Source: Mesobacillus subterraneus (GTDB lineage: Bacteria; Bacillota; Bacilli; Bacillales; Cytobacillaceae). From it: a stretch of 64,000 nt of DNA. Position numbers and translations under genes: made by a program. Positions 1 through 64,000 of the stretch are shown piece by piece (the stretch's first letter is position 1; each line of letters begins with the position of its first letter). The stretch covers positions 62,001-126,000 of the forward strand of contig NZ_CP129019.1 in the NCBI RefSeq assembly GCF_020524355.2, given 5' to 3'. The notes beneath the pieces are model-generated. The model saw only the letters and a list, made by a program, of their open reading frames with translations, had not been told where the DNA came from and ran no database searches.

Positions 1-1
1 G

Positions 2-1956
2 GAACCTGAGGAACAGGAAGACCAGGAAGAGTCTGGAGCGCAGGAAAACTTGGTGGAATCTGAGGAACAGGAAGACTTGGAGGAACCTGAGAAACAGGAG
101 GGCCAGGAAGAGTCAGAAGAGCAGGAAGACTTGGAGGAGCCTGAAGAACAGGAAGGCCAGGAAGAGTCAGAAGACCAGGAAGACCTGGAGGAACCTGAAG
201 AACAGGAAAGCCAGGAGGAGCCTGAAAAACAGGAAGACCTGGAGGGACCTGAAGAACAGGAAAGCCAGGAGGAGCCTGAAGAGCAAGAAGACTTGGATGA
301 ACTTGAGGAACAGGAGGGCCAGGAAGAGTCAGAAGAGCAGGAAGACTTGGAGGAGCCTGAAGAACAGGAAGGCCAGGAAGAGTCAGAAGAGCAGGAAGAC
401 TTGGAGAAACCTGAAGAACAGGAAGGCCAGGAAGAGTCAGAAGAGCAGGAAGACTTGGAGAAACCTGAAGAACAGGAAGGCCAGGAAGAGTCAGAAGAGC
501 AGGAAGACTTGGAGAAACCTGAAGAACAGGAAGGCCAGGAAGAGTCAGAAGAGCAGGAAGACTTGGAGGAACCTGAGAAACAGGAGGGCCAGGAAGAGTC
601 AGAAGAGCAGGAAGACTTGGAGGAACCTGAGAAACAGGAAGGCCAGGAAGAGTCAGAAGAGCAGGAAGACTTGGAGAAACCTGAAGAACAGGAAGCAGCC
701 AGGAAGAGTCAGAAGAGCAGGAAGACTTGGAGGAGCCTGAAGAACAGGAAGTCCAGGAAGAGTCAGAAGAGCAGGAAGACTTGGAGGAGCCTGAAGTACA
801 GGAAGGCCAGGAAGAGTCAGAAGAGCAGGAAGACTTGGAGGAACCTGAGGAACAGGAGGGCCAGGAAGAGTCAGAAGAGCAGGAAGACCTGGAGGAGCCT
901 GAAGAACAGGAAGGTCAGGAAGAGTCAGAAGAGCAAGAGGACTTGGAGGGACCTGAGGAACAGGAAGGCCAGGAAGAGTCTGGAGAGCAGGAAGACTTGA
1001 AGGAACCTGAAGAACAGGAGGGCCAGGAAGAGTCAGAAGAGCAGGAAGACTTGGAGGAACCTGAAGAACAGGAGGGCCAGGAAGAGTCAGAAGAGCAGGA
1101 AGACTTGGAGGAACCTGAAGAACAGGAGGGCCAGGAAGAGTCAGAAGAGCAGAAAGACTTGGAGGAACCTGAAGAGCAGGAAGGCCAGGAAGAGTCAGAA
1201 GAGCAAGAGGACTTGGAGGAACCTGAGGAACAGGAAGGCCAGGAAGAGTCTGGAGAGCAGGAAGACTTGGAGGAACCTGAGGAACAGGAAGGCCAGGAAG
1301 AGTCAGAAGAGCAGGAAGACTTGGAGGATCCTGAAGAACAGGAAGAGCAGGAAGACTTGGAGGAGCCTGAAGAACAGGAAGGTCAGGAAGGGTCAGAAGA
1401 GCAAGAGGACTTGGAGGAACCTGAGGAACAGGAAGGCCAGGAAGAGTCTGGAGAGCAGGAAGACTTGAAGGAACCTGAAGAACAGGAGGGCCAGGAAGAG
1501 TCAGAAGAGCAGGAAGACTTGGAGGAACCTGAGGAACAGGAAGGCCAGGAAGAGTCTGGAGAGCAGGAAGACTTGGAGGAACCCGAGGAACAGGAGGGCC
1601 AGGAAGAGTCAGAAGAGCAGGAAGACTTGGAGGAACCTGAAGAGCAGGAAGGTCAGGAAGAGTCAGAAGAGCAAGAGGACTTGGAGGAACCTGAGGAACA
1701 GGAAGGCCAGGAAGAGTCAGAAGAGCAAGAGGACTTGGAAAAACCTGAGGAACAGGAAGGCCGGGAAGAGTCTGGAGAGCAGGAAGACTTGGAGGAACCT
1801 GAAGAGCAGGAAAGCCAGGAGGAGCCTGAAGAACAGGAAGACCTGGAGGAACCTGAAGAACAGGAAAGCCAGGAGGAGCCTGAAAAACAGGAAGAGTCTG
1901 AAGAGCAAGAAGACTTGGAGGAACCAGAAGATCAGGAAGGCCAGGAAGAGCCTCAA
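2..1956 (+). repeat. 54-bp coding tandem repeats
   Basis: The unit is 18 codons (54 bp), repeated with small substitutions and occasional shortened units (for example near 1340 and 1890). Copies are nearly identical at DNA level, so the region can recombine and is easily mis-assembled. Confidence 0.9.
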
Positions 1957-2215
1957 GAGCAAGAACGACCGGAACCAGAGCAAGAAGAGCCTGAGGCTGA
2001 GCAGGAACGACCGGAACCAGAGCAAGAAGAGCCTGAGGCTGAGCAGGAACGACCGGAACCAGAGCAAGAAGAGCCTGAGGCTGAGCAGGAACGACCGGAA
2101 CCAGAGCAAGAAGAGCCTGAAGCTGAGCAGGAACGACCGGAACCAGAGCAAGAAGAGCCTGAGGCTGAGCAGGAACGACCGGAACCGGAGCAAGAAGAAC
2201 CTGAGGCTGAGGAGG
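1957..2215 (+). repeat. 42-bp coding tandem repeats, six copies
   Basis: Six near-perfect 42-bp units encode the 14-residue period with Arg-Pro-Glu-Pro. This is the only place in the protein with a regular basic residue. Confidence 0.9.
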
Positions 2216-2366
2216 AAGAGCCAGAACCAGAACCAGATCAAGATAATGAGTCGGAGAATGAAACTCATGAAATGGTATCAGAGGAAGATGAACATGAAGG
2301 AATGTAAGAAGATTATTTACCTATCGATTTATAACTCTTTAATACGTTCTGCTTAAAAAATATAAA

Positions 2367-2404
2367 TACCCAGCCTATAAAACTATCAAGGCTGGGTGTT
2401 TTTT
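2367..2404 (+). terminator. Rho-independent terminator of the Glu-rich gene
   Basis: An inverted repeat (ACCCAGCC / GGCTGGGT) with a 12-13 base loop is followed by GTTTTTT, about 60 bases after the stop codon. Confidence 0.85.
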
Positions 2405-2824
2405 CTGTGTGCGGAAACCTGTTTATTGTGTCTGAAAACATAGCACGAGGTCCTTACTTTTTCATATCATCATCCTTGCCTAGTAATAATGTAACTTTAA
2501 AAAGGAGTATGGGTATCGTATTCGGTGAGTAAACAGGAAAATTAAACTATTTTTTTGGATTTTTGACATAAAAGTAAGTATTCGCAGGCTAGCGAATTGG
2601 CGAATGAAAGGTTAATGGAATATGAATTAACAAAAAAGTTCTAGAACCCTTCCGAGAATATTGTTAAATTACTCCTTTACTAAAATAACAAACCTTACAC
2701 TTTTGGGAATTTCCACACTTTATTTGGAGCAAATATCTGATAAGGCCCATTCGCATTATCTTAAGCCTTCAACCAGGATGGAGTTCAGCTTTTTGGTCCA
2801 ATATTGTGTTCTATGCCTGCAACC
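2405..2824. other. Intergenic region, no supported gene
   Basis: AT-rich spacer between convergent genes. It holds a short plus-strand reading frame (2661-2882) that overlaps the next gene and has no ribosome-binding site, and a 7-codon frame behind an AAAAAGGAG at about 2499. I do not support either as a gene. Confidence 0.6.
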
Positions 2825-3289
2825 CTACCGTTTTGTCCGGTCGCTGACAATACTCTTTAATGTCTGGAGGATTACTGGATAGTCTTTCGTGGAAATGATG
2901 TAATAAGTGGGAATATAAATGCTGTCACCGCCAATTAAATTTAAGACGTATGCGGGGGTCTTTATTCCTAGGTACCCCGTTGGTATATTGTTTTCTTTTT
3001 CAACATTCTTAATGAAGTTCAATTTGACTGATTGATCCCTGACTGTGAGGGTTTCCTTGTTGTAGCTGAACATCTGCTTATTTCTGATTAGAAGGATATT
3101 GAGCATGATAGCCATTCTGCCAAAATATATAATGCCCAAGATACCTGCAGTAAAAGAAATTACCTTCCTGATAGTGGGAGCATCCATAAATATACTTGCC
3201 AGGATCAAGGAAGCACCAGTTATGATAAAGATTGCGCAAATGAGTAATCGTCCAATAATGGTTGTAGTACGATAATTTACTATTTTCAT
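2825..3289 (-). CDS. Small membrane protein with two N-terminal TM segments
   Basis: This 154-residue protein has two hydrophobic segments (about residues 12-32 and 42-68). A soluble C-terminal part follows, with alternating beta-strand-like stretches (FSYNKETLTV, YVLNLIGGDSIYIP), resembling the PH-like tails of Bacillus STM3941/DUF5381-type proteins. That family link is a weak impression. An AAGGTGG ribosome-binding site lies a few bases before the ATG at 3289. It is the last gene of the minus-strand group 4994-2825, with a 66-base gap to its neighbour. Function unknown. Confidence 0.6.
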   Translation of the reverse strand: MKIVNYRTTTIIGRLLICAIFIITGASLILASIFMDAPTIRKVISFTAGILGIIYFGRMAIMLNILLIRNKQMFSYNKETLTVRDQSVKLNFIKNVEKENNIPTGYLGIKTPAYVLNLIGGDSIYIPTYYIISTKDYPVILQTLKSIVSDRTKR

Positions 3290-3355
3290 ATTTCCACCTT
3301 ATAGTTTAATCCGACTTTAAAAGATTTTACTTGTTGTTACTCGAGAAAGAGTTGT

Positions 3356-4039
3356 TTACAATAATTTCTGCCATTCTACTTTATGAAGGGTTCTTATGGT
3401 AATATTTTTCTCCCTCTCGCGCTCTTCTTCCTTAATCGCCCAAATTCGTTCTTTCCCAACAAGCAGCATTACAACCTTGAGAAAGTGGGGGAGTCCTTCA
3501 TCTTCAGTCCGAAAGAGAGAAGAGTTAACGATGTTACCGTTCTCTTCATGAAAATCATTCGCGAATTGATCAGCTGCCAGCCAAAAATTGATTTTTTCCT
3601 TTAACTGAATCGAGCGAATGAATTCTTCAAAATGCTTTTCTTTAACTGTAAATTGCATCGAATCCCAGTTGTTGAATTGTGGCTGAAAAAAAGCAGTCAC
3701 TTCCTCTCTTAGTTCATCTAACTCCAATACACATAAAACACGAACAACTTGATTGGAGACTAAATGAAATATGAATCCATTTCTGCTGCTAGGAGTAGTA
3801 AGAACGAACTGGCCATTTTCATTTTCATTATATGCCTGGAACATATTATTGGATGTTGCCAGGTCGTGTAACAACTCACTAAAACCCTCTGTAAATGCAA
3901 GTGGATCGTGTAATCGAAGAATATAATCATCGCCGTTATCAATCGGGCATAAATAAAGTGCCCCCGGTACAATACCGGGGGCACTTATTAGCTGCAAAGG
4001 TGCTTTTTTAAACTGTCCGTAAACGAAGGCACAGTGCAC
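3356..4039 (-). CDS. Uncharacterised 227-residue soluble protein, GTG start
   Basis: I do not recognise this protein. It has no signal peptide or long hydrophobic segment, looks like a mixed alpha/beta cytoplasmic protein, and ends with a charged stretch (EEEREREKN). The likely start is GTG at 4039, seven bases after AGAGGT. The upstream LCP gene ends 19 bases earlier, which suggests co-transcription. Against this, a very strong hairpin (3956-3986) with a U-rich tail sits inside the first 30 codons. If it is the LCP terminator, the true start would lie further in, for example near the Met at residue 67. Confidence 0.55.
   Translation of the reverse strand: MHCAFVYGQFKKAPLQLISAPGIVPGALYLCPIDNGDDYILRLHDPLAFTEGFSELLHDLATSNNMFQAYNENENGQFVLTTPSSRNGFIFHLVSNQVVRVLCVLELDELREEVTAFFQPQFNNWDSMQFTVKEKHFEEFIRSIQLKEKINFWLAADQFANDFHEENGNIVNSSLFRTEDEGLPHFLKVVMLLVGKERIWAIKEEEREREKNITIRTLHKVEWQKLL
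3956..3986 (-). terminator. 14-bp perfect hairpin with U-rich tail inside an ORF
   Basis: The arms AAGTGCCCCCGGTA and its exact complement flank a 3-base loop. On the minus strand the hairpin is followed by TTTATTTATG. This is the form of an intrinsic terminator or attenuator, located about 75 bases after the LCP stop codon. Confidence 0.55.
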
Positions 4040-4058
4040 ATTCGTTACCTCTTTTTTT

Positions 4059-4994
4059 TTATTTAAGCTTCAAGTGGCTTTTTAGTTCATCTTGAACTCT
4101 TTGTTTTTCACTTTCTGGAACCATTAAGTAATAAATTTTGTTTATTTTGGTTCCAGACCCCTTAATTTCCATTTGTTCAATATTTTTGCCTGCATCTTTA
4201 TAATTCTTTTGAATGTCTACCATCTCATCAAAAGTGAGGTTGGTTTTGACATTATTACCTAGAGCTGCAAAGATCTCATCAAACTTCGTTAATGAAGAGA
4301 AGCTGGCACCTTTTTTAATAACACCTTGGATAATTTGACGTTGTCTTGTCTGCCTTCCGAAGTCGCCTCTCGGGTCTTCATAACGCATTCTGGAATATTT
4401 CAAGGCTTTTTCGCCATTAAGGACTAATTCGCCTTTTGTGAAATGGACACCTTCATAAGTGAAATCTAGTGTATTGTTGACCGTAACCCCTCCGACAGCA
4501 TCTACAATTTCCTTAAAGCTCTCCATATTGATTTGCATATAGTAATCGATAGGGATATCAAGGAAGTTTTCTACTGTATCCATTGACATTTCTACCCCGC
4601 CAAACGCGTAGGCATGATTGATTTTATCATCGAAGCCTTTTCCTACGATTTCTGTTCTAGTATCGCGTGGGATACTTAGCATTTTGGTTGAGTTTTCTTC
4701 AGGATTTACTGTTAAAACAATCATTGTATCTGAGCGGCCACGGTCACCAGATCGCTCATCGACCCCAAGCATCAGAACTGAAAAAGGTTCTTTCTTCTCC
4801 AGTGTGATTTCTTCAACCCTTTTCTCCGATTTCTCACGCTTTATCGGCTGGTGCATGGTATCTACTGCTTTCGTTAGTGAAGAATAGACATTATAAGCGT
4901 ATGCTCCTACTCCTGCAATTAATAATAGAAAAATGACTCCAACGACTCGGAGCCATGTTCGCTTCTTCTTTCCTGTATGTTTTTCGGCTCTCAT
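4059..4994 (-). CDS. LytR-CpsA-Psr (LCP) family cell-wall polymer ligase
   Basis: LCP enzymes transfer undecaprenyl-linked anionic polymers to peptidoglycan outside the membrane. The product (311 residues) has a basic N-terminus, one TM segment (about residues 15-37) and the LCP core: the VLMLGVDERSGDRGRSDTMI strand region, SIPRDTR, the KINHAYAFGG stretch, and YSRMRYEDPRGDFGRQTRQR with the conserved Arg/Asp residues that bind the pyrophosphate lipid. I place the start at ATG 4994, because TGGAGGTC lies six bases before it; the eight codons upstream have no such site. It may act on the polysaccharide encoded at 21-38 kb, but this is inference from proximity. A second LCP gene lies at 43565-44578. 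Confidence 0.9.
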   Translation of the reverse strand: MRAEKHTGKKKRTWLRVVGVIFLLLIAGVGAYAYNVYSSLTKAVDTMHQPIKREKSEKRVEEITLEKKEPFSVLMLGVDERSGDRGRSDTMIVLTVNPEENSTKMLSIPRDTRTEIVGKGFDDKINHAYAFGGVEMSMDTVENFLDIPIDYYMQINMESFKEIVDAVGGVTVNNTLDFTYEGVHFTKGELVLNGEKALKYSRMRYEDPRGDFGRQTRQRQIIQGVIKKGASFSSLTKFDEIFAALGNNVKTNLTFDEMVDIQKNYKDAGKNIEQMEIKGSGTKINKIYYLMVPESEKQRVQDELKSHLKLK

Positions 4995-5090
4995 GAATTG
5001 ACCTCCATAGTATGACAAAATAGCATGACATCTGACATCTAGAATACCAAAAAAGCAAGAATTTGAATATCCTTTTTTTTGAAATAAAAA

Positions 5091-5117
5091 GCAGCATCCA
5101 ACAATCTTGGATGCTGT
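5091..5117 (-). terminator. Terminator for a short minus-strand transcript
   Basis: An 11-bp stem (GCAGCATCCAA and its complement) has a 5-base loop. Reading the minus strand it is followed by a T-rich tail. It lies 25 bases after the stop of the 36-residue ORF at 5143-5253. Confidence 0.7.
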
Positions 5118-5142
5118 CTAGATTAGTACGCGATATATCAAA

Positions 5143-5253
5143 TTACAAAAATATAAACAATAACTTAATCCAACCTAAAAATGAAATCCAAAGCGGTATG
5201 CTTAATGAGAATGCCCATGAGAAACCTATTGCAAAATTACCTTCATGTTCCAT
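5143..5253 (-). CDS. Putative 36-residue hydrophobic peptide
   Basis: The frame encodes MEHEGNFAIG followed by about 25 mostly hydrophobic residues (two short stretches split by PLW and GW), as in small single-span or hairpin membrane peptides. A GGGATGTGATGG sequence just before the ATG could serve as a weak ribosome-binding site. Support comes from the well-formed terminator directly downstream and from its place after the 45-residue membrane gene on the same strand. I recognise no family. Codon evidence is thin at this length. Confidence 0.4.
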   Translation of the reverse strand: MEHEGNFAIGFSWAFSLSIPLWISFLGWIKLLFIFL

Positions 5254-5332
5254 ACCATCACATCCCGTGACTTTTAATAAAAATATACCCGCTTTTCTGA
5301 AAATATATTCCTGGAATAATTGTACATAGGGA

Positions 5333-5362
5333 AAGATCCCAACTTGTTAATGTTGGGATCTT
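5333..5362 (-). terminator. Hairpin downstream of the 45-residue gene
   Basis: An 11-bp perfect stem AAGATCCCAAC / GTTGGGATCTT with an 8-base loop starts 19 bases after the stop codon at 5381. The T tail is short in either direction, so termination may be partial. Confidence 0.6.
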
Positions 5363-5380
5363 ATTATATCTCATGGTCTC

Positions 5381-5518
5381 TTAAATCTGATTGGCAAGTA
5401 AAGTTACAAGTGCACTAATCAGTACGGTGGAGAGAAGGATGGATGTATATAATATGTATTTGTTCCGTTCCTTTTTCCGTTGTTTTTCTTCCGGCGTAAG
5501 CCACTGATAGTTAGACAT
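5381..5518 (-). CDS. 45-residue single-span membrane protein behind a c-di-GMP riboswitch
   Basis: The protein starts MSNYQWLTPEEKQRKKERNK and continues into one TM segment of about 22 residues (YILYTSILLSTVLISALVTLLA), ending in NQI. The charged N-terminus followed by a single span suggests N-in topology. An AAAGGAG ribosome-binding site lies 10 bases before the ATG at 5518. The cyclic-di-GMP-I aptamer ends only a few bases upstream of that site, so expression is probably set by c-di-GMP. I know no family name. A role in motility, surface attachment or matrix would fit the usual c-di-GMP regulon, but that is inference. Confidence 0.75.
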   Translation of the reverse strand: MSNYQWLTPEEKQRKKERNKYILYTSILLSTVLISALVTLLANQI

Positions 5519-5542
5519 CAAATGTAGTCTCCTTTATCTTTG

Positions 5543-5618
5543 ATGGCAGCTGGCTGGCTTCGCCTTATGACGGAGGCCCCTCTAGCTTTGCGTCACTCTT
5601 TTTCAAGAGTTTTGCCTT
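5543..5618 (-). ncRNA. Cyclic-di-GMP-I (GEMM-I) riboswitch
   Basis: On the minus strand the order of conserved elements is GGCAAAAC, the stem-loop ACTCTT-GAAA-AAGAGT with a GNRA tetraloop, the hallmark GACGCAAAGC, a GGGGCC segment, and GCCAGCCAGCTGCC closing against GGCA. This is the GEMM-I layout. A TATACT (-10-like, plus-strand 5623-5628) lies just upstream. The aptamer ends directly before the ribosome-binding site of the 45-residue gene with no clear terminator between them, so control may be at translation or by mutually exclusive pairing with that site. Confidence 0.85.
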
Positions 5619-5780
5619 CTAAAGTATAACTTTATGAAACTTGTGAAAAAATAGGTATTTTGTCACATTTTGTCGCTTGATTGTAATAGACTTAATAATT
5701 TTTTAATTATCGCTGATTAATTTTTGACCTTCCTGATCATCGATTTATCTGGGAAGCCTTCCCAACTAATAGGTAATACC

Positions 5781-5800
5781 TTACTATAGACATATAGTAA
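5781..5800. promoter_or_regulatory. Operator-like palindrome before the C39-peptidase operon
   Basis: A perfect 8-bp inverted repeat TTACTATA-GACA-TATAGTAA lies 20 bases before the ATG at 5820 and about 10 before the ribosome-binding site. Its position in the leader suggests a repressor operator or an mRNA hairpin. No T-run follows, so it is not a terminator. Confidence 0.45.
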
Positions 5801-5819
5801 AAAGTATTAGGAGGGAATC

Positions 5820-7481
5820 ATGTATAGGAAATCATATTTTGTATTTTTGCTAGTTTTTATTGCTATATTTTCTATGCCTGGAGTTCAGTCGAGTGCTGAG
5901 GGAATTGCTCCATTCCAGGTTACCGAAGTAACGGAAACAACGGTTAGCGGTACTGCAGTTGAAAAAGGGCGGATCCAGGTTATAGCCAATGGAAAGACCA
6001 TCGGAAAGGGATATGTCTTAAATCATTCTTATTCTATAAAACTTTCTGAAAGACTGAAGGCTTCAGAACTGAGAGTGAAGTTTTTTGGAAAGACAAAGAT
6101 AACAGAAGTAATTGTGGATTATAATCCGGTCATTAAAGTGAACCCCGTAAATGACAGTTTGAAAATTTTGTCGGGGATTGCTGAAAAAGGCGTGAAGCTT
6201 TCGGCATATACAGGTGCTACTGCCCTGGAGTTAGGTAAATATAATGGAACTACCGGAGAGTTTGAGTTCAAGCCTTCCAACCTTTTACAAGCTGGTTCTT
6301 TAGTTACTGTCATCTCAGAGAGAAATGGAGTCAAGAGCTCCAGCGAAGTCCTTGTAAAGAAGGCACTTCTGCCGCAAACTCCTATTTTAAACCCAATCTC
6401 TAACCTGAATACAGTAATCACTGGACAAGCAGACTATGGGAGTACATTATATGTCCAGGTCAATGGCCAGCAGATGTATTCCAGTTCAATAAATGAAACT
6501 GGCACCTTCAAAGTTTTGCTGAATGGCAGCACCCCTCTTAAAGCTGGTACAAAGTTGACAGCTTATGTGGTTGATGGGGCTGGCAGGAAAAGCGGGACTG
6601 CTGCTGTGACGGTTGAGGATAAGATCACGCCGCCGGCACCTAAGCTGAATGGTGTTACTGATAAGTCTTTTTCTATTAAAGGAAAATCGATTCCTGGGAC
6701 ACTGATCTACGTGAACAGGAATTCTAAATATTACAAAACAGTCAGAGCCAACTCATATGGCGACTTTTCTGTTCCGGTCCCATTACATAAAAGCGGTACC
6801 GTGTTCCAGGTGTATACATACGATCAAAACAAAAATAAAAGTCCCGAAAGCAAGGTCGTAGTTGCATCTGCAGCAAGGGCCAGTTCAAAACAACTTTACG
6901 CTCCGATTGTCAGGCAGATGCCAGAACTGAACAGAGGGTGTGAGGTCACATCGTTAAGCATGATGCTTGGCTCGGCAGGAATCAGCTCGAACAAGATGAC
7001 TCTTGCCTTACAGGTGAAGAAGGATCCGACTCCATATCGGAAAATTGGTTTGAATATTTATTTCGGCAATCCAAACTATGGTTTCGTAGGGGATATGTAT
7101 TCCTTTAGTAAGCCTGGCTTCGGTGTATTCAACGGGCCAATTGAGGAACTGGCCAATCAATATATGCCTAATAGAGTTGTAAATTTAACGGGTCAGTCAT
7201 TTGATGAGGTGCTCAACTATGTATCAGCAGGGCATCCTGTCTGGGTTATCACGACAAGCTGGTTCAAGCCGGTGCCGGACCAGTACTGGCAGACATGGCA
7301 TACTCCTCAGGGGCAAATCCGCATCACGATGAAGGAGCATTCGGTCCTGATTACCGGATATGATGCCAAGTACGTTTACTTTAATGACCCGCTTGATGGA
7401 AAGAAGAATAAAGCCGTTCCACTTAGTCAATTTATCGGCGGCTGGAAACAATACGGCAGCCAGGCAATTAGCTATTATTGA
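5820..7481 (+). CDS. Secreted Ig-like/C39-family cysteine peptidase
   Basis: The 553-residue product has a signal peptide (about residues 1-27, ending near SSAEG). Four or so Ig-like beta domains follow (about 30-350; Gly-rich strands such as ITGQADYGSTLYVQVNG and SIKGKSIPGTLIYVNRN). The C-terminal peptidase_C39_2-like domain spans about 357-553. Its papain-like residues are visible: Cys374 in NRGCEVTSLSMML, His507 in MKEHSVLITGYD, and Asn522/Asp523 in YFNDPLDG. It resembles B. subtilis YvpB. The substrate is unknown; as an exported enzyme it may process surface proteins. The start has AGGAGGG seven bases upstream. The LRR gene follows after 40 bases, suggesting co-transcription. Unlike its neighbours it has no CWB2 repeats. 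Confidence 0.85.
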   Translation: MYRKSYFVFLLVFIAIFSMPGVQSSAEGIAPFQVTEVTETTVSGTAVEKGRIQVIANGKTIGKGYVLNHSYSIKLSERLKASELRVKFFGKTKITEVIVDYNPVIKVNPVNDSLKILSGIAEKGVKLSAYTGATALELGKYNGTTGEFEFKPSNLLQAGSLVTVISERNGVKSSSEVLVKKALLPQTPILNPISNLNTVITGQADYGSTLYVQVNGQQMYSSSINETGTFKVLLNGSTPLKAGTKLTAYVVDGAGRKSGTAAVTVEDKITPPAPKLNGVTDKSFSIKGKSIPGTLIYVNRNSKYYKTVRANSYGDFSVPVPLHKSGTVFQVYTYDQNKNKSPESKVVVASAARASSKQLYAPIVRQMPELNRGCEVTSLSMMLGSAGISSNKMTLALQVKKDPTPYRKIGLNIYFGNPNYGFVGDMYSFSKPGFGVFNGPIEELANQYMPNRVVNLTGQSFDEVLNYVSAGHPVWVITTSWFKPVPDQYWQTWHTPQGQIRITMKEHSVLITGYDAKYVYFNDPLDGKKNKAVPLSQFIGGWKQYGSQAISYY

Positions 7482-7521
7482 TGGTTCTTTATCTATCTAA
7501 CTAACTAATACGGGAGGAATT

Positions 7522-9594
7522 ATGTCTAGAATCTTGAATCTGTTATTTTCATTGATATTGATTTTTTCTCTGGCTGCGCCAGCGGTCCAGGCCGAAACGT
7601 TCATTGCGGATGAGAACTTTGACAAGGCTATAAAGGAACAGCTTGGGCTGAAACAAACTTCAGAAATCAGTCTTCAGGACATGGAAACGATTCAGTCGCT
7701 GCTGGTACCGGAAAAGAGGATTAGCAGTCTTAAAGGAATTGAACGTGCTAGTAATCTAAAAGAGCTCGATATCTCTGGTAATCAAATTAAAAGACTGGGA
7801 GATTTAGAAGGGAATACTTCGATAGAAACATTAATCGCTGATGGAGATGGTTTATCTTCTGTTGAGGATTTGAAGCCCCTTAACAATTTACAATGGCTTA
7901 GCCTGGGGGGAAACCAGATTACTGACCTAAGTGGACTATTGCAGCTTAATGGGCTTACTTCTCTATCTCTTTTTAAAAATAATATTCAGGATATTACAGC
8001 GTTAAAAGGTCTGACAGAGCTGGAATATCTTGACCTGGATGAAAATAAAGTCACTGACCTTGCGGCGCTTGCCGGTTATGAAAAGTTGACTACGCTGTTG
8101 GTTAGCGGAAACAGGATTAAGTCAATTTCTCCGCTGAAAGAGATTGCCAGTCTTGCTTACCTGTATGCGAATGATAATGAAATTTCGGACTTATCACCTT
8201 TAGCAGGGCTAAATGTAGAGGATGGAGAAATTGATCTTGCCCGGAATAATATTAAGGATCTTTCTCCAATGGCAGGCATTCAAGTGAGAGGGACATTAAG
8301 GCTGGATATAAGTGAGAATGAGGTGTCTAGTCTTGAACCATTACAAAAGCTTCATAGCATAACCAGTTTGAAGGCAAGCGGAAACTCCATTAACAGTCTT
8401 GAACCGCTGAATGGTATGACAGAATTTAAGCTGTTGGATGTAAGTTATAATCAGCTGGGGAGTTTAACCGGATTGAACTTTTCAGGCGATAAAGACTACA
8501 AGCTGGATTTTAGCCATAACAGCTTAAAAGATATAAAAGTCCTGGAATCTGTAACGATGGGGGAAATAGATTTAGAGAGCAATAATATTGTAGACATCAG
8601 TCCCTTAAGGAATCTTTCTGCAGGAACTGTAAAGTTAAAAAATAATCCGCTTAGTCCTGAATCGATTAAGTTAATCCATGAGCTGCGGAAAAAAGGGGTA
8701 GAAATTGAATTTGAACGAACAGTAACCCGGCTTGGAGGAGCTACACGCTACGATACGGCAGCGGAAATTGCCCGTAATAGCTGACCGGCAGCGGATACGG
8801 TGGTGATAACAGATGGGGAGAATTTCCCTGATGCACTTTCAGGTGCACCTCTTGCCTATGCATTGGATGCGCCGATCTTGTTATCGAAACGAGGTTCTCT
8901 TCCACGGGCAATCATGCAGGTCATTTCGGAATTGACACCTAAAAAGGCTGTGATTCTTGGAGGGACTGGTGCTGTACCGGCATCAGTAGTAGATCAACTG
9001 AAAACTCTTGGTATCCAGGAGTTTGAAAGACTTGGCGGGCAAAATAGATTTGAAACGGCCATGCTCATTGCCAATAAACTAAGATCATTGAATGGGGTGC
9101 CTGACAAGGCAGTCATTGCATATGGAAAAGACTTTCCTGATGCATTGGCCGTTGCTTCAATTGCGGCGGAAAAGGGTTATCCCATTTTGCTGAGTGAAAG
9201 GAACTCACTTCCGCTTGACACGCAGAAAGCTCTTGCAGGGGTTGCTGAAACCATTGTAGTCGGCGGTGAAGGCGTCATTAGCAAACAAGTTTTCGAAAGT
9301 CTTCCAGGTGCTACAAGATTTGGAGGAGCTGACCGATTTGCGACAGCAAATAAAATTACGGAAATGCTAGGTGACCATAAAGCATTTTACCTTGCCAATG
9401 GACGAGGTTTTGCTGATGCTCTTGCCGGTTCTGTTGCCGCTGCTAAAGATGGCGCTGAAATGCTTTTGGTAGAACAAAAGAAGATGCAAGATGGGACACG
9501 GAATATCCTGAACGCGAATGTCTCTTCGGATACAGTGATTCTTGGCGGTGAAGGGGTGGTTGGGTCAGATATATCCAATGAGTTAAGTCAATAA
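7522..9594 (+). pseudogene. Secreted leucine-rich-repeat protein with CWB2 triplet, interrupted by in-frame TGA
   Basis: The encoded protein has a signal peptide (residues 1-24, ending VQA). About a dozen internin-type 21-22-residue LRRs follow (about 70-390; motif LxxLxLxxNxIxDLxxL). Three CWB2 repeats begin at TRLGGATRYDTAAEIA, FERLGGQNRFETAMLIA and TRFGGADRFATANKIT. At 8782-8784 a TGA falls in frame where CWB2 repeats of the neighbours have Trp (SKEGW, SKKGW), so a TGG-to-TGA change explains it. The frame continues without shift to 9594 and all downstream repeat motifs are intact. As given, the product would be a 420-residue LRR protein without wall anchor. The intact protein would be a wall-bound protein-protein interaction module. 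Confidence 0.8.
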
Positions 9595-9601
9595 CAATGG
9601 A

Positions 9602-9634
9602 AAGAGTCAGCCGGTTAGGGGCTGACTCTTTTTA
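9602..9634 (+). terminator. Terminator between convergent LRR and subtilase genes
   Basis: A 12-bp stem AAAGAGTCAGCC / GGCTGACTCTTT is followed by TT. It lies between the stop codons of both convergent genes and may serve both strands. Confidence 0.85.
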
Positions 9635-9638
9635 GTAA

Positions 9639-11807
9639 TTATTTTTTATTATAGGAGAAAGGTTTATCAACGTGCTTGCTGAATTGTAAATAAGGTCCGT
9701 ACTCCTCGTTATACCAGCTGTTATATAAGATTTGATCGAATCGCCAGACGATGGCCGGAGGGATAACTGCCGGACCGCCCAGTGTTATCATATCAGGCAT
9801 GTTGCTGTATGCCGTCTTTTGTTTTACAAAGTCAAAGGTGGCTGCCGGTCCTTTTGCAGGATCCACCAGTACTAGCGGATAGTCGAGTTTCGCTGATACC
9901 GGTGCTCCGGACAGGGCATCTGGAAAATTCCTGCCTGTTGCCAGGATGACTCCATTAAAGTCACTTGTAGGCTTGAAATAATTAATGACTTTTCTGTTGG
10001 TATCAAATCGATCTGCCCCGCCGATTCTTTCGCCATTCGGAAGCTGTTTCAGAACCTGGTCAGATACTACCCCAGGACCGCCGATTACGATTGCTTTGCT
10101 GAACTTGTATTTGTTGAGGAACTCCTTGGTTGCTTCCGGAATAGAGTTTCGTTCAACAAATACGATTGGAATCTGTTCGCTGCCGGCAAAGGCTGATACA
10201 GAAAGAGCATCAGGGAAATCGCGGGCGTTTGTGACAATGACCTTGCCGCTCCGTTTGGCAATATAATCATTGATTGCAGCTGCTGTTTCAAATCGGTCAT
10301 CTCCCATTAAACGATGGACTTCAAATCCGAGCTGTTCCAAGTTTGATTTCACGCTATCCGAGACTGCCCCAGGGCCGCCCATAATCAGCACTTGGTCGGC
10401 TTGCAGCTCTCCCAATGTATCAATGGTAGATTGCCTGAGACTGTTAGGGTACGTGAGTAAGAGCGGAGCATCGAGTTTATATGAAAGCGCACCTGCAGCC
10501 AGACTGTCCGGGAAGCTCTGATTGCTGGCCATGATAACGAATCTTCCTTCCCTGGCTGGCAGGTCAGGATTAAGTTCCAGTTCCTCTGGCATTAAGACAC
10601 CTGGTAAGGCAGTTTCCCACCCTGTCATTGAAATGGTATTTGATGTTTCGACAGAAGTGGCACCATACGCTCTCGAGTAATCTTTGAAAAGCGTTAAACT
10701 GTTTTGGGCATTCATTCGTCCATTAGAGTGATATAAAGATCCTTCATACTCCTCACTGCTTGCTTCCATGATCCATCTCAGCTGGTTATTAGTCAGGCCA
10801 GGATGATGGTTTTTGATGAGAGCAGCCAGTGATGCGGCCATAGGGGAGACCATACTTGTGCCGTCCATTGTAGCATATTTGCCAGACAGGTAAGTGCTGT
10901 AAATATTGACGCCAGGCGCTGCGACGGAAATCCAGTCCCCATAATTTGAAAAATCAGCGAGTGTATTTGTCCTGCTGTCACTGGCGGCGATTGCCATAAC
11001 TGAATTATGGGCAGCGGGATAACTCTCGTAAGGCACACCATCGTTTCCTGCAGCTGCAATAACGAGAACCCCTTTCTGGTACGCGTAATTGCATGATTCC
11101 TCAACGTATTCACTATACTCGCCTCCGACACTGATATTAATAATGGAAGCGCCGTTTTTCACCGCATGATAGATGCCGTCAGCTAAATCTATATTAGATA
11201 TTCCGTTCTTTGTACCGATTTTGATTGGCATAATATAACTGCCCTTTGAAAGTGAGGCAACGCCAATTTTATTATTGGTTTCTGCCCCGATGATTCCGAC
11301 CACATGGGTTCCATGACCGACATCATCGAAAGGAAGCGAACTGCCGTTCAGGATATTGTAAGGCTTGTAGATCATGTTTTTTAAATCGGGATGGGACATA
11401 TCGATTCCTGAATCTAGTACGGCGACAACCGGACGGGCTTTTGGAATGAAGCTTCGCCATGCTTCTGCCGCTTTTATCGCGTTGAAATCCTTCAATTGAT
11501 AAGTTGCGAAATAGGCATCATTTACAGGTGGGCTGTAATACTGATATTCCTTCTCTTCCTCTGCGTAGACAACATAGGGATCCTTTTTTAAAGCATTCAT
11601 TACTTTTTGTGTTTCAGTTTTCGATACTGTTAGTATTTTTGTTTTCCTTGATTGATCCTCGGCCTTTTTTTTTAAAGAAAGTCCTTTAATTGCCTGCTCC
11701 GTTTTGTACTTTACGACAATTCTTTTCGTTTCTTCTGCATTTACTGGCATGCTTCCAAGGAAGAATACTACACTTAACAAAAATACAAATTTAGCCCATC
11801 TCCCCAA
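9639..11807 (-). CDS. Subtilisin-like serine protease with C-terminal CWB2 triplet
   Basis: The 722-residue exported S8 protease has a signal peptide (1-24, NAEE), an inhibitor-I9-like propeptide (about 28-90), and a catalytic domain with Asp132 (AVLDSGIDMSHPDL), His165 (GHGTHVVGIIGA) and Ser318 (MDGTSMVSPMAASLAALI). Three CWB2 repeats end the protein; the first is degenerate (GATSVETSNTISMTGW), the others are typical (HRLMGDDRFETAAAI, ERIGGADRFDT). The start is TTG at 11807, supported by GGGAGGT about nine bases before it; no ATG is available there. It stands alone on the minus strand between plus-strand CWB2 genes. A wall-associated protease trimming surface proteins is the likely role. All catalytic residues are present. 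Confidence 0.9.
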   Translation of the reverse strand: MGRWAKFVFLLSVVFFLGSMPVNAEETKRIVVKYKTEQAIKGLSLKKKAEDQSRKTKILTVSKTETQKVMNALKKDPYVVYAEEEKEYQYYSPPVNDAYFATYQLKDFNAIKAAEAWRSFIPKARPVVAVLDSGIDMSHPDLKNMIYKPYNILNGSSLPFDDVGHGTHVVGIIGAETNNKIGVASLSKGSYIMPIKIGTKNGISNIDLADGIYHAVKNGASIINISVGGEYSEYVEESCNYAYQKGVLVIAAAGNDGVPYESYPAAHNSVMAIAASDSRTNTLADFSNYGDWISVAAPGVNIYSTYLSGKYATMDGTSMVSPMAASLAALIKNHHPGLTNNQLRWIMEASSEEYEGSLYHSNGRMNAQNSLTLFKDYSRAYGATSVETSNTISMTGWETALPGVLMPEELELNPDLPAREGRFVIMASNQSFPDSLAAGALSYKLDAPLLLTYPNSLRQSTIDTLGELQADQVLIMGGPGAVSDSVKSNLEQLGFEVHRLMGDDRFETAAAINDYIAKRSGKVIVTNARDFPDALSVSAFAGSEQIPIVFVERNSIPEATKEFLNKYKFSKAIVIGGPGVVSDQVLKQLPNGERIGGADRFDTNRKVINYFKPTSDFNGVILATGRNFPDALSGAPVSAKLDYPLVLVDPAKGPAATFDFVKQKTAYSNMPDMITLGGPAVIPPAIVWRFDQILYNSWYNEEYGPYLQFSKHVDKPFSYNKK

Positions 11808-11983
11808 AATAACGGACCTCCCTAAGTCGAAATGATGTTAAGAATCTCTAAAGAAGAATATATAAGATATCTTTTACTTTTATTATACTTTTTTATCGGA
11901 CTAGGCAGGATTTTTTTGAAAGACTATTATTTACAAAATATTAATATGTGAATAAAACAAATAAATAAAAATTTCACACTTTT

Positions 11984-12026
11984 TTTACAAAAAGTGATAT
12001 ATTATTACTATTTTTGCGTATATAAT
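11984..12026 (+). promoter_or_regulatory. Candidate sigma-A promoter(s) of the nucleotidase gene
   Basis: Two overlapping options are visible: TTTACA (11984-11989) with a 16-base spacer to TACTAT, and a perfect TATAAT at 12021-12026 with a poor -35. Either would start just upstream of the GTG gene at 12063. Confidence 0.4.
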
Positions 12027-12062
12027 AGATTTGCTGTTACATACTTGAAAGGTGGGACTAGG

Positions 12063-15000
12063 GTGAAAAAAGAGTTCAAAAAGAAATTAAATGGACTAGC
12101 TGTATCTGCTTTGACGGTTGGTTTATTGGTATCCCCGGTAGCCGGCACGCCAGTATTCGCAGAGGGCACGCCGACGAATGTCATGTCGAGCGAAGCGCTT
12201 GTAAAGATGAAAATCATGGGAACTACTGATGTGCATGGAAGCATCATGAACCATGACTATTTTACTGACACAGAAGTCACGAAAGGATTAGTGAAGGTTT
12301 CTTCTTTAGTTAAGGCTGAACGAAAAGAAAACGCTAACAACTTATTATTGGACAACGGTGACATGCTTCAGGGCAATCCGTTTACAGACTATGTGGCAAA
12401 AGTTGAACCACTGACATTTGTAGACCGCTTAGCGGGATTGGATCGCTTTGAGACTGCGATCGACATCTCTAAGGAAGGCTGGGAATCAGCTGAAACGGTT
12501 GTTCTTGTAAGATCAGATGAATTTGCTGATGCTTTGGCAGCGGCACCATTAGCTTATAAATATAACGCACCAATCCTATTAACTAAGCCAAACACTTTAC
12601 ATGAAGATACGAAGGCTGAGATCAAACGCCTTGGTGCGAAGCGTGTAGTAATTGTCGGAGGAACTGGAGCAGTTTCTTCACAGATTCAATCAACTCTTTC
12701 ATCCAAGATGAAGCTTTGGGTTAAGCGTCTTGGCGGGGAAAACCGTTTTGAGACAGCTGCTCTAGTAGCAGAAGAGCTAGGAAACAGCACTAAAGCAGTG
12801 CTTGTAAATGGCCGTGATTATCCAGATGCAATCTCCGCTGCACCATATGCAGCTAAGAATGGTCTTCCGATCCTTCTGACTGATGCAAAGAAAATTCCTG
12901 CAGAAACACAGGAAGCATTAAAGAACGTCACTGATACTGTATTGATCGGTGGTACTGGTGTGATCAGTACTGATATTGAGAAGTCTGTTAAAGGAGCAAC
13001 ACGTTTCGGCGGAGCAACACGTTTCGAAACATCTCTAAAGGTTGCTACTGAACTTGACAGCGTTAAAACAAGAGTATTCGTTTCAACTGGACGCGGATTT
13101 GCTGATGCTTTAGCAGGTTCAGTACTAGCTGCAAGAGAAGATGCTCCTGTTGTTCTTGTAGAGAGAAACTCAATGCTTAAGGAAGTTGCAGCGCTAGTAG
13201 ATGGTAAATCTGTAACAGTTCTTGGCGGAGAAGGTGTCGTTTCTGATACCCTTGTAAAGAATGAAGAGCACCCAATCTATCAAGCTATGAATGAATTGGA
13301 CTATGATGCTGCAACATTAGGAAACCATGAATTCAACTATGGTCTTGATTTCCTTGAAGGCAGCATGAGAACTGCAGAATTCCCATTTGTTTCTGCTAAT
13401 GTTTACAATGATGACCATGACAATGATCCGTCTAACGATAAGACCTTTGTAAAGCCTTATCAAATTATTGATAAGGAAGTAGTAGACGAATCAGGCAAAA
13501 AGCACACTATTAAAGTCGGCGTCATTGGCTTTGTAGCTCCGCAAATCATGCAGTGGGACAAAGCAAACCTTGAAGGCAAAGTTGTTACTGAGGATATTGT
13601 AGCTTCTGCGAAGAAGTGGGTTCCAAAAATGAAGAAGGATGGAGCTGAGATCGTTGTAACTTTATCTCACTCTGGCTTCGATGTCGACAAGGATAACAAA
13701 GAAAATTCAGTATTCGCATTAAGCGAAGTCCCTGGCATCGACGCAATCGTGTTCGGGCATACACATAAAGCATTCCCATCTGATAAGTCATACAATGGCA
13801 TTGCTGGTGTTGATAACGTAAACGGAACAATCAATGGTGTTGCGGCTGTTCAGTCCATTGTCGATGCAAGCCACCTTGGTGTCATTGACCTGGAATTGGA
13901 AAAAGTAGATGGAAAGTGGAGTGTTAAAGGATCTAAATCAGAAGTTCTTGCTGCTAAGGATGCTGAAGTAGACAAGAATATTGTTGATGTGATGAAACCT
14001 TCCCATGACGCTACAGTTGACTATATCAACCAGCCGATTGGAACAACTACTGCGCCAATTTACAGCTACTTTGCACGCGTACAGGATGACCCATCCGTAC
14101 AAATCGTTAGCAACGCGCAAAAGGAATACATTGAAAATGTACTAAAAGGTACAGAGTATGAAGATCTACCGGTTCTTTCTTCTGCAGCACCGTTCAAAGC
14201 AGGAAGAAACGGAGCGGATGAATATACGTATTTCCCGGCTGGGGAAATTGCAATCAAAAACGTTGCTGACCTGTATAAGTATCCCAATACAGTAACTGCA
14301 ATCCAGTTATCTGGTGCTCAAGTTAAGGAATATCTTGAGTGGACAGCAGTAAACTTTAATCAAATCGACCCTGCTGAAACAACTGAACAATCTTTGATTA
14401 ACAGTGATTTCCCTGTATATAACTTCGATACACTTGATGGTGTTACTTATGAAATTGATGTAACTCAGCCAGCTAAGTATGATAAAGATGGCAAAGTGGT
14501 TAACGAAGGTGCAAGCAGAATTAAAAACCTTTCTTATGAAGGTAAGCCAGTTGCAGATGATCAGCAATTTGTCATTGCTACTAACAACTATCGAGCTTCA
14601 TTCACTAAGCTTGCTAACCCTGATGGAAAGAGAGTGATCTATTCTTCACCTGATGAAAATAGACAAGTTGTCATGAACTATATCATCAAGAACAAGACGA
14701 TCAATCCATCTGCTGATCAAAACTGGAGCCTAGCACCAATCAACACAAATGTAAATGTGACATTTGAATCATCTCCAGCAGCTAAAGCATTTGCAGAAAG
14801 CTCTGACAACATCAAATATGTTGGCAATGGTGCAAATGGTTTTGCTAAGTACCAATTGGATATGATGGGCAAGCCTTTTGAAGTTCAACTACTTGGAATC
14901 AATGACTTCCATGGACAGCTTGATACTTTTAATTCTAAGTTGAATGCTGGCGGAGTTGAATATTTAGCTGCATATTTAAAGAAACACGAAGCTGAAAATC

Positions 15001-16370
15001 CAGAAAACACATTGATGCTACATGCTGGTGATGCAGTTGGTGCAAGTTCTCCTGTTTCTGCATTGCTACAGGACGAGCCTACTATTGATATTCTCAATAA
15101 GATTGGTTTTGATATAGGTACTGTGGGTAACCACGAGTTTGATGAAGGCGTGGACGAAATGCTTCGCTTGATTAACGGAGGCAGCCACCCTAAAACGGTT
15201 GAGAAATACGGTGAGTTTGAAGGTGCTGATTTCTCTTATGTAGCCGCTAACGTAGTCGATGAAAATACAAATCTGCCAATTCTTGACCCTTATGTAGTAA
15301 AAGAAGTGAACGGAGTGCCGATAGGATTCATTGGTATTGCTTACTCTGATACACCATCCATCGTAACTCCTAGCGGCACGGCTGGTGTTAAGTTCACTGA
15401 TGAAACAGAAGCAATTAATAAGTATGCAAAAGAATTGAAAGACAAAGGGATTGAAGCGATTGTGGTTATTACTCACAATCCAGCAAAATCCGACCGAGAT
15501 GGCAGCAATGCAACAGAAGAGTTAGTTGATATCGCAAAGAATATAGATGATGAAGTAGATGTATTGTTTGTCGGCCACAATCACCAGTATACAAATACAG
15601 TTGTTGATGGCAAACTTCTAGTTCAGTCTTATTCTTACGGAACAGCTTTCTCTGATGTAGATCTTATGATAGATCCTGCTACTAAAGATATCGTTTCAGC
15701 AACTGCAGAAATCGTTGATGTAAAGCGTGACGGAATTACTCCAGATGCTGAAATTAAAGAAATTCTGGACACTTATATTGCAGATGTAGCCCCAATTTTG
15801 AATGAAAAAATCGGTACTGCAACTGAATTCATCAGCAGGGAAGCAAACGTTGATGGAGAATCTGCAATGGGCAACATGGTTGCCGATGCAATGCGCTGGA
15901 AGACAGGCACTGATTTTGCCTTCATGAACTCTGGCGGAGTCCGCGCAGATATTGATGCAGGGGAGATTACTTGGAAGGAAGCTTTCACAGTTCAGCCTTT
16001 CGGGAATGACCTTGTAACAATGGATGTAACGGGTGCTCAAATCAAGACATTGCTTGAACAGCAGTGGGGAAGTAAAGTACGCATCATGCCTGTTTCTGGC
16101 TTAAAAGTTACTTACGATGATTCAAGAGCCGCTGGAGACCGCATCGTATCTATTACAAAACAAGATGGAACTCCAGTAGCAGCAGATCAAACGTACTCTA
16201 TTACTGTTAATAATTACATGGCTGATGGTGGAGATGGCTATGCAATTCTTGCAACTATTAAGGACCGTACTATCGATGTAGTTGATCTAGAAGGCTTTGT
16301 AGGTTATATCAAGGCTAACGGCACAGTAAACCCTAAGATTGAAGGCCGTGTAACAAAAATCAACAAATAG
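12063..16370 (+). CDS. Bifunctional 2',3'-cyclic-nucleotide phosphodiesterase/5'-nucleotidase with CWB2 triplet inserted in its first domain
   Basis: YfkN-type secreted enzyme, about 1436 residues. The start is GTG at 12063 with AAAGGTGG seven bases upstream; the reading frame extends further but without a ribosome-binding site. The signal peptide ends near FAEG (about 38). The first metallophosphoesterase domain begins MGTTDVHGS and LLLDNGDMLQGNP. It is then interrupted at about residues 118-398 by three CWB2 repeats (DRLAGLDRFETA, KRLGGENRFETA, TRFGGATRFETS) and resumes at EEHPIYQAMNELDYDAATLG, NHEFNYG and FGHTHKAFP. A 5'-nucleotidase C domain follows, then a second complete unit from about 940 (LLGINDFHGQ, LHAGDAVGAS, TVGNHEFDEG, FVGHNHQYT) to the end. 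No LPXTG or SLH motif is present, so the internal CWB2 block is the only visible anchor. Likely role: phosphate and nucleoside salvage from extracellular nucleotides. Confidence 0.92.
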   Translation: MKKEFKKKLNGLAVSALTVGLLVSPVAGTPVFAEGTPTNVMSSEALVKMKIMGTTDVHGSIMNHDYFTDTEVTKGLVKVSSLVKAERKENANNLLLDNGDMLQGNPFTDYVAKVEPLTFVDRLAGLDRFETAIDISKEGWESAETVVLVRSDEFADALAAAPLAYKYNAPILLTKPNTLHEDTKAEIKRLGAKRVVIVGGTGAVSSQIQSTLSSKMKLWVKRLGGENRFETAALVAEELGNSTKAVLVNGRDYPDAISAAPYAAKNGLPILLTDAKKIPAETQEALKNVTDTVLIGGTGVISTDIEKSVKGATRFGGATRFETSLKVATELDSVKTRVFVSTGRGFADALAGSVLAAREDAPVVLVERNSMLKEVAALVDGKSVTVLGGEGVVSDTLVKNEEHPIYQAMNELDYDAATLGNHEFNYGLDFLEGSMRTAEFPFVSANVYNDDHDNDPSNDKTFVKPYQIIDKEVVDESGKKHTIKVGVIGFVAPQIMQWDKANLEGKVVTEDIVASAKKWVPKMKKDGAEIVVTLSHSGFDVDKDNKENSVFALSEVPGIDAIVFGHTHKAFPSDKSYNGIAGVDNVNGTINGVAAVQSIVDASHLGVIDLELEKVDGKWSVKGSKSEVLAAKDAEVDKNIVDVMKPSHDATVDYINQPIGTTTAPIYSYFARVQDDPSVQIVSNAQKEYIENVLKGTEYEDLPVLSSAAPFKAGRNGADEYTYFPAGEIAIKNVADLYKYPNTVTAIQLSGAQVKEYLEWTAVNFNQIDPAETTEQSLINSDFPVYNFDTLDGVTYEIDVTQPAKYDKDGKVVNEGASRIKNLSYEGKPVADDQQFVIATNNYRASFTKLANPDGKRVIYSSPDENRQVVMNYIIKNKTINPSADQNWSLAPINTNVNVTFESSPAAKAFAESSDNIKYVGNGANGFAKYQLDMMGKPFEVQLLGINDFHGQLDTFNSKLNAGGVEYLAAYLKKHEAENPENTLMLHAGDAVGASSPVSALLQDEPTIDILNKIGFDIGTVGNHEFDEGVDEMLRLINGGSHPKTVEKYGEFEGADFSYVAANVVDENTNLPILDPYVVKEVNGVPIGFIGIAYSDTPSIVTPSGTAGVKFTDETEAINKYAKELKDKGIEAIVVITHNPAKSDRDGSNATEELVDIAKNIDDEVDVLFVGHNHQYTNTVVDGKLLVQSYSYGTAFSDVDLMIDPATKDIVSATAEIVDVKRDGITPDAEIKEILDTYIADVAPILNEKIGTATEFISREANVDGESAMGNMVADAMRWKTGTDFAFMNSGGVRADIDAGEITWKEAFTVQPFGNDLVTMDVTGAQIKTLLEQQWGSKVRIMPVSGLKVTYDDSRAAGDRIVSITKQDGTPVAADQTYSITVNNYMADGGDGYAILATIKDRTIDVVDLEGFVGYIKANGTVNPKIEGRVTKINK

Positions 16371-16380
16371 TCTGTTGGAG

Positions 16381-16412
16381 AAGAAGAGTGCAATCTGCAC
16401 TCTTCTTTTTTA
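16381..16412 (+). terminator. Terminator after the nucleotidase gene
   Basis: A 12-bp stem AAGAAGAGTGCA / TGCACTCTTCTT with a 3-base loop and a T6 tail starts 10 bases after the stop codon. Confidence 0.9.
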
Positions 16413-16485
16413 GTTCGTTTAATTATCTATTAAAATACAATATTAAGAATAATATAAAAATATAATAGAATTTTCCTAGTTTAAA

Positions 16486-16514
16486 TTGACTCCAATGGAA
16501 ATATCTCGTAGAAT
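16486..16514 (+). promoter_or_regulatory. Sigma-A promoter of the Vpr-like protease
   Basis: TTGACT, a 17-base spacer and TAGAAT are a near-consensus sigma-A pair, about 95 bases before the TTG start at 16607, leaving an untranslated leader of roughly 85 bases. Confidence 0.7.
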
Positions 16515-16606
16515 TAAACTGTATTTTCTAAATATTTAAAGAAATGGGGGGGTCTTTTTTCACATTTACTTTGTTTTTCTAATATATTTCTAGGGAGGAA
16601 AAAGGA

Positions 16607-19600
16607 TTGAAATTGAGAAAGCCACTTACGTATCTATTGGCTGGTTCGTTGTTGTTCTCTAATGTGAACTTCGCATTAGCAGAAACTCTAAATAACTCAA
16701 AACCATCAAAGCCTGTAATTACAAAACAATGGGATGGCAGAAAAGCATTTGATAAGTCAAAGCAAAAAACAACTGCCAACTTCAAAGTCTCTGACAAGGT
16801 TCGCGTGATTGTAGAAGTTGAGGGAGAAACCCCGATCGAATACGCAACTAAAAATAAAAAGCTATATAAAGAGCTTCCTGAAACTAAAAAGAACGAATTG
16901 GCTGCTAAAGTTGAAAAGCAGCAGAACAATGTGAAGAAAGCACTATCGACAAAAGGCGTTAAAATCAAGTACAAGGGCAAGTTTTCTACAGTCTTCAATG
17001 GTTTTAGCGGAGAGGTTACATACGGTGATATCTCTAAGATTGAAAGCACTGCTGGAGTCAAGAATGTATACTTGAGCAATGAGTATAATCGTCCTGAAGT
17101 ACAGCCGAACATGAAAACAAGTCATCAGTTCATTCAGTCTTACCAAACTTGGGGAGATGCGCAATTCAAAGGGGAAGACCAGGTTGTAGCTGTCATTGAT
17201 ACTGGCGTGGATCCATCCCATAAAGACTTTGTTCTAAGCGAAGGCGTCGAAGGTGACCTGGAGGAGAGCGAAGTTAACACACTAGTTGAAGAAGCAGCCC
17301 TTAAAGGTAAATATTTTACTGAAAAGGTTCCTTATGGCTTCAACTACTATGATATGAATGACACAATCCTTGATTTAGGACCTGGTGCTTCCATGCACGG
17401 AATGCACGTTGCCGGTACAGTAGCAGCAAACGGTGACGTCGAAAATGGCGGTATCCAGGGCGTTGCACCTGAAGCGCAAGTATTGGCGATGAAGGTTTTC
17501 TCTAATGACCCACTTTACCCGTCAACTTGGTCAGATGTTTATTTGGCAGCTATTGATGATGCGATTACATTGGGGGCAGATGTCCTGAACATGAGTTTGG
17601 GAAGTACAGCTTCTTTCTACGAGCCTGAAAGTGTTGAAGACTTAGCGATTACTAGAGCGGTAGATAATGGCGTATTAGCTGCTGTTTCTGCTGGTAACTC
17701 TGGTCACATTGGTTACGGCTGGGATAATCCTAATTTTGAAAACCCTGATATCGGAGTTGTAGGTGCTCCAGGTTTGAATCCTGATTCACTCCAGGTAGCA
17801 GCTTCAGGAAATGAAGGTTTCCTATACGAAACGAAAGTAACCGTTGATGGTTCTGGTTTCAGTGCAGTAGGCTTTGGTCGTGACAGCTGGGATGGCTTAG
17901 CTGACAAGGAGATCGTCAGCCTTGAAGGTAAACTTGGCAAGCCTGAAGACTATACAGGTCTAGATGTGACGGGAAAGGTTGTTTTAGTACAACGTGGCGC
18001 TTTATCATTCTATGATAAAACTCAAAATGCTGCTGCGGCTGGTGCTGTTGGTATTATCGTTTATGACAGCAATGCAGGAGCATACTTTTATAAGGACCAG
18101 GGCGGTTGGGATGTTCCATTCACGATGATTTCTCATGCGGATGGAAATGCTCTTCGTAAGGTTGTCGAAGAACAGAACCTCAAAACTCTAGGAGTCGAGC
18201 AGTTGAATAAAAATGAAGACCCGGAAATGGGCAGAATGACTGACTTCACTTCATGGGGAACTACTCCAAGTCTCGAAATGAAGCCTGAAATTACTGCTCC
18301 CTGGCGGAAACATTTATTCAACCTTCCAAAATAACTCATACGGTCTTATGAGTGGTACTTCCATGGCCGCGCCGCATGTTGCCGGTGGATCTGCTCTAGT
18401 TCAGCAATACTTAAAGACTGATGACCGTTTTGAAGCATTAGAAGCTTCTGAGTATACTAGACTGGCAAAAATCTTGTTGATGAACTCAGCAAAAGTGATT
18501 GAAGATCTAAATGGCCAGCCTTTCTCGCCTAGAAGACAAGGTGCTGGTATGATGCAAACATTCGCAGCAGTTGATACTCCTGTATTTGTTGTTAACAAGA
18601 ATACTGGAGAAGCAAAAGTGGAATTGAAGGATTTCAAGGATAAGTCTCAAAGCTTCACACTTACTGCTACGAACATTTCCGATAAGGAAGTTACTTATGA
18701 TGTAAATACTCGCCTTCTGACTGATACGTATCAGGAAGTAAAAGATGCTCCAGATCAAAATGCTTTGACTGCTGGAGATATTCAAGGAGCTAAAGTTGTT
18801 GCTCCTAAAACAGTCACCATCCCAGCAGGGGAGTCAGTTGACTTTACTGTATCTTTTGACCTGACAGGTGCGAAGATTCCTGGACTGGATAAAGACGGTA
18901 AGGCAACTAGCAAGGCATTGGTTGAAGATATTTTCGTTGAAGGTTTCGTTCAATTCACAGATGCAAACGGTGCTGAAGCAAAACTTAATGTTCCTTTCCT
19001 AGGTTTCTACGGCGAATGGGATCGCCCGGATGTTGTGGATGGAATGAAAGACCTTGGTGAAAACAAGTACTTTGATTATTCGCAATATGATTTCACGGAT
19101 GTCCTTGTTGATAAGGATGAGTTTTTCACTTCACCAGTTCCTGGAAAAGACTTCTATGCCCTTTCACCAAACGGTGACGGATTCCTTGATGATATGAATC
19201 CATTGCTCGGGTTCTTGCGAAATGCAAAAGAAGTCCAATACAACATTCTTAACAAAGATGAAAAGTTGTTAAAAAGGATTTTAATGGAAAAGAATGTACG
19301 CAAGAGTTTTATTGATGGCGGAACAGAAGATGGATTCAAGTACAACCCAGACTCTCTATGGGATGGATCTGTAAAGTCCAAAACTGTTGCAGACGGACTT
19401 TACTATTACGAAGTTAAATCCGTTGTTGATTATACTGGAGCAGATTGGCAGTCTAAGAAAATTCCTGTATATGTTGATACAACAGCTCCTGCAGTTACAG
19501 TTACTTTCGATGAGAAGACTGGTGAGCTTAAGTGGGAGGGCAGCGATGAGGGTGTCGGAATCGCAGGTTATGCAGTCGTGGTAAACGGTAAAGTAGTCAA

Positions 19601-21179
19601 GGAATTAGGTTCAGATGCTACTTCTTTCACTCTAGCTGATCTGGCAAAAGACTCTTTGGTAGAGGTCTATGCAATTGACTATGCTGGCAATGAAGGTAGT
19701 GATGAAGTTGCTAATGGCGACACCGATAGCCCGCTTCTTCTAGTTGATTCACCAGAACCTTATGGTGCTTATAACACTAGAGAAGTTCCGGTAGAAGGTT
19801 ATGTTGTTGAAAATGTAAAAGTCGCTTCAGTAACTATTAACGGCGAACCTGCTTCAGTATCTTATGATGCAGAAGAAGAAGCATACTACTTCTCTGGAGT
19901 AGCTAAATTTGACAATGATGATAAGCATGATGTCATCATCACAGCTAAAGATGTAGCTGGCAATGAGTATTCAATCTCAAGAAAAGTATTCGTTGATACA
20001 GCAGCTCCAACTGTTACAACTGATGCACCAGCATTTGTTGACAACAATGTTGAAGAATTGACTGTTAACATTGAAATGAAAGATAACTACAATTACTTCT
20101 CAATGTTTGTAAATGACAGTCATGAGTATGCACAATCCTTTGAAGATCCTGTTTCTGTATTAGGTGAAGGAACAAAAACAGTAGAAGTGCCGGTATCCTT
20201 AAAAGAGGGAGACAATGTATTTACTGTTAAGGTTACTGACATCGCTGGAAACGAAGTTGTTCAAGAAGTTAAGATTCACCGTAATGTAGATGCTGATCGT
20301 GTTAACCGCCTGTCAGGTGACGATCGTTACAAGACAGCCGCAGATGTCAGCAAGAAGGGCTGGAATTCAGCAGAAACTGTAATTCTTGCTCGTGGTGACA
20401 ACTATGCAGACGCACTTGCTGGTGTTCCATTAGCTAAGAAGTACAATGCGCCGCTGTTGCTTACAAAGCCTAATGAATTTACAAAAGAAGCAAGCGATGA
20501 AATCAGCCGCTTGAATGCTAAGACTGTTTACATCCTTGGTGGAACTGGAGCTGTAAATGCAGCTACTGAAAAGGCCATTAAGGATAAAGGAATCAAAGTA
20601 GTGCGCGTATTCGGTTCTGATCGCTGGGAAACGGCTGCGAAAATCGCTAAGCACGTTGCTCCAGAGGGCGTGAACGAAGTTGTTGTCGTAAACGGAAACA
20701 ACTTCCCAGATGCATTGTCTGTTGCTTCATTTGCAGCAGATAAAGGAATGCCGATCCTATTGACAAGAACAAACTCACTTCCTGACGTAACTGCCAAGAC
20801 AATCCGTGATCTTGGAGCTTCCAAGACATTGGTAGTCGGTGGTACAGGGGTAGTTCCTAAAGTTGTAACGGATGACCTTCCATACGTATACCGTCTTGGC
20901 GGACAAAACCGTTACGAAACAGCTCTAAAGGTTGCGCAATACTTCCATAAGGATGCCAACCATTATTACCTGGCAACAGGCAGAGACTTTGCAGACGCTC
21001 TATCTGGTGCAGCACTAGCTGCTAAAAACCACACAGGCGTATTGCTGACTGACAAGAGCCTATCTGCCGAAACTGAGAAGTTTATCAAGGACAACAATCT
21101 TGATAAAGTTACAATTCTTGGTGGGAATGGCGTAGTTAGTGACGCAGTTGCTGCTAAACTTAAGGATCTTCTTAAGTAA
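16607..21179 (+). pseudogene. Vpr-like subtilase with PA domain and C-terminal CWB2 triplet, frameshifted near 18299
   Basis: The start is TTG at 16607, eight bases after AGGGAGG. The product, about 1524 residues when joined, has a signal peptide, an I9 propeptide (about 60-150), and an S8 domain with Asp198 (AVIDTGVDPSHKDF), His264 (MHGMHVAGTVAA) and Ser near 585 (MSGTSMAAPHVAGG). A protease-associated domain is inserted before the Ser (VVLVQRGALSFYDKTQNA). Fn3/C5a-peptidase-like beta domains follow, then three CWB2 repeats (NRLSGDDRYKTAADVSKKGW, VRVFGSDRWETA, YRLGGQNRYETA). One extra C in CTCCCTGG (about 18299-18302) shifts the frame between the PA domain and the Ser motif; removing it gives APGGNIYSTFQNNSYGLMSG and a continuous protein. 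The coding quality on both sides is equal, so a sequence error or very recent mutation is likely. Confidence 0.88.
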
Positions 21180-21194
21180 TAGCAAGCAAAAGAG

Positions 21195-21228
21195 AGAACC
21201 GTTGAATCTTTTCAACGGTTCTTTTTTT
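21195..21228 (+). terminator. Terminator after the Vpr-like gene
   Basis: A 12-bp stem AGAACCGTTGAA / TTCAACGGTTCT with a 4-base loop and a T6 tail separates the CWB2 block from the polysaccharide operon. Confidence 0.92.
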
Positions 21229-21333
21229 GGTAGAGAATTAACTATTAAAGTGATTTGTTCATTTAATTTTCCGGCTGTGGTATCATGCTATTATGTGAGT
21301 TTTAATTTGGCTAATAAGGAGAATTGTGAGTAT

Positions 21334-22077
21334 ATGGACGAGCAAAAATACCCGGTTTACGATTATGTGAAATTCATTTGGAATAAGAAGTTGTGGTTGG
21401 TAGTAGCAGCTATTCTTTTCATGATTGCAGGAGCGGCTTTCAGTTTTACCAGAACAACGAATTATACTTCTACTGCACTTGTTTTTACTGGTACTGGCAA
21501 TAATGAATTTCTTTCTAAGCCGAACTTAATTGAAAGCAGGTACGAGAAAGAATTTCAAGGAAAGTTTAATGGTAGTTTAAACGTTAGAATCAAAGAACCA
21601 TACCAGATAGAGTTAAGTTCAACTGATACTGATAAAAACAGACTTGAATCTGATGTCACTATGATAGCTGAAAAATATTATAATGACATGAATGAACGAT
21701 ATGATGTTCAGTATGGGTTACTTGAGAAACAAGTAAAAACAATCAAAGAAAAAATAGAGAGTATTGAACAGTCACTTGATACTTATGGAGATCTTGCTTC
21801 TAAGGAAGCTGATGAGGATCTTAACTACACTGATATTGGGACCTTAATAAAAAGGTATGAAGCATTGCCGCGTTATGAAGAGGAACTCTTAGAAGCTGAG
21901 TATGACTTAGAGCTCATGGAGAAGCCTGACCTGGTGGAAGTCACCACCACCGCATCATCCAATAACCTGCTAAGAAACATGCTATTAGGCGGGGGTTTAG
22001 GTTTACAATTAATGCTTGTCATCCTTGTTTTCTGGAAGTATGTCCTGAATGCTAGAAGGGCTGAATCACAAGAGTAA
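21334..22077 (+). CDS. Wzz/YveK-like polysaccharide chain-length regulator
   Basis: The 247-residue product is built like a polysaccharide co-polymerase: a short cytoplasmic N-terminus, TM1 (about 20-40), an extracellular region rich in coiled coil (about 115-200, KQVKTIKEKIESIEQSLD), and TM2 near the C-terminus (about 213-235). It starts the Wzx/Wzy block. ATG 21334 is chosen because AAGGAG precedes it; the reading frame runs about 65 codons further upstream into the terminator of the previous gene, which is not credible as coding. No BY-kinase or phosphatase partner gene lies nearby. It probably sets the polymer length made by the Wzy-like protein at 24592. Confidence 0.75.
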   Translation: MDEQKYPVYDYVKFIWNKKLWLVVAAILFMIAGAAFSFTRTTNYTSTALVFTGTGNNEFLSKPNLIESRYEKEFQGKFNGSLNVRIKEPYQIELSSTDTDKNRLESDVTMIAEKYYNDMNERYDVQYGLLEKQVKTIKEKIESIEQSLDTYGDLASKEADEDLNYTDIGTLIKRYEALPRYEEELLEAEYDLELMEKPDLVEVTTTASSNNLLRNMLLGGGLGLQLMLVILVFWKYVLNARRAESQE

Positions 22078-22105
22078 AGGTTCCTAAAATATAGAAGGTG
22101 TTTAA

Positions 22106-23432
22106 ATGAGCAGTTCGAAAACGTTTTTTAAGAATACCCTGGTTACCTTGTCGAGACAAGTATCTGGAATTATGCTTGGTTTGCTGGCTTCTATTATTAT
22201 CGCAAGGGTTTTGGGGGGCCTGAGGGGAATGGGATGTATCAGCTGATTATCCTCCTGCCTATGACTCTGATGACTTTGCTTAATTTTGGTGTAGGTTCTG
22301 CAAGCGTTTATTATGTTGGCCAGAAAAAATATGATATGAAGGATATCATAAAAACCAATACGGCTTCGGGCTTTGTACTAAGCTTTGGGGCTATCCTTAT
22401 TGGCTCGCTGGTCGTGTTTTTTGCTGCCGAACAGTTTTTTGAAGGTGTTCCAAAGCCTTATCTTTACAGTATTTTAATCATCATGCCTTTGCTTATGCTC
22501 AATGATTTCTACCTCGTCCTATTCCAGGGGGTACAGGATTTCAAATCTTTTAAAATACTCTGGCATTGGTAAGGCAATTAGTTGCTTTGCTTACACTAGC
22601 GCTTTTATTGCTTCTTTTGGATACTGGATTAGTAGGTACAGTGTTCTCATTCACGATAGGTGTACTTGCCCAGTTTGTTTTAACTTTGTATTTCCTAAGA
22701 AAAAGGCTGAATATCACCTTGTTTTCAGGTGAAATATCCAGGCCTTATTTTAAGGATTCATTTAAATTCGGTTACAAGGCTCATTTCAGCAATGTTCTTT
22801 CTTTTATTAACTATAGAGCAGATATGTTTATTATCTCGATGTTCCTGACACCGGCGGCAGTCGGTCTTTACGGGGTTGCTGTTACAATAGCTGAAAAACT
22901 GTGGATCGTCTCGCAGGCGATCTCATCTGTGTTGTATCCAGTGATTTCTTCTTCTACCGATAACGAAAGCAAAAATAAGTTGACGGGCGCGATCAGCCGG
23001 AATGTATTATTTTTCTCTGTGCTGGGCGGTGGTGTATTTTACCTTGCGAGCAACTTGATTTTCAGCCTGCTTTTCGGCGAGGCATTTGATAGAAGTTCGG
23101 ATATACTAAAAATGCTCTTGCCTGGTATTGTCCTTTTTTCCGTTGATCGGATTCTGTCGAATGACCTTGCTGGGAGAGGGAAACCGGAGCTTAATATGTA
23201 TACTTCGATTTTTACAGTTGCATCCAACATTGTGCTGAACTTTTTGCTCATCCCGAAAATCGGGATTTCCGGAGCAGCCATCAGCACATCTGTCACTTAT
23301 AGTCTAAGTACTCTTATTAAAATGGTATTGTTCAAAAAGGAGACTGGCTTGCCTTATAGCAAGTTCATCATCCTGCAAAAAGAAGATATCGATGCATATA
23401 AGAAAATAATCAGAAAAAGGATGAGATCATGA
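22106..23432 (+). pseudogene. Wzx-like polysaccharide flippase, two frameshifts
   Basis: MATE/MOP-superfamily polysaccharide exporter of about 440 residues with about twelve TM segments, which flips lipid-linked repeat units across the membrane. The start at ATG 22106 follows AGAAGGTG. The frame breaks twice: at about 22213-22218, where G6 should be G4 (giving ARVLGPEGNGMYQLIILLP), and at about 22552-22555, where A4 should be A2 (giving FNTLALVRQLVALL). The three parts together match the family from end to end (RADMFIISMFLTPAAVGLYG, SNDLAGRGKPELNMY). Both changes are +2 in homopolymers. The stop overlaps the next gene's ATG (ATGA), which fits a tightly coupled operon. Confidence 0.82.
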
Positions 23433-24580
23433 ACATGAAAGTCTTGATCATCCCTTCATGGTATCCAACGGAAGAAAACAAGATTCTTGGAATCTTTTTT
23501 AAAGAGCAGGCAATTGCTTTGAAGAAGCATGGCTGCCAGGTAATGGTGCTGTATCCTGAAATTCGGACACTGCGTTCATACAGCAGCAGCTGGAAGCAAG
23601 GTGTACAAATTGCTGAGGAAGACGGTTTAAAGGTATATCGTTATAAAACCTATAATCCGCTGCCGGCAAGAGTTCCCTTTTCCAACGCCTTTGTTTATTA
23701 CAGCCGGCTGAAGAAGCTTTTTAAGGAAATGGTCCGTAAAGATGGCAAGCCTGACATCATTCATGCCCACTCAGTACTTTGGGGTGGCTGGGCAGCTGCC
23801 AAAATTGCAGAGGAAGAGAATATTCCGCTTGTTGTCACCGAGCATTCCAGTAAACTGGTAAGAGACTTGCTAAAGCCTTATGAGAAAAAGGAAGTGGCGA
23901 AAACTCTCAATAAGGCTGATGGTATCATCTCCGTTGGGCCAAGCTTAAAGAAAGAAATGCAAAAGTATACGGATAAACACGTTCTTGAAATTCCCAATAT
24001 CGTGGATTATAAAGCCTTTCAAAATAATAGGCGCAAGGACAGCCAGAAAGACAGGTTCCGATTTCTTTCTTTGGCATTCCTCACCTCCAACAAAGGGATG
24101 GATATTTTGATCAAGAGCTTTGCGAAGGGGTTTAAGGGTGACGATGTTGAACTTGTCATTGGCGGAGATGGCCAGCAGATGGACGAGCTGGTTGAACTTG
24201 CAAAAGAGCTTGGCATTGAAGCCCAGGTGCAATTTTTAGGCAGGCTTGACCGCCAACAAGTAGTAGCTCAAATGCAAAATTGTGATGCTTTCGTCTTGGC
24301 GAGCAAGTTTGAGACCTTCGGTGTTGTGCTTATTGAGGCGCTTGCCAGTGGGAAGCCAGTGGTCTCTACCAGTTCTGGAGGCCCTGAATCGATTGTAAAT
24401 GACAAGAACGGGTTCCTCGTTCCAGTTGATGATATTGAAGAATTAAGCAAGGCAATGCAGCAATTATATCATCAGTACCATGAGTATAACCTAGCAGCAA
24501 TCCGCAAAGATTGTGAGAACAGGTTCAGCGAAGAAGTAATCGTGGGAAAAATAGTAGAAGTTTATCATAGTCTTTTATAG
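23429..24580 (+). CDS. Glycosyltransferase family 4 (GT-B)
   Basis: The 383-residue cytoplasmic GT4 enzyme has an N-terminal donor-type fold with IIPSWYPTEENKILGIFFKEQA and IIHAHSVLWGGWAA. The C-terminal nucleotide-sugar domain has VIGGDGQQMDELVELAKELG, FLGRL and the EX7E-type region KFETFGVVLIEALASGKPVV with both glutamates. It overlaps the flippase stop by four bases. It would add one sugar to the lipid-linked repeat unit. Donor and acceptor cannot be read from sequence. Confidence 0.88.
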   Translation: MNMKVLIIPSWYPTEENKILGIFFKEQAIALKKHGCQVMVLYPEIRTLRSYSSSWKQGVQIAEEDGLKVYRYKTYNPLPARVPFSNAFVYYSRLKKLFKEMVRKDGKPDIIHAHSVLWGGWAAAKIAEEENIPLVVTEHSSKLVRDLLKPYEKKEVAKTLNKADGIISVGPSLKKEMQKYTDKHVLEIPNIVDYKAFQNNRRKDSQKDRFRFLSLAFLTSNKGMDILIKSFAKGFKGDDVELVIGGDGQQMDELVELAKELGIEAQVQFLGRLDRQQVVAQMQNCDAFVLASKFETFGVVLIEALASGKPVVSTSSGGPESIVNDKNGFLVPVDDIEELSKAMQQLYHQYHEYNLAAIRKDCENRFSEEVIVGKIVEVYHSLL

Positions 24581-24591
24581 AGGTATAAATC

Positions 24592-25830
24592 ATGAATTGG
24601 AAACTTACAGCGTACTTAGGTATATTTGTTTTAATCTTTTTAGATTCTTTCTTTATTAATATACCTATAGGACCTCTGAGAATGACGTTATTAAGAATGG
24701 CCATTCTGACCGTTTTTGCCATTATGATACTAAGGCTTATTGTAAAGAAGGACACCTTGGATTTATCAGGAATAAAGTTCCCGTTGATCTTTTTGGGAAT
24801 CTGGTTTTATTACGGTGCTATGGCTGTTACCTGGTCATTCAGCAAATCAGCAGCGATCAAGGAATTGTACTACTTCTTCTTGTTCATCCTGTTGATTGTG
24901 GTAGTCGTTTACCTTCTGCAAAAAGTAACGGACTTTTGGATCTCCGAATCGATCTGGCTGGCTGGTGCAGCGATTGTGTTTATTGCATTGCTTGAGCTTG
25001 CATTTGATATCCATCTGCCAACCTCCAGGTATGTAATTGAGGCGGAGAGATTCAATGAAATGGATCTTCGCAGGGCAACGGCCTTCTTTTATAATGAGAA
25101 TGATTTGTCTGTGTTTTTGGTCCTTGTCCTGCCATTCTTTATGACAAGGCTTTTAAGGAAACCCTTTTCGACTAAATTAATTAACTTCTTAGCCATCGTA
25201 GCTATTATTGCTGTTAATTACTTGAATGATTCAAGGTTAAGCCTGATTGCAATTATCCTTCAGATTACCGCTTTCGGTTTAATTGCATTATTTAATCAGG
25301 TGAAAAAGGGTGCGCGAATTGCATTGATTCTAAGCCCGATTTTGATTGGCATTCTCGCATGGTACGTGTTTCCTACCCTGTTGAATGTAGATTTGTTCGA
25401 GGGAATAAGGGAAGGGCGCGGATCGGCTTCACATCGCTTCAACCTTTACATGAATGGATTCTATGCAACATTTCAATCCGCCATGCTTGGTGTTGGCCCG
25501 GGGAATTTTCCGTTTCGTATTTATGAGGATATATTCCTGACTGGCGGATTTACAAATCCGCATAACTGGTGGCTGGAGGTTCTTAGCAGCTACGGGTTGA
25601 TGGTATTTGCAGGCTATGTGGCATTTTTCCTCTTTATTGTCGTTCGGCTCTTCTTTATGTATGAATCTGATACGGGAAACAAACTCTTATCTTTATCACT
25701 ATTGATGAGCTATATGGGCTTCGTGATTGCCTGTCTTGGCCCAAGCAGCCTGTTCTATTTCTGGCCGATGTGGTTCTTTTACGGAGTCGCCCTGGCGTTT
25801 ATTGCTAAGCATACAAGAAAAGCAACATAG
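24592..25830 (+). CDS. Wzy-like O-antigen/exopolysaccharide polymerase
   Basis: The 412-residue integral membrane protein has about eleven hydrophobic segments and a larger loop between about residues 270 and 320 (RGSASHRFNLYMNGFYATFQ, GPGNFPFR, NPHNWWLEVL). This is the organisation of the O-antigen ligase/polymerase (Wzy_C) family. It follows the glycosyltransferase by 11 bases and closes the operon that starts at 21334. With the Wzz- and Wzx-like genes it makes a Wzx/Wzy-dependent pathway likely. Confidence 0.82.
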   Translation: MNWKLTAYLGIFVLIFLDSFFINIPIGPLRMTLLRMAILTVFAIMILRLIVKKDTLDLSGIKFPLIFLGIWFYYGAMAVTWSFSKSAAIKELYYFFLFILLIVVVVYLLQKVTDFWISESIWLAGAAIVFIALLELAFDIHLPTSRYVIEAERFNEMDLRRATAFFYNENDLSVFLVLVLPFFMTRLLRKPFSTKLINFLAIVAIIAVNYLNDSRLSLIAIILQITAFGLIALFNQVKKGARIALILSPILIGILAWYVFPTLLNVDLFEGIREGRGSASHRFNLYMNGFYATFQSAMLGVGPGNFPFRIYEDIFLTGGFTNPHNWWLEVLSSYGLMVFAGYVAFFLFIVVRLFFMYESDTGNKLLSLSLLMSYMGFVIACLGPSSLFYFWPMWFFYGVALAFIAKHTRKAT

Positions 25831-25936
25831 GGCAACGTATTCTGTTTTGAAGTACAAAATACGAATGAACATTGCTTTTTATACAGCAATTCGCATTTGA
25901 GTTAACAAGCAATTTGGCAAGTGAAAATTAGCAAAT

Positions 25937-25970
25937 AAAAATGCTTGGAGACTGCTCCAAGCATTTTTAT
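25937..25970 (+). terminator. Terminator of the Wzz-Wzx-GT-Wzy operon
   Basis: A 14-bp perfect stem AAAAATGCTTGGAG and its complement around ACTG, with T5 as part of the 3' arm. It works on both strands in principle. Confidence 0.9.
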
Positions 25971-26031
25971 ATTACAAGGTCAGTTAAGTGATTTACAAAT
26001 AAATTGTCAGGCATCACCAGGAACCACTAAG

Positions 26032-26221
26032 ATAAGCGGAGAAATTCCTCTTATTGAGGAAAGGGAGTGAAAAATAACTTAAATAGACGGAAAAATTCCG
26101 CCTATTTATTCGAAAAAAATGAAAATGGACCATTTTTCTTTGCTTATTCGGAAAAACTCCGCTTATATCCCCGAACGGAGCTCAATTCTGCAGAATAAGC
26201 GGAAAAACTCCACTTATTTAA
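26032..26221. repeat. Cluster of four short imperfect palindromes in a 650-bp gene-free stretch
   Basis: Between 25831 and 26482 I see no gene. It holds at least four related dyads of the form ATAAGCGGA-(N)-TCCGCTTAT: about 26032-26055, 26081-26107 (AAATAGACGGAA / TTCCGCCTATTT), 26147-26167 and 26191-26217. They look like REP/MITE-type intergenic palindromes. A plus-strand frame across them (26119-26301) is not credible as a gene. Confidence 0.65.
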
Positions 26222-26482
26222 CCGGTCACGTGGTTACTCAATTAAGCAAAAGGAAGAATGTCTGCTTCACTCCACCTCTCAAGCACAGTACCCCCTGGTA
26301 ATTCAAATATCATTTTTAGCACCCAAATCGGCATAAAAACCTTTGTCAGTATGTTAAAAGGAGTTCAATTTATTAACCACCATATATACAAACAAAAGAA
26401 TCTGTCTAATTCAGTTGCTAATTAGTGCGCTATTTTAGTCTTTGTATTCGAGAAGGCTGAACCCGTTAATCCTAATGCTTTT

Positions 26483-27251
26483 TTATTTTGCCATGCTGGG
26501 GATTAGATTGTTCTCTAGCATGAAGCTTGAAGCTTCTATGTCTTTATATAACATATGAAAGCCTGGGCGGCATGCTTCAATGTCTGTTTCCTCTTGAGTG
26601 CTATTGTCAATGCATTTCCCGGACTCGAATACCCAATCATGGAATGCTGCATAGTCAACTTCATCAGAAAAGAAGCTGTACCTTGTTGTTTCATAGGCGA
26701 ATCCTGCAAAACCTTCCTGTTTCACGCCCAATGTCTTTCCAAACTGTACCAGCGGCCGTTCAATTCCCAGCAGGGAGCTGATCGTAGGATAGATATTCAT
26801 CTGGCTTGAGACAATCTCATTGACACTGCCTTCTGACTGTCCAGGGGGGGTGGATGATCAGCGGGACTCTGAACCGCTCTTTTTCATTAAAAGTGACATC
26901 AAGCAGTTTTTGTATTTCTTTTTTATCCTTTGGAATAGGTCCATAATGGTCACCGTACACCACAAAGATTCTATCTTCCCGAATCCCTTCCGCCTTCAAA
27001 TCTTCAATGAACTTTCCGAGTGCCTGGTCGAAATAATAGACACTCTGGAGATAATGCCCGGTAGCAGTATCATCGAATCTTTCTGGGAGGTCAAGGTATT
27101 GGTACTCCTCAGGAAGGCCAAATGGCCGATGATTGGTCAATGTTACGATGAAATTATAAAAAAGGGCTATCGATCGTTTCATCGATGCAATGGCGATGAA
27201 AAATATAAGAACAGCTGTGCGAAACCAGTATTTTTTATCTATATTCATCAA
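26483..27251 (-). pseudogene. Remnant of an LTA-synthase-like sulfatase-fold phosphotransferase
   Basis: The N-terminal residues (MNIDKKYWFRTAVLIFFIAI) look like the first TM segment of the family. At about 27170 the sequence jumps straight to the late part of the extracellular domain (FYNFIVTLTNHRPF, YVYDQAL-type YYFDQALGKFIEDL, VVYGDHYGP, MNIYPTISSLLGIE). TM2-TM5 and the region with the Thr nucleophile are missing, so a large internal deletion is likely. In addition, a G7 run (26844-26850, plus strand) has one G too many and breaks LIIHPPGQSEGSVNEIVSSQ. The gene is non-functional regardless of the homopolymer. The intact ancestor would polymerise or modify lipoteichoic acid. Confidence 0.8.
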
Positions 27252-27842
27252 AAAATAATCCCTTCCCTCTATCCTGCTTTGTGTGTTTCAGATTATATAA
27301 TTGTTTAAGGTAAATTTACACAAAATTAAAGTAAAATAAACATTTATTGGTTATAATAAATCGTTATGCATCTTTCAATAATGGTTGCTGGTAATAGGGA
27401 TTTGGAATTATAAGGTTTTATTTAATCAATAGGTTTTGCGACGAAAATTATGACGTGAATCCGAAGAGTATAAGGATCGAATCAGCCTGAATAGGGTGAT
27501 TGAAACAATGAGGCAACAAAAGTAATGAAATTGACAAGTTAGTTAGTAAATTTAACTCGCATGAAATGGCTATTTCGACAAAATTCTTCTAGAGTTAAAT
27601 TTATTGGTTTTGGATTTATAGAAATCAGAAAAAGGATTAGAATTTGAAACTTTTCCACTAATCCATCGTCTATAATGTTGTTGTTTTAAAAACTTTATTT
27701 AGGGGAAAGAAAAGAAAGGCTTTCCAGGAGAAACTGCACACCCGGCTTCCATTTAAAAAATCGTTGCTTAAATAGGGAATTGTGATACGATATGAATGGA
27801 TTGGGAAGGATAAAACAAACTGATACAACAGGTGATTAAATT
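27252..27842. other. 590-bp gene-free region upstream of tagO
   Basis: AT-rich. I see only the promoter-like pair near its right end (27764-27791) and no supported ORF, RNA or strong hairpin. Confidence 0.5.
27764..27791 (+). promoter_or_regulatory. Candidate tagO promoter
   Basis: TTGCTT, a 16-base spacer and TACGAT (GATACGATAT context) lie about 50 bases before the tagO ATG. Confidence 0.45.
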
Positions 27843-28919
27843 ATGTACATTCAAGCGTTTATTGCTTTTTTCGTCTCCCTGGTCACAGTCTTGGTTGTAA
27901 CACCGTTAGTCATAAAACTCGCCATAAAAATTGGGGCAGTAGATAAGCCGAATTACCGAAAAGTCCATGCGAAGGTTATGCCGCGCCTGGGTGGGCTGGC
28001 GATCTTCATTGGAGCAGCTGCAGGCTACTTTTCTGGAGGGCTCCACAATGAAAAGGTAACAGCTATCACAGTTGGAGCCATCCTGATCGTCATTCTTGGA
28101 ATGCTGGATGACAAATATGAGTTATCAGCAAAGGTTAAATTTCTTGGTCAAATAGTAGTGGCAAGTTTAATTGCCTTCAGCGGCCTCACTGTAGATCTTT
28201 TGACCATCCCTTATGTGGGGAATTTCGAGCTTGGGATCTGGAGTTATCCAATCACGATTTTTTGGATTGTGGCATTCACAAATGCCATTAATTTGATTGA
28301 TGGGTTGGATGGTCTTTCTGCAGGTATTTCAGCGATAGGGATAACAACTATCGCAGTGATGGCAGGATTGGCTGGAGCACAGCTTATCTTTACGTTTTCA
28401 CTGATCTTGATCGGAAGCATTATTGGTTTCCTTTTTTATAACTTTCACCCTGCAAAGATCTTTATGGGTGATACAGGGGCATTGTTCCTGGGTTATTGTA
28501 TTTCGATCTTGTCATTGCTTGGCTTATATAAAAGTGTTACGTTATTCAGTTTTATTGTACCGGTAATTATACTTGGAGTACCGGTCTTCGATACTACATT
28601 TGCGATTATCCGCAGAATAGCGAATAAAAGGCCGATTTCTTCACCGGATAAGTCTCATTTGCACCATCGATTGCTTGCATTAGGACTGTCTCATCGAAAT
28701 ACGGTATTGGCCATCTATGCTTTTGGAATTCTGTTTGGAATCAGCGCGCTGATTTTGTCTGAGTCCACGATGTGGGGAACTATCTTCATCATCTTCGGTC
28801 TTTTAGTCATAACAGAAGTCATTGCCGAAGTAATTGGACTTGTGCATGAACGATACAGACCTTTCTTGACAATCTACAGGAAGATGACAGGAAAGAGGTC
28901 TTTCGGCCGGAATAACTGA
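27843..28919 (+). CDS. tagO: Undecaprenyl-phosphate GlcNAc-1-phosphate transferase TagO
   Basis: Membrane enzyme of the MraY/WecA family. It transfers GlcNAc-1-P from UDP-GlcNAc to undecaprenyl phosphate, the first step of wall teichoic and many other wall polymers. Length 358 residues, about eleven TM segments. The diagnostic cytoplasmic motifs are present: DDKYELSAKVKFLGQ, NAINLIDGLDGLSAG, FMGDTGALFLG and the HLHHRLL histidines. It lies between the Wzx/Wzy operon and the sugar-nucleotide operon, so here it probably also primes the acidic polysaccharide; in B. subtilis tagO likewise sits near teichuronic acid and lytABC genes. Confidence 0.95.
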   Translation: MYIQAFIAFFVSLVTVLVVTPLVIKLAIKIGAVDKPNYRKVHAKVMPRLGGLAIFIGAAAGYFSGGLHNEKVTAITVGAILIVILGMLDDKYELSAKVKFLGQIVVASLIAFSGLTVDLLTIPYVGNFELGIWSYPITIFWIVAFTNAINLIDGLDGLSAGISAIGITTIAVMAGLAGAQLIFTFSLILIGSIIGFLFYNFHPAKIFMGDTGALFLGYCISILSLLGLYKSVTLFSFIVPVIILGVPVFDTTFAIIRRIANKRPISSPDKSHLHHRLLALGLSHRNTVLAIYAFGILFGISALILSESTMWGTIFIIFGLLVITEVIAEVIGLVHERYRPFLTIYRKMTGKRSFGRNN

Positions 28920-28923
28920 ATAA

Positions 28924-28967
28924 TGCCGTTTGTGCGGTTCACCGTACAAACGGTATCTTTCGTTTTT
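28924..28967 (+). terminator. Terminator after tagO
   Basis: CCGTTTGT / ACAAACGG stem with an internal GCGGT/ACCGT pairing, followed by a T-rich tail (TCTTTCGTTTTT). Confidence 0.65.
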
Positions 28968-29123
28968 ATAAGGATATTATTTCCCTGTATACCTGTTTTA
29001 TACATAGTATCCTGAAATAAAAGTACTAAAATTATTCAAATGTATAAATTAATGATTTTTTTAAAATGTGTTAAACTAAGACGTGATTTTTAATATATTT
29101 TTTCATATCATGGAGGAATACTC

Positions 29124-30237
29124 ATGAAAGTGCCTATGTTAGATCTTAGTGAACAATATCAGGAATTAAGAACAGAAGTATTGGAAGTTTTGGACCAGGT
29201 AATGGGATCTTCGCGTTTTATCCTTGGAGATAATGTGAAGAAGTTGGAAGAAGATGTGGCGAAATACAGCAATGTTTCATACGGTATCGGGTGCGGCAAT
29301 GGCAGCGATGCTATACATATTGCCCTGCAGGCCATGGGTATTGGCCCTGGGGATGAAGTTATCACTACAGCCTTCACTTTTTTTTGCAACGGGCGGTGCA
29401 ATTGTCCGTGCTGGCGCAAAGCCGGTCTACGTCGATATCGATCCGTTAACCTTCAATATTGATCCTGAAAAGATTGAAGCTGCGATTACAGAGAACACAA
29501 AAGCGATCATTCCTGTCCACCTTTATGGACAAATGGCTGATATGGAAAGAATCGCTGAAATTGCCAAGAAGCATGATCTAGGTGTAGTAGAAGATGCTGC
29601 ACAGGCCATCGGTGCAAAGCACAATGGCAAGTCTGTAGGAGAGTTGGGATCTGCGGCTACTTACAGCTTCTTCCCAACGAAAAACCTGGGTGCATACGGT
29701 GACGGCGGAATGCTTGTAACAGATGATGCTGACATTGCCGAAAAGTCCCGTGTCATCAGGGTTCATGGCAGCAAGCCTAAGTACTATCATCATGTACTTG
29801 GTTACAATAGCCGCCTGGATGAATTGCAAGCAGCTGTGCTTAATGTTAAATTCCCTCATCTTGACAGATGGAGTGACTTAAGAAGAGAAAAGGCAAGCAC
29901 TTATACCTCACTATTAAAAGAAAAACTGGGTGATTTAGTCGTAACACCTGTTGAAAAAGAAGGCAATCATCACGTTTTCCACCAGTATACACTTCGTGTT
30001 GAAAACCGGGATGAACTGCAGAGCTATCTGAAGGAACAGGGAGTAGCAACAATGGTGTATTATCCGCTTCCTCTCCATGTTCAGCCGGTATTTGCCGATC
30101 TTGGATATAAGGAAGGCGACCTGCCTGAAACTGAAAAGGCCGCTAGAGAAGCTATTTCTCTTCCAATGTTCCCTGAACTGAAAACGGAACAGCAAGAATA
30201 TGTTGTGGCGAAAATTGCCGAATTCTATGGTAAATAA
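29124..30237 (+). pseudogene. wbpE: DegT/DnrJ/EryC1 aminotransferase (WbpE-like), frameshifted near 29389
   Basis: PLP-dependent sugar aminotransferase, about 370 residues when joined. WbpE aminates the 3-keto group of UDP-GlcNAcA-derived sugar. The first part has MLDLSEQYQELR and GNGSDAIHIALQAMGIGPGD; the second has VEDAAQAIGAKHNG, the PLP lysine in SFFPTKNLGAYGDGG, and GYNSRLDELQAAVL. A run of eight T (29388-29395) should have seven; this restores FTFFATGGAIVRAGAKPVYV. GGAGGA precedes the ATG. It is the first gene of the operon with wbpB, wbpA, wbpD and wbpI, which is the main reason for the specific assignment. Confidence 0.85.
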
Positions 30238-30243
30238 GTAGTG

Positions 30244-30285
30244 GAGAAAGCGCCGCCATACATAAGGGGCGTTTTCTTTGCGTAC
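30244..30285 (+). terminator. Weak terminator or attenuator after the aminotransferase
   Basis: GAAAGCGCC and GGGGCGTTTTC can pair around a roughly 11-base loop, followed by TTT. The pairing is imperfect, so read-through into the next gene is likely. Confidence 0.4.
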
Positions 30286-30317
30286 ATTTTGGATCTTAAG
30301 TCAGGAGGAATTTTACC

Positions 30318-31331
30318 TTGATCAATTTTGCAATTGTAGGCATGGGGCATATTGCAAAAAAACATGTTGAAGCGATTGAACAGGCAGCGGAAGCCAACTT
30401 GTATGCGATCTGCGACACAGATCCAGTGAGGATGCAGGATGCTGGCGATGAGGTAAAGAAATATACTGACCTTGGTCAAATGCTGGAAGAGAATCCGGAA
30501 ATTCATGTTGTAAATATATGTGTACCTTCCGGGCTTCATGCAAAGCTGACAAAAATCGTTGCTGAGCATAAACGTCATATCATTGTCGAAAAGCCGATGG
30601 CTCTCAAATTGGAAGATGCACAAAGCATGCTTAAGGATGCTGAGATAAATGGCGTCAAGCTTGCAATTGTCCATCCAAATCGGTTCCGCCCGGCGGTTCA
30701 GGCTATGAAGGCAAAAATGGATGCGGGCTCATTCGGTACATTAAGCCATGCGAATGCCACTGTCCGCTGGAATCGGAACCAGGATTACTATGATCAGGCA
30801 GCATGGCGAGGTACGAAAGAGTTTGACGGCGGGGTATTGATGAACCAGGCAATCCATGACTTAGACCTTTTGCTTTGGCTGATAGGACCTGTTGAATCTG
30901 TTCAGGCTATGACCGCCACTCGACTCCGGAAAATTGAGACAGAGGATGTCGCTGCTGCGGTTGTTCAATTCAAGAGTGGAGCTATAGGGTTGATTGAAGC
31001 CGCAACAACGGTTTTTCCAAAGAACCTGGAAGAATCGTTAGCGATTTTTGGGGAGACTGGTTCTGCCAAAATTAGCGGCAGCACAGCAAATTTCATTGAA
31101 ACATGGGATTTTGAAGATACTACAGAAGAAGATTCTAAAGCAATTGCAGAGAAGGTAAAGGAAGATCCTTTTGAAAAACCGGGACATCAATGTATTATTG
31201 AAGATATGATTGAAGCAATCAATGAAGATAGAGCGCCTATTGTTAACGGGGAAGATGGTCTTGCACCTGTGAAGCTCATCCTCGCTATTCTGGAATCAGC
31301 AGAAACAGGAAAAAAAGTAGTATTACAATAA
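30318..31331 (+). CDS. wbpB: Gfo/Idh/MocA-family UDP-sugar 3-dehydrogenase (WbpB-like)
   Basis: 337-residue NAD-dependent oxidoreductase. WbpB oxidises C3 of UDP-GlcNAcA to the 3-keto form that WbpE aminates. The Rossmann motif is at the N-terminus (FAIVGMGHIAKKHVEAI), followed by the family motif IIVEKPMALKLEDA (about 90-103) and the catalytic-domain segment FDGGVLMNQAIHDLDLLLWL with the conserved Asp/His. The start is TTG at 30318, nine bases after AGGAGG; no ATG fits. The reading frame is intact. The specific substrate follows from the operon, since the family alone is broad. Confidence 0.87.
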   Translation: MINFAIVGMGHIAKKHVEAIEQAAEANLYAICDTDPVRMQDAGDEVKKYTDLGQMLEENPEIHVVNICVPSGLHAKLTKIVAEHKRHIIVEKPMALKLEDAQSMLKDAEINGVKLAIVHPNRFRPAVQAMKAKMDAGSFGTLSHANATVRWNRNQDYYDQAAWRGTKEFDGGVLMNQAIHDLDLLLWLIGPVESVQAMTATRLRKIETEDVAAAVVQFKSGAIGLIEAATTVFPKNLEESLAIFGETGSAKISGSTANFIETWDFEDTTEEDSKAIAEKVKEDPFEKPGHQCIIEDMIEAINEDRAPIVNGEDGLAPVKLILAILESAETGKKVVLQ

Positions 31332-31344
31332 AGGAGAACTTAAA

Positions 31345-32660
31345 ATGAGCCATTATGAAACTCTTACGAAAAAAATTGAGAATAAAGAAGCAGTTATCGG
31401 TGTAGTAGGATTAGGGTATGTTGGACTTCCGCTTGCTGTTGAGAAAGCAAAAGCAGGTTATAAGGTAATTGGATTCGATGTTCAGGCTTCACGTGTGGAA
31501 CAAGTTAACATGGGTATTAACTATATAGGAGATGTTGTCGATCAGGACCTGGCAGACATGATTAAGGAAGGAATGCTAGAGGCAACAACTGACTATGCAA
31601 GGATCCAGGATGTTGATGCGGTCGCAATCTGTGTACCTACTCCGTTGGACATCTACCAGCAGCCAGATACTTCCTACGTTGAAAGCTCGTCAAAAGAAAT
31701 TGCAAAGTATGCTCATGAAGGAATGCTTGTAGTGCTTGAGTCAACTACTTATCCAGGCACAACGGAAGAAATCGTTAAGCCAGCATTAGAAGAGAAAGGC
31801 ACCTTGTTACTGGTGAAACTGTATTTATTGCCTACTCACCTGAACGCGTTGACCCAGGTAACAAGCAATTCAAGACGAAGAATACACCAAAGGTTGTCGG
31901 CGGAATCACAGAGAACTGTACAAAGGTAGCGTCTGCACTTTACCGTAATGTACTTGAAGGTGATGTGTTCGAAGTTTCCAGCCCTGCGATTGCTGAAATG
32001 GAAAAGATTTTTGAAAACACATTCCGTCACATTAATATCGCTCTTGCTAACGAAATGGCCATTCTATGCGAAAAAATGGGCATTGATGTTTGGGAAGTGA
32101 TTGACGCAGCTAAAACAAAGCCATACGGCTTCATGGCGTTCTATCCGGGCCCTGGACTAGGCGGTCACTGTATTCCAATCGATCCATTCTATCTGACTTG
32201 GAAGGCACGTGAATATAATTACCACACTCGTTTGATCGAGCTTGCCGGTGAAATCAACAACAGCATGCCAGAATACGTCATCACACGTTCAATGCAAGTT
32301 TTGAATGAGGATGGAAAGGCATTGCGCGGTTCCAAAGTAGTAATTCTAGGTGTAGCTTATAAGAAGGATATTGATGATGTCCGCGAATCCCCAGTTCTTA
32401 AAATTGTAGAGCTTTTAAATGACCATGGTGCTGACTACAAAGTTGTCGACCCGTATGTGTCTTCATTTAAATCTTGCGGTGCGAAAGTAGAAACTGTTGA
32501 AATGACACAAGAATTGCTTAGAGAAGCAGACCTTGTCCTGGTAACTACAGACCATACTGATTTTGATTATGAAATGATCGCTAAGGAAAGCAAAGTTATT
32601 TTTGATACTCGAAATGCTCTTAAAGACATTGAAAAGCCTAACAAATACATCAAACTATAA
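31345..32660 (+). pseudogene. wbpA: UDP-N-acetylglucosamine 6-dehydrogenase (WbpA-like), frameshifted near 31798
   Basis: NAD-dependent nucleotide-sugar dehydrogenase, about 438 residues when joined, oxidising UDP-GlcNAc to UDP-GlcNAcA. The N-terminus has VIGVVGLGYVGLPLAVEKA, the substrate region ESTTYPGTTEE, and the catalytic Cys in GPGLGGHCIPIDPFYL; the UDP-binding C-terminal domain has VILGVAYKKDIDDVRESP. Around 31798-31801 GGCAC lacks one C of the expected GGCCAC. Restoring it gives GHLVTGETVFIAYSPERVDPG and an unbroken protein. AAAGGAGA precedes the ATG, 13 bases after wbpB. It supplies the first step of the pathway although it is third in the operon. Confidence 0.88.
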
Positions 32661-32684
32661 AACGAAGTTAAGGGAGAGCCTTTT

Positions 32685-33416
32685 ATGAATTTTATCGACC
32701 CATCAGCGAAACTGGATGAAACCGTAAAAGTTGGATATTTTTCAGTTGTAGAAAAGGATGTAAAGCTTGGAAAGGATGTTGTCATTGGCAACCGTGTGAC
32801 AATCCATGAAGGCACAGTAATTGGCGATGGAACTACTATCGCAGATGGAGCGGTTGTCGGGAAACCGCCAAAACCTGCTAAAACCAGTACTGTTAAGTTG
32901 GCAGATTCAATTCCTGCACTTGAGCTTGGCGAAGGAGTAACTGTTGGTGCCAATGCTGTCATTTACCGCGGTGCAAAAATTGGATCGGACACCCTGATTG
33001 CTGACCTGGCAAGTGTAAGGGAAAATGTCGAGATTGGTAATTACGTCATTGTCGGACGCGGCGTCACTGTAGAAAATTACGTAAAAATCGGCGACCGTAC
33101 AAAAATTCAGTCCAATTCCTATATTACAGCGTATACAACACTGGAAGAGCAGGTTTTCATCGCTCCTTGCGTGACAACTACGAATGACAACTTGATGGGA
33201 AGAACAGAAGAGCGATTCGATAAAATTAAAGGCGCTACAGTCAAGAAAGGCGCTCGTGTGGGCGGAGCGTCGATTCTATTGCCTGGAATAGTTGTGGAAG
33301 AAGAAACCTTCATTGCTGCTGGCGCACTTGTCACGAAAAATACAGAGCCAAAAACTCTGATTAAAGGTGTTCCGGCAAAATTCGTTCGCATGGTTGACGA
33401 ACGTGAACTGTTATAA
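32685..33416 (+). CDS. wbpD: Left-handed beta-helix N-acetyltransferase (WbpD-like)
   Basis: 243-residue hexapeptide-repeat acyltransferase (LbH fold): repeated I/V-G-xx triplets such as VKLGKDVVIGNRVTIHEGTV and AKIGSDTLIADLASVRENVE, and a C-terminal GVPAKFVR typical of sugar acetyltransferases. WbpD acetylates the 3-amino group of UDP-GlcNAc3NA to give UDP-GlcNAc(3NAc)A. It follows wbpA by 24 bases and has AGGGAGAG before the ATG. The specific substrate is inferred from neighbours. Confidence 0.87.
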   Translation: MNFIDPSAKLDETVKVGYFSVVEKDVKLGKDVVIGNRVTIHEGTVIGDGTTIADGAVVGKPPKPAKTSTVKLADSIPALELGEGVTVGANAVIYRGAKIGSDTLIADLASVRENVEIGNYVIVGRGVTVENYVKIGDRTKIQSNSYITAYTTLEEQVFIAPCVTTTNDNLMGRTEERFDKIKGATVKKGARVGGASILLPGIVVEEETFIAAGALVTKNTEPKTLIKGVPAKFVRMVDERELL

Positions 33417-33431
33417 ATCTTTTAAGCGTTT

Positions 33432-33449
33432 AGGAGCGGAATCGCTCCT
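33432..33449 (+). terminator. Short hairpin between the acetyltransferase and epimerase genes
   Basis: AGGAGCG-GAAT-CGCTCCT is a perfect 7-bp stem followed by TTACGTATTTT. It could be a weak terminator or a processing/stability element. Confidence 0.4.
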
Positions 33450-33525
33450 TTACGTATTTTAACGAAGGTTTAACCTGCGATTGGGAAACCTTAAAGATAA
33501 GATTACTTATAAAGGAAGGTTCAAA

Positions 33526-34593
33526 ATGAAGATTTTAACTGTGCTTGGGGCAAGGACTCAATTCATTAAAGCAGCTCCTGTTTCACGTGTTTTGCGAGAA
33601 TCTCACGAGGAATTGATCATCCATACTGGACAGCATTATGACAGCAATATGTCTGATATCTTTTTCGAAGAGCTGAACATACCAAAGCCTGATTATTTAC
33701 TTGGCGTAGGTTCCGGCAATCATGGAAAGCAAACAGGGGAAATGATGGCGAAGATCGAGGAAATCGTCCTCAAAGAAAGCCCTGATTATCTCATGGTTTA
33801 TGGAGATACAAATTCAACTCTTGCAGGCTCTCTTGTGGCGGCGAAGCTTCATGTTCCTGTCATCCACATCGAAGCTGGATTGAGAAGCTTCAATAAGAAA
33901 ATGCCTGAAGAAATCAACAGGATTATGACAGACCATGTATCAGAATACTTATTCAGCCCTACCGAGACTGGAGTAGTAAACCTCAAGAATGAAAACATCA
34001 CCAGAAATGTTTATAATATTGGCGATGTTATGTATGATGCCGTTCTTTATAACCAGGAGCTGGCTGAAGAAAAATCAACTGTCCTTCAGGATAATGATCT
34101 TGATCAGAAGGGCTACCACCTAATCACCATCCACCGAGCGGAGAATACGGATGATGTAGAAATAATGAAAAATATCCTTGATGCCTTCTCTCAAATCGAA
34201 GAAACAAAGGTCTGGCCAATCCATCCGCGTACGAAGCATAAGCTTGCTGATTATGGTATTAATATCGATTCGGTACCTGGCTTAAAGGTAATTGATCCAG
34301 TAGGTTATCTGGACATGCTGACACTTGTTTCCAACGCAAAGAAAATCGTTACGGATTCTGGCGGTGTACAAAAAGAAGCTTACTTCATGAAGGTCCCGTG
34401 TGTAACAGTGAGGGAACAGACTGAGTGGGTAGAGACGCTTGAATCTGAAGCAAATATCCTGGTTGGCACAGAAACTGCCAAGATAGTAGAGGCGGTTAAG
34501 AAGAATGTTTCTCCAGAGTACAAGGATGTTTTTGGAGATGGGAAAGCTGCAAATAAAATCGTAGAAATTCTAGCAACATCTGAACAGAACTAA
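33526..34593 (+). CDS. wbpI: Non-hydrolysing UDP-sugar 2-epimerase (WbpI-like)
   Basis: 355-residue GT-B-fold epimerase. WbpI converts UDP-GlcNAc(3NAc)A to UDP-ManNAc(3NAc)A; the close relative WecB/MnaA acts on UDP-GlcNAc. The N-terminal motif here is LGARTQFIKAAPVSR, closer to the GARPQFIKA of WbpI than to GTRPEAIK of MnaA. Other conserved parts: HTGQHYD, VYGDTNSTLAG, HIEAGLRSFN, MPEEINR, TIHRAENTDD, TDSGGVQKEAYF. I place the start at ATG 33526 with AAAGGAAGG six bases upstream; the 15 codons before it have no ribosome-binding site. It completes the set of five enzymes. Confidence 0.88.
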   Translation: MKILTVLGARTQFIKAAPVSRVLRESHEELIIHTGQHYDSNMSDIFFEELNIPKPDYLLGVGSGNHGKQTGEMMAKIEEIVLKESPDYLMVYGDTNSTLAGSLVAAKLHVPVIHIEAGLRSFNKKMPEEINRIMTDHVSEYLFSPTETGVVNLKNENITRNVYNIGDVMYDAVLYNQELAEEKSTVLQDNDLDQKGYHLITIHRAENTDDVEIMKNILDAFSQIEETKVWPIHPRTKHKLADYGINIDSVPGLKVIDPVGYLDMLTLVSNAKKIVTDSGGVQKEAYFMKVPCVTVREQTEWVETLESEANILVGTETAKIVEAVKKNVSPEYKDVFGDGKAANKIVEILATSEQN

Positions 34594-34623
34594 GACCACT
34601 AAATGTCAGTGGGGAGATTAAAG

Positions 34624-35733
34624 ATGAAAACAGTACTCGTTTATTACCCCTTTGCTCTGGCCAAAGAAGCAAACAGCGGTTCCAAGCTGAGACCGCTTGA
34701 GATGAAAAAGGCATTCGAGGCATGGGGAGAACAGAATGAAGTTAATGTGATATTAATATCTGGAACTACGAAGGAACGTCGCCAGCAATTCCGGCAACAT
34801 CTTTCATCCGGTGCGTTTGATGATCTCTGGTTTTGCTATATGGAAAACCAGACGATTCCTCTGTGGCTGACAGATCCAGGCCATAAACCGAAGCATCCAT
34901 TTATCGACCGTCAGATTCTTGCGTTCTTAAAGTCAAAGAATGTACCTGTTGGAGTCTTTTACAGGGATGTCTATTGGAAGTTCGACCATATCTACCCGCT
35001 TAAGGGCTACAAGAAGACGATAATGCAATCGATTTATAAAATTGAAGAGAAATTTTATGAAAAATATTGTGATGTGATTTTCCTTCCAAGCCTGGAAATG
35101 GGAAAGTATGTTGACATTGAAAGGCCAATGGCTGATCTGCCTCCCGGCGGGAAGAAAGTGGACATTTTAGATAAAGAACCTCATGGTGAGCCCTTCCATG
35201 CAATATATGTAGGTGCCATAAAAGGAGAAGACTACGGTTTCGATTTACTAATGGGAGCTTTTGAAATCATTAACAAAGAAAAGCAAAGATGTGACTTGAC
35301 TATTGTCTGCAGGCAGCCGGAATTTGAATCATTGACAGACCAGCAAAAAGAGCAGCTTACAAAATTAGGCATCGAAGTGCAGCATATTAGCGGCGAGAAG
35401 CTTGATGAGTTATATAGAGAAGTTGATTTTGCCTTAATTCCGAGAAAGTGTACTGAATACCAGAACTTCTCAATGCCTGTGAAGCTTGTTGAGTATTTAT
35501 CCAATAATCTTCCGATCGTCGCAACCGCTTGTGATGCCCAGAAGCGTTTCTTGAGTGAAAATGGATATGGCATCATCTGTGAAGACGAGGAAAAATCAAT
35601 GGCAAGAGCAATTGAAGAAATGATGGGCAGCCTTGAACAATACCAGAATAATATCCAGGAAACCTTCATGAAAAATCATTCCTGGCTGGCAAGAGTTGAG
35701 AAAGTGAAAAATTCTCTTGTTGGGAGTGAGTAA
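34624..35733 (+). CDS. Glycosyltransferase, GT4/GT-B like
   Basis: 369-residue cytoplasmic protein. The N-terminal domain starts VLVYYPFALAKEANSGSKLRPLEM. The C-terminal part is GT-B-like: AIYVGAIKGEDYGFDLLMGA, the EKLDELYREVDFALIPRK stretch and SMPVKLVEYLSNNLPIVATA, matching the nucleotide-sugar pocket although the usual EX7E motif is diverged. The start at ATG 34624 follows GGGGAG by seven bases; a longer frame from 34603 is possible. It lies 30 bases after the epimerase and stops just before the next glycosyltransferase. Confidence 0.78.
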   Translation: MKTVLVYYPFALAKEANSGSKLRPLEMKKAFEAWGEQNEVNVILISGTTKERRQQFRQHLSSGAFDDLWFCYMENQTIPLWLTDPGHKPKHPFIDRQILAFLKSKNVPVGVFYRDVYWKFDHIYPLKGYKKTIMQSIYKIEEKFYEKYCDVIFLPSLEMGKYVDIERPMADLPPGGKKVDILDKEPHGEPFHAIYVGAIKGEDYGFDLLMGAFEIINKEKQRCDLTIVCRQPEFESLTDQQKEQLTKLGIEVQHISGEKLDELYREVDFALIPRKCTEYQNFSMPVKLVEYLSNNLPIVATACDAQKRFLSENGYGIICEDEEKSMARAIEEMMGSLEQYQNNIQETFMKNHSWLARVEKVKNSLVGSE

Positions 35734-35734
35734 C

Positions 35735-36801
35735 ATGAAAGTTGTCCTATTTTCACCTGGAAAGTCCTCTCGCACACACATAAGTGGGCCATGTACTTCA
35801 AAGAGCACGGTCTTGATGTTACCGTTGTCACATTTAAGGACCATTATTCTGCAGAGAACGCCAGAGAAGTTAAAACTTTGGTACTGCCGAAAACCTTGCC
35901 TGGCAAGCTTTCGTACTTGCCAGCTGTTTTGGCATTAAGAAAGATACTGGCAGAATTGAAACCGGATATCCTTCATGCCCATTTTGTTTCGAGCTACGGC
36001 TTTGTTGGTGCCCTCGCTAACTATCAACCTTTCTTTGTATCAGTATGGGGTACGGATATCTACAAGTTTCCTAAAAAGAGCAGCCTGAACCGAAGGATTG
36101 TAGAATTCTCCCTGGGAAGGGCTGAGATCATTTGCTCCACCAGTAAGACGATGGCTAAGGAAACAGCTAAGTATACTAATAAGAAGATTGAAGTAACGCC
36201 TTTTGGTGTTAACCTATCCCTATTCTCACCTAAGGAAGATGTCAACAAAGGTAAATTGGTGGTTGGGATTGCAAAAGGGCTGGATGACATCTATGGTTTC
36301 CGGGATCTTTTTAAGGCTTTTGCCATCTTAAAGCCTAAGTTCGAAAGTCTTGAACTCCATATACTTGGAGATGGGTCAATGCGCGAAGAGTATGAGCAGT
36401 TAACCCATGAATTGGAAATCGATGAAAAAGTTAAGTTCATCGGCCGGGTTCCTAATACGATGGTTCCCCAATATATGAAAGAGATGGATATCGTGGCAAT
36501 GCCATCATACGAAGATAGCTTTGGGGTTACCGCAGTTGAGGCAATGGCCTGCGGCATTCCTGTCGTGGTTTCAGATGTTGATGGTCTGAAAGAAGTTGTC
36601 CTGGAAAATGAGACAGGCTTTATTGTGCCTCGTGGTAATCCAGAAGAGCTGGCTCAAGCCCTTGATAAGCTTCTAAAGGATGAAGAACTTCGAGTGAAAA
36701 TGGGAAAGCGGGGCATAGAGCATGTCCGTCAAAACTATGACTGGAATGATAATGCTGACTATATGGTTAAACTATATAAGAATAAAATTGCTCAAGAGTG
36801 A
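35735..36801 (+). pseudogene. Glycosyltransferase family 4, frameshifted near 35762
   Basis: GT4 enzyme of about 356 residues when joined. The first 9-11 codons (MKVVLFSPGK) are in one frame and the rest in another. One base seems lost in GGAAAGTCCTC (35759-35769); adding one gives a continuous SPGKVLSHTHKWAMYFKEHG. The body has ILHAHFVSSYGFVGALA, VSVWGTDIYKFPKKS, VTPFGVNLSLFSP, HILGDGSMREEYEQL, FIGRVP and the donor-binding EDSFGVTAVEAMACGIPVVV with both glutamates. The ATG is one base after the previous stop codon, so translation is probably coupled. Donor sugar unknown. Confidence 0.82.
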
Positions 36802-36894
36802 ACCAATAGGAAATAAGCCAGTTGTCAATGAGAGTGTAATTTAGTTTGAATTATTTTTTATTTATCTAGAAATTTACTTAATGGAGTTGGGAAA

Positions 36895-38137
36895 ATGAGA
36901 ATTATCTATTTATGCCAGCATTTTCCCCCTGAAACGGGTGCACCACAAATTAGGGTGTATGAGGTCAGTAAGGAATTAATTGAACGGGGGCACCAGGTGG
37001 AGGTTTTGACTGCCTTTCCTCACCATCCTAAGGGTGTCATTCCGGATGAGTATAAGGGAATGTTTTATTTATACGAAAATTGGGACGGGATTCCTGTCCA
37101 TCGATCATGGATCTATCCGTCACCAAAGGGCAGCTTCTGGAAGAGGCTTGCATCCTATTTTTCGTTCACATTCAGTGCCTTTTACTCTCTGGCTAAAGCT
37201 AAGCCAACCGATGTCATCATCTGTAATTCCCCGCCTTTATTTTTAGGGATTTCCGGGTACATTGGAGCCAAGCTTAAGCGGGCAAAGTTCGTTTTCAATG
37301 TTGCGGATATTTGGCCTGAGTCGGCGGTGGAACTCGGGATTCTAAAAAATAAACCCTTTATTCGCATGGCTGAATGGCTAGAGAATTTCCTGTATAAAAA
37401 GTCATGGAAGATAGCGACTGCAACTGATGGAATCAGGGATTATATGATCCGCAAAGGGAAAAAGCCTGAAGATGTGTTCTTGCTTCCTAATGGAGTGAAC
37501 ACAAATACCTTCAGTCCAATGAAGCCTGATCATGATCTGATTAAAGAGTTGAAACTAACAGGCAAGAAGGTGTTTATGTACGGGGGGAACACTTGGCTAT
37601 GCTCAGGGATTGGATTCAGTCCTTGAGGCTGCAGCTCTTGTGAAGGAAGATACTCCGGACGCACATTTTCTGTTTGTTGGTGATGGACAGGAATGGGAAA
37701 AGCTTGTATCCATGAAAGAAGAACTTCAATTGGATAATGTGACTTTCTATGGGTCTGTTCCTGTCTCAGAAATGCCAAGGATGTTTTCTGTTGCTGATTA
37801 CAGCATTGTCTCTTTACGTAATATCGCACTCTTTAAGGGGGCGAGGCCATCGAAAATTTTCCCTGCCATCTCAACTGGTACACCGGTCTTGTACTGTGGA
37901 GAAGGGGAGAGTGCCTCTATTCTTGAGGAATACAATTGTGGTAAAATTGCTCCACCTGAAAATCCAGAAGATATTGCTGCTGCCGTAAGAGAGTTGGTGG
38001 CGGTTTCGGAAGTTGATTACAAAATCATGTCCCAAAACGGACGGAAATTGGCTGTTGACCAATATTCCTGGAAAAGTATCGTGGACGATTTAGTATCTCA
38101 TTTAAATAAAGGTGAAATGAAAAAAGCATCGACATAA
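36895..38137 (+). pseudogene. WbuB-like glycosyltransferase family 4, frameshifted near 37586
   Basis: GT4 enzyme of about 414 residues when joined, of the WbuB type used for amino-sugar transfer in surface polysaccharides. Visible: IIYLCQHFPPETGAPQIRVY, VEVLTAFPHHPKGVIPDEYK, NVADIWPESAVELGIL, LLPNGVNTNTF, FVGDGQEWEKLVSMKEE. A G6 run at about 37583-37588 should be G5; this restores VFMYGGTLGYAQGLDSVLEAA. A 93-base gap separates it from the previous gene. Its last codons form part of the terminator stem at 38121-38156. Confidence 0.82.
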
Positions 38138-38156
38138 TAAAATGTCGATGCTTTTT
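38121..38156. terminator. Bidirectional terminator between convergent operons
   Basis: A 14-bp perfect stem AAAAAGCATCGACA and its complement with an 8-base loop carries A5 on one arm and T5 on the other, so it can stop transcription from both sides. It overlaps the stop codon of the glycosyltransferase gene. Confidence 0.92.
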
Positions 38157-38158
38157 GC

Positions 38159-39689
38159 TTATTTAGATACTGTAGTACCAGTAAAATAATGCTTCAAGAT
38201 TCTTTCTGCAGTCCACCCATTTTCGGCAAAACCTTTTGCTCCGTATTGGCTCATTCCAATTCTGTGTCCCCAGCCTTTTCCAGTCAAGGTGACGGAGGAT
38301 ACCTCGCCATTTCCTTCAGTCGAAATAACGCCAGAGGAGGTCTGGATTGTCACATTTGAATCTGTTAATTTCACTTGCCCGCTTGTTGTCTGGACTGTTT
38401 GGTCGGCAAGATCAGATATTGTTACTGTTCCTGAATTTGTTTGTGCAGAAATGCCGATATCTGTTTTAGCAGCTTTCATTGTGAACCAGTTAGAATATAA
38501 GTAGCCGTAAACGTTGGAATTCTGAATCGGGAAAAGCTTCCTTATCACACTTTCATTGCCGGTGACAGTTTTATCGCCAGCAGATGTTTTTACAGTGACA
38601 CTTCCGATTTCACCGTTAACACCTTTCTTGGTGACTGTGATGTCATACAACTTGTCCGTTTCGCTGAATCCAAATGATTTCAAAATTGTCCCAGCTGAGT
38701 ATGGTGCACTCCAATTGCTGTATGGAGACTTTTCATATGGATCCTCAACAGAAGCCAGGTAAGGATAATATTCCTTGCTGGAATTCCATACATCCCAAAC
38801 GTTTGCCGTACGGCCGCCGCTCGTTGAATGGAAGAAGGTTTGGATCGGTTTGCCGTTATAGCGGACCATCACACCAGCGGTTTCATGGATTGCCGCATTT
38901 GTTCTTGAATCTTCAGCAGTGTAGCCTCTATATACCTGGCTTGCCGCACTGTCTGTCAACGTCATCATATTAGCAGCGTAGCTTCTTGCTGCGATTGCTT
39001 GTGCTTTTAATGCTTCCTTATGCCATGATGCAGGCATTTCACTAGGGACAACACCTTTTAAGTAGTCTTCCATATCCAGGTAGTTAATTACTTGTACCTT
39101 TGTTCCGTTAGGATAGAGATAGAAACTGCCTCGATAAGTTAGGCCGTTGCTTAATTTCGTCAGCGGAGTGGCATTCGTTGAATCAAGAGATACCGTACTC
39201 GCCAGCACCCAGCCCGTATCAGAACCAGAAGTTACTCTGTACCAAACTTCATTACTGTTGTTGGTAAAAGAGGAAAGATAGTCAGCCGCTTCACCTTTTT
39301 TCAGGGTTTTTACCGCTTCGTAATCGGAAGTCGCCCCCCCGACGGATTGCTGTATCGATATTGGCAATAGCAATTTGCTTTGAACTGATCATTTCTTTTA
39401 CATCAAAGCCTTTTGCCGAAGTCTGGCTGAATCCTGTATATGTTACAGTAATTCCGCTTGTTTCTTTTTTTACAGTAAGCACAGTATTTGAAGGGATGGT
39501 GTGAGTTTTGCTTGTATCCCTGTTAAACAACTGATAAGAAGTATTCAAAGTCATCGTCAGGCTGGTTGCCAGGTGAACAGACACATTAACTTTATTTGGG
39601 TATGACTTCACTTCAACTGCATGAGCAGGACTCGTATTGCTTCCTATTAGAATGGTGAAAATCGCTAAAAGTGAAAATAATTTCTTCAC
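38159..39689 (-). pseudogene. LytB-like SpoIID-domain amidase modifier with SH3 domain, frameshifted near 39338
   Basis: Exported SpoIID/LytB protein, about 510 residues when joined. A signal peptide (1-24, HAVEV) and a beta-rich N-terminal region come first, then an SH3b domain (TAIRRGATSDYEAV ... WYRVTSGSDTGWV). The SpoIID domain follows, with YLDMEDYLKGVVPSEMPASW, ALKAQAIAARSYA and the C-terminal GWGHRIGMSQYGAKGFAENG. The frame breaks at a C7 run (39333-39339, plus strand) that should be C6. LytB stimulates the LytC amidase in B. subtilis, and the amidase gene lies upstream here. SpoIID itself is a lytic transglycosylase, so an enzymatic role is possible too. Confidence 0.85.
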
Positions 39690-39690
39690 T

Positions 39691-40422
39691 TTAGTTCACC
39701 TGCCCAAGCCCACTGAACATCCAGCCTCTGATGCCTGTTGACGTTTCGACATTATACCATGTTTCACCATCGCTATTTTTGAATGATCCAAGATACTTTA
39801 GAACTGTTCCTTTTGGAACGAGTGTATAAGCTTCGTATTTTGTTGTAGCACCTCTTCGGATGTAAACTTCCCCTGTAGTTGTAACGGTTTTTTCAGTGCT
39901 AGCCGGTTTTGTTGTTGAAACATCCCCGCCGTAAACCCATCCGAGCACAGTAGATGAAAGTTGAACTCTATACCATGTTCCAGTGCTTGCCTTGAAGGAA
40001 TCAACGACTTTTACCGTCTGGCCGGCAGTCACAGTAGCAACAACAGCGTATGATCTGTCTGCACCCCTATGTACTGTAACAGAGCTCTTATTTGGATAAA
40101 CATAAGCAGGAAGAGTTCCTGTTGTTGGCGGTGGTGTTGTTGTAGTTCCGCCTCCAAGCTTTGCTTCAAGACTATCAATCTCTTTTTGCTGTGCTGCATT
40201 TTGGGACTCGAGTGTAGTAATCTTTGACTGCATTGTATTTACTTTCGATTCCAAAGTAGAAAGCTTAGAATTAACAGGGCTTATTTGGGAATTAACCCAG
40301 TCAACGCTTGCCAAAACAACATTCGTGCTAGCGTTCATTCCAGAAGGTGTGAAAAGGATTGCACCTGCTCCAATTCCGACAGATAACGCACCAGCAGCGA
40401 CGATCTTTTTATACTTTTTCAT
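39691..40422 (-). CDS. Secreted SH3b-domain protein with coiled coil
   Basis: 243-residue protein with a basic start (MKKYKKIVAAGAL) and a signal peptide or anchor to about residue 32. A coiled coil rich in Ser/Leu/Glu follows (about 40-90, LSTLESKVNTMQSKITTLES), then a Thr/Pro linker and two SH3b domains (about 108-170 and 180-243; motif VHRGADRSYAVVATVTAGQTVKVV ... WYRV ... GWVYGG). It sits one base from the SpoIID gene and in the place that lytA has in B. subtilis, though it is not a LytA homologue. It may be a wall-bound scaffold for the autolysin. The SH3b ligand is probably peptidoglycan. Confidence 0.8.
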   Translation of the reverse strand: MKKYKKIVAAGALSVGIGAGAILFTPSGMNASTNVVLASVDWVNSQISPVNSKLSTLESKVNTMQSKITTLESQNAAQQKEIDSLEAKLGGGTTTTPPPTTGTLPAYVYPNKSSVTVHRGADRSYAVVATVTAGQTVKVVDSFKASTGTWYRVQLSSTVLGWVYGGDVSTTKPASTEKTVTTTGEVYIRRGATTKYEAYTLVPKGTVLKYLGSFKNSDGETWYNVETSTGIRGWMFSGLGQVN

Positions 40423-40540
40423 TTTGAAAATTTCCCCCTAGAAAATTGTTTAGAATGATAAGAATTGGGTAAAATAGTAATAAAATTCTTTAGTAGATTA
40501 CCATAACAATATAGTAATGGATATAGAGTTTACAATTTTG

Positions 40541-43384
40541 TTAATTTCCAAAGTATTCCTCTAATCCATTTCTTATTCCGACAGCTGCTTTTTGGCGGAA
40601 TGCATCTGTTGCCAGTAATTTTTCTTCTGTTGGATTAGACATAAAAGCTAATTCAACTAAAATACTAGGCAATTCATTCATTCTGTTTACAAACAAGCCT
40701 TGATTGTAGACTCCACGGTTATATGTGGATAATGCAGCGACCATATTTGTCTGGATTGATTTTGCCATCTCTGCACTCTGCGGTCCATTGAAGTTTACAC
40801 TTGTATTATAGAAAGTAGATGAACCTCTGGACGTGCTGCTATAAGAATCAGCATGGATACTTATAAAAGCATCATAATCTGAAGTATTGGCAATATCTGT
40901 CCTCTCATATAGTTCTAAAAAGACGTCTGTGCTTCTTGTTAACCTAACTATTGCACCATATTTCTCAAGTTCTTGTTTTAAAAGTAAGGCAGTACCGAGG
41001 TTCACGGTCTTTTCCATTAAACCTGAAGGTCCGATTGCGCCACTGTCTTTTCCGCCATGGCCAGCGTCAACGACAATCTTTTTGCCTTTTAATCCAGTTG
41101 TGATCACTTTAATCGACAATTTATCACTATCATTGCGAAGAGTATAAGTATATCCTGGCTCAAAAGTTATGATTGCTGATTTTTCAAACGTACTTGACTG
41201 GATAATTTCAACAGACTTGATTCCTTTCACCGCAAAAGGAGGAAGTGTAATATCTGTCAAACCTCCATTGATTTTGATTCGGTCGAATGACAAAACTTGA
41301 TAGGAAGGCTTGAAGTTTGCAGGCTTCTTCCACATTAAATATTGATCCCCATTGATGATTGGAGCTGTTGGTTCTATCAATCTTTTCATAGAGGTTGCTG
41401 AAGTTTGTGATTCATATATCCAGCCTCTCACTCCAGCCTGCGTCTCAACATTCAACCAATCTCCCAACGATCTTAGGACAATCAATGCTTCATTCTCCGG
41501 CAGTGTGGCAATGGCAGAATAGCTTGTCGATGCTCCCCGGCGAAGTGGCGCGTTATTTAAAGCGTAACGCAATGTATAGTCACTCTTTGAAACTACTAAT
41601 TCATATCCAGGCACCCAGCCTACGTTTCCGTTCGCTGCCTTGATTCGATACCATAGATCACCCGATGTTCCAGTGAATTGGTCAAGAACGGTTACTTTAC
41701 TAAAGTAAGGAAGATTTTCAGTGACTTTATAGCTGTAAGAGGCTCCTGAACGGAGGACTGCGTTTTTGGTTCCTACATATTGAGTAGTTATGACTGCCTT
41801 TGATGTCATTACAGAGCTTGCGGGAACCCATCCCAGTAGGTTGGGGCTTAGCTCCAGTCTTAACCAGCTCACACCGTCCGTGCCTGTATAATGGGCTACA
41901 ATCTTTGCAGCCTGATTAAGCTTTAATGTAGCAACTCCGGTATAAGAAGTTGATGCACCTCTTCTTACAGTCACACTGTCAGCTTTACCGTAAACAGTTG
42001 TTCCGATAGCAGGAAGTCCAACGGTTTGCTTTACAAATGCTATATCGCTGACCCATCCAAAAACGTTGTTGCCAAGGTCAAGGCGTGACCACTTTTCACC
42101 TTTAGAGTTGGTGAAAGCATCGATGACTTTAACAGGCTGCCCGCTGTTTACATATGTAACGACGGAATAGCTGTCATCCGCACCTTTTCTGACTGCTGAT
42201 TTATCGACTTGGATAGTTTTCGTGATAGCTGTAAAAGCAGGTTTGACAAAAGCCCTATCGTTCACCCATCCAAAAACATTGTTACCAAGATCCAACCGTG
42301 ACCACTTTTCACCCTTAGAGTTGGTGAAAGCATCAATGACTTTAACAGACTGCCCGCTGTTTACATATGTAACGACGGAATAGCTGTCATCCGCACCTTT
42401 TCTGACTGCTGATTTATCGACTTGGATAGTTTTTGTGATTGCTGTAAAAGCAGGTTTGACAAAAGCCCTATCGTTCACCCAACCAAAAACATTGTTACCA
42501 AGATTCAACCGTGACCACTTTTCACCCTTAGAGTTGGTGAAAGCATCAATGACTTTAACAGACTGCCCGCTGTTTACGTATGTAACAACAGAATAACTTC
42601 CATCCGCGCCTTTTCTGACCTCGGATTTGTCAACCTGTATGGTTTTAGTAATAGCTGTAAAAGCAGCTTTAACAAAAGCGGTATCATTTACCCATCCCAA
42701 AACGTTATTGCCAAGATCAAGACGCGACCACTTTTCACCTTTAGAGTTAGTGAAAGCACCGATGACTTTAACAGACTGACCGCTGTTTACGTATGTAACG
42801 ACGGAATAGCTGTCATCGGCACCTTTTCTGACCGCGGATTTGTCAACCTGAATTGTTTTAGTAGAATAGCTGGGAGCAGGTGCAGTAGTTGTAGATTGGA
42901 CATCTACTAAACTAGATAAGATCCATCCGACATTCCCATCGAATTCAATTCTGTACCAAATTTCACCGCTGGAATTTATGAAGCTATCAATTATTTTTAC
43001 TTGTCTACCAGTTGATATTTTTGCGATGGAGGCATACGATATATCGGCCCTACGACGAACATTCACATTATCACCATTAACTATACCGATACTTCCGGTT
43101 ACATTAGGCTCCGCAAATTTACTTGCGGGACTCCAGCCTAAAACATCACCTAAGTCAACTCTGTACCATATCTCGCCAGAAGTGTTAGTGAATTGGCCGA
43201 TAACAGGTACTTTTTGGCCGGGGTCAATGTACTCAACAATTGGATAACTCGTAGTGGCACCTTTACGGACTTCAACTTTCTGCTCGACAACCATATTCGC
43301 CGGCAGTTTTAATTCCTCGGACCATGAAAGTGAAGGGAATAGTAAAGCTGTCGACAATACAGATGAAGCAATTATTTTTTTCAC
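40541..43384 (-). CDS. N-acetylmuramoyl-L-alanine amidase (Amidase_3) with about nine SH3b domains
   Basis: 947-residue exported autolysin of the LytC functional type. Signal peptide (1-22), then a long array of SH3b wall-binding domains (about 30-670), then a linker and Amidase_3 catalytic domain (about 765-947). Zn-ligand and catalytic positions are visible: His in VVDAGHGGKDSGA, Glu in GLMEKTVNLG, His in SIHADSYSS, and Glu in LVELAFMSN. It cleaves the bond between MurNAc and L-Ala. Four central SH3b domains are 71-residue near-copies. It precedes the SH3 and SpoIID genes on the same strand, mirroring lytABC, with an LCP gene upstream. The long array should give tight wall retention. Confidence 0.93.
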   Translation of the reverse strand: MKKIIASSVLSTALLFPSLSWSEELKLPANMVVEQKVEVRKGATTSYPIVEYIDPGQKVPVIGQFTNTSGEIWYRVDLGDVLGWSPASKFAEPNVTGSIGIVNGDNVNVRRRADISYASIAKISTGRQVKIIDSFINSSGEIWYRIEFDGNVGWILSSLVDVQSTTTAPAPSYSTKTIQVDKSAVRKGADDSYSVVTYVNSGQSVKVIGAFTNSKGEKWSRLDLGNNVLGWVNDTAFVKAAFTAITKTIQVDKSEVRKGADGSYSVVTYVNSGQSVKVIDAFTNSKGEKWSRLNLGNNVFGWVNDRAFVKPAFTAITKTIQVDKSAVRKGADDSYSVVTYVNSGQSVKVIDAFTNSKGEKWSRLDLGNNVFGWVNDRAFVKPAFTAITKTIQVDKSAVRKGADDSYSVVTYVNSGQPVKVIDAFTNSKGEKWSRLDLGNNVFGWVSDIAFVKQTVGLPAIGTTVYGKADSVTVRRGASTSYTGVATLKLNQAAKIVAHYTGTDGVSWLRLELSPNLLGWVPASSVMTSKAVITTQYVGTKNAVLRSGASYSYKVTENLPYFSKVTVLDQFTGTSGDLWYRIKAANGNVGWVPGYELVVSKSDYTLRYALNNAPLRRGASTSYSAIATLPENEALIVLRSLGDWLNVETQAGVRGWIYESQTSATSMKRLIEPTAPIINGDQYLMWKKPANFKPSYQVLSFDRIKINGGLTDITLPPFAVKGIKSVEIIQSSTFEKSAIITFEPGYTYTLRNDSDKLSIKVITTGLKGKKIVVDAGHGGKDSGAIGPSGLMEKTVNLGTALLLKQELEKYGAIVRLTRSTDVFLELYERTDIANTSDYDAFISIHADSYSSTSRGSSTFYNTSVNFNGPQSAEMAKSIQTNMVAALSTYNRGVYNQGLFVNRMNELPSILVELAFMSNPTEEKLLATDAFRQKAAVGIRNGLEEYFGN
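42010..42860 (-). repeat. Four tandem 213-bp SH3b-encoding repeats
   Basis: The 71-residue unit starting KTIQVDKSAVRKGADDSYSV recurs four times with only a few substitutions (D/G, L/F, S/P), and the DNA is nearly identical between copies. This indicates recent duplication or gene conversion, and copy number may vary between strains. Confidence 0.9.
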
Positions 43385-43548
43385 GATTTACCTCCATTGT
43401 AACTAAATTGTTTAACTTGTAACATTTTATCAGAGGATGTCAAATATTCCAACCTGTCGAAAGTAGTAGAATAATAGACATCCATGTTGTTTTTATTATC
43501 GGAATAAGGGTTTGAGGGTTTAATGGGAATTAAAGGAAAAATAAAAAA

Positions 43549-43566
43549 ACCCCAAAAACTGGGGTT
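43549..43566 (-). terminator. Terminator of the second LCP gene
   Basis: On the minus strand AACCCCAG-TTTT-TGGGGTT is followed by TTTTT. The stem overlaps the stop codon. Confidence 0.75.
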
Positions 43567-44578
43567 AGTTGTCATTGTTTGCAGTATTTAATCCTGTATC
43601 TTCTGATGAATTGTAGGAACTTTCACCATCTAAAGTCTGGTTGATTGATAAGGTGATTTCATTTAAGGAGTCCTGATCAGGAATATAATAATAAACATCA
43701 TCAATATAATCATCATAACCTTTTAGCGAAAGCTGGTTGATTTGTGTATTCTTTAATTTTGAATAAAGTTTGACAAAGCTTGCGAACTTAGATGGAGGGA
43801 TATTGGTCTTTACATTCTCTCCCAGATCGTTAAGGATATCATCAATTTTAGTGATAGATGAGAAGGAAGTTCCTTCATCTATTATTTCCTTAATGACCTG
43901 TTGTTGACGTTCATTACGCCCAAGATCTCCCCGTGGGTCTGATTTACGCATTCTTACATAAGCGAGCGCTTCATTTCCGTTCAAGTCCATCTCGCCCTCA
44001 TAATACTTTTTCCACTTTAAACTTCCGGTTAGCTGTGCTTGGAAGTCAAATGGGACATCCACAGTCACACCACCAAGCGTATCTACAATATCTTCAAACC
44101 CTTCAAAATTGGTCGTAATAAAATAATCAACTGGTACATCAATCATTTCTTCTACCGTATCTATTGTTGAAGTAATACCGTTGTGTCCGTAAGAATGAGT
44201 GATTTTATCTTCATATCCTGCATCTGGAATGAATGTGCGAGTATCACGAGGGATACTTAACATCGTAATTTCTTCTGTTTGGGGATTCACTGAAATCATC
44301 ATAATAACGTCGGAACGTCCTTTTCCGCCTTCCTGATTCTCAAGACCAACAAGTAATATGGTAAATGGGTCTTTTGTGACCTCAACTTCTTCAGCCCGCT
44401 GGTTCTTTTCGGGTCCTAGTTTTTGGTAAATACTGTCAGTTGCTTTGTACCCGCTGTAAAATATATCAATAGCAAATAATATTCCTGCTGCAAATAGGCT
44501 TAAAAAAACAAAGAGCAGCGATAACCGCAGGATTCGCTTCTTCCTCTTTTTCCTTAATACCGCTCTTGAATTGGACAT
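43565..44578 (-). CDS. LytR-CpsA-Psr family cell-wall polymer ligase, second copy
   Basis: 337-residue LCP protein: very basic N-terminus (RKKRKKRIL), one TM segment (about 19-40), and an extracellular LCP domain with ILLVGLENQEGGKGRSDVIM, SIPRDTRTF, KITHSYGHNG and YVRMRKSDPRGDLGRNERQQ. The Arg/Asp residues that bind the lipid pyrophosphate are kept. It has a Ser/Asn-rich acidic tail. I choose ATG 44578 over the TTG at 44602, since GCGGGGA lies just before it and the TTG has no ribosome-binding site. It stands next to the amidase cluster as lytR does in B. subtilis. Confidence 0.9.
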   Translation of the reverse strand: MSNSRAVLRKKRKKRILRLSLLFVFLSLFAAGILFAIDIFYSGYKATDSIYQKLGPEKNQRAEEVEVTKDPFTILLVGLENQEGGKGRSDVIMMISVNPQTEEITMLSIPRDTRTFIPDAGYEDKITHSYGHNGITSTIDTVEEMIDVPVDYFITTNFEGFEDIVDTLGGVTVDVPFDFQAQLTGSLKWKKYYEGEMDLNGNEALAYVRMRKSDPRGDLGRNERQQQVIKEIIDEGTSFSSITKIDDILNDLGENVKTNIPPSKFASFVKLYSKLKNTQINQLSLKGYDDYIDDVYYYIPDQDSLNEITLSINQTLDGESSYNSSEDTGLNTANNDN

Positions 44579-44666
44579 ATTAATCCCCGCTTCTTTAGTC
44601 AATTTACACTACAATACTTTATTTTACCGAATCTTTATTAGGGCGTAAATATAAGTTTTTATGAGA

Positions 44667-45302
44667 TCAAGAAATGATTTCCTCTATATATATAACCTCT
44701 CCTGGCGCAATTTTGCTCTGGCCGTTCGTCAGTTCAGTCATCCACTCAGTAAAAATGTCTGTTTGTCCTTCTTCGACAAAGGTTTCTAATTCTACATTTT
44801 CCAGGTAATGAATTTCTTTTAACTTATATATAGAGGATCTGAGTTCATTTTCTAATTTTCCTAGCCAGGTATAGTCAACCGAAGTATGCATGATCCGCAT
44901 AAGTTTACGTTCGACAATTCCGGTCGCGGCTATTCCTTCAGAAGTAGCTTTACCGTATGCGCGAATCAGTCCGCCTGCCCCTAGTTTTATTCCGCCAAAA
45001 TATCGGGTTATGACTACCACAGTGTCCTTTAAATGTTTCTTTTTCAATACTTCAAGAATCGGCACCCCAGCTGTTCCACTTGGCTCTCCATCATCATTAG
45101 CTTTTTGAATCTGGTCGTTCTCACCAATCATGTAAGCTGAACAATTATGTGTCGCATTCCAGTTTTTCTTTTTAATCCTCTGGATGAACTCCTGTGCTTC
45201 TTCTTCTGTTTCTGCTCTGTCTATATAGGCAATGAAACGGGACTTTTGAATCTCGATTTCATGCTCTCCATAGCCTTTCACCGTTAAGTAACTTGGCAGC
45301 AT
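44667..45302 (-). CDS. yvyE: YvyE/YigZ, IMPACT-family protein
   Basis: 211-residue UPF0029/IMPACT protein. The N-terminal domain has the signature stretch NATHNCSAYMIG, DDGEPSGTAGVPILEVL and VVITRYFGGIKLGAGGLIRAYGKA; the C-terminal half is a ferredoxin-like domain (DUF1949). The biochemical role in bacteria is not settled; relatives bind ribosomes or regulate translation in eukaryotes. The gene lies next to degS, as in B. subtilis, and is divergent from it. Confidence 0.93.
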   Translation of the reverse strand: MLPSYLTVKGYGEHEIEIQKSRFIAYIDRAETEEEAQEFIQRIKKKNWNATHNCSAYMIGENDQIQKANDDGEPSGTAGVPILEVLKKKHLKDTVVVITRYFGGIKLGAGGLIRAYGKATSEGIAATGIVERKLMRIMHTSVDYTWLGKLENELRSSIYKLKEIHYLENVELETFVEEGQTDIFTEWMTELTNGQSKIAPGEVIYIEEIIS

Positions 45303-45710
45303 TCATGCTCACCTCTCTAACGAAAATTTTCCCAACCTCATATATTGATTCATCGACATTATTTTTATGTTCGACAATAGTACTTAGTGCTACAATTCAT
45401 TATAAGTTGACGGCAATCGAGGAACAATGGTGTCTTATGATTGTAATATAACTTTAATACTGTAAATGTGTTCGAATGTTATAATTGTTAGTGGTCTGAC
45501 AAGGCGGATATTACTTTTGGAAAAATGTTTGTATTTTAAAATTGGAGTTTACCTCCTAAAATATTAGGATATAAGACATGGGATATAAAATCAATTCTAT
45601 GACTTTATATCGATTTTCGGCAAAATTGGCATGATTTTCTTGTTGAAAATTAGTAACAAATAAGTTTTCAAGTTAAACTATTAATAGTACCGCCCATGGA
45701 GGAGTTTTAC
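45303..45710. other. Intergenic region between divergent yvyE and degS
   Basis: About 400 AT-rich bases that must hold both promoters. A small dyad TCCTAA-AATA-TTAGGA (45554-45569) and an inverted TTGAAAA / TTTTCAA pair (about 45644-45673) are visible. I see no unambiguous -35/-10 pair and no ORF. Confidence 0.5.
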
Positions 45711-46861
45711 ATGGCGATTAAAAAATTCGACACGAAAGCCCTTGATCTAATTTTAGAAAAAATGATCGAAACCGTTGGAGACAGTAAAGACGAAATCTTC
45801 CGGATAGGTGAACAGTGCAGGACGGATTATGAGTCGATCACCGACGAATTGAAGGAGATTAAGAGGAAGGTCGCGCAAATCATTAATGATGGCGACAGGC
45901 TGGATGCCCAGGTAAGGAGGGCCAGACTGCGGCTATCAGAAGTAAGTAAGCATTTTAAGGATTATTCAGAAGCTCAGGTTCGTGAGGCGTATGAAGTGGC
46001 CCACAAGCTTCAAATGGATCTGACGATGAACAGACAGACAGAAGAAAAGCAACTGCGTGAAAAACGAGATGACCTTGAGCGTAGGCTTGTAGGGCTAAAT
46101 GAAACGATTGAACGCGCCGACCACTTAGTTTCGCAAATTTCGGTTGTCATGAATTATATGATGAGCGATATCCGCCAAATGGGGGAAGCGCTTGAGACGG
46201 CGAAACAAAAACAGGATTTTGGGCTGAAAATTATTGAAGCCCAAGAGGATGAGAGAAAAAGACTTTCTCGCGAAATTCACGATGGACCGTCCCAGATGAT
46301 GGCAAATGTGATGATGCGATCCGATTTGATTGAGAGGGTTTATCAGGAGCGCGGCGCGGATGAGGCAATCCGTGAAATCAAGAGTATGAAGACGATGGTC
46401 CGATCTGCCTTGTATGAGGTGCGGAGAATCATTTATGATTTGAGGCCAATGGCTCTTGACGATCTCGGTCTGGTACCTACCCTCAAAAAGTATTTGCAGA
46501 CGATCGAAGAGTATCATAAGACAACCAGAATCCAATTTACTAATATGGGTGAAGACAAAAGACTTCCATCCAACTATGAAGTTGCCTTGTTCCGGATCAT
46601 CCAGGAGTCTGTACAAAATGCACTGAAGCATGCGGACGCCATGACGGTTCAAGTAAAGCTTGAAATCAAAAGGGACCAAATTATGGCTGTAGTAAAGGAT
46701 GATGGCAAAGGTTTTGATATTAACGAAAGTAAACCGGAGTCCTTTGGCCAATCCTTTTAGGAATAAGAGAAAGAGTCGAACTGCTGGAAGGTGAACTGAC
46801 GATCCATTCAAAAATTGGCACTGGAACGCTGGTTATCATCCAAATTCCGATGAATCTATAA
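45711..46861 (+). pseudogene. degS: Sensor histidine kinase DegS, frame disrupted near 46751
   Basis: Soluble DegS-type kinase, about 382 residues when joined. It autophosphorylates and passes phosphate to DegU. A long N-terminal sensor coiled coil (to about 165) is followed by a HisKA_3 site with His190 in AQEDERKRLSREIHDGPSQM, then HATPase with FRIIQESVQNALKHADA and VKDDGKGFD. The start at ATG 45711 follows ATGGAGGAG. Near the end, TTTGGCCAATCCTTTTAGG causes a stop at 46760. Removing five bases (CCAAT or CAATC) gives SFGLLGIRERVELLEGELTI, matching the normal DegS C-terminus; adding one base would also restore the frame. The frame then closes at 46861. Confidence 0.88.
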
Positions 46862-46919
46862 AAATTTAAAAAATAGATAGAGAAAAATAGAGACAGAAGC
46901 CGTAAGGGAGGCGAAGGCT

Positions 46920-47603
46920 ATGACAACAAAGATTGTCATTATTGACGACCATCAACTTTTCAGAGAAGGGGTAAAACGGATCCTTGATTTTGAACCGTCA
47001 TTCAAAGTGGTTGCAGAAGGTGATGACGGCAGCGAAGCTATTTCGCTAGTAGAGCAGCACCAGCCAGATGTAATCATCATGGATATCAATATGCCTAATA
47101 CGAATGGTGTTGAAGCGACCGGTGAATTGATTGAGAAATATCCTGAAGCTAAAGTCATCATCTTATCAATTCACGATGACGAAAACTATGTGACTCATGC
47201 TTTGAAGACAGGGGCAACAGGCTATTTATTAAAAGAGATGGATGCAGACGCACTGGTTGAAGCAGTTAAAGTGGTTGCTGATGGCGGTTCATACTTGCAT
47301 CCGCGAGTCACACACAATCTGGTGAAAGAATATCGCCGATTATCCGCGGATGAGCGTGGATCTGATAAGTACATATCCCCGGTTGAAATTCGCCGGCCAC
47401 TCCACCTGCTGACTCGCCGTGAATGCGAAGTCCTTCAGCTTCTTGCTGATGGCAAGAGTAACAGAGGCATTGGCGAAGCGCTATTCATCAGTGAGAAGAC
47501 AGTTAAGAACCATGTAAGCAACATCCTGCAAAAAATGAATGTAAATGATCGTACTCAGGCTGTAGTCGTTGCAATCAAGAACGGTTGGGTTGAAGTAAGA
47601 TAA
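46920..47603 (+). CDS. degU: Response regulator DegU
   Basis: 227-residue NarL/FixJ-type regulator. The receiver domain (1-120) has the acidic pair near residues 9-10 and the phosphate-acceptor Asp55 ([13 protein letters not shown]). The LuxR-type HTH at about 160-222 has [18 protein letters not shown] and [16 protein letters not shown]. Phosphorylated by DegS, it controls exoenzymes, competence, motility and biofilm in B. subtilis. It follows degS by 58 bases with GGGAGG before the ATG. Confidence 0.97.
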
Positions 47604-47636
47604 TCTTCTTAAAAAACCTTTAGAGGAACCACATTT

Positions 47637-47671
47637 GTCGAATCGACAGATGTGGTTTTTTGTCGATTACT
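47637..47671 (+). terminator. Terminator after degU
   Basis: AACCACAT...ATGTGGTT with inner TGTCGA/TCGACA pairing, followed by T6, about 35 bases after the stop codon. Confidence 0.88.
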
Positions 47672-47776
47672 GTACGAATATGTTGGAAAAATACGACAGA
47701 AATATCACCGTGGATTTACAAAAATTTTATAAATTCCGATATAATTAGAGAAACGATTACAGAAAGGGTGGTCACA

Positions 47777-47929
47777 ATTACTTTACTTTGGGAACTGTCA
47801 GATGAAAAACTAATCGAAGCATACCAACAGGCTACTCTATTGAATTTAGATGAACCCTTTATAGAAATGTTAATAGAAGAGTTAGATACCAGAGGACTTG
47901 AGATTAAAATTAATGCATATGTTTCATAA
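47777..47929 (+). CDS. sda: Sda-like sporulation histidine-kinase inhibitor
   Basis: A short coding region reading LLWELSDEKLIEAYQQATLL followed by NLDEPFIEMLIEELDTRGLE is a clear match to the helical-hairpin protein Sda (family pattern LSDELLIESYxKAxxLxLxxDFIxLIxxEIxRR). Sda binds the sporulation kinase KinA and blocks phosphorelay when DNA replication is perturbed. No ATG/GTG/TTG fits well. AAAGGGTGGT lies five bases before an ATT codon at 47777, which is my best start; GTG at 47768 overlaps the ribosome-binding site. The place between degU and degV differs from B. subtilis, where sda lies elsewhere, so this may be a paralogue. Confidence 0.72.
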   Translation: MTLLWELSDEKLIEAYQQATLLNLDEPFIEMLIEELDTRGLEIKINAYVS

Positions 47930-47933
47930 GTTT

Positions 47934-47965
47934 GAACGCTGCGCAATCGATTGCCAGCGTTTTTC
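47934..47965 (+). terminator. Terminator after the sda-like gene
   Basis: AACGCTG / CAGCGTT with inner GCAATC/GATTGC pairing and TTTTT, starting five bases after the stop codon, which supports the short gene as real. Confidence 0.85.
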
Positions 47966-48307
47966 ATCTGAGACGTCCTGGCCTCGTTGCATGGAAGAGT
48001 TCATTTTCCCGGTAGTGAATGGGAAGAAAAGGTCCTCTAGCAAAGTTAGATATGACCTAAACGGTATACGGACTTCAAAAAAGTCACATAGAAAAGGTCC
48101 TTCCCTTAGACTGAGCTCAAACCAGATAGTTCACTCTCCTTCAAGACTCCAACCAAAAAGTCACCATAAAGATGTATTCTCCTTTACTAACTAGCTTTAA
48201 AAACTCTTTACAAAATTGTTTTCCTGAAAGAATGCATTTTGCAGGAAGTTCATATAAAATGGGAATGTACAATCTGTAGAGAAAAACATAAGGATGGTAA
48301 TATAATA
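47966..48307. other. 340-bp gap between sda-like gene and degV
   Basis: A plus-strand frame (47898-48194) crosses the sda terminator and has no start site, so I do not accept it as a gene. The 3' part must carry the degV promoter; I cannot single it out. Confidence 0.5.
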
Positions 48308-49147
48308 ATGAAAACGGCAGTTATCACGGATAGCACTGCGTACATCCCGAAGGAGTTACGGGAGAAATGGAATATCCACATGATTCCGTTGAGCGTGATT
48401 TTCGATCATGAGACATATAGAGAAGAAATAGATATTAGTGCTGAAGAGTTTTATGAGGAAGTGAAGCAGCGCGAGCTACCCACAACGTCGATGCCACCAA
48501 TTGGTGAGTTCGTCGAGCTTTTTGAAAAATTGGCTAAGGATTACGATTCGGTCATCAGCATCCATTTGTCCAGCGGTATTAGCGGCACGTACCAGGGTGC
48601 TGTGAGTGCAGGCGAAATGGTTGAGGGTATAAAAGTATATCCATTTGATTCCGAAATCAGCGCAATGGTCCAAGGTTTCTATGCTCTGGAAGCTGCAGAA
48701 CTGGCTGAGCAGGGTGTGGAGCCTGAGAAGATCATCGAGCGTTTGAATGAAGTGAAGAAATCCATCCGTGCTTACTTCATGGTGGATGATTTAAGTCACC
48801 TTCAGCGCGGCGGCCGGTTATCCAGTGCCCAGGCACTGATTGGAAGCCTGTTGCAGGTGAAGCCTTTGCTTCATTTTGAGGACAAGAAGATTGTTCCGTA
48901 TGAAAAGGTCCGTACACGTAAAAAAGCAATGAACCGGGTCGTCGAATTGTTAGCGGAAGATGCGAACAGCGGCGGCGAGTACCGCGCGGTCGTCATCCAT
49001 GCCAATCGTGAAGCAGAAGCACTTGAATGGAAAAGCGAGCTGGAAGCTCAATTCCCGAATGTTGAATTCATGTTAAGCTACTTCGGTCCGGTCATCGGAA
49101 CCCATCTTGGAGAAGGATCGATGGGGATGGGCTGGTACAAGAAGTAA
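48308..49147 (+). CDS. degV: DegV family fatty-acid-binding protein
   Basis: 279-residue DegV/FakB-fold protein that binds a fatty acid for phosphorylation by FakA-type kinase. Typical parts: AVITDSTAYIPKELREKW, TTSMPPIGEFVELFEKL (Thr-Ser of the ligand pocket), SIHLSSGISGTYQGA, SMVQGFYALEAAE-type region, DDLSHLQRGGRLSSAQALIG and FGPVIGTHLGEGSMG. The start is ATG 48308, as AAGGATGG lies about ten bases upstream; the longer frame lacks a ribosome-binding site. The position after degSU and before comFA is conserved with B. subtilis. Confidence 0.93.
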   Translation: MKTAVITDSTAYIPKELREKWNIHMIPLSVIFDHETYREEIDISAEEFYEEVKQRELPTTSMPPIGEFVELFEKLAKDYDSVISIHLSSGISGTYQGAVSAGEMVEGIKVYPFDSEISAMVQGFYALEAAELAEQGVEPEKIIERLNEVKKSIRAYFMVDDLSHLQRGGRLSSAQALIGSLLQVKPLLHFEDKKIVPYEKVRTRKKAMNRVVELLAEDANSGGEYRAVVIHANREAEALEWKSELEAQFPNVEFMLSYFGPVIGTHLGEGSMGMGWYKK

Positions 49148-49175
49148 CGACGGAAAAGGTCTTACAACCATGATG

Positions 49176-49211
49176 AAGCGCCAGGTCTGTGTATAGGATT
49201 TGGCGTTTTTC
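49176..49211 (+). terminator. Terminator after degV
   Basis: AAGCGCCA and TGGCGTTTTT pair around a 17-base loop and end in T5 C TTCTTT. Confidence 0.75.
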
Positions 49212-49215
49212 TTCT

Positions 49216-49508
49216 TTATCCACATAAAAATAGTGGTTATCAACAAAATGCTGCACTTGTTAACAAGCAGTTTACACTTCCTCTTAACTTACCCACAACA
49301 ATAAACGCTTACATCCACATAAACAGGTACTTATCAACAAAATAACCCACATTATACACAGGAAAACATTGTTATCCACATATAAATCCACAAAAGGCTG
49401 TGATTAACTTTGATAAAAGAAGAAAAATTAATCCCCAACACTGAATATTCTGTTGATGAACGGGTATTCACCCTCATGGAAGTTCCTCAGTCCCCCTTGT
49501 TATCCACA
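49216..49508 (+). promoter_or_regulatory. DnaA-box cluster upstream of and into comFA
   Basis: Perfect boxes TTATCCACA lie at 49216, 49372 and 49500 (first bases). One-mismatch boxes are at 49237 and 49331 (TTATCAACA), 49289 (TTACCCACA) and 49352 (TTATACACA). Two-mismatch boxes are at 49311, 49343 and 49384. All ten are on the same strand within about 290 bp. A further perfect box is inside comFA at 49986. Such density is far above chance and resembles DnaA-box clusters that bind or titrate DnaA. It may also regulate the comF operon. Confidence 0.8.
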
Positions 49509-50891
49509 GATCGTTTTTTTCAATATAATCCCCAACTGCAAGAAACGCTGACGGGGAAACAGCTTCTGCTTGAGGAATTGCCTGTTTCGAAGGAGGAAAT
49601 ACAGAAGCACCATGACCATGGGTATGTAATTTATCGAAACGGTATCAATCGAGAGCGATTGTCCTGCACAAGATGCGGCACGACAGATCCTTCGTGGTTT
49701 GCGGAGTTTCCCTGTGTGCGTTGTGGAAAAGTAGAGCTCTACTGCCGGAAGTGTTTGATGATGGGGAGGGTGAGTGAGTGTACGCTGCTTGTCAGCTGGG
49801 CAGGTCCAATGCTGGACTTTGAAAAAATTTCAGAACCGCTTCGTTGGGGAGGGCAATTATCAGCAGGACAGAAGGCTGCTTCCCGACGAGTTGCGGAAGC
49901 TGTGGGAAACTCAGCAGAGCTACTGGTATGGGCAGTTGCAGGGGCTGGTAAAACGGAAGTGTTATTTGCCGGAATCGCCCAGGCTTTATCCACAGGCAAG
50001 CGGGTATGCGTGGCGACGCCAAGGACAGATGTGGTTCTTGAGCTGGCTCCTCGTTTTCAAAAGGTTTTCCCGGATTTAAAGGTTGCCGCTCTCTATGGTG
50101 GGAGTGAAGACCGCGATCAATTTGCTCAGCTTACTATCGCGACAACGCATCAGCTGCTCCGCTTTTACAGGGCGTTCGACGTTATGATTGTGGATGAAGT
50201 CGATGCCTTCCCTTATTCCATTGATGAAACCCTTCAATATGCCGTGCAGCAATCCAGAAAACCAACTTCCTCCTTGATTTATTTAACTGCAACCCCAAAC
50301 AAACAATGGCAAAAAGAATGCCGGATAGGAAAATGGGATTTCGTCACTATACCTGCTCGATACCACCGACATCCATTGCCTGTGCCTAGATTTGAATGGT
50401 CAGGGAACTGGGAGAAAAAGCTATCTAAGCGCAAACTTCCCCCGAATATCATTAAGTGGGTAGAAGCTAGATTAGCGAGCGGGAAACAAGCATTGATTTT
50501 TGCCCCGAAGATCACCGCCATGAAAAAAATCCTCACGATCCTTCTTCAGTTAAATCCTCTCTTTGAATCAGTCCATGCTGAAGATCCAGACAGAAAAGAT
50601 AAAGTAATGAAACTCAGAAATAAAAATATCACCATATTGCTCACCACCACTATTCTTGAACGGGGTGTTACCATCCCTAATATCGATGTAGCTGTCATCG
50701 GCTCAGAGGACAGGATTTTTACCGAGAGCGCTCTTGTTCAGATTGCCGGGAGAGCGGGGAGAAGTGCGGAATACCCGTCAGGTGATGTGACATTTTTTCA
50801 TTATGGCAAAACAGAAGCGATGATGAGTGCTCGCAGTCAAATTATGATGATGAACAGAGAAGGCGTAAAAAAAGGACTGATTGATGTATGA
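49410..50891 (+). CDS. comFA: ComFA, ATP-dependent DNA translocase of competence
   Basis: 493-residue DEAD-box-like ATPase that drives single-stranded DNA into the cytoplasm during transformation. A four-cysteine zinc motif (CTRCGTTD ... CVRC ... YCRKC) lies near residues 88-115. Walker A is VAGAGKTEVLFAG (about 177), Walker B VDEVDAFPYS, and motif VI IAGRAGRSAEYPSGDVTFF. The start is TTG at 49410, with AGGCTGTGAT just before it. It overlaps comFC by four bases. DnaA boxes lie in its promoter and 5' coding part. Confidence 0.95.
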   Translation: MIKEEKLIPNTEYSVDERVFTLMEVPQSPLLSTDRFFQYNPQLQETLTGKQLLLEELPVSKEEIQKHHDHGYVIYRNGINRERLSCTRCGTTDPSWFAEFPCVRCGKVELYCRKCLMMGRVSECTLLVSWAGPMLDFEKISEPLRWGGQLSAGQKAASRRVAEAVGNSAELLVWAVAGAGKTEVLFAGIAQALSTGKRVCVATPRTDVVLELAPRFQKVFPDLKVAALYGGSEDRDQFAQLTIATTHQLLRFYRAFDVMIVDEVDAFPYSIDETLQYAVQQSRKPTSSLIYLTATPNKQWQKECRIGKWDFVTIPARYHRHPLPVPRFEWSGNWEKKLSKRKLPPNIIKWVEARLASGKQALIFAPKITAMKKILTILLQLNPLFESVHAEDPDRKDKVMKLRNKNITILLTTTILERGVTIPNIDVAVIGSEDRIFTESALVQIAGRAGRSAEYPSGDVTFFHYGKTEAMMSARSQIMMMNREGVKKGLIDV

Positions 50892-51595
50892 ATAGGAATC
50901 GTTGTCTGATATGCCATGCTGAGATTGAATATGCTTTGTCATGGAGGGCTCTTTTTGGGAATGAAGATGCGCCAAAGGTTTGTGGAGAATGCGAAGATGA
51001 CTTTACGCTAATCACAGGGGAAATATGTGAAATGTGCGGCAGGCCATTTGCCTTTTTGCAAGAGGAGTATAGAGTGGAGAATGTATGCTTTGATTGCAAG
51101 CGATGGGAGGAGGACGAGCATTGGAGCGGGAGCCTTGATCAAAGTCGTTCGCTGTATCGCTATAACGATTTTGCAAAAGACGTGATTGCAAAATTCAAAT
51201 TCCGCGGGGACTATGTGCTAGCAGAAGTTTTTGCTCCAGATCTAAAGGAGGCTTTGCAAGCTTACCAATATGATTATATTGTACCGATCCCGCTAAGCGA
51301 AGAACGACTCTACGAAAGAGGCTTTAATCAGGCAGAAGCTCTTATCACCACTGCTGGTCTCGAACCAACACACCTCCTCTCCAGAATCCACACCGAAAAA
51401 CAGTCAAAAAAATCGCGTTCAGAACGAATTCATTTGCAGCAAGTATTCAAATTGGATACAAGTCTAAATCTTGACAGTAAAACAATCTTACTAATTGACG
51501 ATATATATACCACAGGCTCAACGCTGAGACATGCAGCCAAAATATTGAAAGAAAACGGAGCGGCGAAGGTGTATTCATTCACTTTGGCACGCTAG
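50888..51595 (+). CDS. comFC: ComFC, phosphoribosyltransferase-like competence protein
   Basis: 235-residue ComF/GntX protein with an N-terminal Cys zinc-finger part (CLICHAEIEYALSW, CGECEDD, CEMCGRPF, CFDCKRW) and a C-terminal PRTase domain with the PRPP loop ILLIDDIYTTGSTLRHAA and ERGFNQAEAL. It interacts with ComFA in DNA uptake. The start ATG overlaps the comFA stop (ATGA). The small comFB gene that lies between them in B. subtilis is absent here. Confidence 0.95.
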   Translation: MNRNRCLICHAEIEYALSWRALFGNEDAPKVCGECEDDFTLITGEICEMCGRPFAFLQEEYRVENVCFDCKRWEEDEHWSGSLDQSRSLYRYNDFAKDVIAKFKFRGDYVLAEVFAPDLKEALQAYQYDYIVPIPLSEERLYERGFNQAEALITTAGLEPTHLLSRIHTEKQSKKSRSERIHLQQVFKLDTSLNLDSKTILLIDDIYTTGSTLRHAAKILKENGAAKVYSFTLAR

Positions 51596-51623
51596 ATGAG
51601 ATATTATTGAAGGAGGAAGGACA

Positions 51624-52025
51624 TTGGACCTTCAAAATTGCCCTAAATGCGATTCGCTTTATGTCAAAAATAAATTTCGTGATGTATGTGAAAAATGCTG
51701 GAGAGAAGAAGAGGCAGCATATGATACTGTGGCTAAATACATGAGGAAGCGGGAGAACCGTGCAGCGACCGTCGTGCAAGTTGTGGAAGCGACAGGTGTC
51801 CAGGAAGACTTGATATTAAAATTCATCAGGTCTGGTAGGTTCCAGCTGACTCAATTTCCTAATTTCGGTTATCCTTGTGATAAGTGTGGTGCGGTGATTC
51901 GTGAAGGCAGGCTCTGCGCGTCGTGCGCGGGAGAGCTTATGGCTGACTTGCGCACAGTTCAAAAAGAAGAGCAGCGAAAGAAAGAACTGGCAAAGCGTGC
52001 GACTTTTTTCACACACCGAGATTAG
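51624..52025 (+). CDS. yvyF: YvyF, flagellar-operon zinc-finger protein
   Basis: 133-residue protein of the flagellar-region family (YvyF). Two zinc ribbons flank a helical HTH-like middle: CPKC...CEKC near the N-terminus and CDKC...CASC near residues 92-112. The start is TTG at 51624, directly after AAGGAGGAAGGACA. It lies 28 bases after comFC. The molecular role is not established; its place beside flgM suggests a regulatory function in late flagellar gene expression. Confidence 0.9.
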   Translation: MDLQNCPKCDSLYVKNKFRDVCEKCWREEEAAYDTVAKYMRKRENRAATVVQVVEATGVQEDLILKFIRSGRFQLTQFPNFGYPCDKCGAVIREGRLCASCAGELMADLRTVQKEEQRKKELAKRATFFTHRD

Positions 52026-52039
52026 GTGAAAAGAATTAT

Positions 52040-52066
52040 TAAATATGTGCTTATGATTGCCGATAA
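52040..52066 (+). promoter_or_regulatory. Sigma-D promoter of flgM
   Basis: TAAA, a 15-base spacer and GCCGATAA match the flagellar sigma-D consensus (TAAA-N15-GCCGATAT) almost exactly, 38 bases before the flgM ATG. Confidence 0.88.
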
Positions 52067-52103
52067 TATAAGTAGAAATCGTTCTGAAAGTGAGGTTTAG
52101 ACG

Positions 52104-52373
52104 ATGAAAATTAACAATAATATAGGCCCATCAGGGATCAATCCATATAAGCGCCAGATGAACAAACTGGATGCAGCAGCAAACACCCAAAATAAAAAGG
52201 CTGATAAAGTAGAGATTTCTTCGACTGCAAAAGAAATGCAGCAGCTTTCCCAGGTTTCTTTGGATCGGAAGCAAAAGGTTGAGGAATTGAAAATCCAGGT
52301 GGAAAACGGTACGTATAAACTGGATTCAAAAGAAACAGCAAAGAGTATACTGAATTTCTATCATAAAAAATAG
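52104..52373 (+). CDS. flgM: Anti-sigma-D factor FlgM
   Basis: 89-residue FlgM. It binds and inhibits sigma-D until the hook-basal body is complete. The start MKINNNIGPSGINPYKRQMN and the C-terminal helix ERKQKVEELK-type segment (VSLDRKQKVEELKIQVENGTYKLDSKETAKSILNF) are typical. AGTGAGG precedes the ATG. The sigma-D promoter directly upstream gives the expected autoregulatory loop. Confidence 0.95.
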   Translation: MKINNNIGPSGINPYKRQMNKLDAAANTQNKKADKVEISSTAKEMQQLSQVSLDRKQKVEELKIQVENGTYKLDSKETAKSILNFYHKK

Positions 52374-52380
52374 AAGAAAT

Positions 52381-52405
52381 ACTCGTCCGATGACGAGTGC
52401 TTCTT
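52381..52405 (+). terminator. Possible terminator after flgM
   Basis: ACTCGTC-CGAT-GACGAGT stem followed by a weak T-rich stretch (GCTTCTTTAT). Read-through to flgN is likely. Confidence 0.4.
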
Positions 52406-52436
52406 TATGCTAAAAAGGTGAAGTTTTCAACCTGGA

Positions 52437-52549
52437 GTAGTGTCTAGCCCCAGCACCTAGCCCCTTGCCCGCCCAATGAAGTCAAAGAGCGACTTCCATG
52501 GTCGGTCCTCCAGAGCTTGTCGGGGCTAACCAAGGTGCTTGCGCTTTTC
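52437..52549. repeat. Bacillaceae-type intergenic repeat element
   Basis: The stretch running from GTGTCTAGCCCCAGCACCTAG to GTCGGGGCTAACCAAGGTGC and ending TTGCGCTTTTC has the form of a dispersed element I recognise from many Bacillus intergenic regions. Its ends can pair (AGCACCT/AGGTGCT, TAGCCCC/GGGGCTA). It lies between flgM and flgN and ends a few bases before the flgN ribosome-binding site. Confidence 0.7.
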
Positions 52550-52567
52550 ACAGAAGGAGGGCAGTCC

Positions 52568-53038
52568 ATGTCTGCTGAATCACTTACTGTCATCATGAAT
52601 AAAATGCTTAAATTGCATAAAAGCCTTTACGAATTGACCGTAAAGAAAACGGATATCGTGAAAAAAGGAGACACAGCTGCCCTCGATCAGCTTTTGAAAG
52701 ATGAGCAGGCGCATATGGCGGTGATCAATAAACTGGAGCAAGAGCGGCAGGCGGTGTCTAAAAGTATTTTCCCTGATGCGTCTCTACAGGAGATAGCCGA
52801 GGAACATCCTGCGGAGAAAGATCAGCTGTTAACAATTAAAGCAGAACTATTAAAGGTCATTTCAGAAATAAAGGCTCGAAATGAATTGAATCAGCAATTG
52901 ATCCATCAGTCACTGCAATTCATCAATTTTTCAAAAAGTCTTGTGATGCCGCAGGAAAAGGAAATCAATTACGGACCACCAGCCGGCAAAAAAGCAAAGC
53001 CTGGTCAATCACCGGGAATGTTCAACTCAAAAGCATAA
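52568..53038 (+). CDS. flgN: FlgN, chaperone for hook-filament junction proteins
   Basis: 156-residue all-helical FlgN/YvyG protein, export chaperone for FlgK and FlgL. Helical segments include LTVIMNKMLKLHKSLYELTV and ARNELNQQLIHQSLQFINF. The true start is ATG 52568, after AAGGAGGG; a longer frame runs into the repeat element and is not credible. flgK follows after 17 bases. Confidence 0.92.
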   Translation: MSAESLTVIMNKMLKLHKSLYELTVKKTDIVKKGDTAALDQLLKDEQAHMAVINKLEQERQAVSKSIFPDASLQEIAEEHPAEKDQLLTIKAELLKVISEIKARNELNQQLIHQSLQFINFSKSLVMPQEKEINYGPPAGKKAKPGQSPGMFNSKA

Positions 53039-53055
53039 TATTTGGAGGAACGAAA

Positions 53056-54603
53056 ATGCGTTCAACCTTTATGGGATTAGAAACAGCGCGCCGCGGAATG
53101 TTCACGCAGCAGAGCGCTTTGCATACAACAGGACACAATATATCAAATGCCAACACGCCTGGTTACACACGCCAGCGTATTAATTTCGAACAGACAGAGC
53201 CATACCCGAATGCATCATTAAATCGACCTCAGATTCCCGGTCAGGTTGGTACAGGTGTCAAGGCTGGGTCGATTCAGCGTGTGAGGGAAAGCTTTTTGGA
53301 TATCCAGTACCGCAGTGAAAATAATAAATTGGGATACTGGGAAACTAGGGCAGAGGCTTATAACAAACTTGAGGAAGTGCTGAATGAGCCTTCCGAGTCA
53401 GGCCTTTCCAAAACAATGGACCAGTTCTGGCAGTCGCTGCAGGATTTAGCGGTGAACCCGACGAATCCTGGAGCGCGATCTGTCGTTCGTCAGCGTGGAA
53501 TTGCAGTAGCTGAAACGTTCAATTATCTTCATAATTCTCTTTCTTCCATTAAAAGAGATTTGAAGAATGAGGTTTCTGTTACTGAAAAAGAAATCAATTC
53601 GTTAACTTATCAGATTAGTAAGATTAACGGTCAGATAGCAGATGTCGAACCACATGGATATTTGCCAAATGATTTATATGATGAGCGCGACCGTTTGATC
53701 GATCAATTAGCGTCACTGGTGAATATTAAAGTTGATTACACAAACTCAGGTGGCGGCTCACTTAAAATGGCTGATGGACAGGCAGTCATCAAGATGGTCA
53801 GTGACAGCGGGAAAGAGCTAGGGATCCTTGTCAGCGGTGACCGTAATAACAACCTGACTGTAAACTTTGATGGCGCTGATGAATCGGTTAAGACGTTATC
53901 TATTGGCGATTCTAAGTTTAACTTTACAGAATTAAATTCAACAGGAAAGCTTAAAGCTTTAGTAGATTCATATGGGTATGAAGCAAATGGCAAGGTGGCT
54001 GGAGTTTATCCTGAAATGATGACTGAGTTGGATAACCTTGCATTTACCTTTGCGACGGAGTTTAACAATGTGCACAAGGATGGAATGAGCCCGAATGACA
54101 TTGCTAACAAGACGAAGGCTGGTAACGCATTTTTTGCTGATTCCGAGAATGCTGATCTTCAACGTAAAGGGTTCGCAAGCAGGATTCAGTTGGCAGATGC
54201 AATCAATCAGAGCTTGGATAACATCGCAACTGCTGATGGGTCAGACATTGCGAATGCGACAATCGGTGATTCTACGAATATCTTAAAGCTTGCAAATATC
54301 ATTAATGATAATTTTGATTATGCCGGAGATAACGAACAAGCCAACTTCCGTAATTACTATGAAGGTGTAATCGGCGGCATGGCAGTTAAGTCGCAAGAAG
54401 CTGTCCGGCTTACTCAAAATAGCGGCTCACTGAGAGAGTCGGTGGAAAATCGCCGGAAGTCAGTCAGCTCAGTATCGTTAGACGAAGAAATGACAAATAT
54501 GATCCAGTTCCAGCATGCCTACAACGCATCAGCCCGGATGATTACCCTCCAGGACGAAATGCTCGATAAAATCATCAACGGCATGGGAACCGCAGGAAGA
54601 TAG
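53056..54603 (+). CDS. flgK: Hook-associated protein FlgK (HAP1)
   Basis: 515-residue hook-filament junction protein. The N-terminal D0/D1 helix has the flagellar rod/hook signature (ARRGMFTQQSALHTTGHNIS, NANTPGYTRQR). The C-terminal D0 helix ends with VSLDEEMTNMIQFQHAYNAS and ARMITLQDEMLDKIINGMG. TTGGAGGA precedes the ATG. It is followed by flgL after 10 bases. Confidence 0.97.
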   Translation: MRSTFMGLETARRGMFTQQSALHTTGHNISNANTPGYTRQRINFEQTEPYPNASLNRPQIPGQVGTGVKAGSIQRVRESFLDIQYRSENNKLGYWETRAEAYNKLEEVLNEPSESGLSKTMDQFWQSLQDLAVNPTNPGARSVVRQRGIAVAETFNYLHNSLSSIKRDLKNEVSVTEKEINSLTYQISKINGQIADVEPHGYLPNDLYDERDRLIDQLASLVNIKVDYTNSGGGSLKMADGQAVIKMVSDSGKELGILVSGDRNNNLTVNFDGADESVKTLSIGDSKFNFTELNSTGKLKALVDSYGYEANGKVAGVYPEMMTELDNLAFTFATEFNNVHKDGMSPNDIANKTKAGNAFFADSENADLQRKGFASRIQLADAINQSLDNIATADGSDIANATIGDSTNILKLANIINDNFDYAGDNEQANFRNYYEGVIGGMAVKSQEAVRLTQNSGSLRESVENRRKSVSSVSLDEEMTNMIQFQHAYNASARMITLQDEMLDKIINGMGTAGR

Positions 54604-54613
54604 GTGAAATGAA

Positions 54614-55504
54614 ATGCGCATAACACAATCAATGCTTTCTTCCAATTCATTGAGAAACTTGAGCGAAAGCTACCGCCGTATGGGGCAGTACCAAGATCAG
54701 CTTTCTACAGGTAAAAAAATTACTAAGCCTTCCGATGATCCGGTTGTAGCGATGAAAGGGATGTTTTATCGCTCAGGATTGACTGAAGTTGAGCAGTATA
54801 AGCGGAACCTTTCTGAACTTTATTTGTGGATGGAGAATTCTGAAGCTGGGATTGAACAGGCTAATAATGGTTTGCAGCGAGTTCGTGAGCTGGTTATTCA
54901 GGGGAAGACTGGATCATTGAGTCCTACGGACCGAGAGGCGATTGCCCGTGAGGTTGAACAAATTAAAAACGATCTGGTACAGGTAGCTAACACGCAAGTT
55001 TCCTGCCGATACATTTATCATGGGACTGATACTGACAATCCGCCAGTACCAAATGGAAATCCTCCAACCGTTGCTGCAAACCTTGCCGACCCAGCCATTA
55101 ATACTTATAAGGTTGAGATTTCACGTGGTGTCTCATTAAGAGCCAATGTGAATCCGGCAAATGTATTTAACCAGGAAATGTTTGATGTAGTACAGGGAAT
55201 CCAGACTGCACTGGAGCAAGCTAAGCCTGCTGACTTAGATGGCTTGCTTGGAAGACTAGATAATGCAATGGACAGTCTTTCTGCTGAACGTTCAGAGCTT
55301 GGGGCTCGCTACAACCGTCTTGAAATGATTGATGACCGTATTAGCCAGCAGGAAGTAATGGCTAATAGAGTTCTCTCAGATAATGAAGACGCTGATATTG
55401 AGCGTGTCATTACCGATTTAAAGACACAAGAAAGTGTCCATCGGGCTGCGCTTGGAGTCGGTGCCCGTATTCTGCAGCCGACGCTATTAGACTTTTTAAG
55501 ATAA
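54614..55504 (+). CDS. flgL: Hook-associated protein FlgL (HAP3)
   Basis: 296-residue junction protein with flagellin-like terminal helices: MRITQSMLSSNSLRNLSESY and QLSTGKKITKPSDDPVVAMKG at the N-terminus, and VITDLKTQESVHRAALGVGARI at the C-terminus ending LLDFLR. The ribosome-binding site is AGGTGAAAT. A terminator hairpin follows directly. Confidence 0.96.
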   Translation: MRITQSMLSSNSLRNLSESYRRMGQYQDQLSTGKKITKPSDDPVVAMKGMFYRSGLTEVEQYKRNLSELYLWMENSEAGIEQANNGLQRVRELVIQGKTGSLSPTDREAIAREVEQIKNDLVQVANTQVSCRYIYHGTDTDNPPVPNGNPPTVAANLADPAINTYKVEISRGVSLRANVNPANVFNQEMFDVVQGIQTALEQAKPADLDGLLGRLDNAMDSLSAERSELGARYNRLEMIDDRISQQEVMANRVLSDNEDADIERVITDLKTQESVHRAALGVGARILQPTLLDFLR

Positions 55505-55534
55505 GCTATTCTCACTGGGAATAGCTTTTTTTTC
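55503..55534 (+). terminator. Terminator between flgL and the yviE-like gene
   Basis: AAGCTATTC / GAATAGCTT stem with T8 tail directly after the flgL stop. It may limit transcription of fliW-csrA from the flgM-flgL unit. Confidence 0.8.
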
Positions 55535-55546
55535 TAGGAGGGATGA

Positions 55547-56140
55547 ATGATGCAATTTCCTCAAATACGTTTGCAATCAACTTTTGCCCAGACAGAAATC
55601 GGAACTCAGCAATCAAAGCTTGAAATAGAGCAGCCAAGACCGGTATTGAGCATCCAGCAGCCGGCTGCCGAGTTAAATATTGACCGTAAGCCGGCGAGAC
55701 TGACGATTGACCAAACCGTGGCGCGTTCTGATATGGATTTAAAGCATATTTCCCGCAGGATTGAAGAGGCGGCACAGCAGGGTTACCAAGATTGGCTCGC
55801 TGGTCTCGCGCGTGTGTCCCAGGATGGCGATGAATTGATGATGATTGAGAATGGCGGTCATCCGATAGCAAACCAGGCAAAGTTAAACAGTGAGTCATCG
55901 ATGCTTGATTTTAATATTGGCTGGATTCCCTCCGCTGGTAGTGTGAAGTTAGGATATGACCCTGGCAAAGTCGAGATTAACTGGAAAACAAAACGGCCAG
56001 TGATTGAAAGTCAAATCAATAAGCCAGTGATCAGTTATACGCCAGGCAAAGCCGAGGTCAGCTTGAAGCAGCATCCATCGTTAGAAATCGATTTTGTTAA
56101 TCTAAAGCATGTCGGAATTAATTATGAACAATCTATTTAA
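55547..56140 (+). CDS. yviE: YviE-like DUF6470 flagellar-operon protein
   Basis: 197-residue protein with repeated beta-strand units of the kind LxIEQPRPVLSIQQPAAELN and LTIDQTVARSDMDLKHIS, as in YviE of B. subtilis, which occupies the same place between flgL and fliW. No signal peptide or enzyme motif is visible and the function is unknown. AGGAGGG precedes two successive ATGs (55547 and 55550); either may be used. Confidence 0.88.
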   Translation: MMQFPQIRLQSTFAQTEIGTQQSKLEIEQPRPVLSIQQPAAELNIDRKPARLTIDQTVARSDMDLKHISRRIEEAAQQGYQDWLAGLARVSQDGDELMMIENGGHPIANQAKLNSESSMLDFNIGWIPSAGSVKLGYDPGKVEINWKTKRPVIESQINKPVISYTPGKAEVSLKQHPSLEIDFVNLKHVGINYEQSI

Positions 56141-56154
56141 GGAAGGGTTCTAAA

Positions 56155-56589
56155 ATGAAAATTAACACAAAGTATCATGGTGAAGTAGAAGTTGAAGATA
56201 TTCTAACTTTTCAAAAAGGAATACCGGGTTTTGTTGAAGAAAAGCAATTTTCTTTGCTGCCCTTGTCTGATGACGAATCCTATTTTGTCCTCCAATCCGT
56301 ATCGACCCCAGGACTGGCATTTGTGTTAACTAATCCGTTCCATTTTATGAAAGAGTATGACTTCAAGCTGGAAGATGCGACGGTCGAGGAATTGAATCTG
56401 GAGAGCGAGAAGGATGTCGCAGTCTATTCCGTCCTCACCGTTCAGGATCCATTCGAAAAAACAACCGCAAACCTTCAGGCGCCAATTATCATTAATCAGA
56501 GAAACCGCAAGGCAAAGCAAGTCATCCTGCACGATGAACAATACAAGACCAAACACCCAATCTTTAAAAAAGCAAAAGCGAAGGGGTGA
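56155..56589 (+). CDS. fliW: Flagellar assembly factor FliW
   Basis: 144-residue FliW. It binds free flagellin and, when released, binds CsrA and relieves repression of hag. Typical motifs: INTKYHGEVEVEDILTFQKG and IPGFVEEKQFSLLPL at the N-terminus, FVLTNPFHFMKEYDF, and APIIINQRNRKAKQVIL. csrA follows after six bases. Confidence 0.96.
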   Translation: MKINTKYHGEVEVEDILTFQKGIPGFVEEKQFSLLPLSDDESYFVLQSVSTPGLAFVLTNPFHFMKEYDFKLEDATVEELNLESEKDVAVYSVLTVQDPFEKTTANLQAPIIINQRNRKAKQVILHDEQYKTKHPIFKKAKAKG

Positions 56590-56595
56590 CGAGTT

Positions 56596-56814
56596 ATGCT
56601 AGTACTTACAAGAAAAAACGGTGAAAGCATAAAAATCGGTGATGATATTGAAATCACAATTATATCTTCTAAAAATGATCAAGTAAAAATAGGCATCAAT
56701 GCACCAAAAAACATTGACGTATTTCGAAAAGAAATTTTTGACCAAATTCAAAGTGAAAACAAACAAGCATCCAAAGATATATCGTCACTTATTCAATTTA
56801 TGAAAAAAGAATAA
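56596..56814 (+). CDS. csrA: Translational regulator CsrA
   Basis: 72-residue RNA-binding dimer: [20 protein letters not shown] and [19 protein letters not shown], with the RNA-contact LTR and the Arg in the FRKEI helix. It blocks hag mRNA translation by binding GGA hairpins and is antagonised by FliW. Somewhat extended C-terminus, as usual in Gram-positives. Confidence 0.97.
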
Positions 56815-56832
56815 AATTAATTAAAAAACTAT

Positions 56833-56858
56833 TAAACAATCCTCTCTAAAGTCGATAA
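56833..56858 (+). promoter_or_regulatory. Sigma-D promoter of hag
   Basis: TAAA, a 14-base spacer and GTCGATAA resemble the sigma-D consensus and are placed to give a leader of about 90 bases. Confidence 0.65.
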
Positions 56859-56916
56859 AACTATTGTAAGAGAAAAATAAGGGCGGCCGACCTTATTGAC
56901 TCAAACAATAACCTAT

Positions 56917-56953
56917 TTGTTCACAAGGATGTGAACAACAAATTCAAGGAGGA
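56917..56953 (+). promoter_or_regulatory. CsrA-binding sites in the hag leader
   Basis: Site 1 is a perfect 8-bp stem TTGTTCAC / GTGAACAA presenting AAGGAT in the loop. Site 2 is the ribosome-binding site itself (TCAAGGAGGA, 56944-56953). The pair matches the known two-site arrangement in the B. subtilis hag leader, by which CsrA covers the ribosome-binding site. Confidence 0.85.
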
Positions 56954-56961
56954 AACAAAAA

Positions 56962-57894
56962 ATGAGAATCAATCATAATATTGCGGCACTTAACACATAC
57001 CGTCAGTTAAACAGTGCAAATGGAGCTCAGTCAAAGTCAATGGAGAAATTATCTTCAGGTCTTCGTATCAACCGTGCAGGTGACGATGCTGCTGGTTTAG
57101 CAATCTCTGAAAAAATGCGTGGACAAATCCGCGGTTTAGATCAAGCTTCACGTAACGCTCAAGATGGTATTTCATTAATTCAAACAGCTGAAGGGGCATT
57201 GAATGAAACGCATAGCATTCTACAGCGTATGAGAGAGTTAGCTGTACAAGCATCTAACGATACTAACACAGGTGTAGACCGTGGGGAAATCCAAAAAGAA
57301 ATCAATTCTTTAACATCTGAAATTAACCGAATCGGTAATACCACAGAATTTAACACTCAAACTCTACTTGACGGCTCTAAAACTGGTACAACCGCATTGA
57401 ACTTCCAAATTGGTGCAAATGGACTTCAAAGCATGACAGTTGATATTGAAGATATGCGTGCAGATAATCTAGGAATTTCAACAACTGCTGCAACTGCTGC
57501 TACTATTTCAATTAATGGAACGGCTGCAACAATTGCGTTTACAACTACTACCGTTGTTTCAAATGGAACAAACAATACTACTGTTGAAAAAGCTCTAGAT
57601 GTTTCTAGTCATGATAAGGCAACTGTAGCAATTGAAGTTATTAATAAAGCTATCGAAACTGTATCCGGTGAGCGTTCAAAACTTGGTGCATACCAAAATC
57701 GTTTGGAGCACACAATTAATAACTTAGGTACATCTTCAGAAAACCTAACTGCAGCTGAATCACGCATTAGGGACGTCGATATGGCTAAGGAAATGATGTC
57801 TCAAACTAAAAATTCAATATTATCTCAAGCTGCCCAAGCGATGCTTGCTCAAGCAAACCAACAACCTCAGGGTGTTTTGCAGCTTTTACGTTAA
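56962..57894 (+). CDS. hag: Flagellin
   Basis: 310-residue flagellin. D0/D1 helices are conserved at both ends (MRINHNIAALNTYRQLNSAN, SGLRINRAGDDAAGLAISEK and RDVDMAKEMMSQTKNSILSQ, AQAMLAQANQQPQGVLQLLR). The middle is short and Thr/Ala/Ser-rich, with many potential O-glycosylation sites (about 170-220), which fits the glycosyltransferase gene downstream. Expression is set by sigma-D and by CsrA/FliW. Confidence 0.98.
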   Translation: MRINHNIAALNTYRQLNSANGAQSKSMEKLSSGLRINRAGDDAAGLAISEKMRGQIRGLDQASRNAQDGISLIQTAEGALNETHSILQRMRELAVQASNDTNTGVDRGEIQKEINSLTSEINRIGNTTEFNTQTLLDGSKTGTTALNFQIGANGLQSMTVDIEDMRADNLGISTTAATAATISINGTAATIAFTTTTVVSNGTNNTTVEKALDVSSHDKATVAIEVINKAIETVSGERSKLGAYQNRLEHTINNLGTSSENLTAAESRIRDVDMAKEMMSQTKNSILSQAAQAMLAQANQQPQGVLQLLR

Positions 57895-57910
57895 TCATTT
57901 TAAGGCGCTA

Positions 57911-57949
57911 TATAGAAAAAAGCCGACATCTGTCGGCTTTTTTTCTATA
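57911..57949 (+). terminator. Terminator after hag
   Basis: A very long stem (TATAGAAAAAAGCCGACA with its complement, one extra T) around a 2-base loop, with T7, suited to a highly expressed mRNA. Confidence 0.95.
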
Positions 57950-57984
57950 ATAATTAGTGAAATAATTAATCATAGGAGATCAAG

Positions 57985-58305
57985 ATGAATAATACTGAGT
58001 TGAGAGAACTTTCTTTACAACTATTAGATAATATATTAAATCGAGTTATACAATTGTCGTCTAATCCTAAAAATAGTGAAAAGGAATTAAAAGAAAGATT
58101 GATTTTTTTAATTGAAGATCTGGATATTTTAATAAAAAGTGTCAATATATTAGATAAGGATTTTGAGTTGAGAGAAATAAACTACATTTTTCAATCTATG
58201 TTGGAAAGTATGGAAAATGAAGATTATTACTCCCTAAAAGATATGTTAAAGTACGAATTAATTCCATTATTAGAACATTGGAAGGGTGTTTTTAATAATG
58301 AATAA
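57985..58305 (+). CDS. Small helical protein linked to the flagellin-modification gene
   Basis: 106-residue acidic, all-helical protein (LRELSLQLLDNILNRVIQLS, LIFLIEDLDILIKSVNIL). I do not recognise the family. It is AT-rich, has AGGAGA before the ATG, and overlaps the start of the glycosyltransferase gene, so the two are probably translated together. A helper or regulator for flagellin modification is a guess. Confidence 0.7.
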   Translation: MNNTELRELSLQLLDNILNRVIQLSSNPKNSEKELKERLIFLIEDLDILIKSVNILDKDFELREINYIFQSMLESMENEDYYSLKDMLKYELIPLLEHWKGVFNNE

Positions 58306-60205
58306 AGTTAAATTAAAATTAAGTATCACGATGATGATAAAGGACGAATCAGAAAATCTTAGAAGATGCCTAAATAGTATATTGAATACAATAAGTAGAA
58401 AAGATGTCGAGTTAATTATAGTTGACACTGGATCAACAGACAATTCTGTTCAAATCGCAAAGGAATATACAAAAAATGTATATTTTCATCAGTGGAATCA
58501 GTCTTTTTCTTATATGCGGAATATTTCATTATCTTATGCTAAAGGAGAATGGATATTTATTCTTGATGCTGATGAAGAGCTCGAGGATGAATGTGTACTA
58601 ATTGCAATGCTAGAGTCTTCTTTTTTAGAAAAGGCTAATACTATTCAATTAATACTAAGAAATTTCACTACCAATAATAAAAAAAATTACTCTCTTATTC
58701 CCTCAATGCGATTCTTTCGTAATCATTCAGGGTTTAAATATGTTGGAGCAATTCATAATCAACCTCAATATGAGGAACCTGTTCATACAAACTCTGAATT
58801 AATACTGAATCATTATGGGTATAATTCAGATGATAAAAAGTTGATGGAGCGGAAGTATAATCGTACTAAAAATATGCTCTTAAGAGAATTGAAAAAACAA
58901 CCAAATAATATTTATTACAAGTTTCAACTAGCGCAATCATACAATATGTTTGGCGATATAAATAGTGCATATACCGAGATTAAAAATGCTTATGAACTAT
59001 TAGGTTCTGTTGACCAGAAAAAATTATACCCATATGTTTTTCAGGTGTATGGAAACATATGTTTAATGTTAGAGAAATATACTGAAGTGATTGAATTGGC
59101 AACAGAAGGGTACAATATCTTTAAAGATTTTATAGATTTATATTATTTATCAGCCGTAGCAAAAATTAAAATTGGAGTGAATGATGGCTTACAAGAAGAA
59201 GTGGAAAGGTATCTAGACTTATACGATACCATAAGTAGCACAACTATAATAAGAGATTCAAGTATTGAACTTTTTCGGGTGAATGAAGTACATAGAAATG
59301 CTATTCTTTCACAGTATGCAACATTATTAATGGACAATTATGATGAAAGGGGTTTAGTTTATATTGAAAAGATCTCTAATGAACTATTAAAAGATAAACT
59401 ATTAATTAAATATTTTATCAGATTTAAACAATATATAAAACTAATTCCTCTTGTTGAAAAAAATGAACAAAGCAATTTAGATATTATTAGTGCGATTGAA
59501 CAGCAAATTAAGTTTGTTGATTCAGGTGAACGAGAAACTATCTATCACTATCTATCTGGGAACCAAACTTTCTATGGAGTATTTAATACATTTCGATCAT
59601 TAAACAATGAAGATAAATCAAAATATCTTCCCCAAATCAAATCAAGTATCAGTAGTGTTTTCAAGAACTCAATTTATTGGGAGGTTTTCACTTTTATATT
59701 TAATTCGGATCTAGAGATGTTCTTTAACCTCCTAAAAAAGGCAGAAAGTAAAATAATAAAAGAAGTTGTCAGATATTTAGGGAAAGAAAGCTACTCTAAC
59801 TATTCTAATATTTGTGAATTTCTGGAAAATAAAACGATTAGAAGTAATGATATTCATGGGAATCGTGTGTACGCCTCCATGGCTGCGCCATTGCTGCTCG
59901 AATCCAATAATACTGAGAAATCACGAAGTTACTTATCTTTATACAAGTCCTATTTGATTGCTGGTATGAACTATGTTGAATCAGTGTACCAAACAGAAAT
60001 GTTTAGGCTTATTTACAAAACTATAGATGACTCGGAGATTAAACTTTTTATCATTTCATCTGTAATTAGGAAATACAAGAATGATCAAAAATATAAAATG
60101 ATTTTACAGTTATATAAAGAATCAGCCACATATTGTCCTTTCTACTCTGATTTTATCGAAGCAGAGGTTAGGGAGTTAAATACATATATTTTAGAGAATA
60201 AATAA
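58298..60205 (+). CDS. Family 2 glycosyltransferase with TPR-like C-terminal region
   Basis: 635 residues from ATG 58298 (AAGGGTG about 10 bases upstream). The GT2 domain at residues 1-220 has SITMMIKDESENLRRCLNSI, IIVDTGSTDNSVQIAKEY and the DxD-type WIFILDADEEL. The rest is helical and TPR-like (KKQPNNIYYKFQLAQSYNMF). This is the architecture of SunS-like and flagellin-modifying glycosyltransferases. Directly after hag, flagellin O-glycosylation is the likely role. It lies in the AT-rich block 57985-61981, which probably came by transfer or is exchanged between strains. Confidence 0.85.
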   Translation: MNKVKLKLSITMMIKDESENLRRCLNSILNTISRKDVELIIVDTGSTDNSVQIAKEYTKNVYFHQWNQSFSYMRNISLSYAKGEWIFILDADEELEDECVLIAMLESSFLEKANTIQLILRNFTTNNKKNYSLIPSMRFFRNHSGFKYVGAIHNQPQYEEPVHTNSELILNHYGYNSDDKKLMERKYNRTKNMLLRELKKQPNNIYYKFQLAQSYNMFGDINSAYTEIKNAYELLGSVDQKKLYPYVFQVYGNICLMLEKYTEVIELATEGYNIFKDFIDLYYLSAVAKIKIGVNDGLQEEVERYLDLYDTISSTTIIRDSSIELFRVNEVHRNAILSQYATLLMDNYDERGLVYIEKISNELLKDKLLIKYFIRFKQYIKLIPLVEKNEQSNLDIISAIEQQIKFVDSGERETIYHYLSGNQTFYGVFNTFRSLNNEDKSKYLPQIKSSISSVFKNSIYWEVFTFIFNSDLEMFFNLLKKAESKIIKEVVRYLGKESYSNYSNICEFLENKTIRSNDIHGNRVYASMAAPLLLESNNTEKSRSYLSLYKSYLIAGMNYVESVYQTEMFRLIYKTIDDSEIKLFIISSVIRKYKNDQKYKMILQLYKESATYCPFYSDFIEAEVRELNTYILENK

Positions 60206-60209
60206 TGTG

Positions 60210-60356
60210 ATGAATTTAGAACTACTTTTTATTCTTTACCCACAATCTAATGTTCCTTTTTTAAATGTTTTTCAGACATCAGTCAATCATATGTTCGTAA
60301 ACTTTACGACTGGATATAAAGACGAGGACGGTTTCAAGGAGTTCAGAATCTACTAA
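60210..60356 (+). CDS. Possible 48-residue ORF
   Basis: An open frame (MNLELLFILYPQSNVPFLNV ... GFKEFRIY) starts four bases after the glycosyltransferase stop and ends just before a terminator. There is no clear ribosome-binding site and no family I know. It may be a relic of a longer gene. Confidence 0.25.
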   Translation: MNLELLFILYPQSNVPFLNVFQTSVNHMFVNFTTGYKDEDGFKEFRIY

Positions 60357-60367
60357 ATAAATTACCT

Positions 60368-60400
60368 GGCAGGCAAAAAAATTTGTCCTGCCTATTTTAT
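60368..60400 (+). terminator. Terminator after the glycosyltransferase gene
   Basis: GGCAGG / CCTGCC with inner A-T pairing (CAAA/TTTG) and TATTTTATTT tail. Confidence 0.7.
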
Positions 60401-60455
60401 TTAATTTGTGTAAATTGGTTTTATAACTCATGAGTTTTATAAAAAGGAGAAAATA

Positions 60456-61981
60456 ATGAATTTAAGAAAAGAGATTCTCGACCGAGTAAATATACTGAAT
60501 TTGGCAAGTAAAATGAGAAAAATCATAAAAGGTAAATGTTTTGATATTAATGTTTTTAATGCTTTGGTTGATGCTATTATTCTAATATCTGAAAGATTAA
60601 ACTCTATCTCGAGAACTGAGATAGATACGATAGAAAAAACAACCTCTAAAATGTTAGAGGTTATACAAATATTAAATGAGGATGATTCATTGACCAACAG
60701 TCTAAACAACAGTTATAACGAGCTTATTTTTTATATAGAAGATTTATGTTTCGAGATAAATCAAAAGCTTGCTATAAAGGTTATGATGATAGGAACCGAA
60801 GAAAATATAAAATTTCTATCAAAAAATATAGAACAAGAATATATTGAAGTTTTAGGTATGGTTTGGAATAATAATATGTCCAAATCGGAATACACCACTT
60901 TTAAAGAAACTGAGTTGCAATGCAAGTCTTATGATCTCTTGATTCTTACTGATGATTTGACCCCGGATATAAAAAACAAACTATTAAATTCGGGAGTAAA
61001 CAGAGAGAAAATAATAGATTTCTCCTATCATGTGAAATTATTTTTAAAAGAGTACAAAAGTCAATATAGTATAAATTATTTTCACTCTAAGTTATTTACA
61101 CGCTTATCAAAGATTAAAAGGAAGAATAATTACAAAACATTAATTTCGGGCCGAAGGGCCTATCCTATGCCTTGCGCGGGGTAGTAGAAGAAGAGGTAGA
61201 ACAATCGGCGTTGAAATTCGCTCTCCCATCTCAAGATCTATACTATGAATATTTAATTCTAAAAGACATTATTGAATCGGGAGTGAAGATAAAATACTAC
61301 ATACTAGGTTTAGCTTATTATTCATTTGACTGGGATTTATCTTTAACTAGACAAGAAGTGTCTCGAATAAAAAATGTTTATTACCCTATTTTTAAAGACT
61401 CGCATAATAGTGAATTAGAAAAAAACGAATTTTACTATTTTCAGGGAATACATTCAATAAAGGATAGAATGGATCCTTTAATTTTTGAGATTTTTGGTAG
61501 AGATGTATTTGAAATATATTTAGAGGAATATATAGGTGTAAATCTAACGCCAGACTTCAATGACGAATTTTGGAATACTGGTACTTACTTAAAAGAACAT
61601 ATGGGAGATATTGATGAAAGGAATAGGGATCTACTAGGTAAACAAAGAGCGGACTTTCATAATAAACTTAATTACCCTTTATCTAGAATTGAAAACAAAA
61701 ATATTTTAAGGAGAATTCTCAAAATCTTAGAAGAACATAACATTAAAATAATACTAACCGTGTTTCCTACAACTAAATATTACAGTGAGAATTTTAACAA
61801 AGACACCAAAAAGAGGTTCTATGATATTATTAATGAGTTTTCCAAAGAATTTAGTATTCAAGTAATTGACGTATTTGATAGTGAAGAATTCGAAATCAGT
61901 GACTTTGTAGATTGGGATCATTTGAATAAAATAGGTGCAGCTAAAATGACAAAAAAATTAAATGAATTAGTTAATTGGTAA
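60456..61981 (+). pseudogene. SGNH-hydrolase-like protein of the flagellin-modification block, frame disrupted near 61155
   Basis: About 507 residues when joined. The N-terminal half is helical with a nucleotide-binding-like IKVMMIGTEENIKFLSKNI segment. The C-terminal half has SGNH-type features: ISG-LSYALRGV at the joint (block I position), ALPSQDLYYEYLILKDII, and VDWDHLNKIGAAKMTKKL near the end carrying the Asp/His pair. The frame is broken at TCGGGCCGAAGGGCCTATCC. The GGGCC direct repeat suggests an 8-base gain; removing it gives TLISGLSYALRGVVEEEV. A 1-base loss is the alternative. It may acetylate or deacetylate a flagellin sugar, but this is inference. AAAAAGGAG precedes the ATG. Confidence 0.7.
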
Positions 61982-62084
61982 ACACTTGAAATTTAATTTG
62001 TGCTTAAAGGTAGCTCTCTTCAATAATGAAACTAGGAATCTACAGGAGAATTCTAAAACCTAACACTGACAAACAATAATAGAC

Positions 62085-62111
62085 TAAACAAACGAACAAT
62101 ATTACCGATAT
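62085..62111 (+). promoter_or_regulatory. Sigma-D promoter of flaG-fliD
   Basis: TAAA, a 15-base spacer and ACCGATAT match the sigma-D consensus at all but one position, 39 bases before the flaG ATG. Confidence 0.88.
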
Positions 62112-62149
62112 AACTACTAAAATACTGTTTATTTCAGGGGGACCCGGAG

Positions 62150-62515
62150 ATGATTGAACGCTTATCATCCAATCAATTATCCTCACAACTCAGAACCACC
62201 GATATCGGTGATACAGCTATCCAGACTCAGGAAAAAGTAGTAGATAGATCTAAAGGTGAAAAAGAAGAGAATCGAGAAAATATCAATTTTCCAAAAGAAA
62301 AAGTAAAAGAGATTGTTGATGGTATGAACAAGTTCATGGAAGCCTCTCCCACAGCGTTAAAATTCGAATTCCATGAAAAGCTGAATGAATACTATGTAAA
62401 AATCATTGATGAAAAAACGAAGGAAGTTGTGAGAGAAATCCCACCGAAGAAAATGCTCGATTTTTATGCGGCAATGACTGAATTTATTGGACTGATGGTG
62501 GATAAAAAGATTTGA
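62150..62515 (+). CDS. flaG: FlaG family protein (YvyC)
   Basis: 121-residue FlaG protein. A variable charged N-terminal half is followed by the conserved C-terminal domain (LKFEFHEKLNEYYVKIIDEK, TKEVVREIPPKKMLDFYAAM). It affects filament length in some bacteria. fliD starts 13 bases after its stop, as in B. subtilis yvyC-fliD-fliS. Confidence 0.93.
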   Translation: MIERLSSNQLSSQLRTTDIGDTAIQTQEKVVDRSKGEKEENRENINFPKEKVKEIVDGMNKFMEASPTALKFEFHEKLNEYYVKIIDEKTKEVVREIPPKKMLDFYAAMTEFIGLMVDKKI

Positions 62516-62527
62516 AGGTGATTAGAT

Positions 62528-64000
62528 ATGTCTAATATGCGGATAGGCGGTTTGGCAAGTGGTATGGATATCGACCAGATTGTTGGAGATTTAATGAAAG
62601 CTGAGCGCATGCCGCTTGATAAATTGAAACAACAGAAACAGGTTCTTGAGTGGCAGCGGGATGATTACCGTTCAATGAACAGCCTCTTGTTGAACTTTCG
62701 GACAGAATTGACGAACATGAAACTGACGACACAGTACCGGGCACGTTCAGTTACTTCAACGAATTCTGAACTAGTAACAGCGACTGCTAGCAGTGCAGCA
62801 TCACAATCTTCTTATACAATAAAAAATGTAAGCGAATTGGCTTCGGCAGCTACAAAAGTCAGCGCCGGTTCTATAGCTGTAACAGGGCAGAAAGTTGATC
62901 CGTCCAAAGCTTTATTAAGCCAACAAGGAAATTTAGCAGGAGGAGCCGGCTACCCATGGGAGAATGGTAATCTAGGTAATAAGACATTCATTGCTGATGG
63001 TGTCCTCGATAAATTTACGATTACAAAACACGCTGATGAACTTGTAGACTTAACAAAAATTTCAGACATGACAGTTAAGGTTAATGGCAAGGCTTATAGC
63101 ATAGTGGCTGGGGATACAACGACTACGCCTGCCTCTGCTGACCAAGTTATTATTGATGAAAATGGAAATCTTAAATTCAGCGGTCCTGTTGCCAAGGATG
63201 CAAAAATAGAATTCAATTATGTTCTTGATAAAAAGGTAGAAGAGAAGACTTTAAGTGCAGATACTTCGGAATGGCAGCTTGGAGCTACTTTCATTAATAA
63301 CACAAATTTTTCGTTAGATATTACCAAAACGGATGGTACTACTACGAATTATACGCTATCAGGTACGGCGGATGGTGATGGGTTCATTGCTCTCGTTGAT
63401 AGCGGAGCCACCCGGATTGGAAGAGTGAATCTTGAAACAGGAAAAGTAATTTTCGATACTGCTCAAACATCTGGGGTCACGGTTAAAGCTTCATATCAGC
63501 AAAAATATACTTCCATGGATTTGTCTACTGAAACTTCGACAGGACAAAAGACGGAAAAGTTCCTGATTTCTGGCAGTGATACTCTAAATCAAGTCATGAA
63601 TAAGGTTAATAGTTCAAATGTAGGCGTTACATTGTTTTTTGATAGCTATTCCGGGAATGTTTCTCTGACTAGGTCTGAAACAGGGAATTTTAGTAAAGGG
63701 AACCTGGATAACTTAGATACTGCCGACCAAATCAAAGCGACTGGTTTCTTTGCTACTGATTTATTAAAGCTTTCGAGTGCAGCTACTTATGGATCGAATG
63801 CAATGTTTAACATTAACGGAATGAATACAAGCAGAAGTTCAAATGCTTTTGAAATGAACGGGGTCACATTTACCCTTAAACAAACTTTTACGGATCCTGC
63901 TGTATCAGCATCTCTATCTATTAGTAATGATACTAATAAGGTTTTTGATAACATCAAAGCATTCGTCGAGAAGTATAATGAGCTTATTGATAAAATACAG
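62528..64000 (+). CDS. fliD: Flagellar cap protein FliD (HAP2), 3' truncated by window edge
   Basis: The frame is open from ATG 62528 to the window end (491 codons seen). AAGGTGATT precedes the ATG. The N-terminal FliD motif is MSNMRIGGLASGMDIDQIVG followed by DLMKAERMPLDKLKQQKQVL and WQRDDYRSMN. The middle (about 130-350) is the variable surface-exposed region. Near the end the sequence returns to conserved FliD_C (NGVTFTLK, VFDNIKAFVEKYNELIDKIQ). It caps the growing filament and folds exported flagellin. Confidence 0.96.
   Translation, partial: MSNMRIGGLASGMDIDQIVGDLMKAERMPLDKLKQQKQVLEWQRDDYRSMNSLLLNFRTELTNMKLTTQYRARSVTSTNSELVTATASSAASQSSYTIKNVSELASAATKVSAGSIAVTGQKVDPSKALLSQQGNLAGGAGYPWENGNLGNKTFIADGVLDKFTITKHADELVDLTKISDMTVKVNGKAYSIVAGDTTTTPASADQVIIDENGNLKFSGPVAKDAKIEFNYVLDKKVEEKTLSADTSEWQLGATFINNTNFSLDITKTDGTTTNYTLSGTADGDGFIALVDSGATRIGRVNLETGKVIFDTAQTSGVTVKASYQQKYTSMDLSTETSTGQKTEKFLISGSDTLNQVMNKVNSSNVGVTLFFDSYSGNVSLTRSETGNFSKGNLDNLDTADQIKATGFFATDLLKLSSAATYGSNAMFNINGMNTSRSSNAFEMNGVTFTLKQTFTDPAVSASLSISNDTNKVFDNIKAFVEKYNELIDKIQ

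Follow-up and report, generated by a model that had tools for sequence, protein, structure and literature searches.

CWB2-bearing exoproteins beside an acidic wall-polymer locus: a possible coupled surface system in a Mesobacillus-like genome

LytB of Bacillus subtilis carries CWB2 (PF04122), and CwlB, the protein in which CWB2 was first identified, is LytC. In the same chromosome degS/U and YvyE adjoin tagV. Published accounts place LCP genes, TagO, the genes of a uronic-acid polymer and CWB2 autolysins together in the order tagV-tagO-tuaA-H-lytC-lytB-lytA-tagU (PMC8753576, PMC5817068), with lytC and lytB adjoining the tua and LCP genes (PMC8753576). In Clostridioides difficile, two accounts describe three tandem CWB2 repeats in the Cwp/SlpA proteins, an anionic polymer (PSII) locus beside the protein cassette, and attachment by LCP proteins (PMC4973711, PMC10100865). 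The locus analyzed here shares three tandem repeats, an anionic polymer locus and an LCP gene beside the cassette with the C. difficile system, but it has a TagO-type gene and uronate genes. It is probably, though well short of firmly, a wall-polymer locus with a CWB2 anchoring cassette, in which the exoproteins grip the local polymer and cassette and polymer are exchangeable as a unit.

Within the window, the whole stretch of 64,000 nucleotides analyzed, the locus is identified by a right flank absent from the earlier note. This comprises, on the minus strand, a LytB-like SpoIID-domain protein with a broken frame (38159..39689; PF08486), an exported SH3-domain protein (39691..40422; PF08239), an Amidase_3 autolysin with eight SH3_3 matches (40541..43384), an LCP-family protein at the place of tagV (43565..44602; PF03816, E 8e-47) and a YvyE/UPF0029 protein (44667..45302), and on the plus strand DegS and DegU (45696..47603), a landmark in that DegS is present in 114 of 121 genomes. 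Another LCP-family (LytR-CpsA-Psr) protein, a candidate polymer-to-peptidoglycan ligase, is encoded on the minus strand at 4059..5018 (PF03816, E 4e-53), which bears out the earlier claim of LCP genes on both sides. By its DegSU-YvyE-LCP flank and internal TagO the locus matches, as a probable counterpart, the tagV-tagO-tua-lytCB region of B. subtilis. Since lytC and lytB adjoin the tua and LCP genes there, and CWB2 was first found in CwlB, the arrangement is less novel than had been claimed; the B. subtilis amidase at the matching place already carries CWB2, and the linkage thus has a precedent. However, the window differs in its WbpABEDI-like sugar set, in its amidase with SH3 repeats, which gave no CWB2 match, unlike the LytC-type amidase, and in its CWB2 carriers, which are one nucleotidase, a pair of subtilases and the LRR protein. 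The 404-aa piece of the SpoIID-domain protein likewise gave no CWB2 match.

Profile searches recovered three CWB2 repeats in each of the four such window proteins (E 2e-50 to 8e-66), confirming the report of four exported CWB2 proteins ahead of Wzz, Wzx, Wzy and TagO; their export signals were judged by eye. They follow an exported C39-type peptidase with Ig-like domains and without CWB2 (5820..7481, plus strand; PF13529, PF17936), and comprise the LRR protein (7522..9594, plus), a subtilase (PF00082) with three C-terminal repeats in one open frame (9639..11807, minus), a YfkN-like double nucleotidase (11994..16370, plus), whose CWB2 triplet is nested in the first metallophosphoesterase domain (~residues 145-420), and a PA/Fn3-type subtilase, again with three C-terminal repeats (16607..21179, plus). 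Two of these genes are broken in the assembly, the LRR gene by an in-frame stop (one TGA) within the first repeat and the PA/Fn3-type subtilase gene by a frame change. The whole genome has 27 CWB2 matches in nine proteins, all inside ~110 kb around the contig origin. A second polysaccharide locus, recognized by eye from ORFs at C1:11913-32964, also adjoins CWB2 genes.

The polymer genes, on the plus strand unless stated, start with a Wzz-type chain-length protein (21139..22077; PF02706), whose start is probably internal to the ORF, and a frame-broken Wzx/MOP flippase (22106..23432). These are followed by a family 4 glycosyltransferase (23429..24580) and a Wzy/O-antigen-ligase type polymerase (24592..25830), which have TuaC as the top and TuaE as the sole NCBIfam match, respectively, both under cut-off, a further likeness to the tag-tua-lyt region. 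A frame-broken sulfatase or LTA-synthase-like remnant on the minus strand (26483..27251) covers 37% of a 620-aa relative, with PF00884 at 26817-27251 and no family-search match at 26483-26800. Beyond a TagO/WecA-type initiating sugar-phosphate transferase (27843..28919) lie a WbpE-like aminotransferase (29124..30237, frame broken; WbpE chains 3nu7, 3nyu and 3nys are within its best eight PDB matches), a WbpB/WlbA-like sugar 3-dehydrogenase (30318..31331; top matches 3q2k and 3q2i, named only as oxidoreductase/dehydrogenase, which we take to be WlbA), a WbpA-like UDP-sugar 6-dehydrogenase in two ORFs by a frame break (31345..32660; TIGR03026 on each piece), a WbpD/WlbB-like hexapeptide N-acetyltransferase (32685..33416; 3fs8 QdtC and the lipopolysaccharide acetyltransferase 3mqg), a WbpI-like UDP-2,3-diacetamido-2,3-dideoxy-glucuronate 2-epimerase (33481..34593) and three glycosyltransferases (34603..35733, PF13692; 35791..36801, PF00534; 36895..38137, two ORFs in different frames). 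The most specific match is that of the epimerase, which scores 418 bits with UDP-2,3-diacetamido-2,3-dideoxy-glucuronic acid 2-epimerases (8syd) and 346, 181 and 175 bits with the otherwise-named chains 4neq, CapG 7ya2 and 4hwg, making a product of the UDP-ManNAc3NAcA type a good prediction. The dehydrogenase pieces score lower with TuaD (42 and 92 bits) than with UDP-ManNAc dehydrogenase models (96-157 bits), so that on comparison of model scores this enzyme is not the TuaD-type UDP-glucose dehydrogenase that marks teichuronic acid. The nearest named relative of the epimerase (91%) is from Mesobacillus subterraneus, and the host, a soil bacterium previously called a Bacillus, is not one in the strict sense.

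All five WbpABEDI functions are thus present in one cluster, and the description of a complete set for a diacetamido-mannuronic sugar stands for gene content but not for reading frames: the aminotransferase and the UDP-sugar dehydrogenase are frame-broken here, while both are single ORFs in G068. Frame changes also affect Wzx, one glycosyltransferase, the SpoIID protein, one subtilase and the sulfatase remnant; the frame-break test used an interval, 16.6-39.7 kb, chosen after the data had been seen. The polymer may have been lost, or may not be made, in this isolate. A secondary cell-wall polymer of Geobacillus stearothermophilus, reportedly described in a 1999 paper, is said to contain diacetamidodideoxyuronic acid, i.e. 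diacetamido-mannuronate, the same kind of acidic sugar as predicted for the window, and Geobacillus contigs carry epimerases 74-75% identical to that of the window. To our knowledge the N-terminal polymer-binding part of SbsC, which serves S-layer anchoring in that species, is not CWB2, in contrast to the anchors of the window. This part spans residues 31-258 (PMC1262761).

Because the nearest CWB2 repeat of the window itself lies 12 kb off, a check of the 10-kb flanks of 80 named wbpI loci, ten of which had CWB2, was too short in range and was replaced by whole-genome positions in 121 family genomes. CWB2 and WbpI occur together in 14 of the 121 (P = 0.004 for an odds ratio of 3.8, with no control for phylogeny), but 17 of the 31 CWB2 genomes are without WbpI and 16 of the 30 WbpI genomes without CWB2, so that co-occurrence is only moderate. 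Among the matches listed, the nearest CWB2 repeat is <=16 kb from wbpI in 13 of the 14 genomes with both, and a CWB2 gene lies <=20 kb from a UDP-sugar dehydrogenase in 24 of the 31 CWB2 genomes, where random placing expects 1.8; the corresponding figure for LPXTG genes, used as a control, is 1 of 51. Four of the other seven CWB2 genomes have no dehydrogenase on that contig, and in G023, G038 and G053 it is farther off among the matches listed. A dehydrogenase is found <=25 kb from degS in 24 of the 30 CWB2 genomes with degS versus 12 of 45 CWB2-negative genomes (P = 6e-6), and within the host's own genus in 6/8 versus 0/8 (P = 0.007). The 45 were hand-chosen from 90 (every one of the eight in the host's genus, followed by degS-bearing genomes in handle order to G055), and the degS-neighbourhood and exclusion counts used 42 of the listed dehydrogenase places in CWB2 genomes, most of them close to CWB2 genes or on the contig that has degS.

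Comparison of G028 with G096 revealed ~38 kb, from degS through a TuaD-type locus and the CWB2 genes, at 90-99% identity per kb (88% in two windows), as against 71-81% (88% in one) in the ten windows before it; the polymer and CWB2 genes of this pair look like one transferred stretch. Within a polymer class TagO is 95% (G000-G068) or 98% (G028-G096) identical versus 55-56% across classes, and the degS-side proteins are 81-86% identical among all four genomes. For the nucleotidase and the large subtilase the CWB2 part is 94-95% identical between G000 and G068 and the remainder 76-85%, while in all four cross-class genome pairs these values are 81% and 78-89%. Against a class effect, the CWB2 part is also better conserved in G000-G068 proteins far from wbpI. 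Over all ortholog pairs of one genus the identity of the CWB2 part differs from that of the remainder by a mean of +3.6 within a dehydrogenase class (n = 38) versus +4.2 between classes (n = 77), cross-genus pairs of one class have no extra CWB2 conservation, and a neighbour test of the triplet tree against dehydrogenase class was not significant (P = 0.19 free, 0.053 within genus). A linear fit on the 382 of 624 ortholog pairs with remainder identity of at least 40% gave +3.3 points for same class (genome-label permutation P = 0.002; class and genus confounded), which is suggestive only of CWB2 sequence following dehydrogenase class.

CWB2 genes adjoin TuaD-like and WecC-like as well as WbpA-like dehydrogenases, and given this and the merely moderate co-occurrence with WbpI, the diacetamido-mannuronic sugar is not supported as a general CWB2 ligand. 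Such a range could reflect binding to a feature common to several wall polymers, like negative charge or a linkage unit made through TagO, the particular uronic acid being irrelevant. C. difficile PSII, chemically different again from the uronate polymers, points the same way, as does a conserved insert common to G110 (WbpA-type) and G120 (WecC-type) across classes (87% versus 72% in the remainder). Against this, the nested nucleotidase module differs by ~19% between classes but by 1-6% within a class (four genomes, one genus), and a published BLAST search found no TagO in C. difficile 630 (PMC4973711); we consider a common-feature ligand possible though somewhat unlikely.

The preferred reading, a locus whose CWB2 proteins grip its own polymer, is also informed by other anchors. 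In SLH-CsaB and choline-binding-LicD systems, too, a non-covalent anchor is paired with an enzyme that decorates a polymer; sister species often have these on the contig of degS, but the anchor families and ligand enzymes differ from those of the CWB2 system. The three anchor types overlap less than expected and, among the matches listed, lie mostly near degS (coverage of positions is incomplete where repeats are many, and one or more repeats were entered per protein). The limits defining SLH-rich (at least 25 repeats) and choline-rich genomes (at least 18) and CsaB (E <= 1e-36) were set after the data had been seen; when the CsaB limit is relaxed to E <= 1e-20, the SLH/CsaB link becomes 15/16 versus 52/105. 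Three SLH-rich genomes have the CsaB-like gene 270-330 kb from degS, and most LicD matches span ~30 residues at E 1e-4 to 1e-8. Related nucleotidases of a single genus have any one of the three: CWB2, which is nested in the catalytic domain, or choline repeats, or SLH. A common insertion slot for the three proved wrong, since among the proteins checked nesting is confined to the CWB2 of this group, and the other anchors are placed at the C terminus or in the middle linker. With slightly better than even confidence, the degS-tagO neighbourhood may be an exchange site for whole anchoring systems, 73 of the 121 genomes having mainly one of CWB2 with UDP-uronate dehydrogenase, choline repeats with LicD, or SLH with CsaB. 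On this view the genes for anchor and polymer would move together and resident exoenzymes would switch their anchor module to match.

The same clustering would arise if CWB2 genes merely resided in an old degS-tagO island of surface genes and bound a general target, for instance peptidoglycan or ordinary teichoic acid: the lyt/tag/tua synteny is old and could alone hold genes together, a single cassette swap can bring unrelated neighbours along, the tree signal is weak and CWB2 conservation has no plain within-class excess. Yet LPXTG genes show no such clustering, overlap among the three anchor systems is below expectation, and in two proteins the CWB2 part, unlike the remainder, tracks polymer class, which makes this account distinctly unlikely. 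A product that is a free exopolysaccharide or a capsule rather than linked to the wall, with the CWB2 link incidental, would suit the Wzx/Wzy/Wzz architecture and the second polysaccharide locus beside CWB2 genes, but is quite improbable given the LCP genes at both sides, the TagO-type gene inside and the use of a Wzx/Wzy-type route for teichuronic acid as well.

The observed basis of the favoured wall-polymer reading is gene content, linkage, the exclusion pattern and one co-transferred stretch; the binding, the structure of the polymer and its attachment we infer. TagO, Wzx, Wzy and Wzz would assemble an acidic uronate-containing polymer, here predicted to contain 2,3-diacetamido-mannuronate, on a lipid carrier, LCP proteins would attach it to peptidoglycan, and the nucleotidase, subtilases and LRR protein would hold it non-covalently via the CWB2 trimer. 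The comparisons above support this predicted binding. Cassette and polymer genes appear to be linked and exchangeable as a unit, with choline-binding or SLH systems taking their place in sister species. The coupled system envisaged in the earlier note thus survives in its linkage to wbpI and the dehydrogenases and in the G028/G096 stretch, but not as specific to one sugar.

CWB2 proteins are widespread, and within the literature covered their ligand has been worked out for C. difficile alone. The genomes provide a natural experiment, with close relatives having different polymer classes and sister species using SLH or choline binding instead, which brings the ligand specificity of CWB2 within reach of direct tests on a small set of purified modules and walls. 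They suggest that wall-gripping modules and sugar-chain genes may sit, travel and be replaced jointly, which would explain how surface proteins and wall are matched, and hint at how exported proteins keep pace with a changed wall polymer.

The proposal of the earlier note, that four CWB2 proteins stand beside a Wzz/Wzx/Wzy/TagO locus with its sugar set and two LCP genes, is borne out in placement. The 27 CWB2 matches of the genome belong to nine proteins, none of them outside a stretch of ~110 kb surrounding the contig origin. Four of these proteins lie in the window, four in a second group (C1:2018-9975, on the genome's own contig) and a single one at C1:4759296-4760693. The second cassette directly precedes an apparent second (exo)polysaccharide locus (C1:11913-32964, recognised by eye), whose UDP-sugar dehydrogenase was confirmed with TIGR03026 and which also holds an epimerase-like ORF. 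The epimerase of the sugar set has its closest named relative in Mesobacillus subterraneus (91%), and matched UDP-2,3-diacetamido-2,3-dideoxyglucuronate 2-epimerases with 418 bits, against 346 bits for 4neq (named UDP-GlcNAc 2-epimerase) and at most 181 for all further matches, marking it as WbpI-like. The remaining four sugar enzymes are less specific but compatible with the same pathway. The predicted product is UDP-2,3-diacetamido-2,3-dideoxy-mannuronate, and the polymer structure is one that we infer. A long ORF with acidic Glu/Gln repeats was also observed at 727-2307 (C1:62727 onward).

Comparison of 38 window ORFs with those of the relative G068 (16 in 16.6-39.7 kb, 22 elsewhere) recovered by script frame changes in six genes, all within that interval and none among the other 22 ORFs; a seventh, in a glycosyltransferase gene (36895-38137), is visible in the ORF table. 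This clustering is significant with seven genes (P = 0.0009) or six (P = 0.003), for an interval chosen after seeing the data. The LRR protein has one in-frame stop codon. These changes reflect either decay of the locus in this isolate or poor assembly there. On the minus strand at 26483-27251, within the polymer locus, lies a remnant of an LTA-synthase-like sulfatase gene, whose G068 counterpart is a 620-aa ORF.

The right flank of the polymer locus encodes a SpoIID protein, an SH3 protein, an Amidase_3 protein with SH3 repeats, an LCP protein, YvyE and DegSU. In B. subtilis, CwlB is the same protein as LytC. A table in PMC8753576 gives the B. subtilis order as tagV, tuaG to tuaA, lytC, lytB, lytA, tagU and mnaA, and a passage of that paper names tagO-tuaH as a neighbouring pair within the cassette; a passage of PMC5817068 places the first identification of CWB2 in CwlB. 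There is thus a precedent in B. subtilis for a CWB2 gene next to uronic-polymer and LCP genes, with the difference that CWB2 there is on CwlB, whereas here the amidase has SH3 repeats and CWB2 is on other exoproteins. The LytC/LytB-like autolysin genes (40541-43384 and 38159-39689) lack a CWB2 match and the amidase has SH3 repeats; hence their wall-binding module also seems exchangeable.

Among 121 family genomes, CWB2 was found in 31 and a WbpI-like protein (E <= 1e-100) in 30. The co-occurrence foreseen in the earlier note is partial: 14 genomes have both (Fisher P = 0.004, phylogeny not controlled), but 17 have CWB2 alone, 16 WbpI alone and 74 neither. Where both occur, wbpI lies 8-16 kb from the nearest CWB2 repeat in 13 of 14 genomes, G038 being the exception. 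A UDP-sugar dehydrogenase lies within 20 kb of CWB2 in 24 of the 31 genomes, against 1.8 predicted by random placing, while only 1 of 51 LPXTG control genes in the same genomes is so placed. By class (ten classified with NCBIfam, 28 compared by BLAST), these dehydrogenases are WbpA-like in 16 genomes including our own (>=73% to the window pieces), TuaD-like in G028, G096, G006, G034 and G089, and WecC-like in G120, G002 and G003. The rule is therefore proximity of CWB2 to a uronate-type dehydrogenase rather than to one sugar, and diacetamido-mannuronate as the specific partner, as formerly proposed, does not hold generally. As a control, distances from degS were compared: of the 30 CWB2 genomes that have degS, 24 carry a dehydrogenase no more than 25 kb away from it, against 12 of 45 CWB2-negative genomes (45 of 90 such genomes examined), seven of these 12 being WbpI-positive; in the own genus the counts are 6/8 versus 0/8.

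CWB2 also appears to be exchanged for other anchors. Of the 121 genomes, 30 have choline-binding repeats (PF19127) and 16 are SLH-rich (at least 25 repeats). Together the three systems account for 73 genomes, with four overlaps (CWB2/choline 2, CWB2/SLH-rich 0, choline/SLH-rich 2) against 10.7 expected with labels shuffled within genera (P = 0.0002); avoidance between choline and SLH tested alone is not significant (P = 0.18). The 16 genomes of the own genus divide without overlap into eight with CWB2, three with choline, four SLH-rich and one with none, single SLH matches being present in others. Among the matches listed, the distance from degS to an anchor gene is at most 65 kb in at least 26 of 31 CWB2 genomes, 11 of the 12 choline-rich ones and 10 of the 16 that are SLH-rich; two CWB2 genomes have theirs at 184 and 260 kb, one lacks a detected degS, and the remaining genomes have none on the degS contig among these matches. 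With cut-offs for choline-rich, SLH-rich and CsaB picked after the counts, LicD matches, mostly weak, occur in 11/12 choline-rich versus 7/109 other genomes (11 of the 17 genomes placed have LicD no more than 27 kb from degS), and strong CsaB-family matches in 14/16 SLH-rich versus 10/105 others. In the SLH-rich genomes CsaB lies 11-48 kb from degS in seven, 270-330 kb in three and on other contigs in four.

The window nucleotidase (11994-16370) would be an instance of such exchange within a single enzyme. Its CWB2 triplet is nested in the first metallophosphoesterase domain, with the DNGDxLQG motif on one side and GNHEFNYG on the other, an arrangement that ten examined genomes, belonging to three genera, share (motif gap ~323 residues). 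In the predicted structure both parts are folded (mean pLDDT 81); cyclic-nucleotide phosphodiesterase/nucleotidases rank highest among its PDB matches, and the best 50 do not include a CWB2 structure. One of these enzymes is B. subtilis YfkN, for which a passage of PMC12445088 reports LPDTA sortase motifs. Within the own genus, the G108 homolog (55% over 1186 columns) has choline repeats and lacks the nested insert (motif gap 43), and a shorter G115 homolog (49% over 670) has SLH; further relatives have LPXTG, C-terminal CWB2 or mid-linker SLH. The closest homologs of the subtilase at 9639-11807 also have CWB2. A literature search for CWB2 with nucleotidase found PMC12445088 alone, and titles and abstract openings on CWB2, SLH and choline binding yielded no account of replacement, which does not prove its absence from the literature.

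Co-transfer is apparent between G028 and G096, both of the TuaD class: ten 1-kb windows before degS are 71-81% identical (one at 88%), and the ~38 kb running from degS across the polymer locus and the CWB2 genes 90-99% per kb (two windows at 88%). Over the nucleotidase gene identity drops to 71% and then rises to 97% over the CWB2 insert, where the compared stretch ends; the insert is 99% identical and the remainder 87%. Similarly, the homolog P0002, from a metagenome source, is 99% identical to P0001 in the insert and only 86% elsewhere; the module is again better conserved than the enzyme carrying it. TagO tracks polymer class: its identity is 95 and 98% between genomes of one class (our own with G068, and G028 with G096) and 55-56% between classes, whereas the degS-side proteins of these four genomes are 81-86% identical. 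Our genome and G068 belong to one class, and for three CWB2 proteins of the window their comparison gives 94.7, 88.8 and 94.2% in the CWB2 part and 75.5, 76.5 and 85.1% in the remainder, respectively. Against G028 and G096, of the other class, two of them have close counterparts, in which CWB2 is ~81% and the rest of the protein 78-87% identical, and only a distant match exists for the third. In the two proteins with close counterparts the module behaves as the polymer genes do and unlike its own enzyme. However, CWB2 proteins distant from wbpI also have better conserved CWB2 parts between our genome and G068 (88.5 versus 78.9 and 91.3 versus 79.5), and over all same-genus pairs the mean CWB2 excess shows no within-class gain: +3.6 for pairs of one class (n=38), +4.2 for pairs of different classes (n=77). 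G110 and G120, with different dehydrogenase classes, share the insert at 87% with the remainder at 72%; cross-genus pairs within one class did not reveal extra insert conservation, and a tree test of CWB2 following dehydrogenase class was not significant. The data thus indicate module matching in two proteins of a single genus, not in general.

Taken by position and exchange, these observations support the view that the CWB2 proteins would be coupled to a local uronate-type wall polymer. The anatomical features of the mechanism of Clostridioides difficile, by analogy with which anchoring had been proposed, are matched here, and a putative binding of CWB2 proteins to the polymer may operate in this organism.
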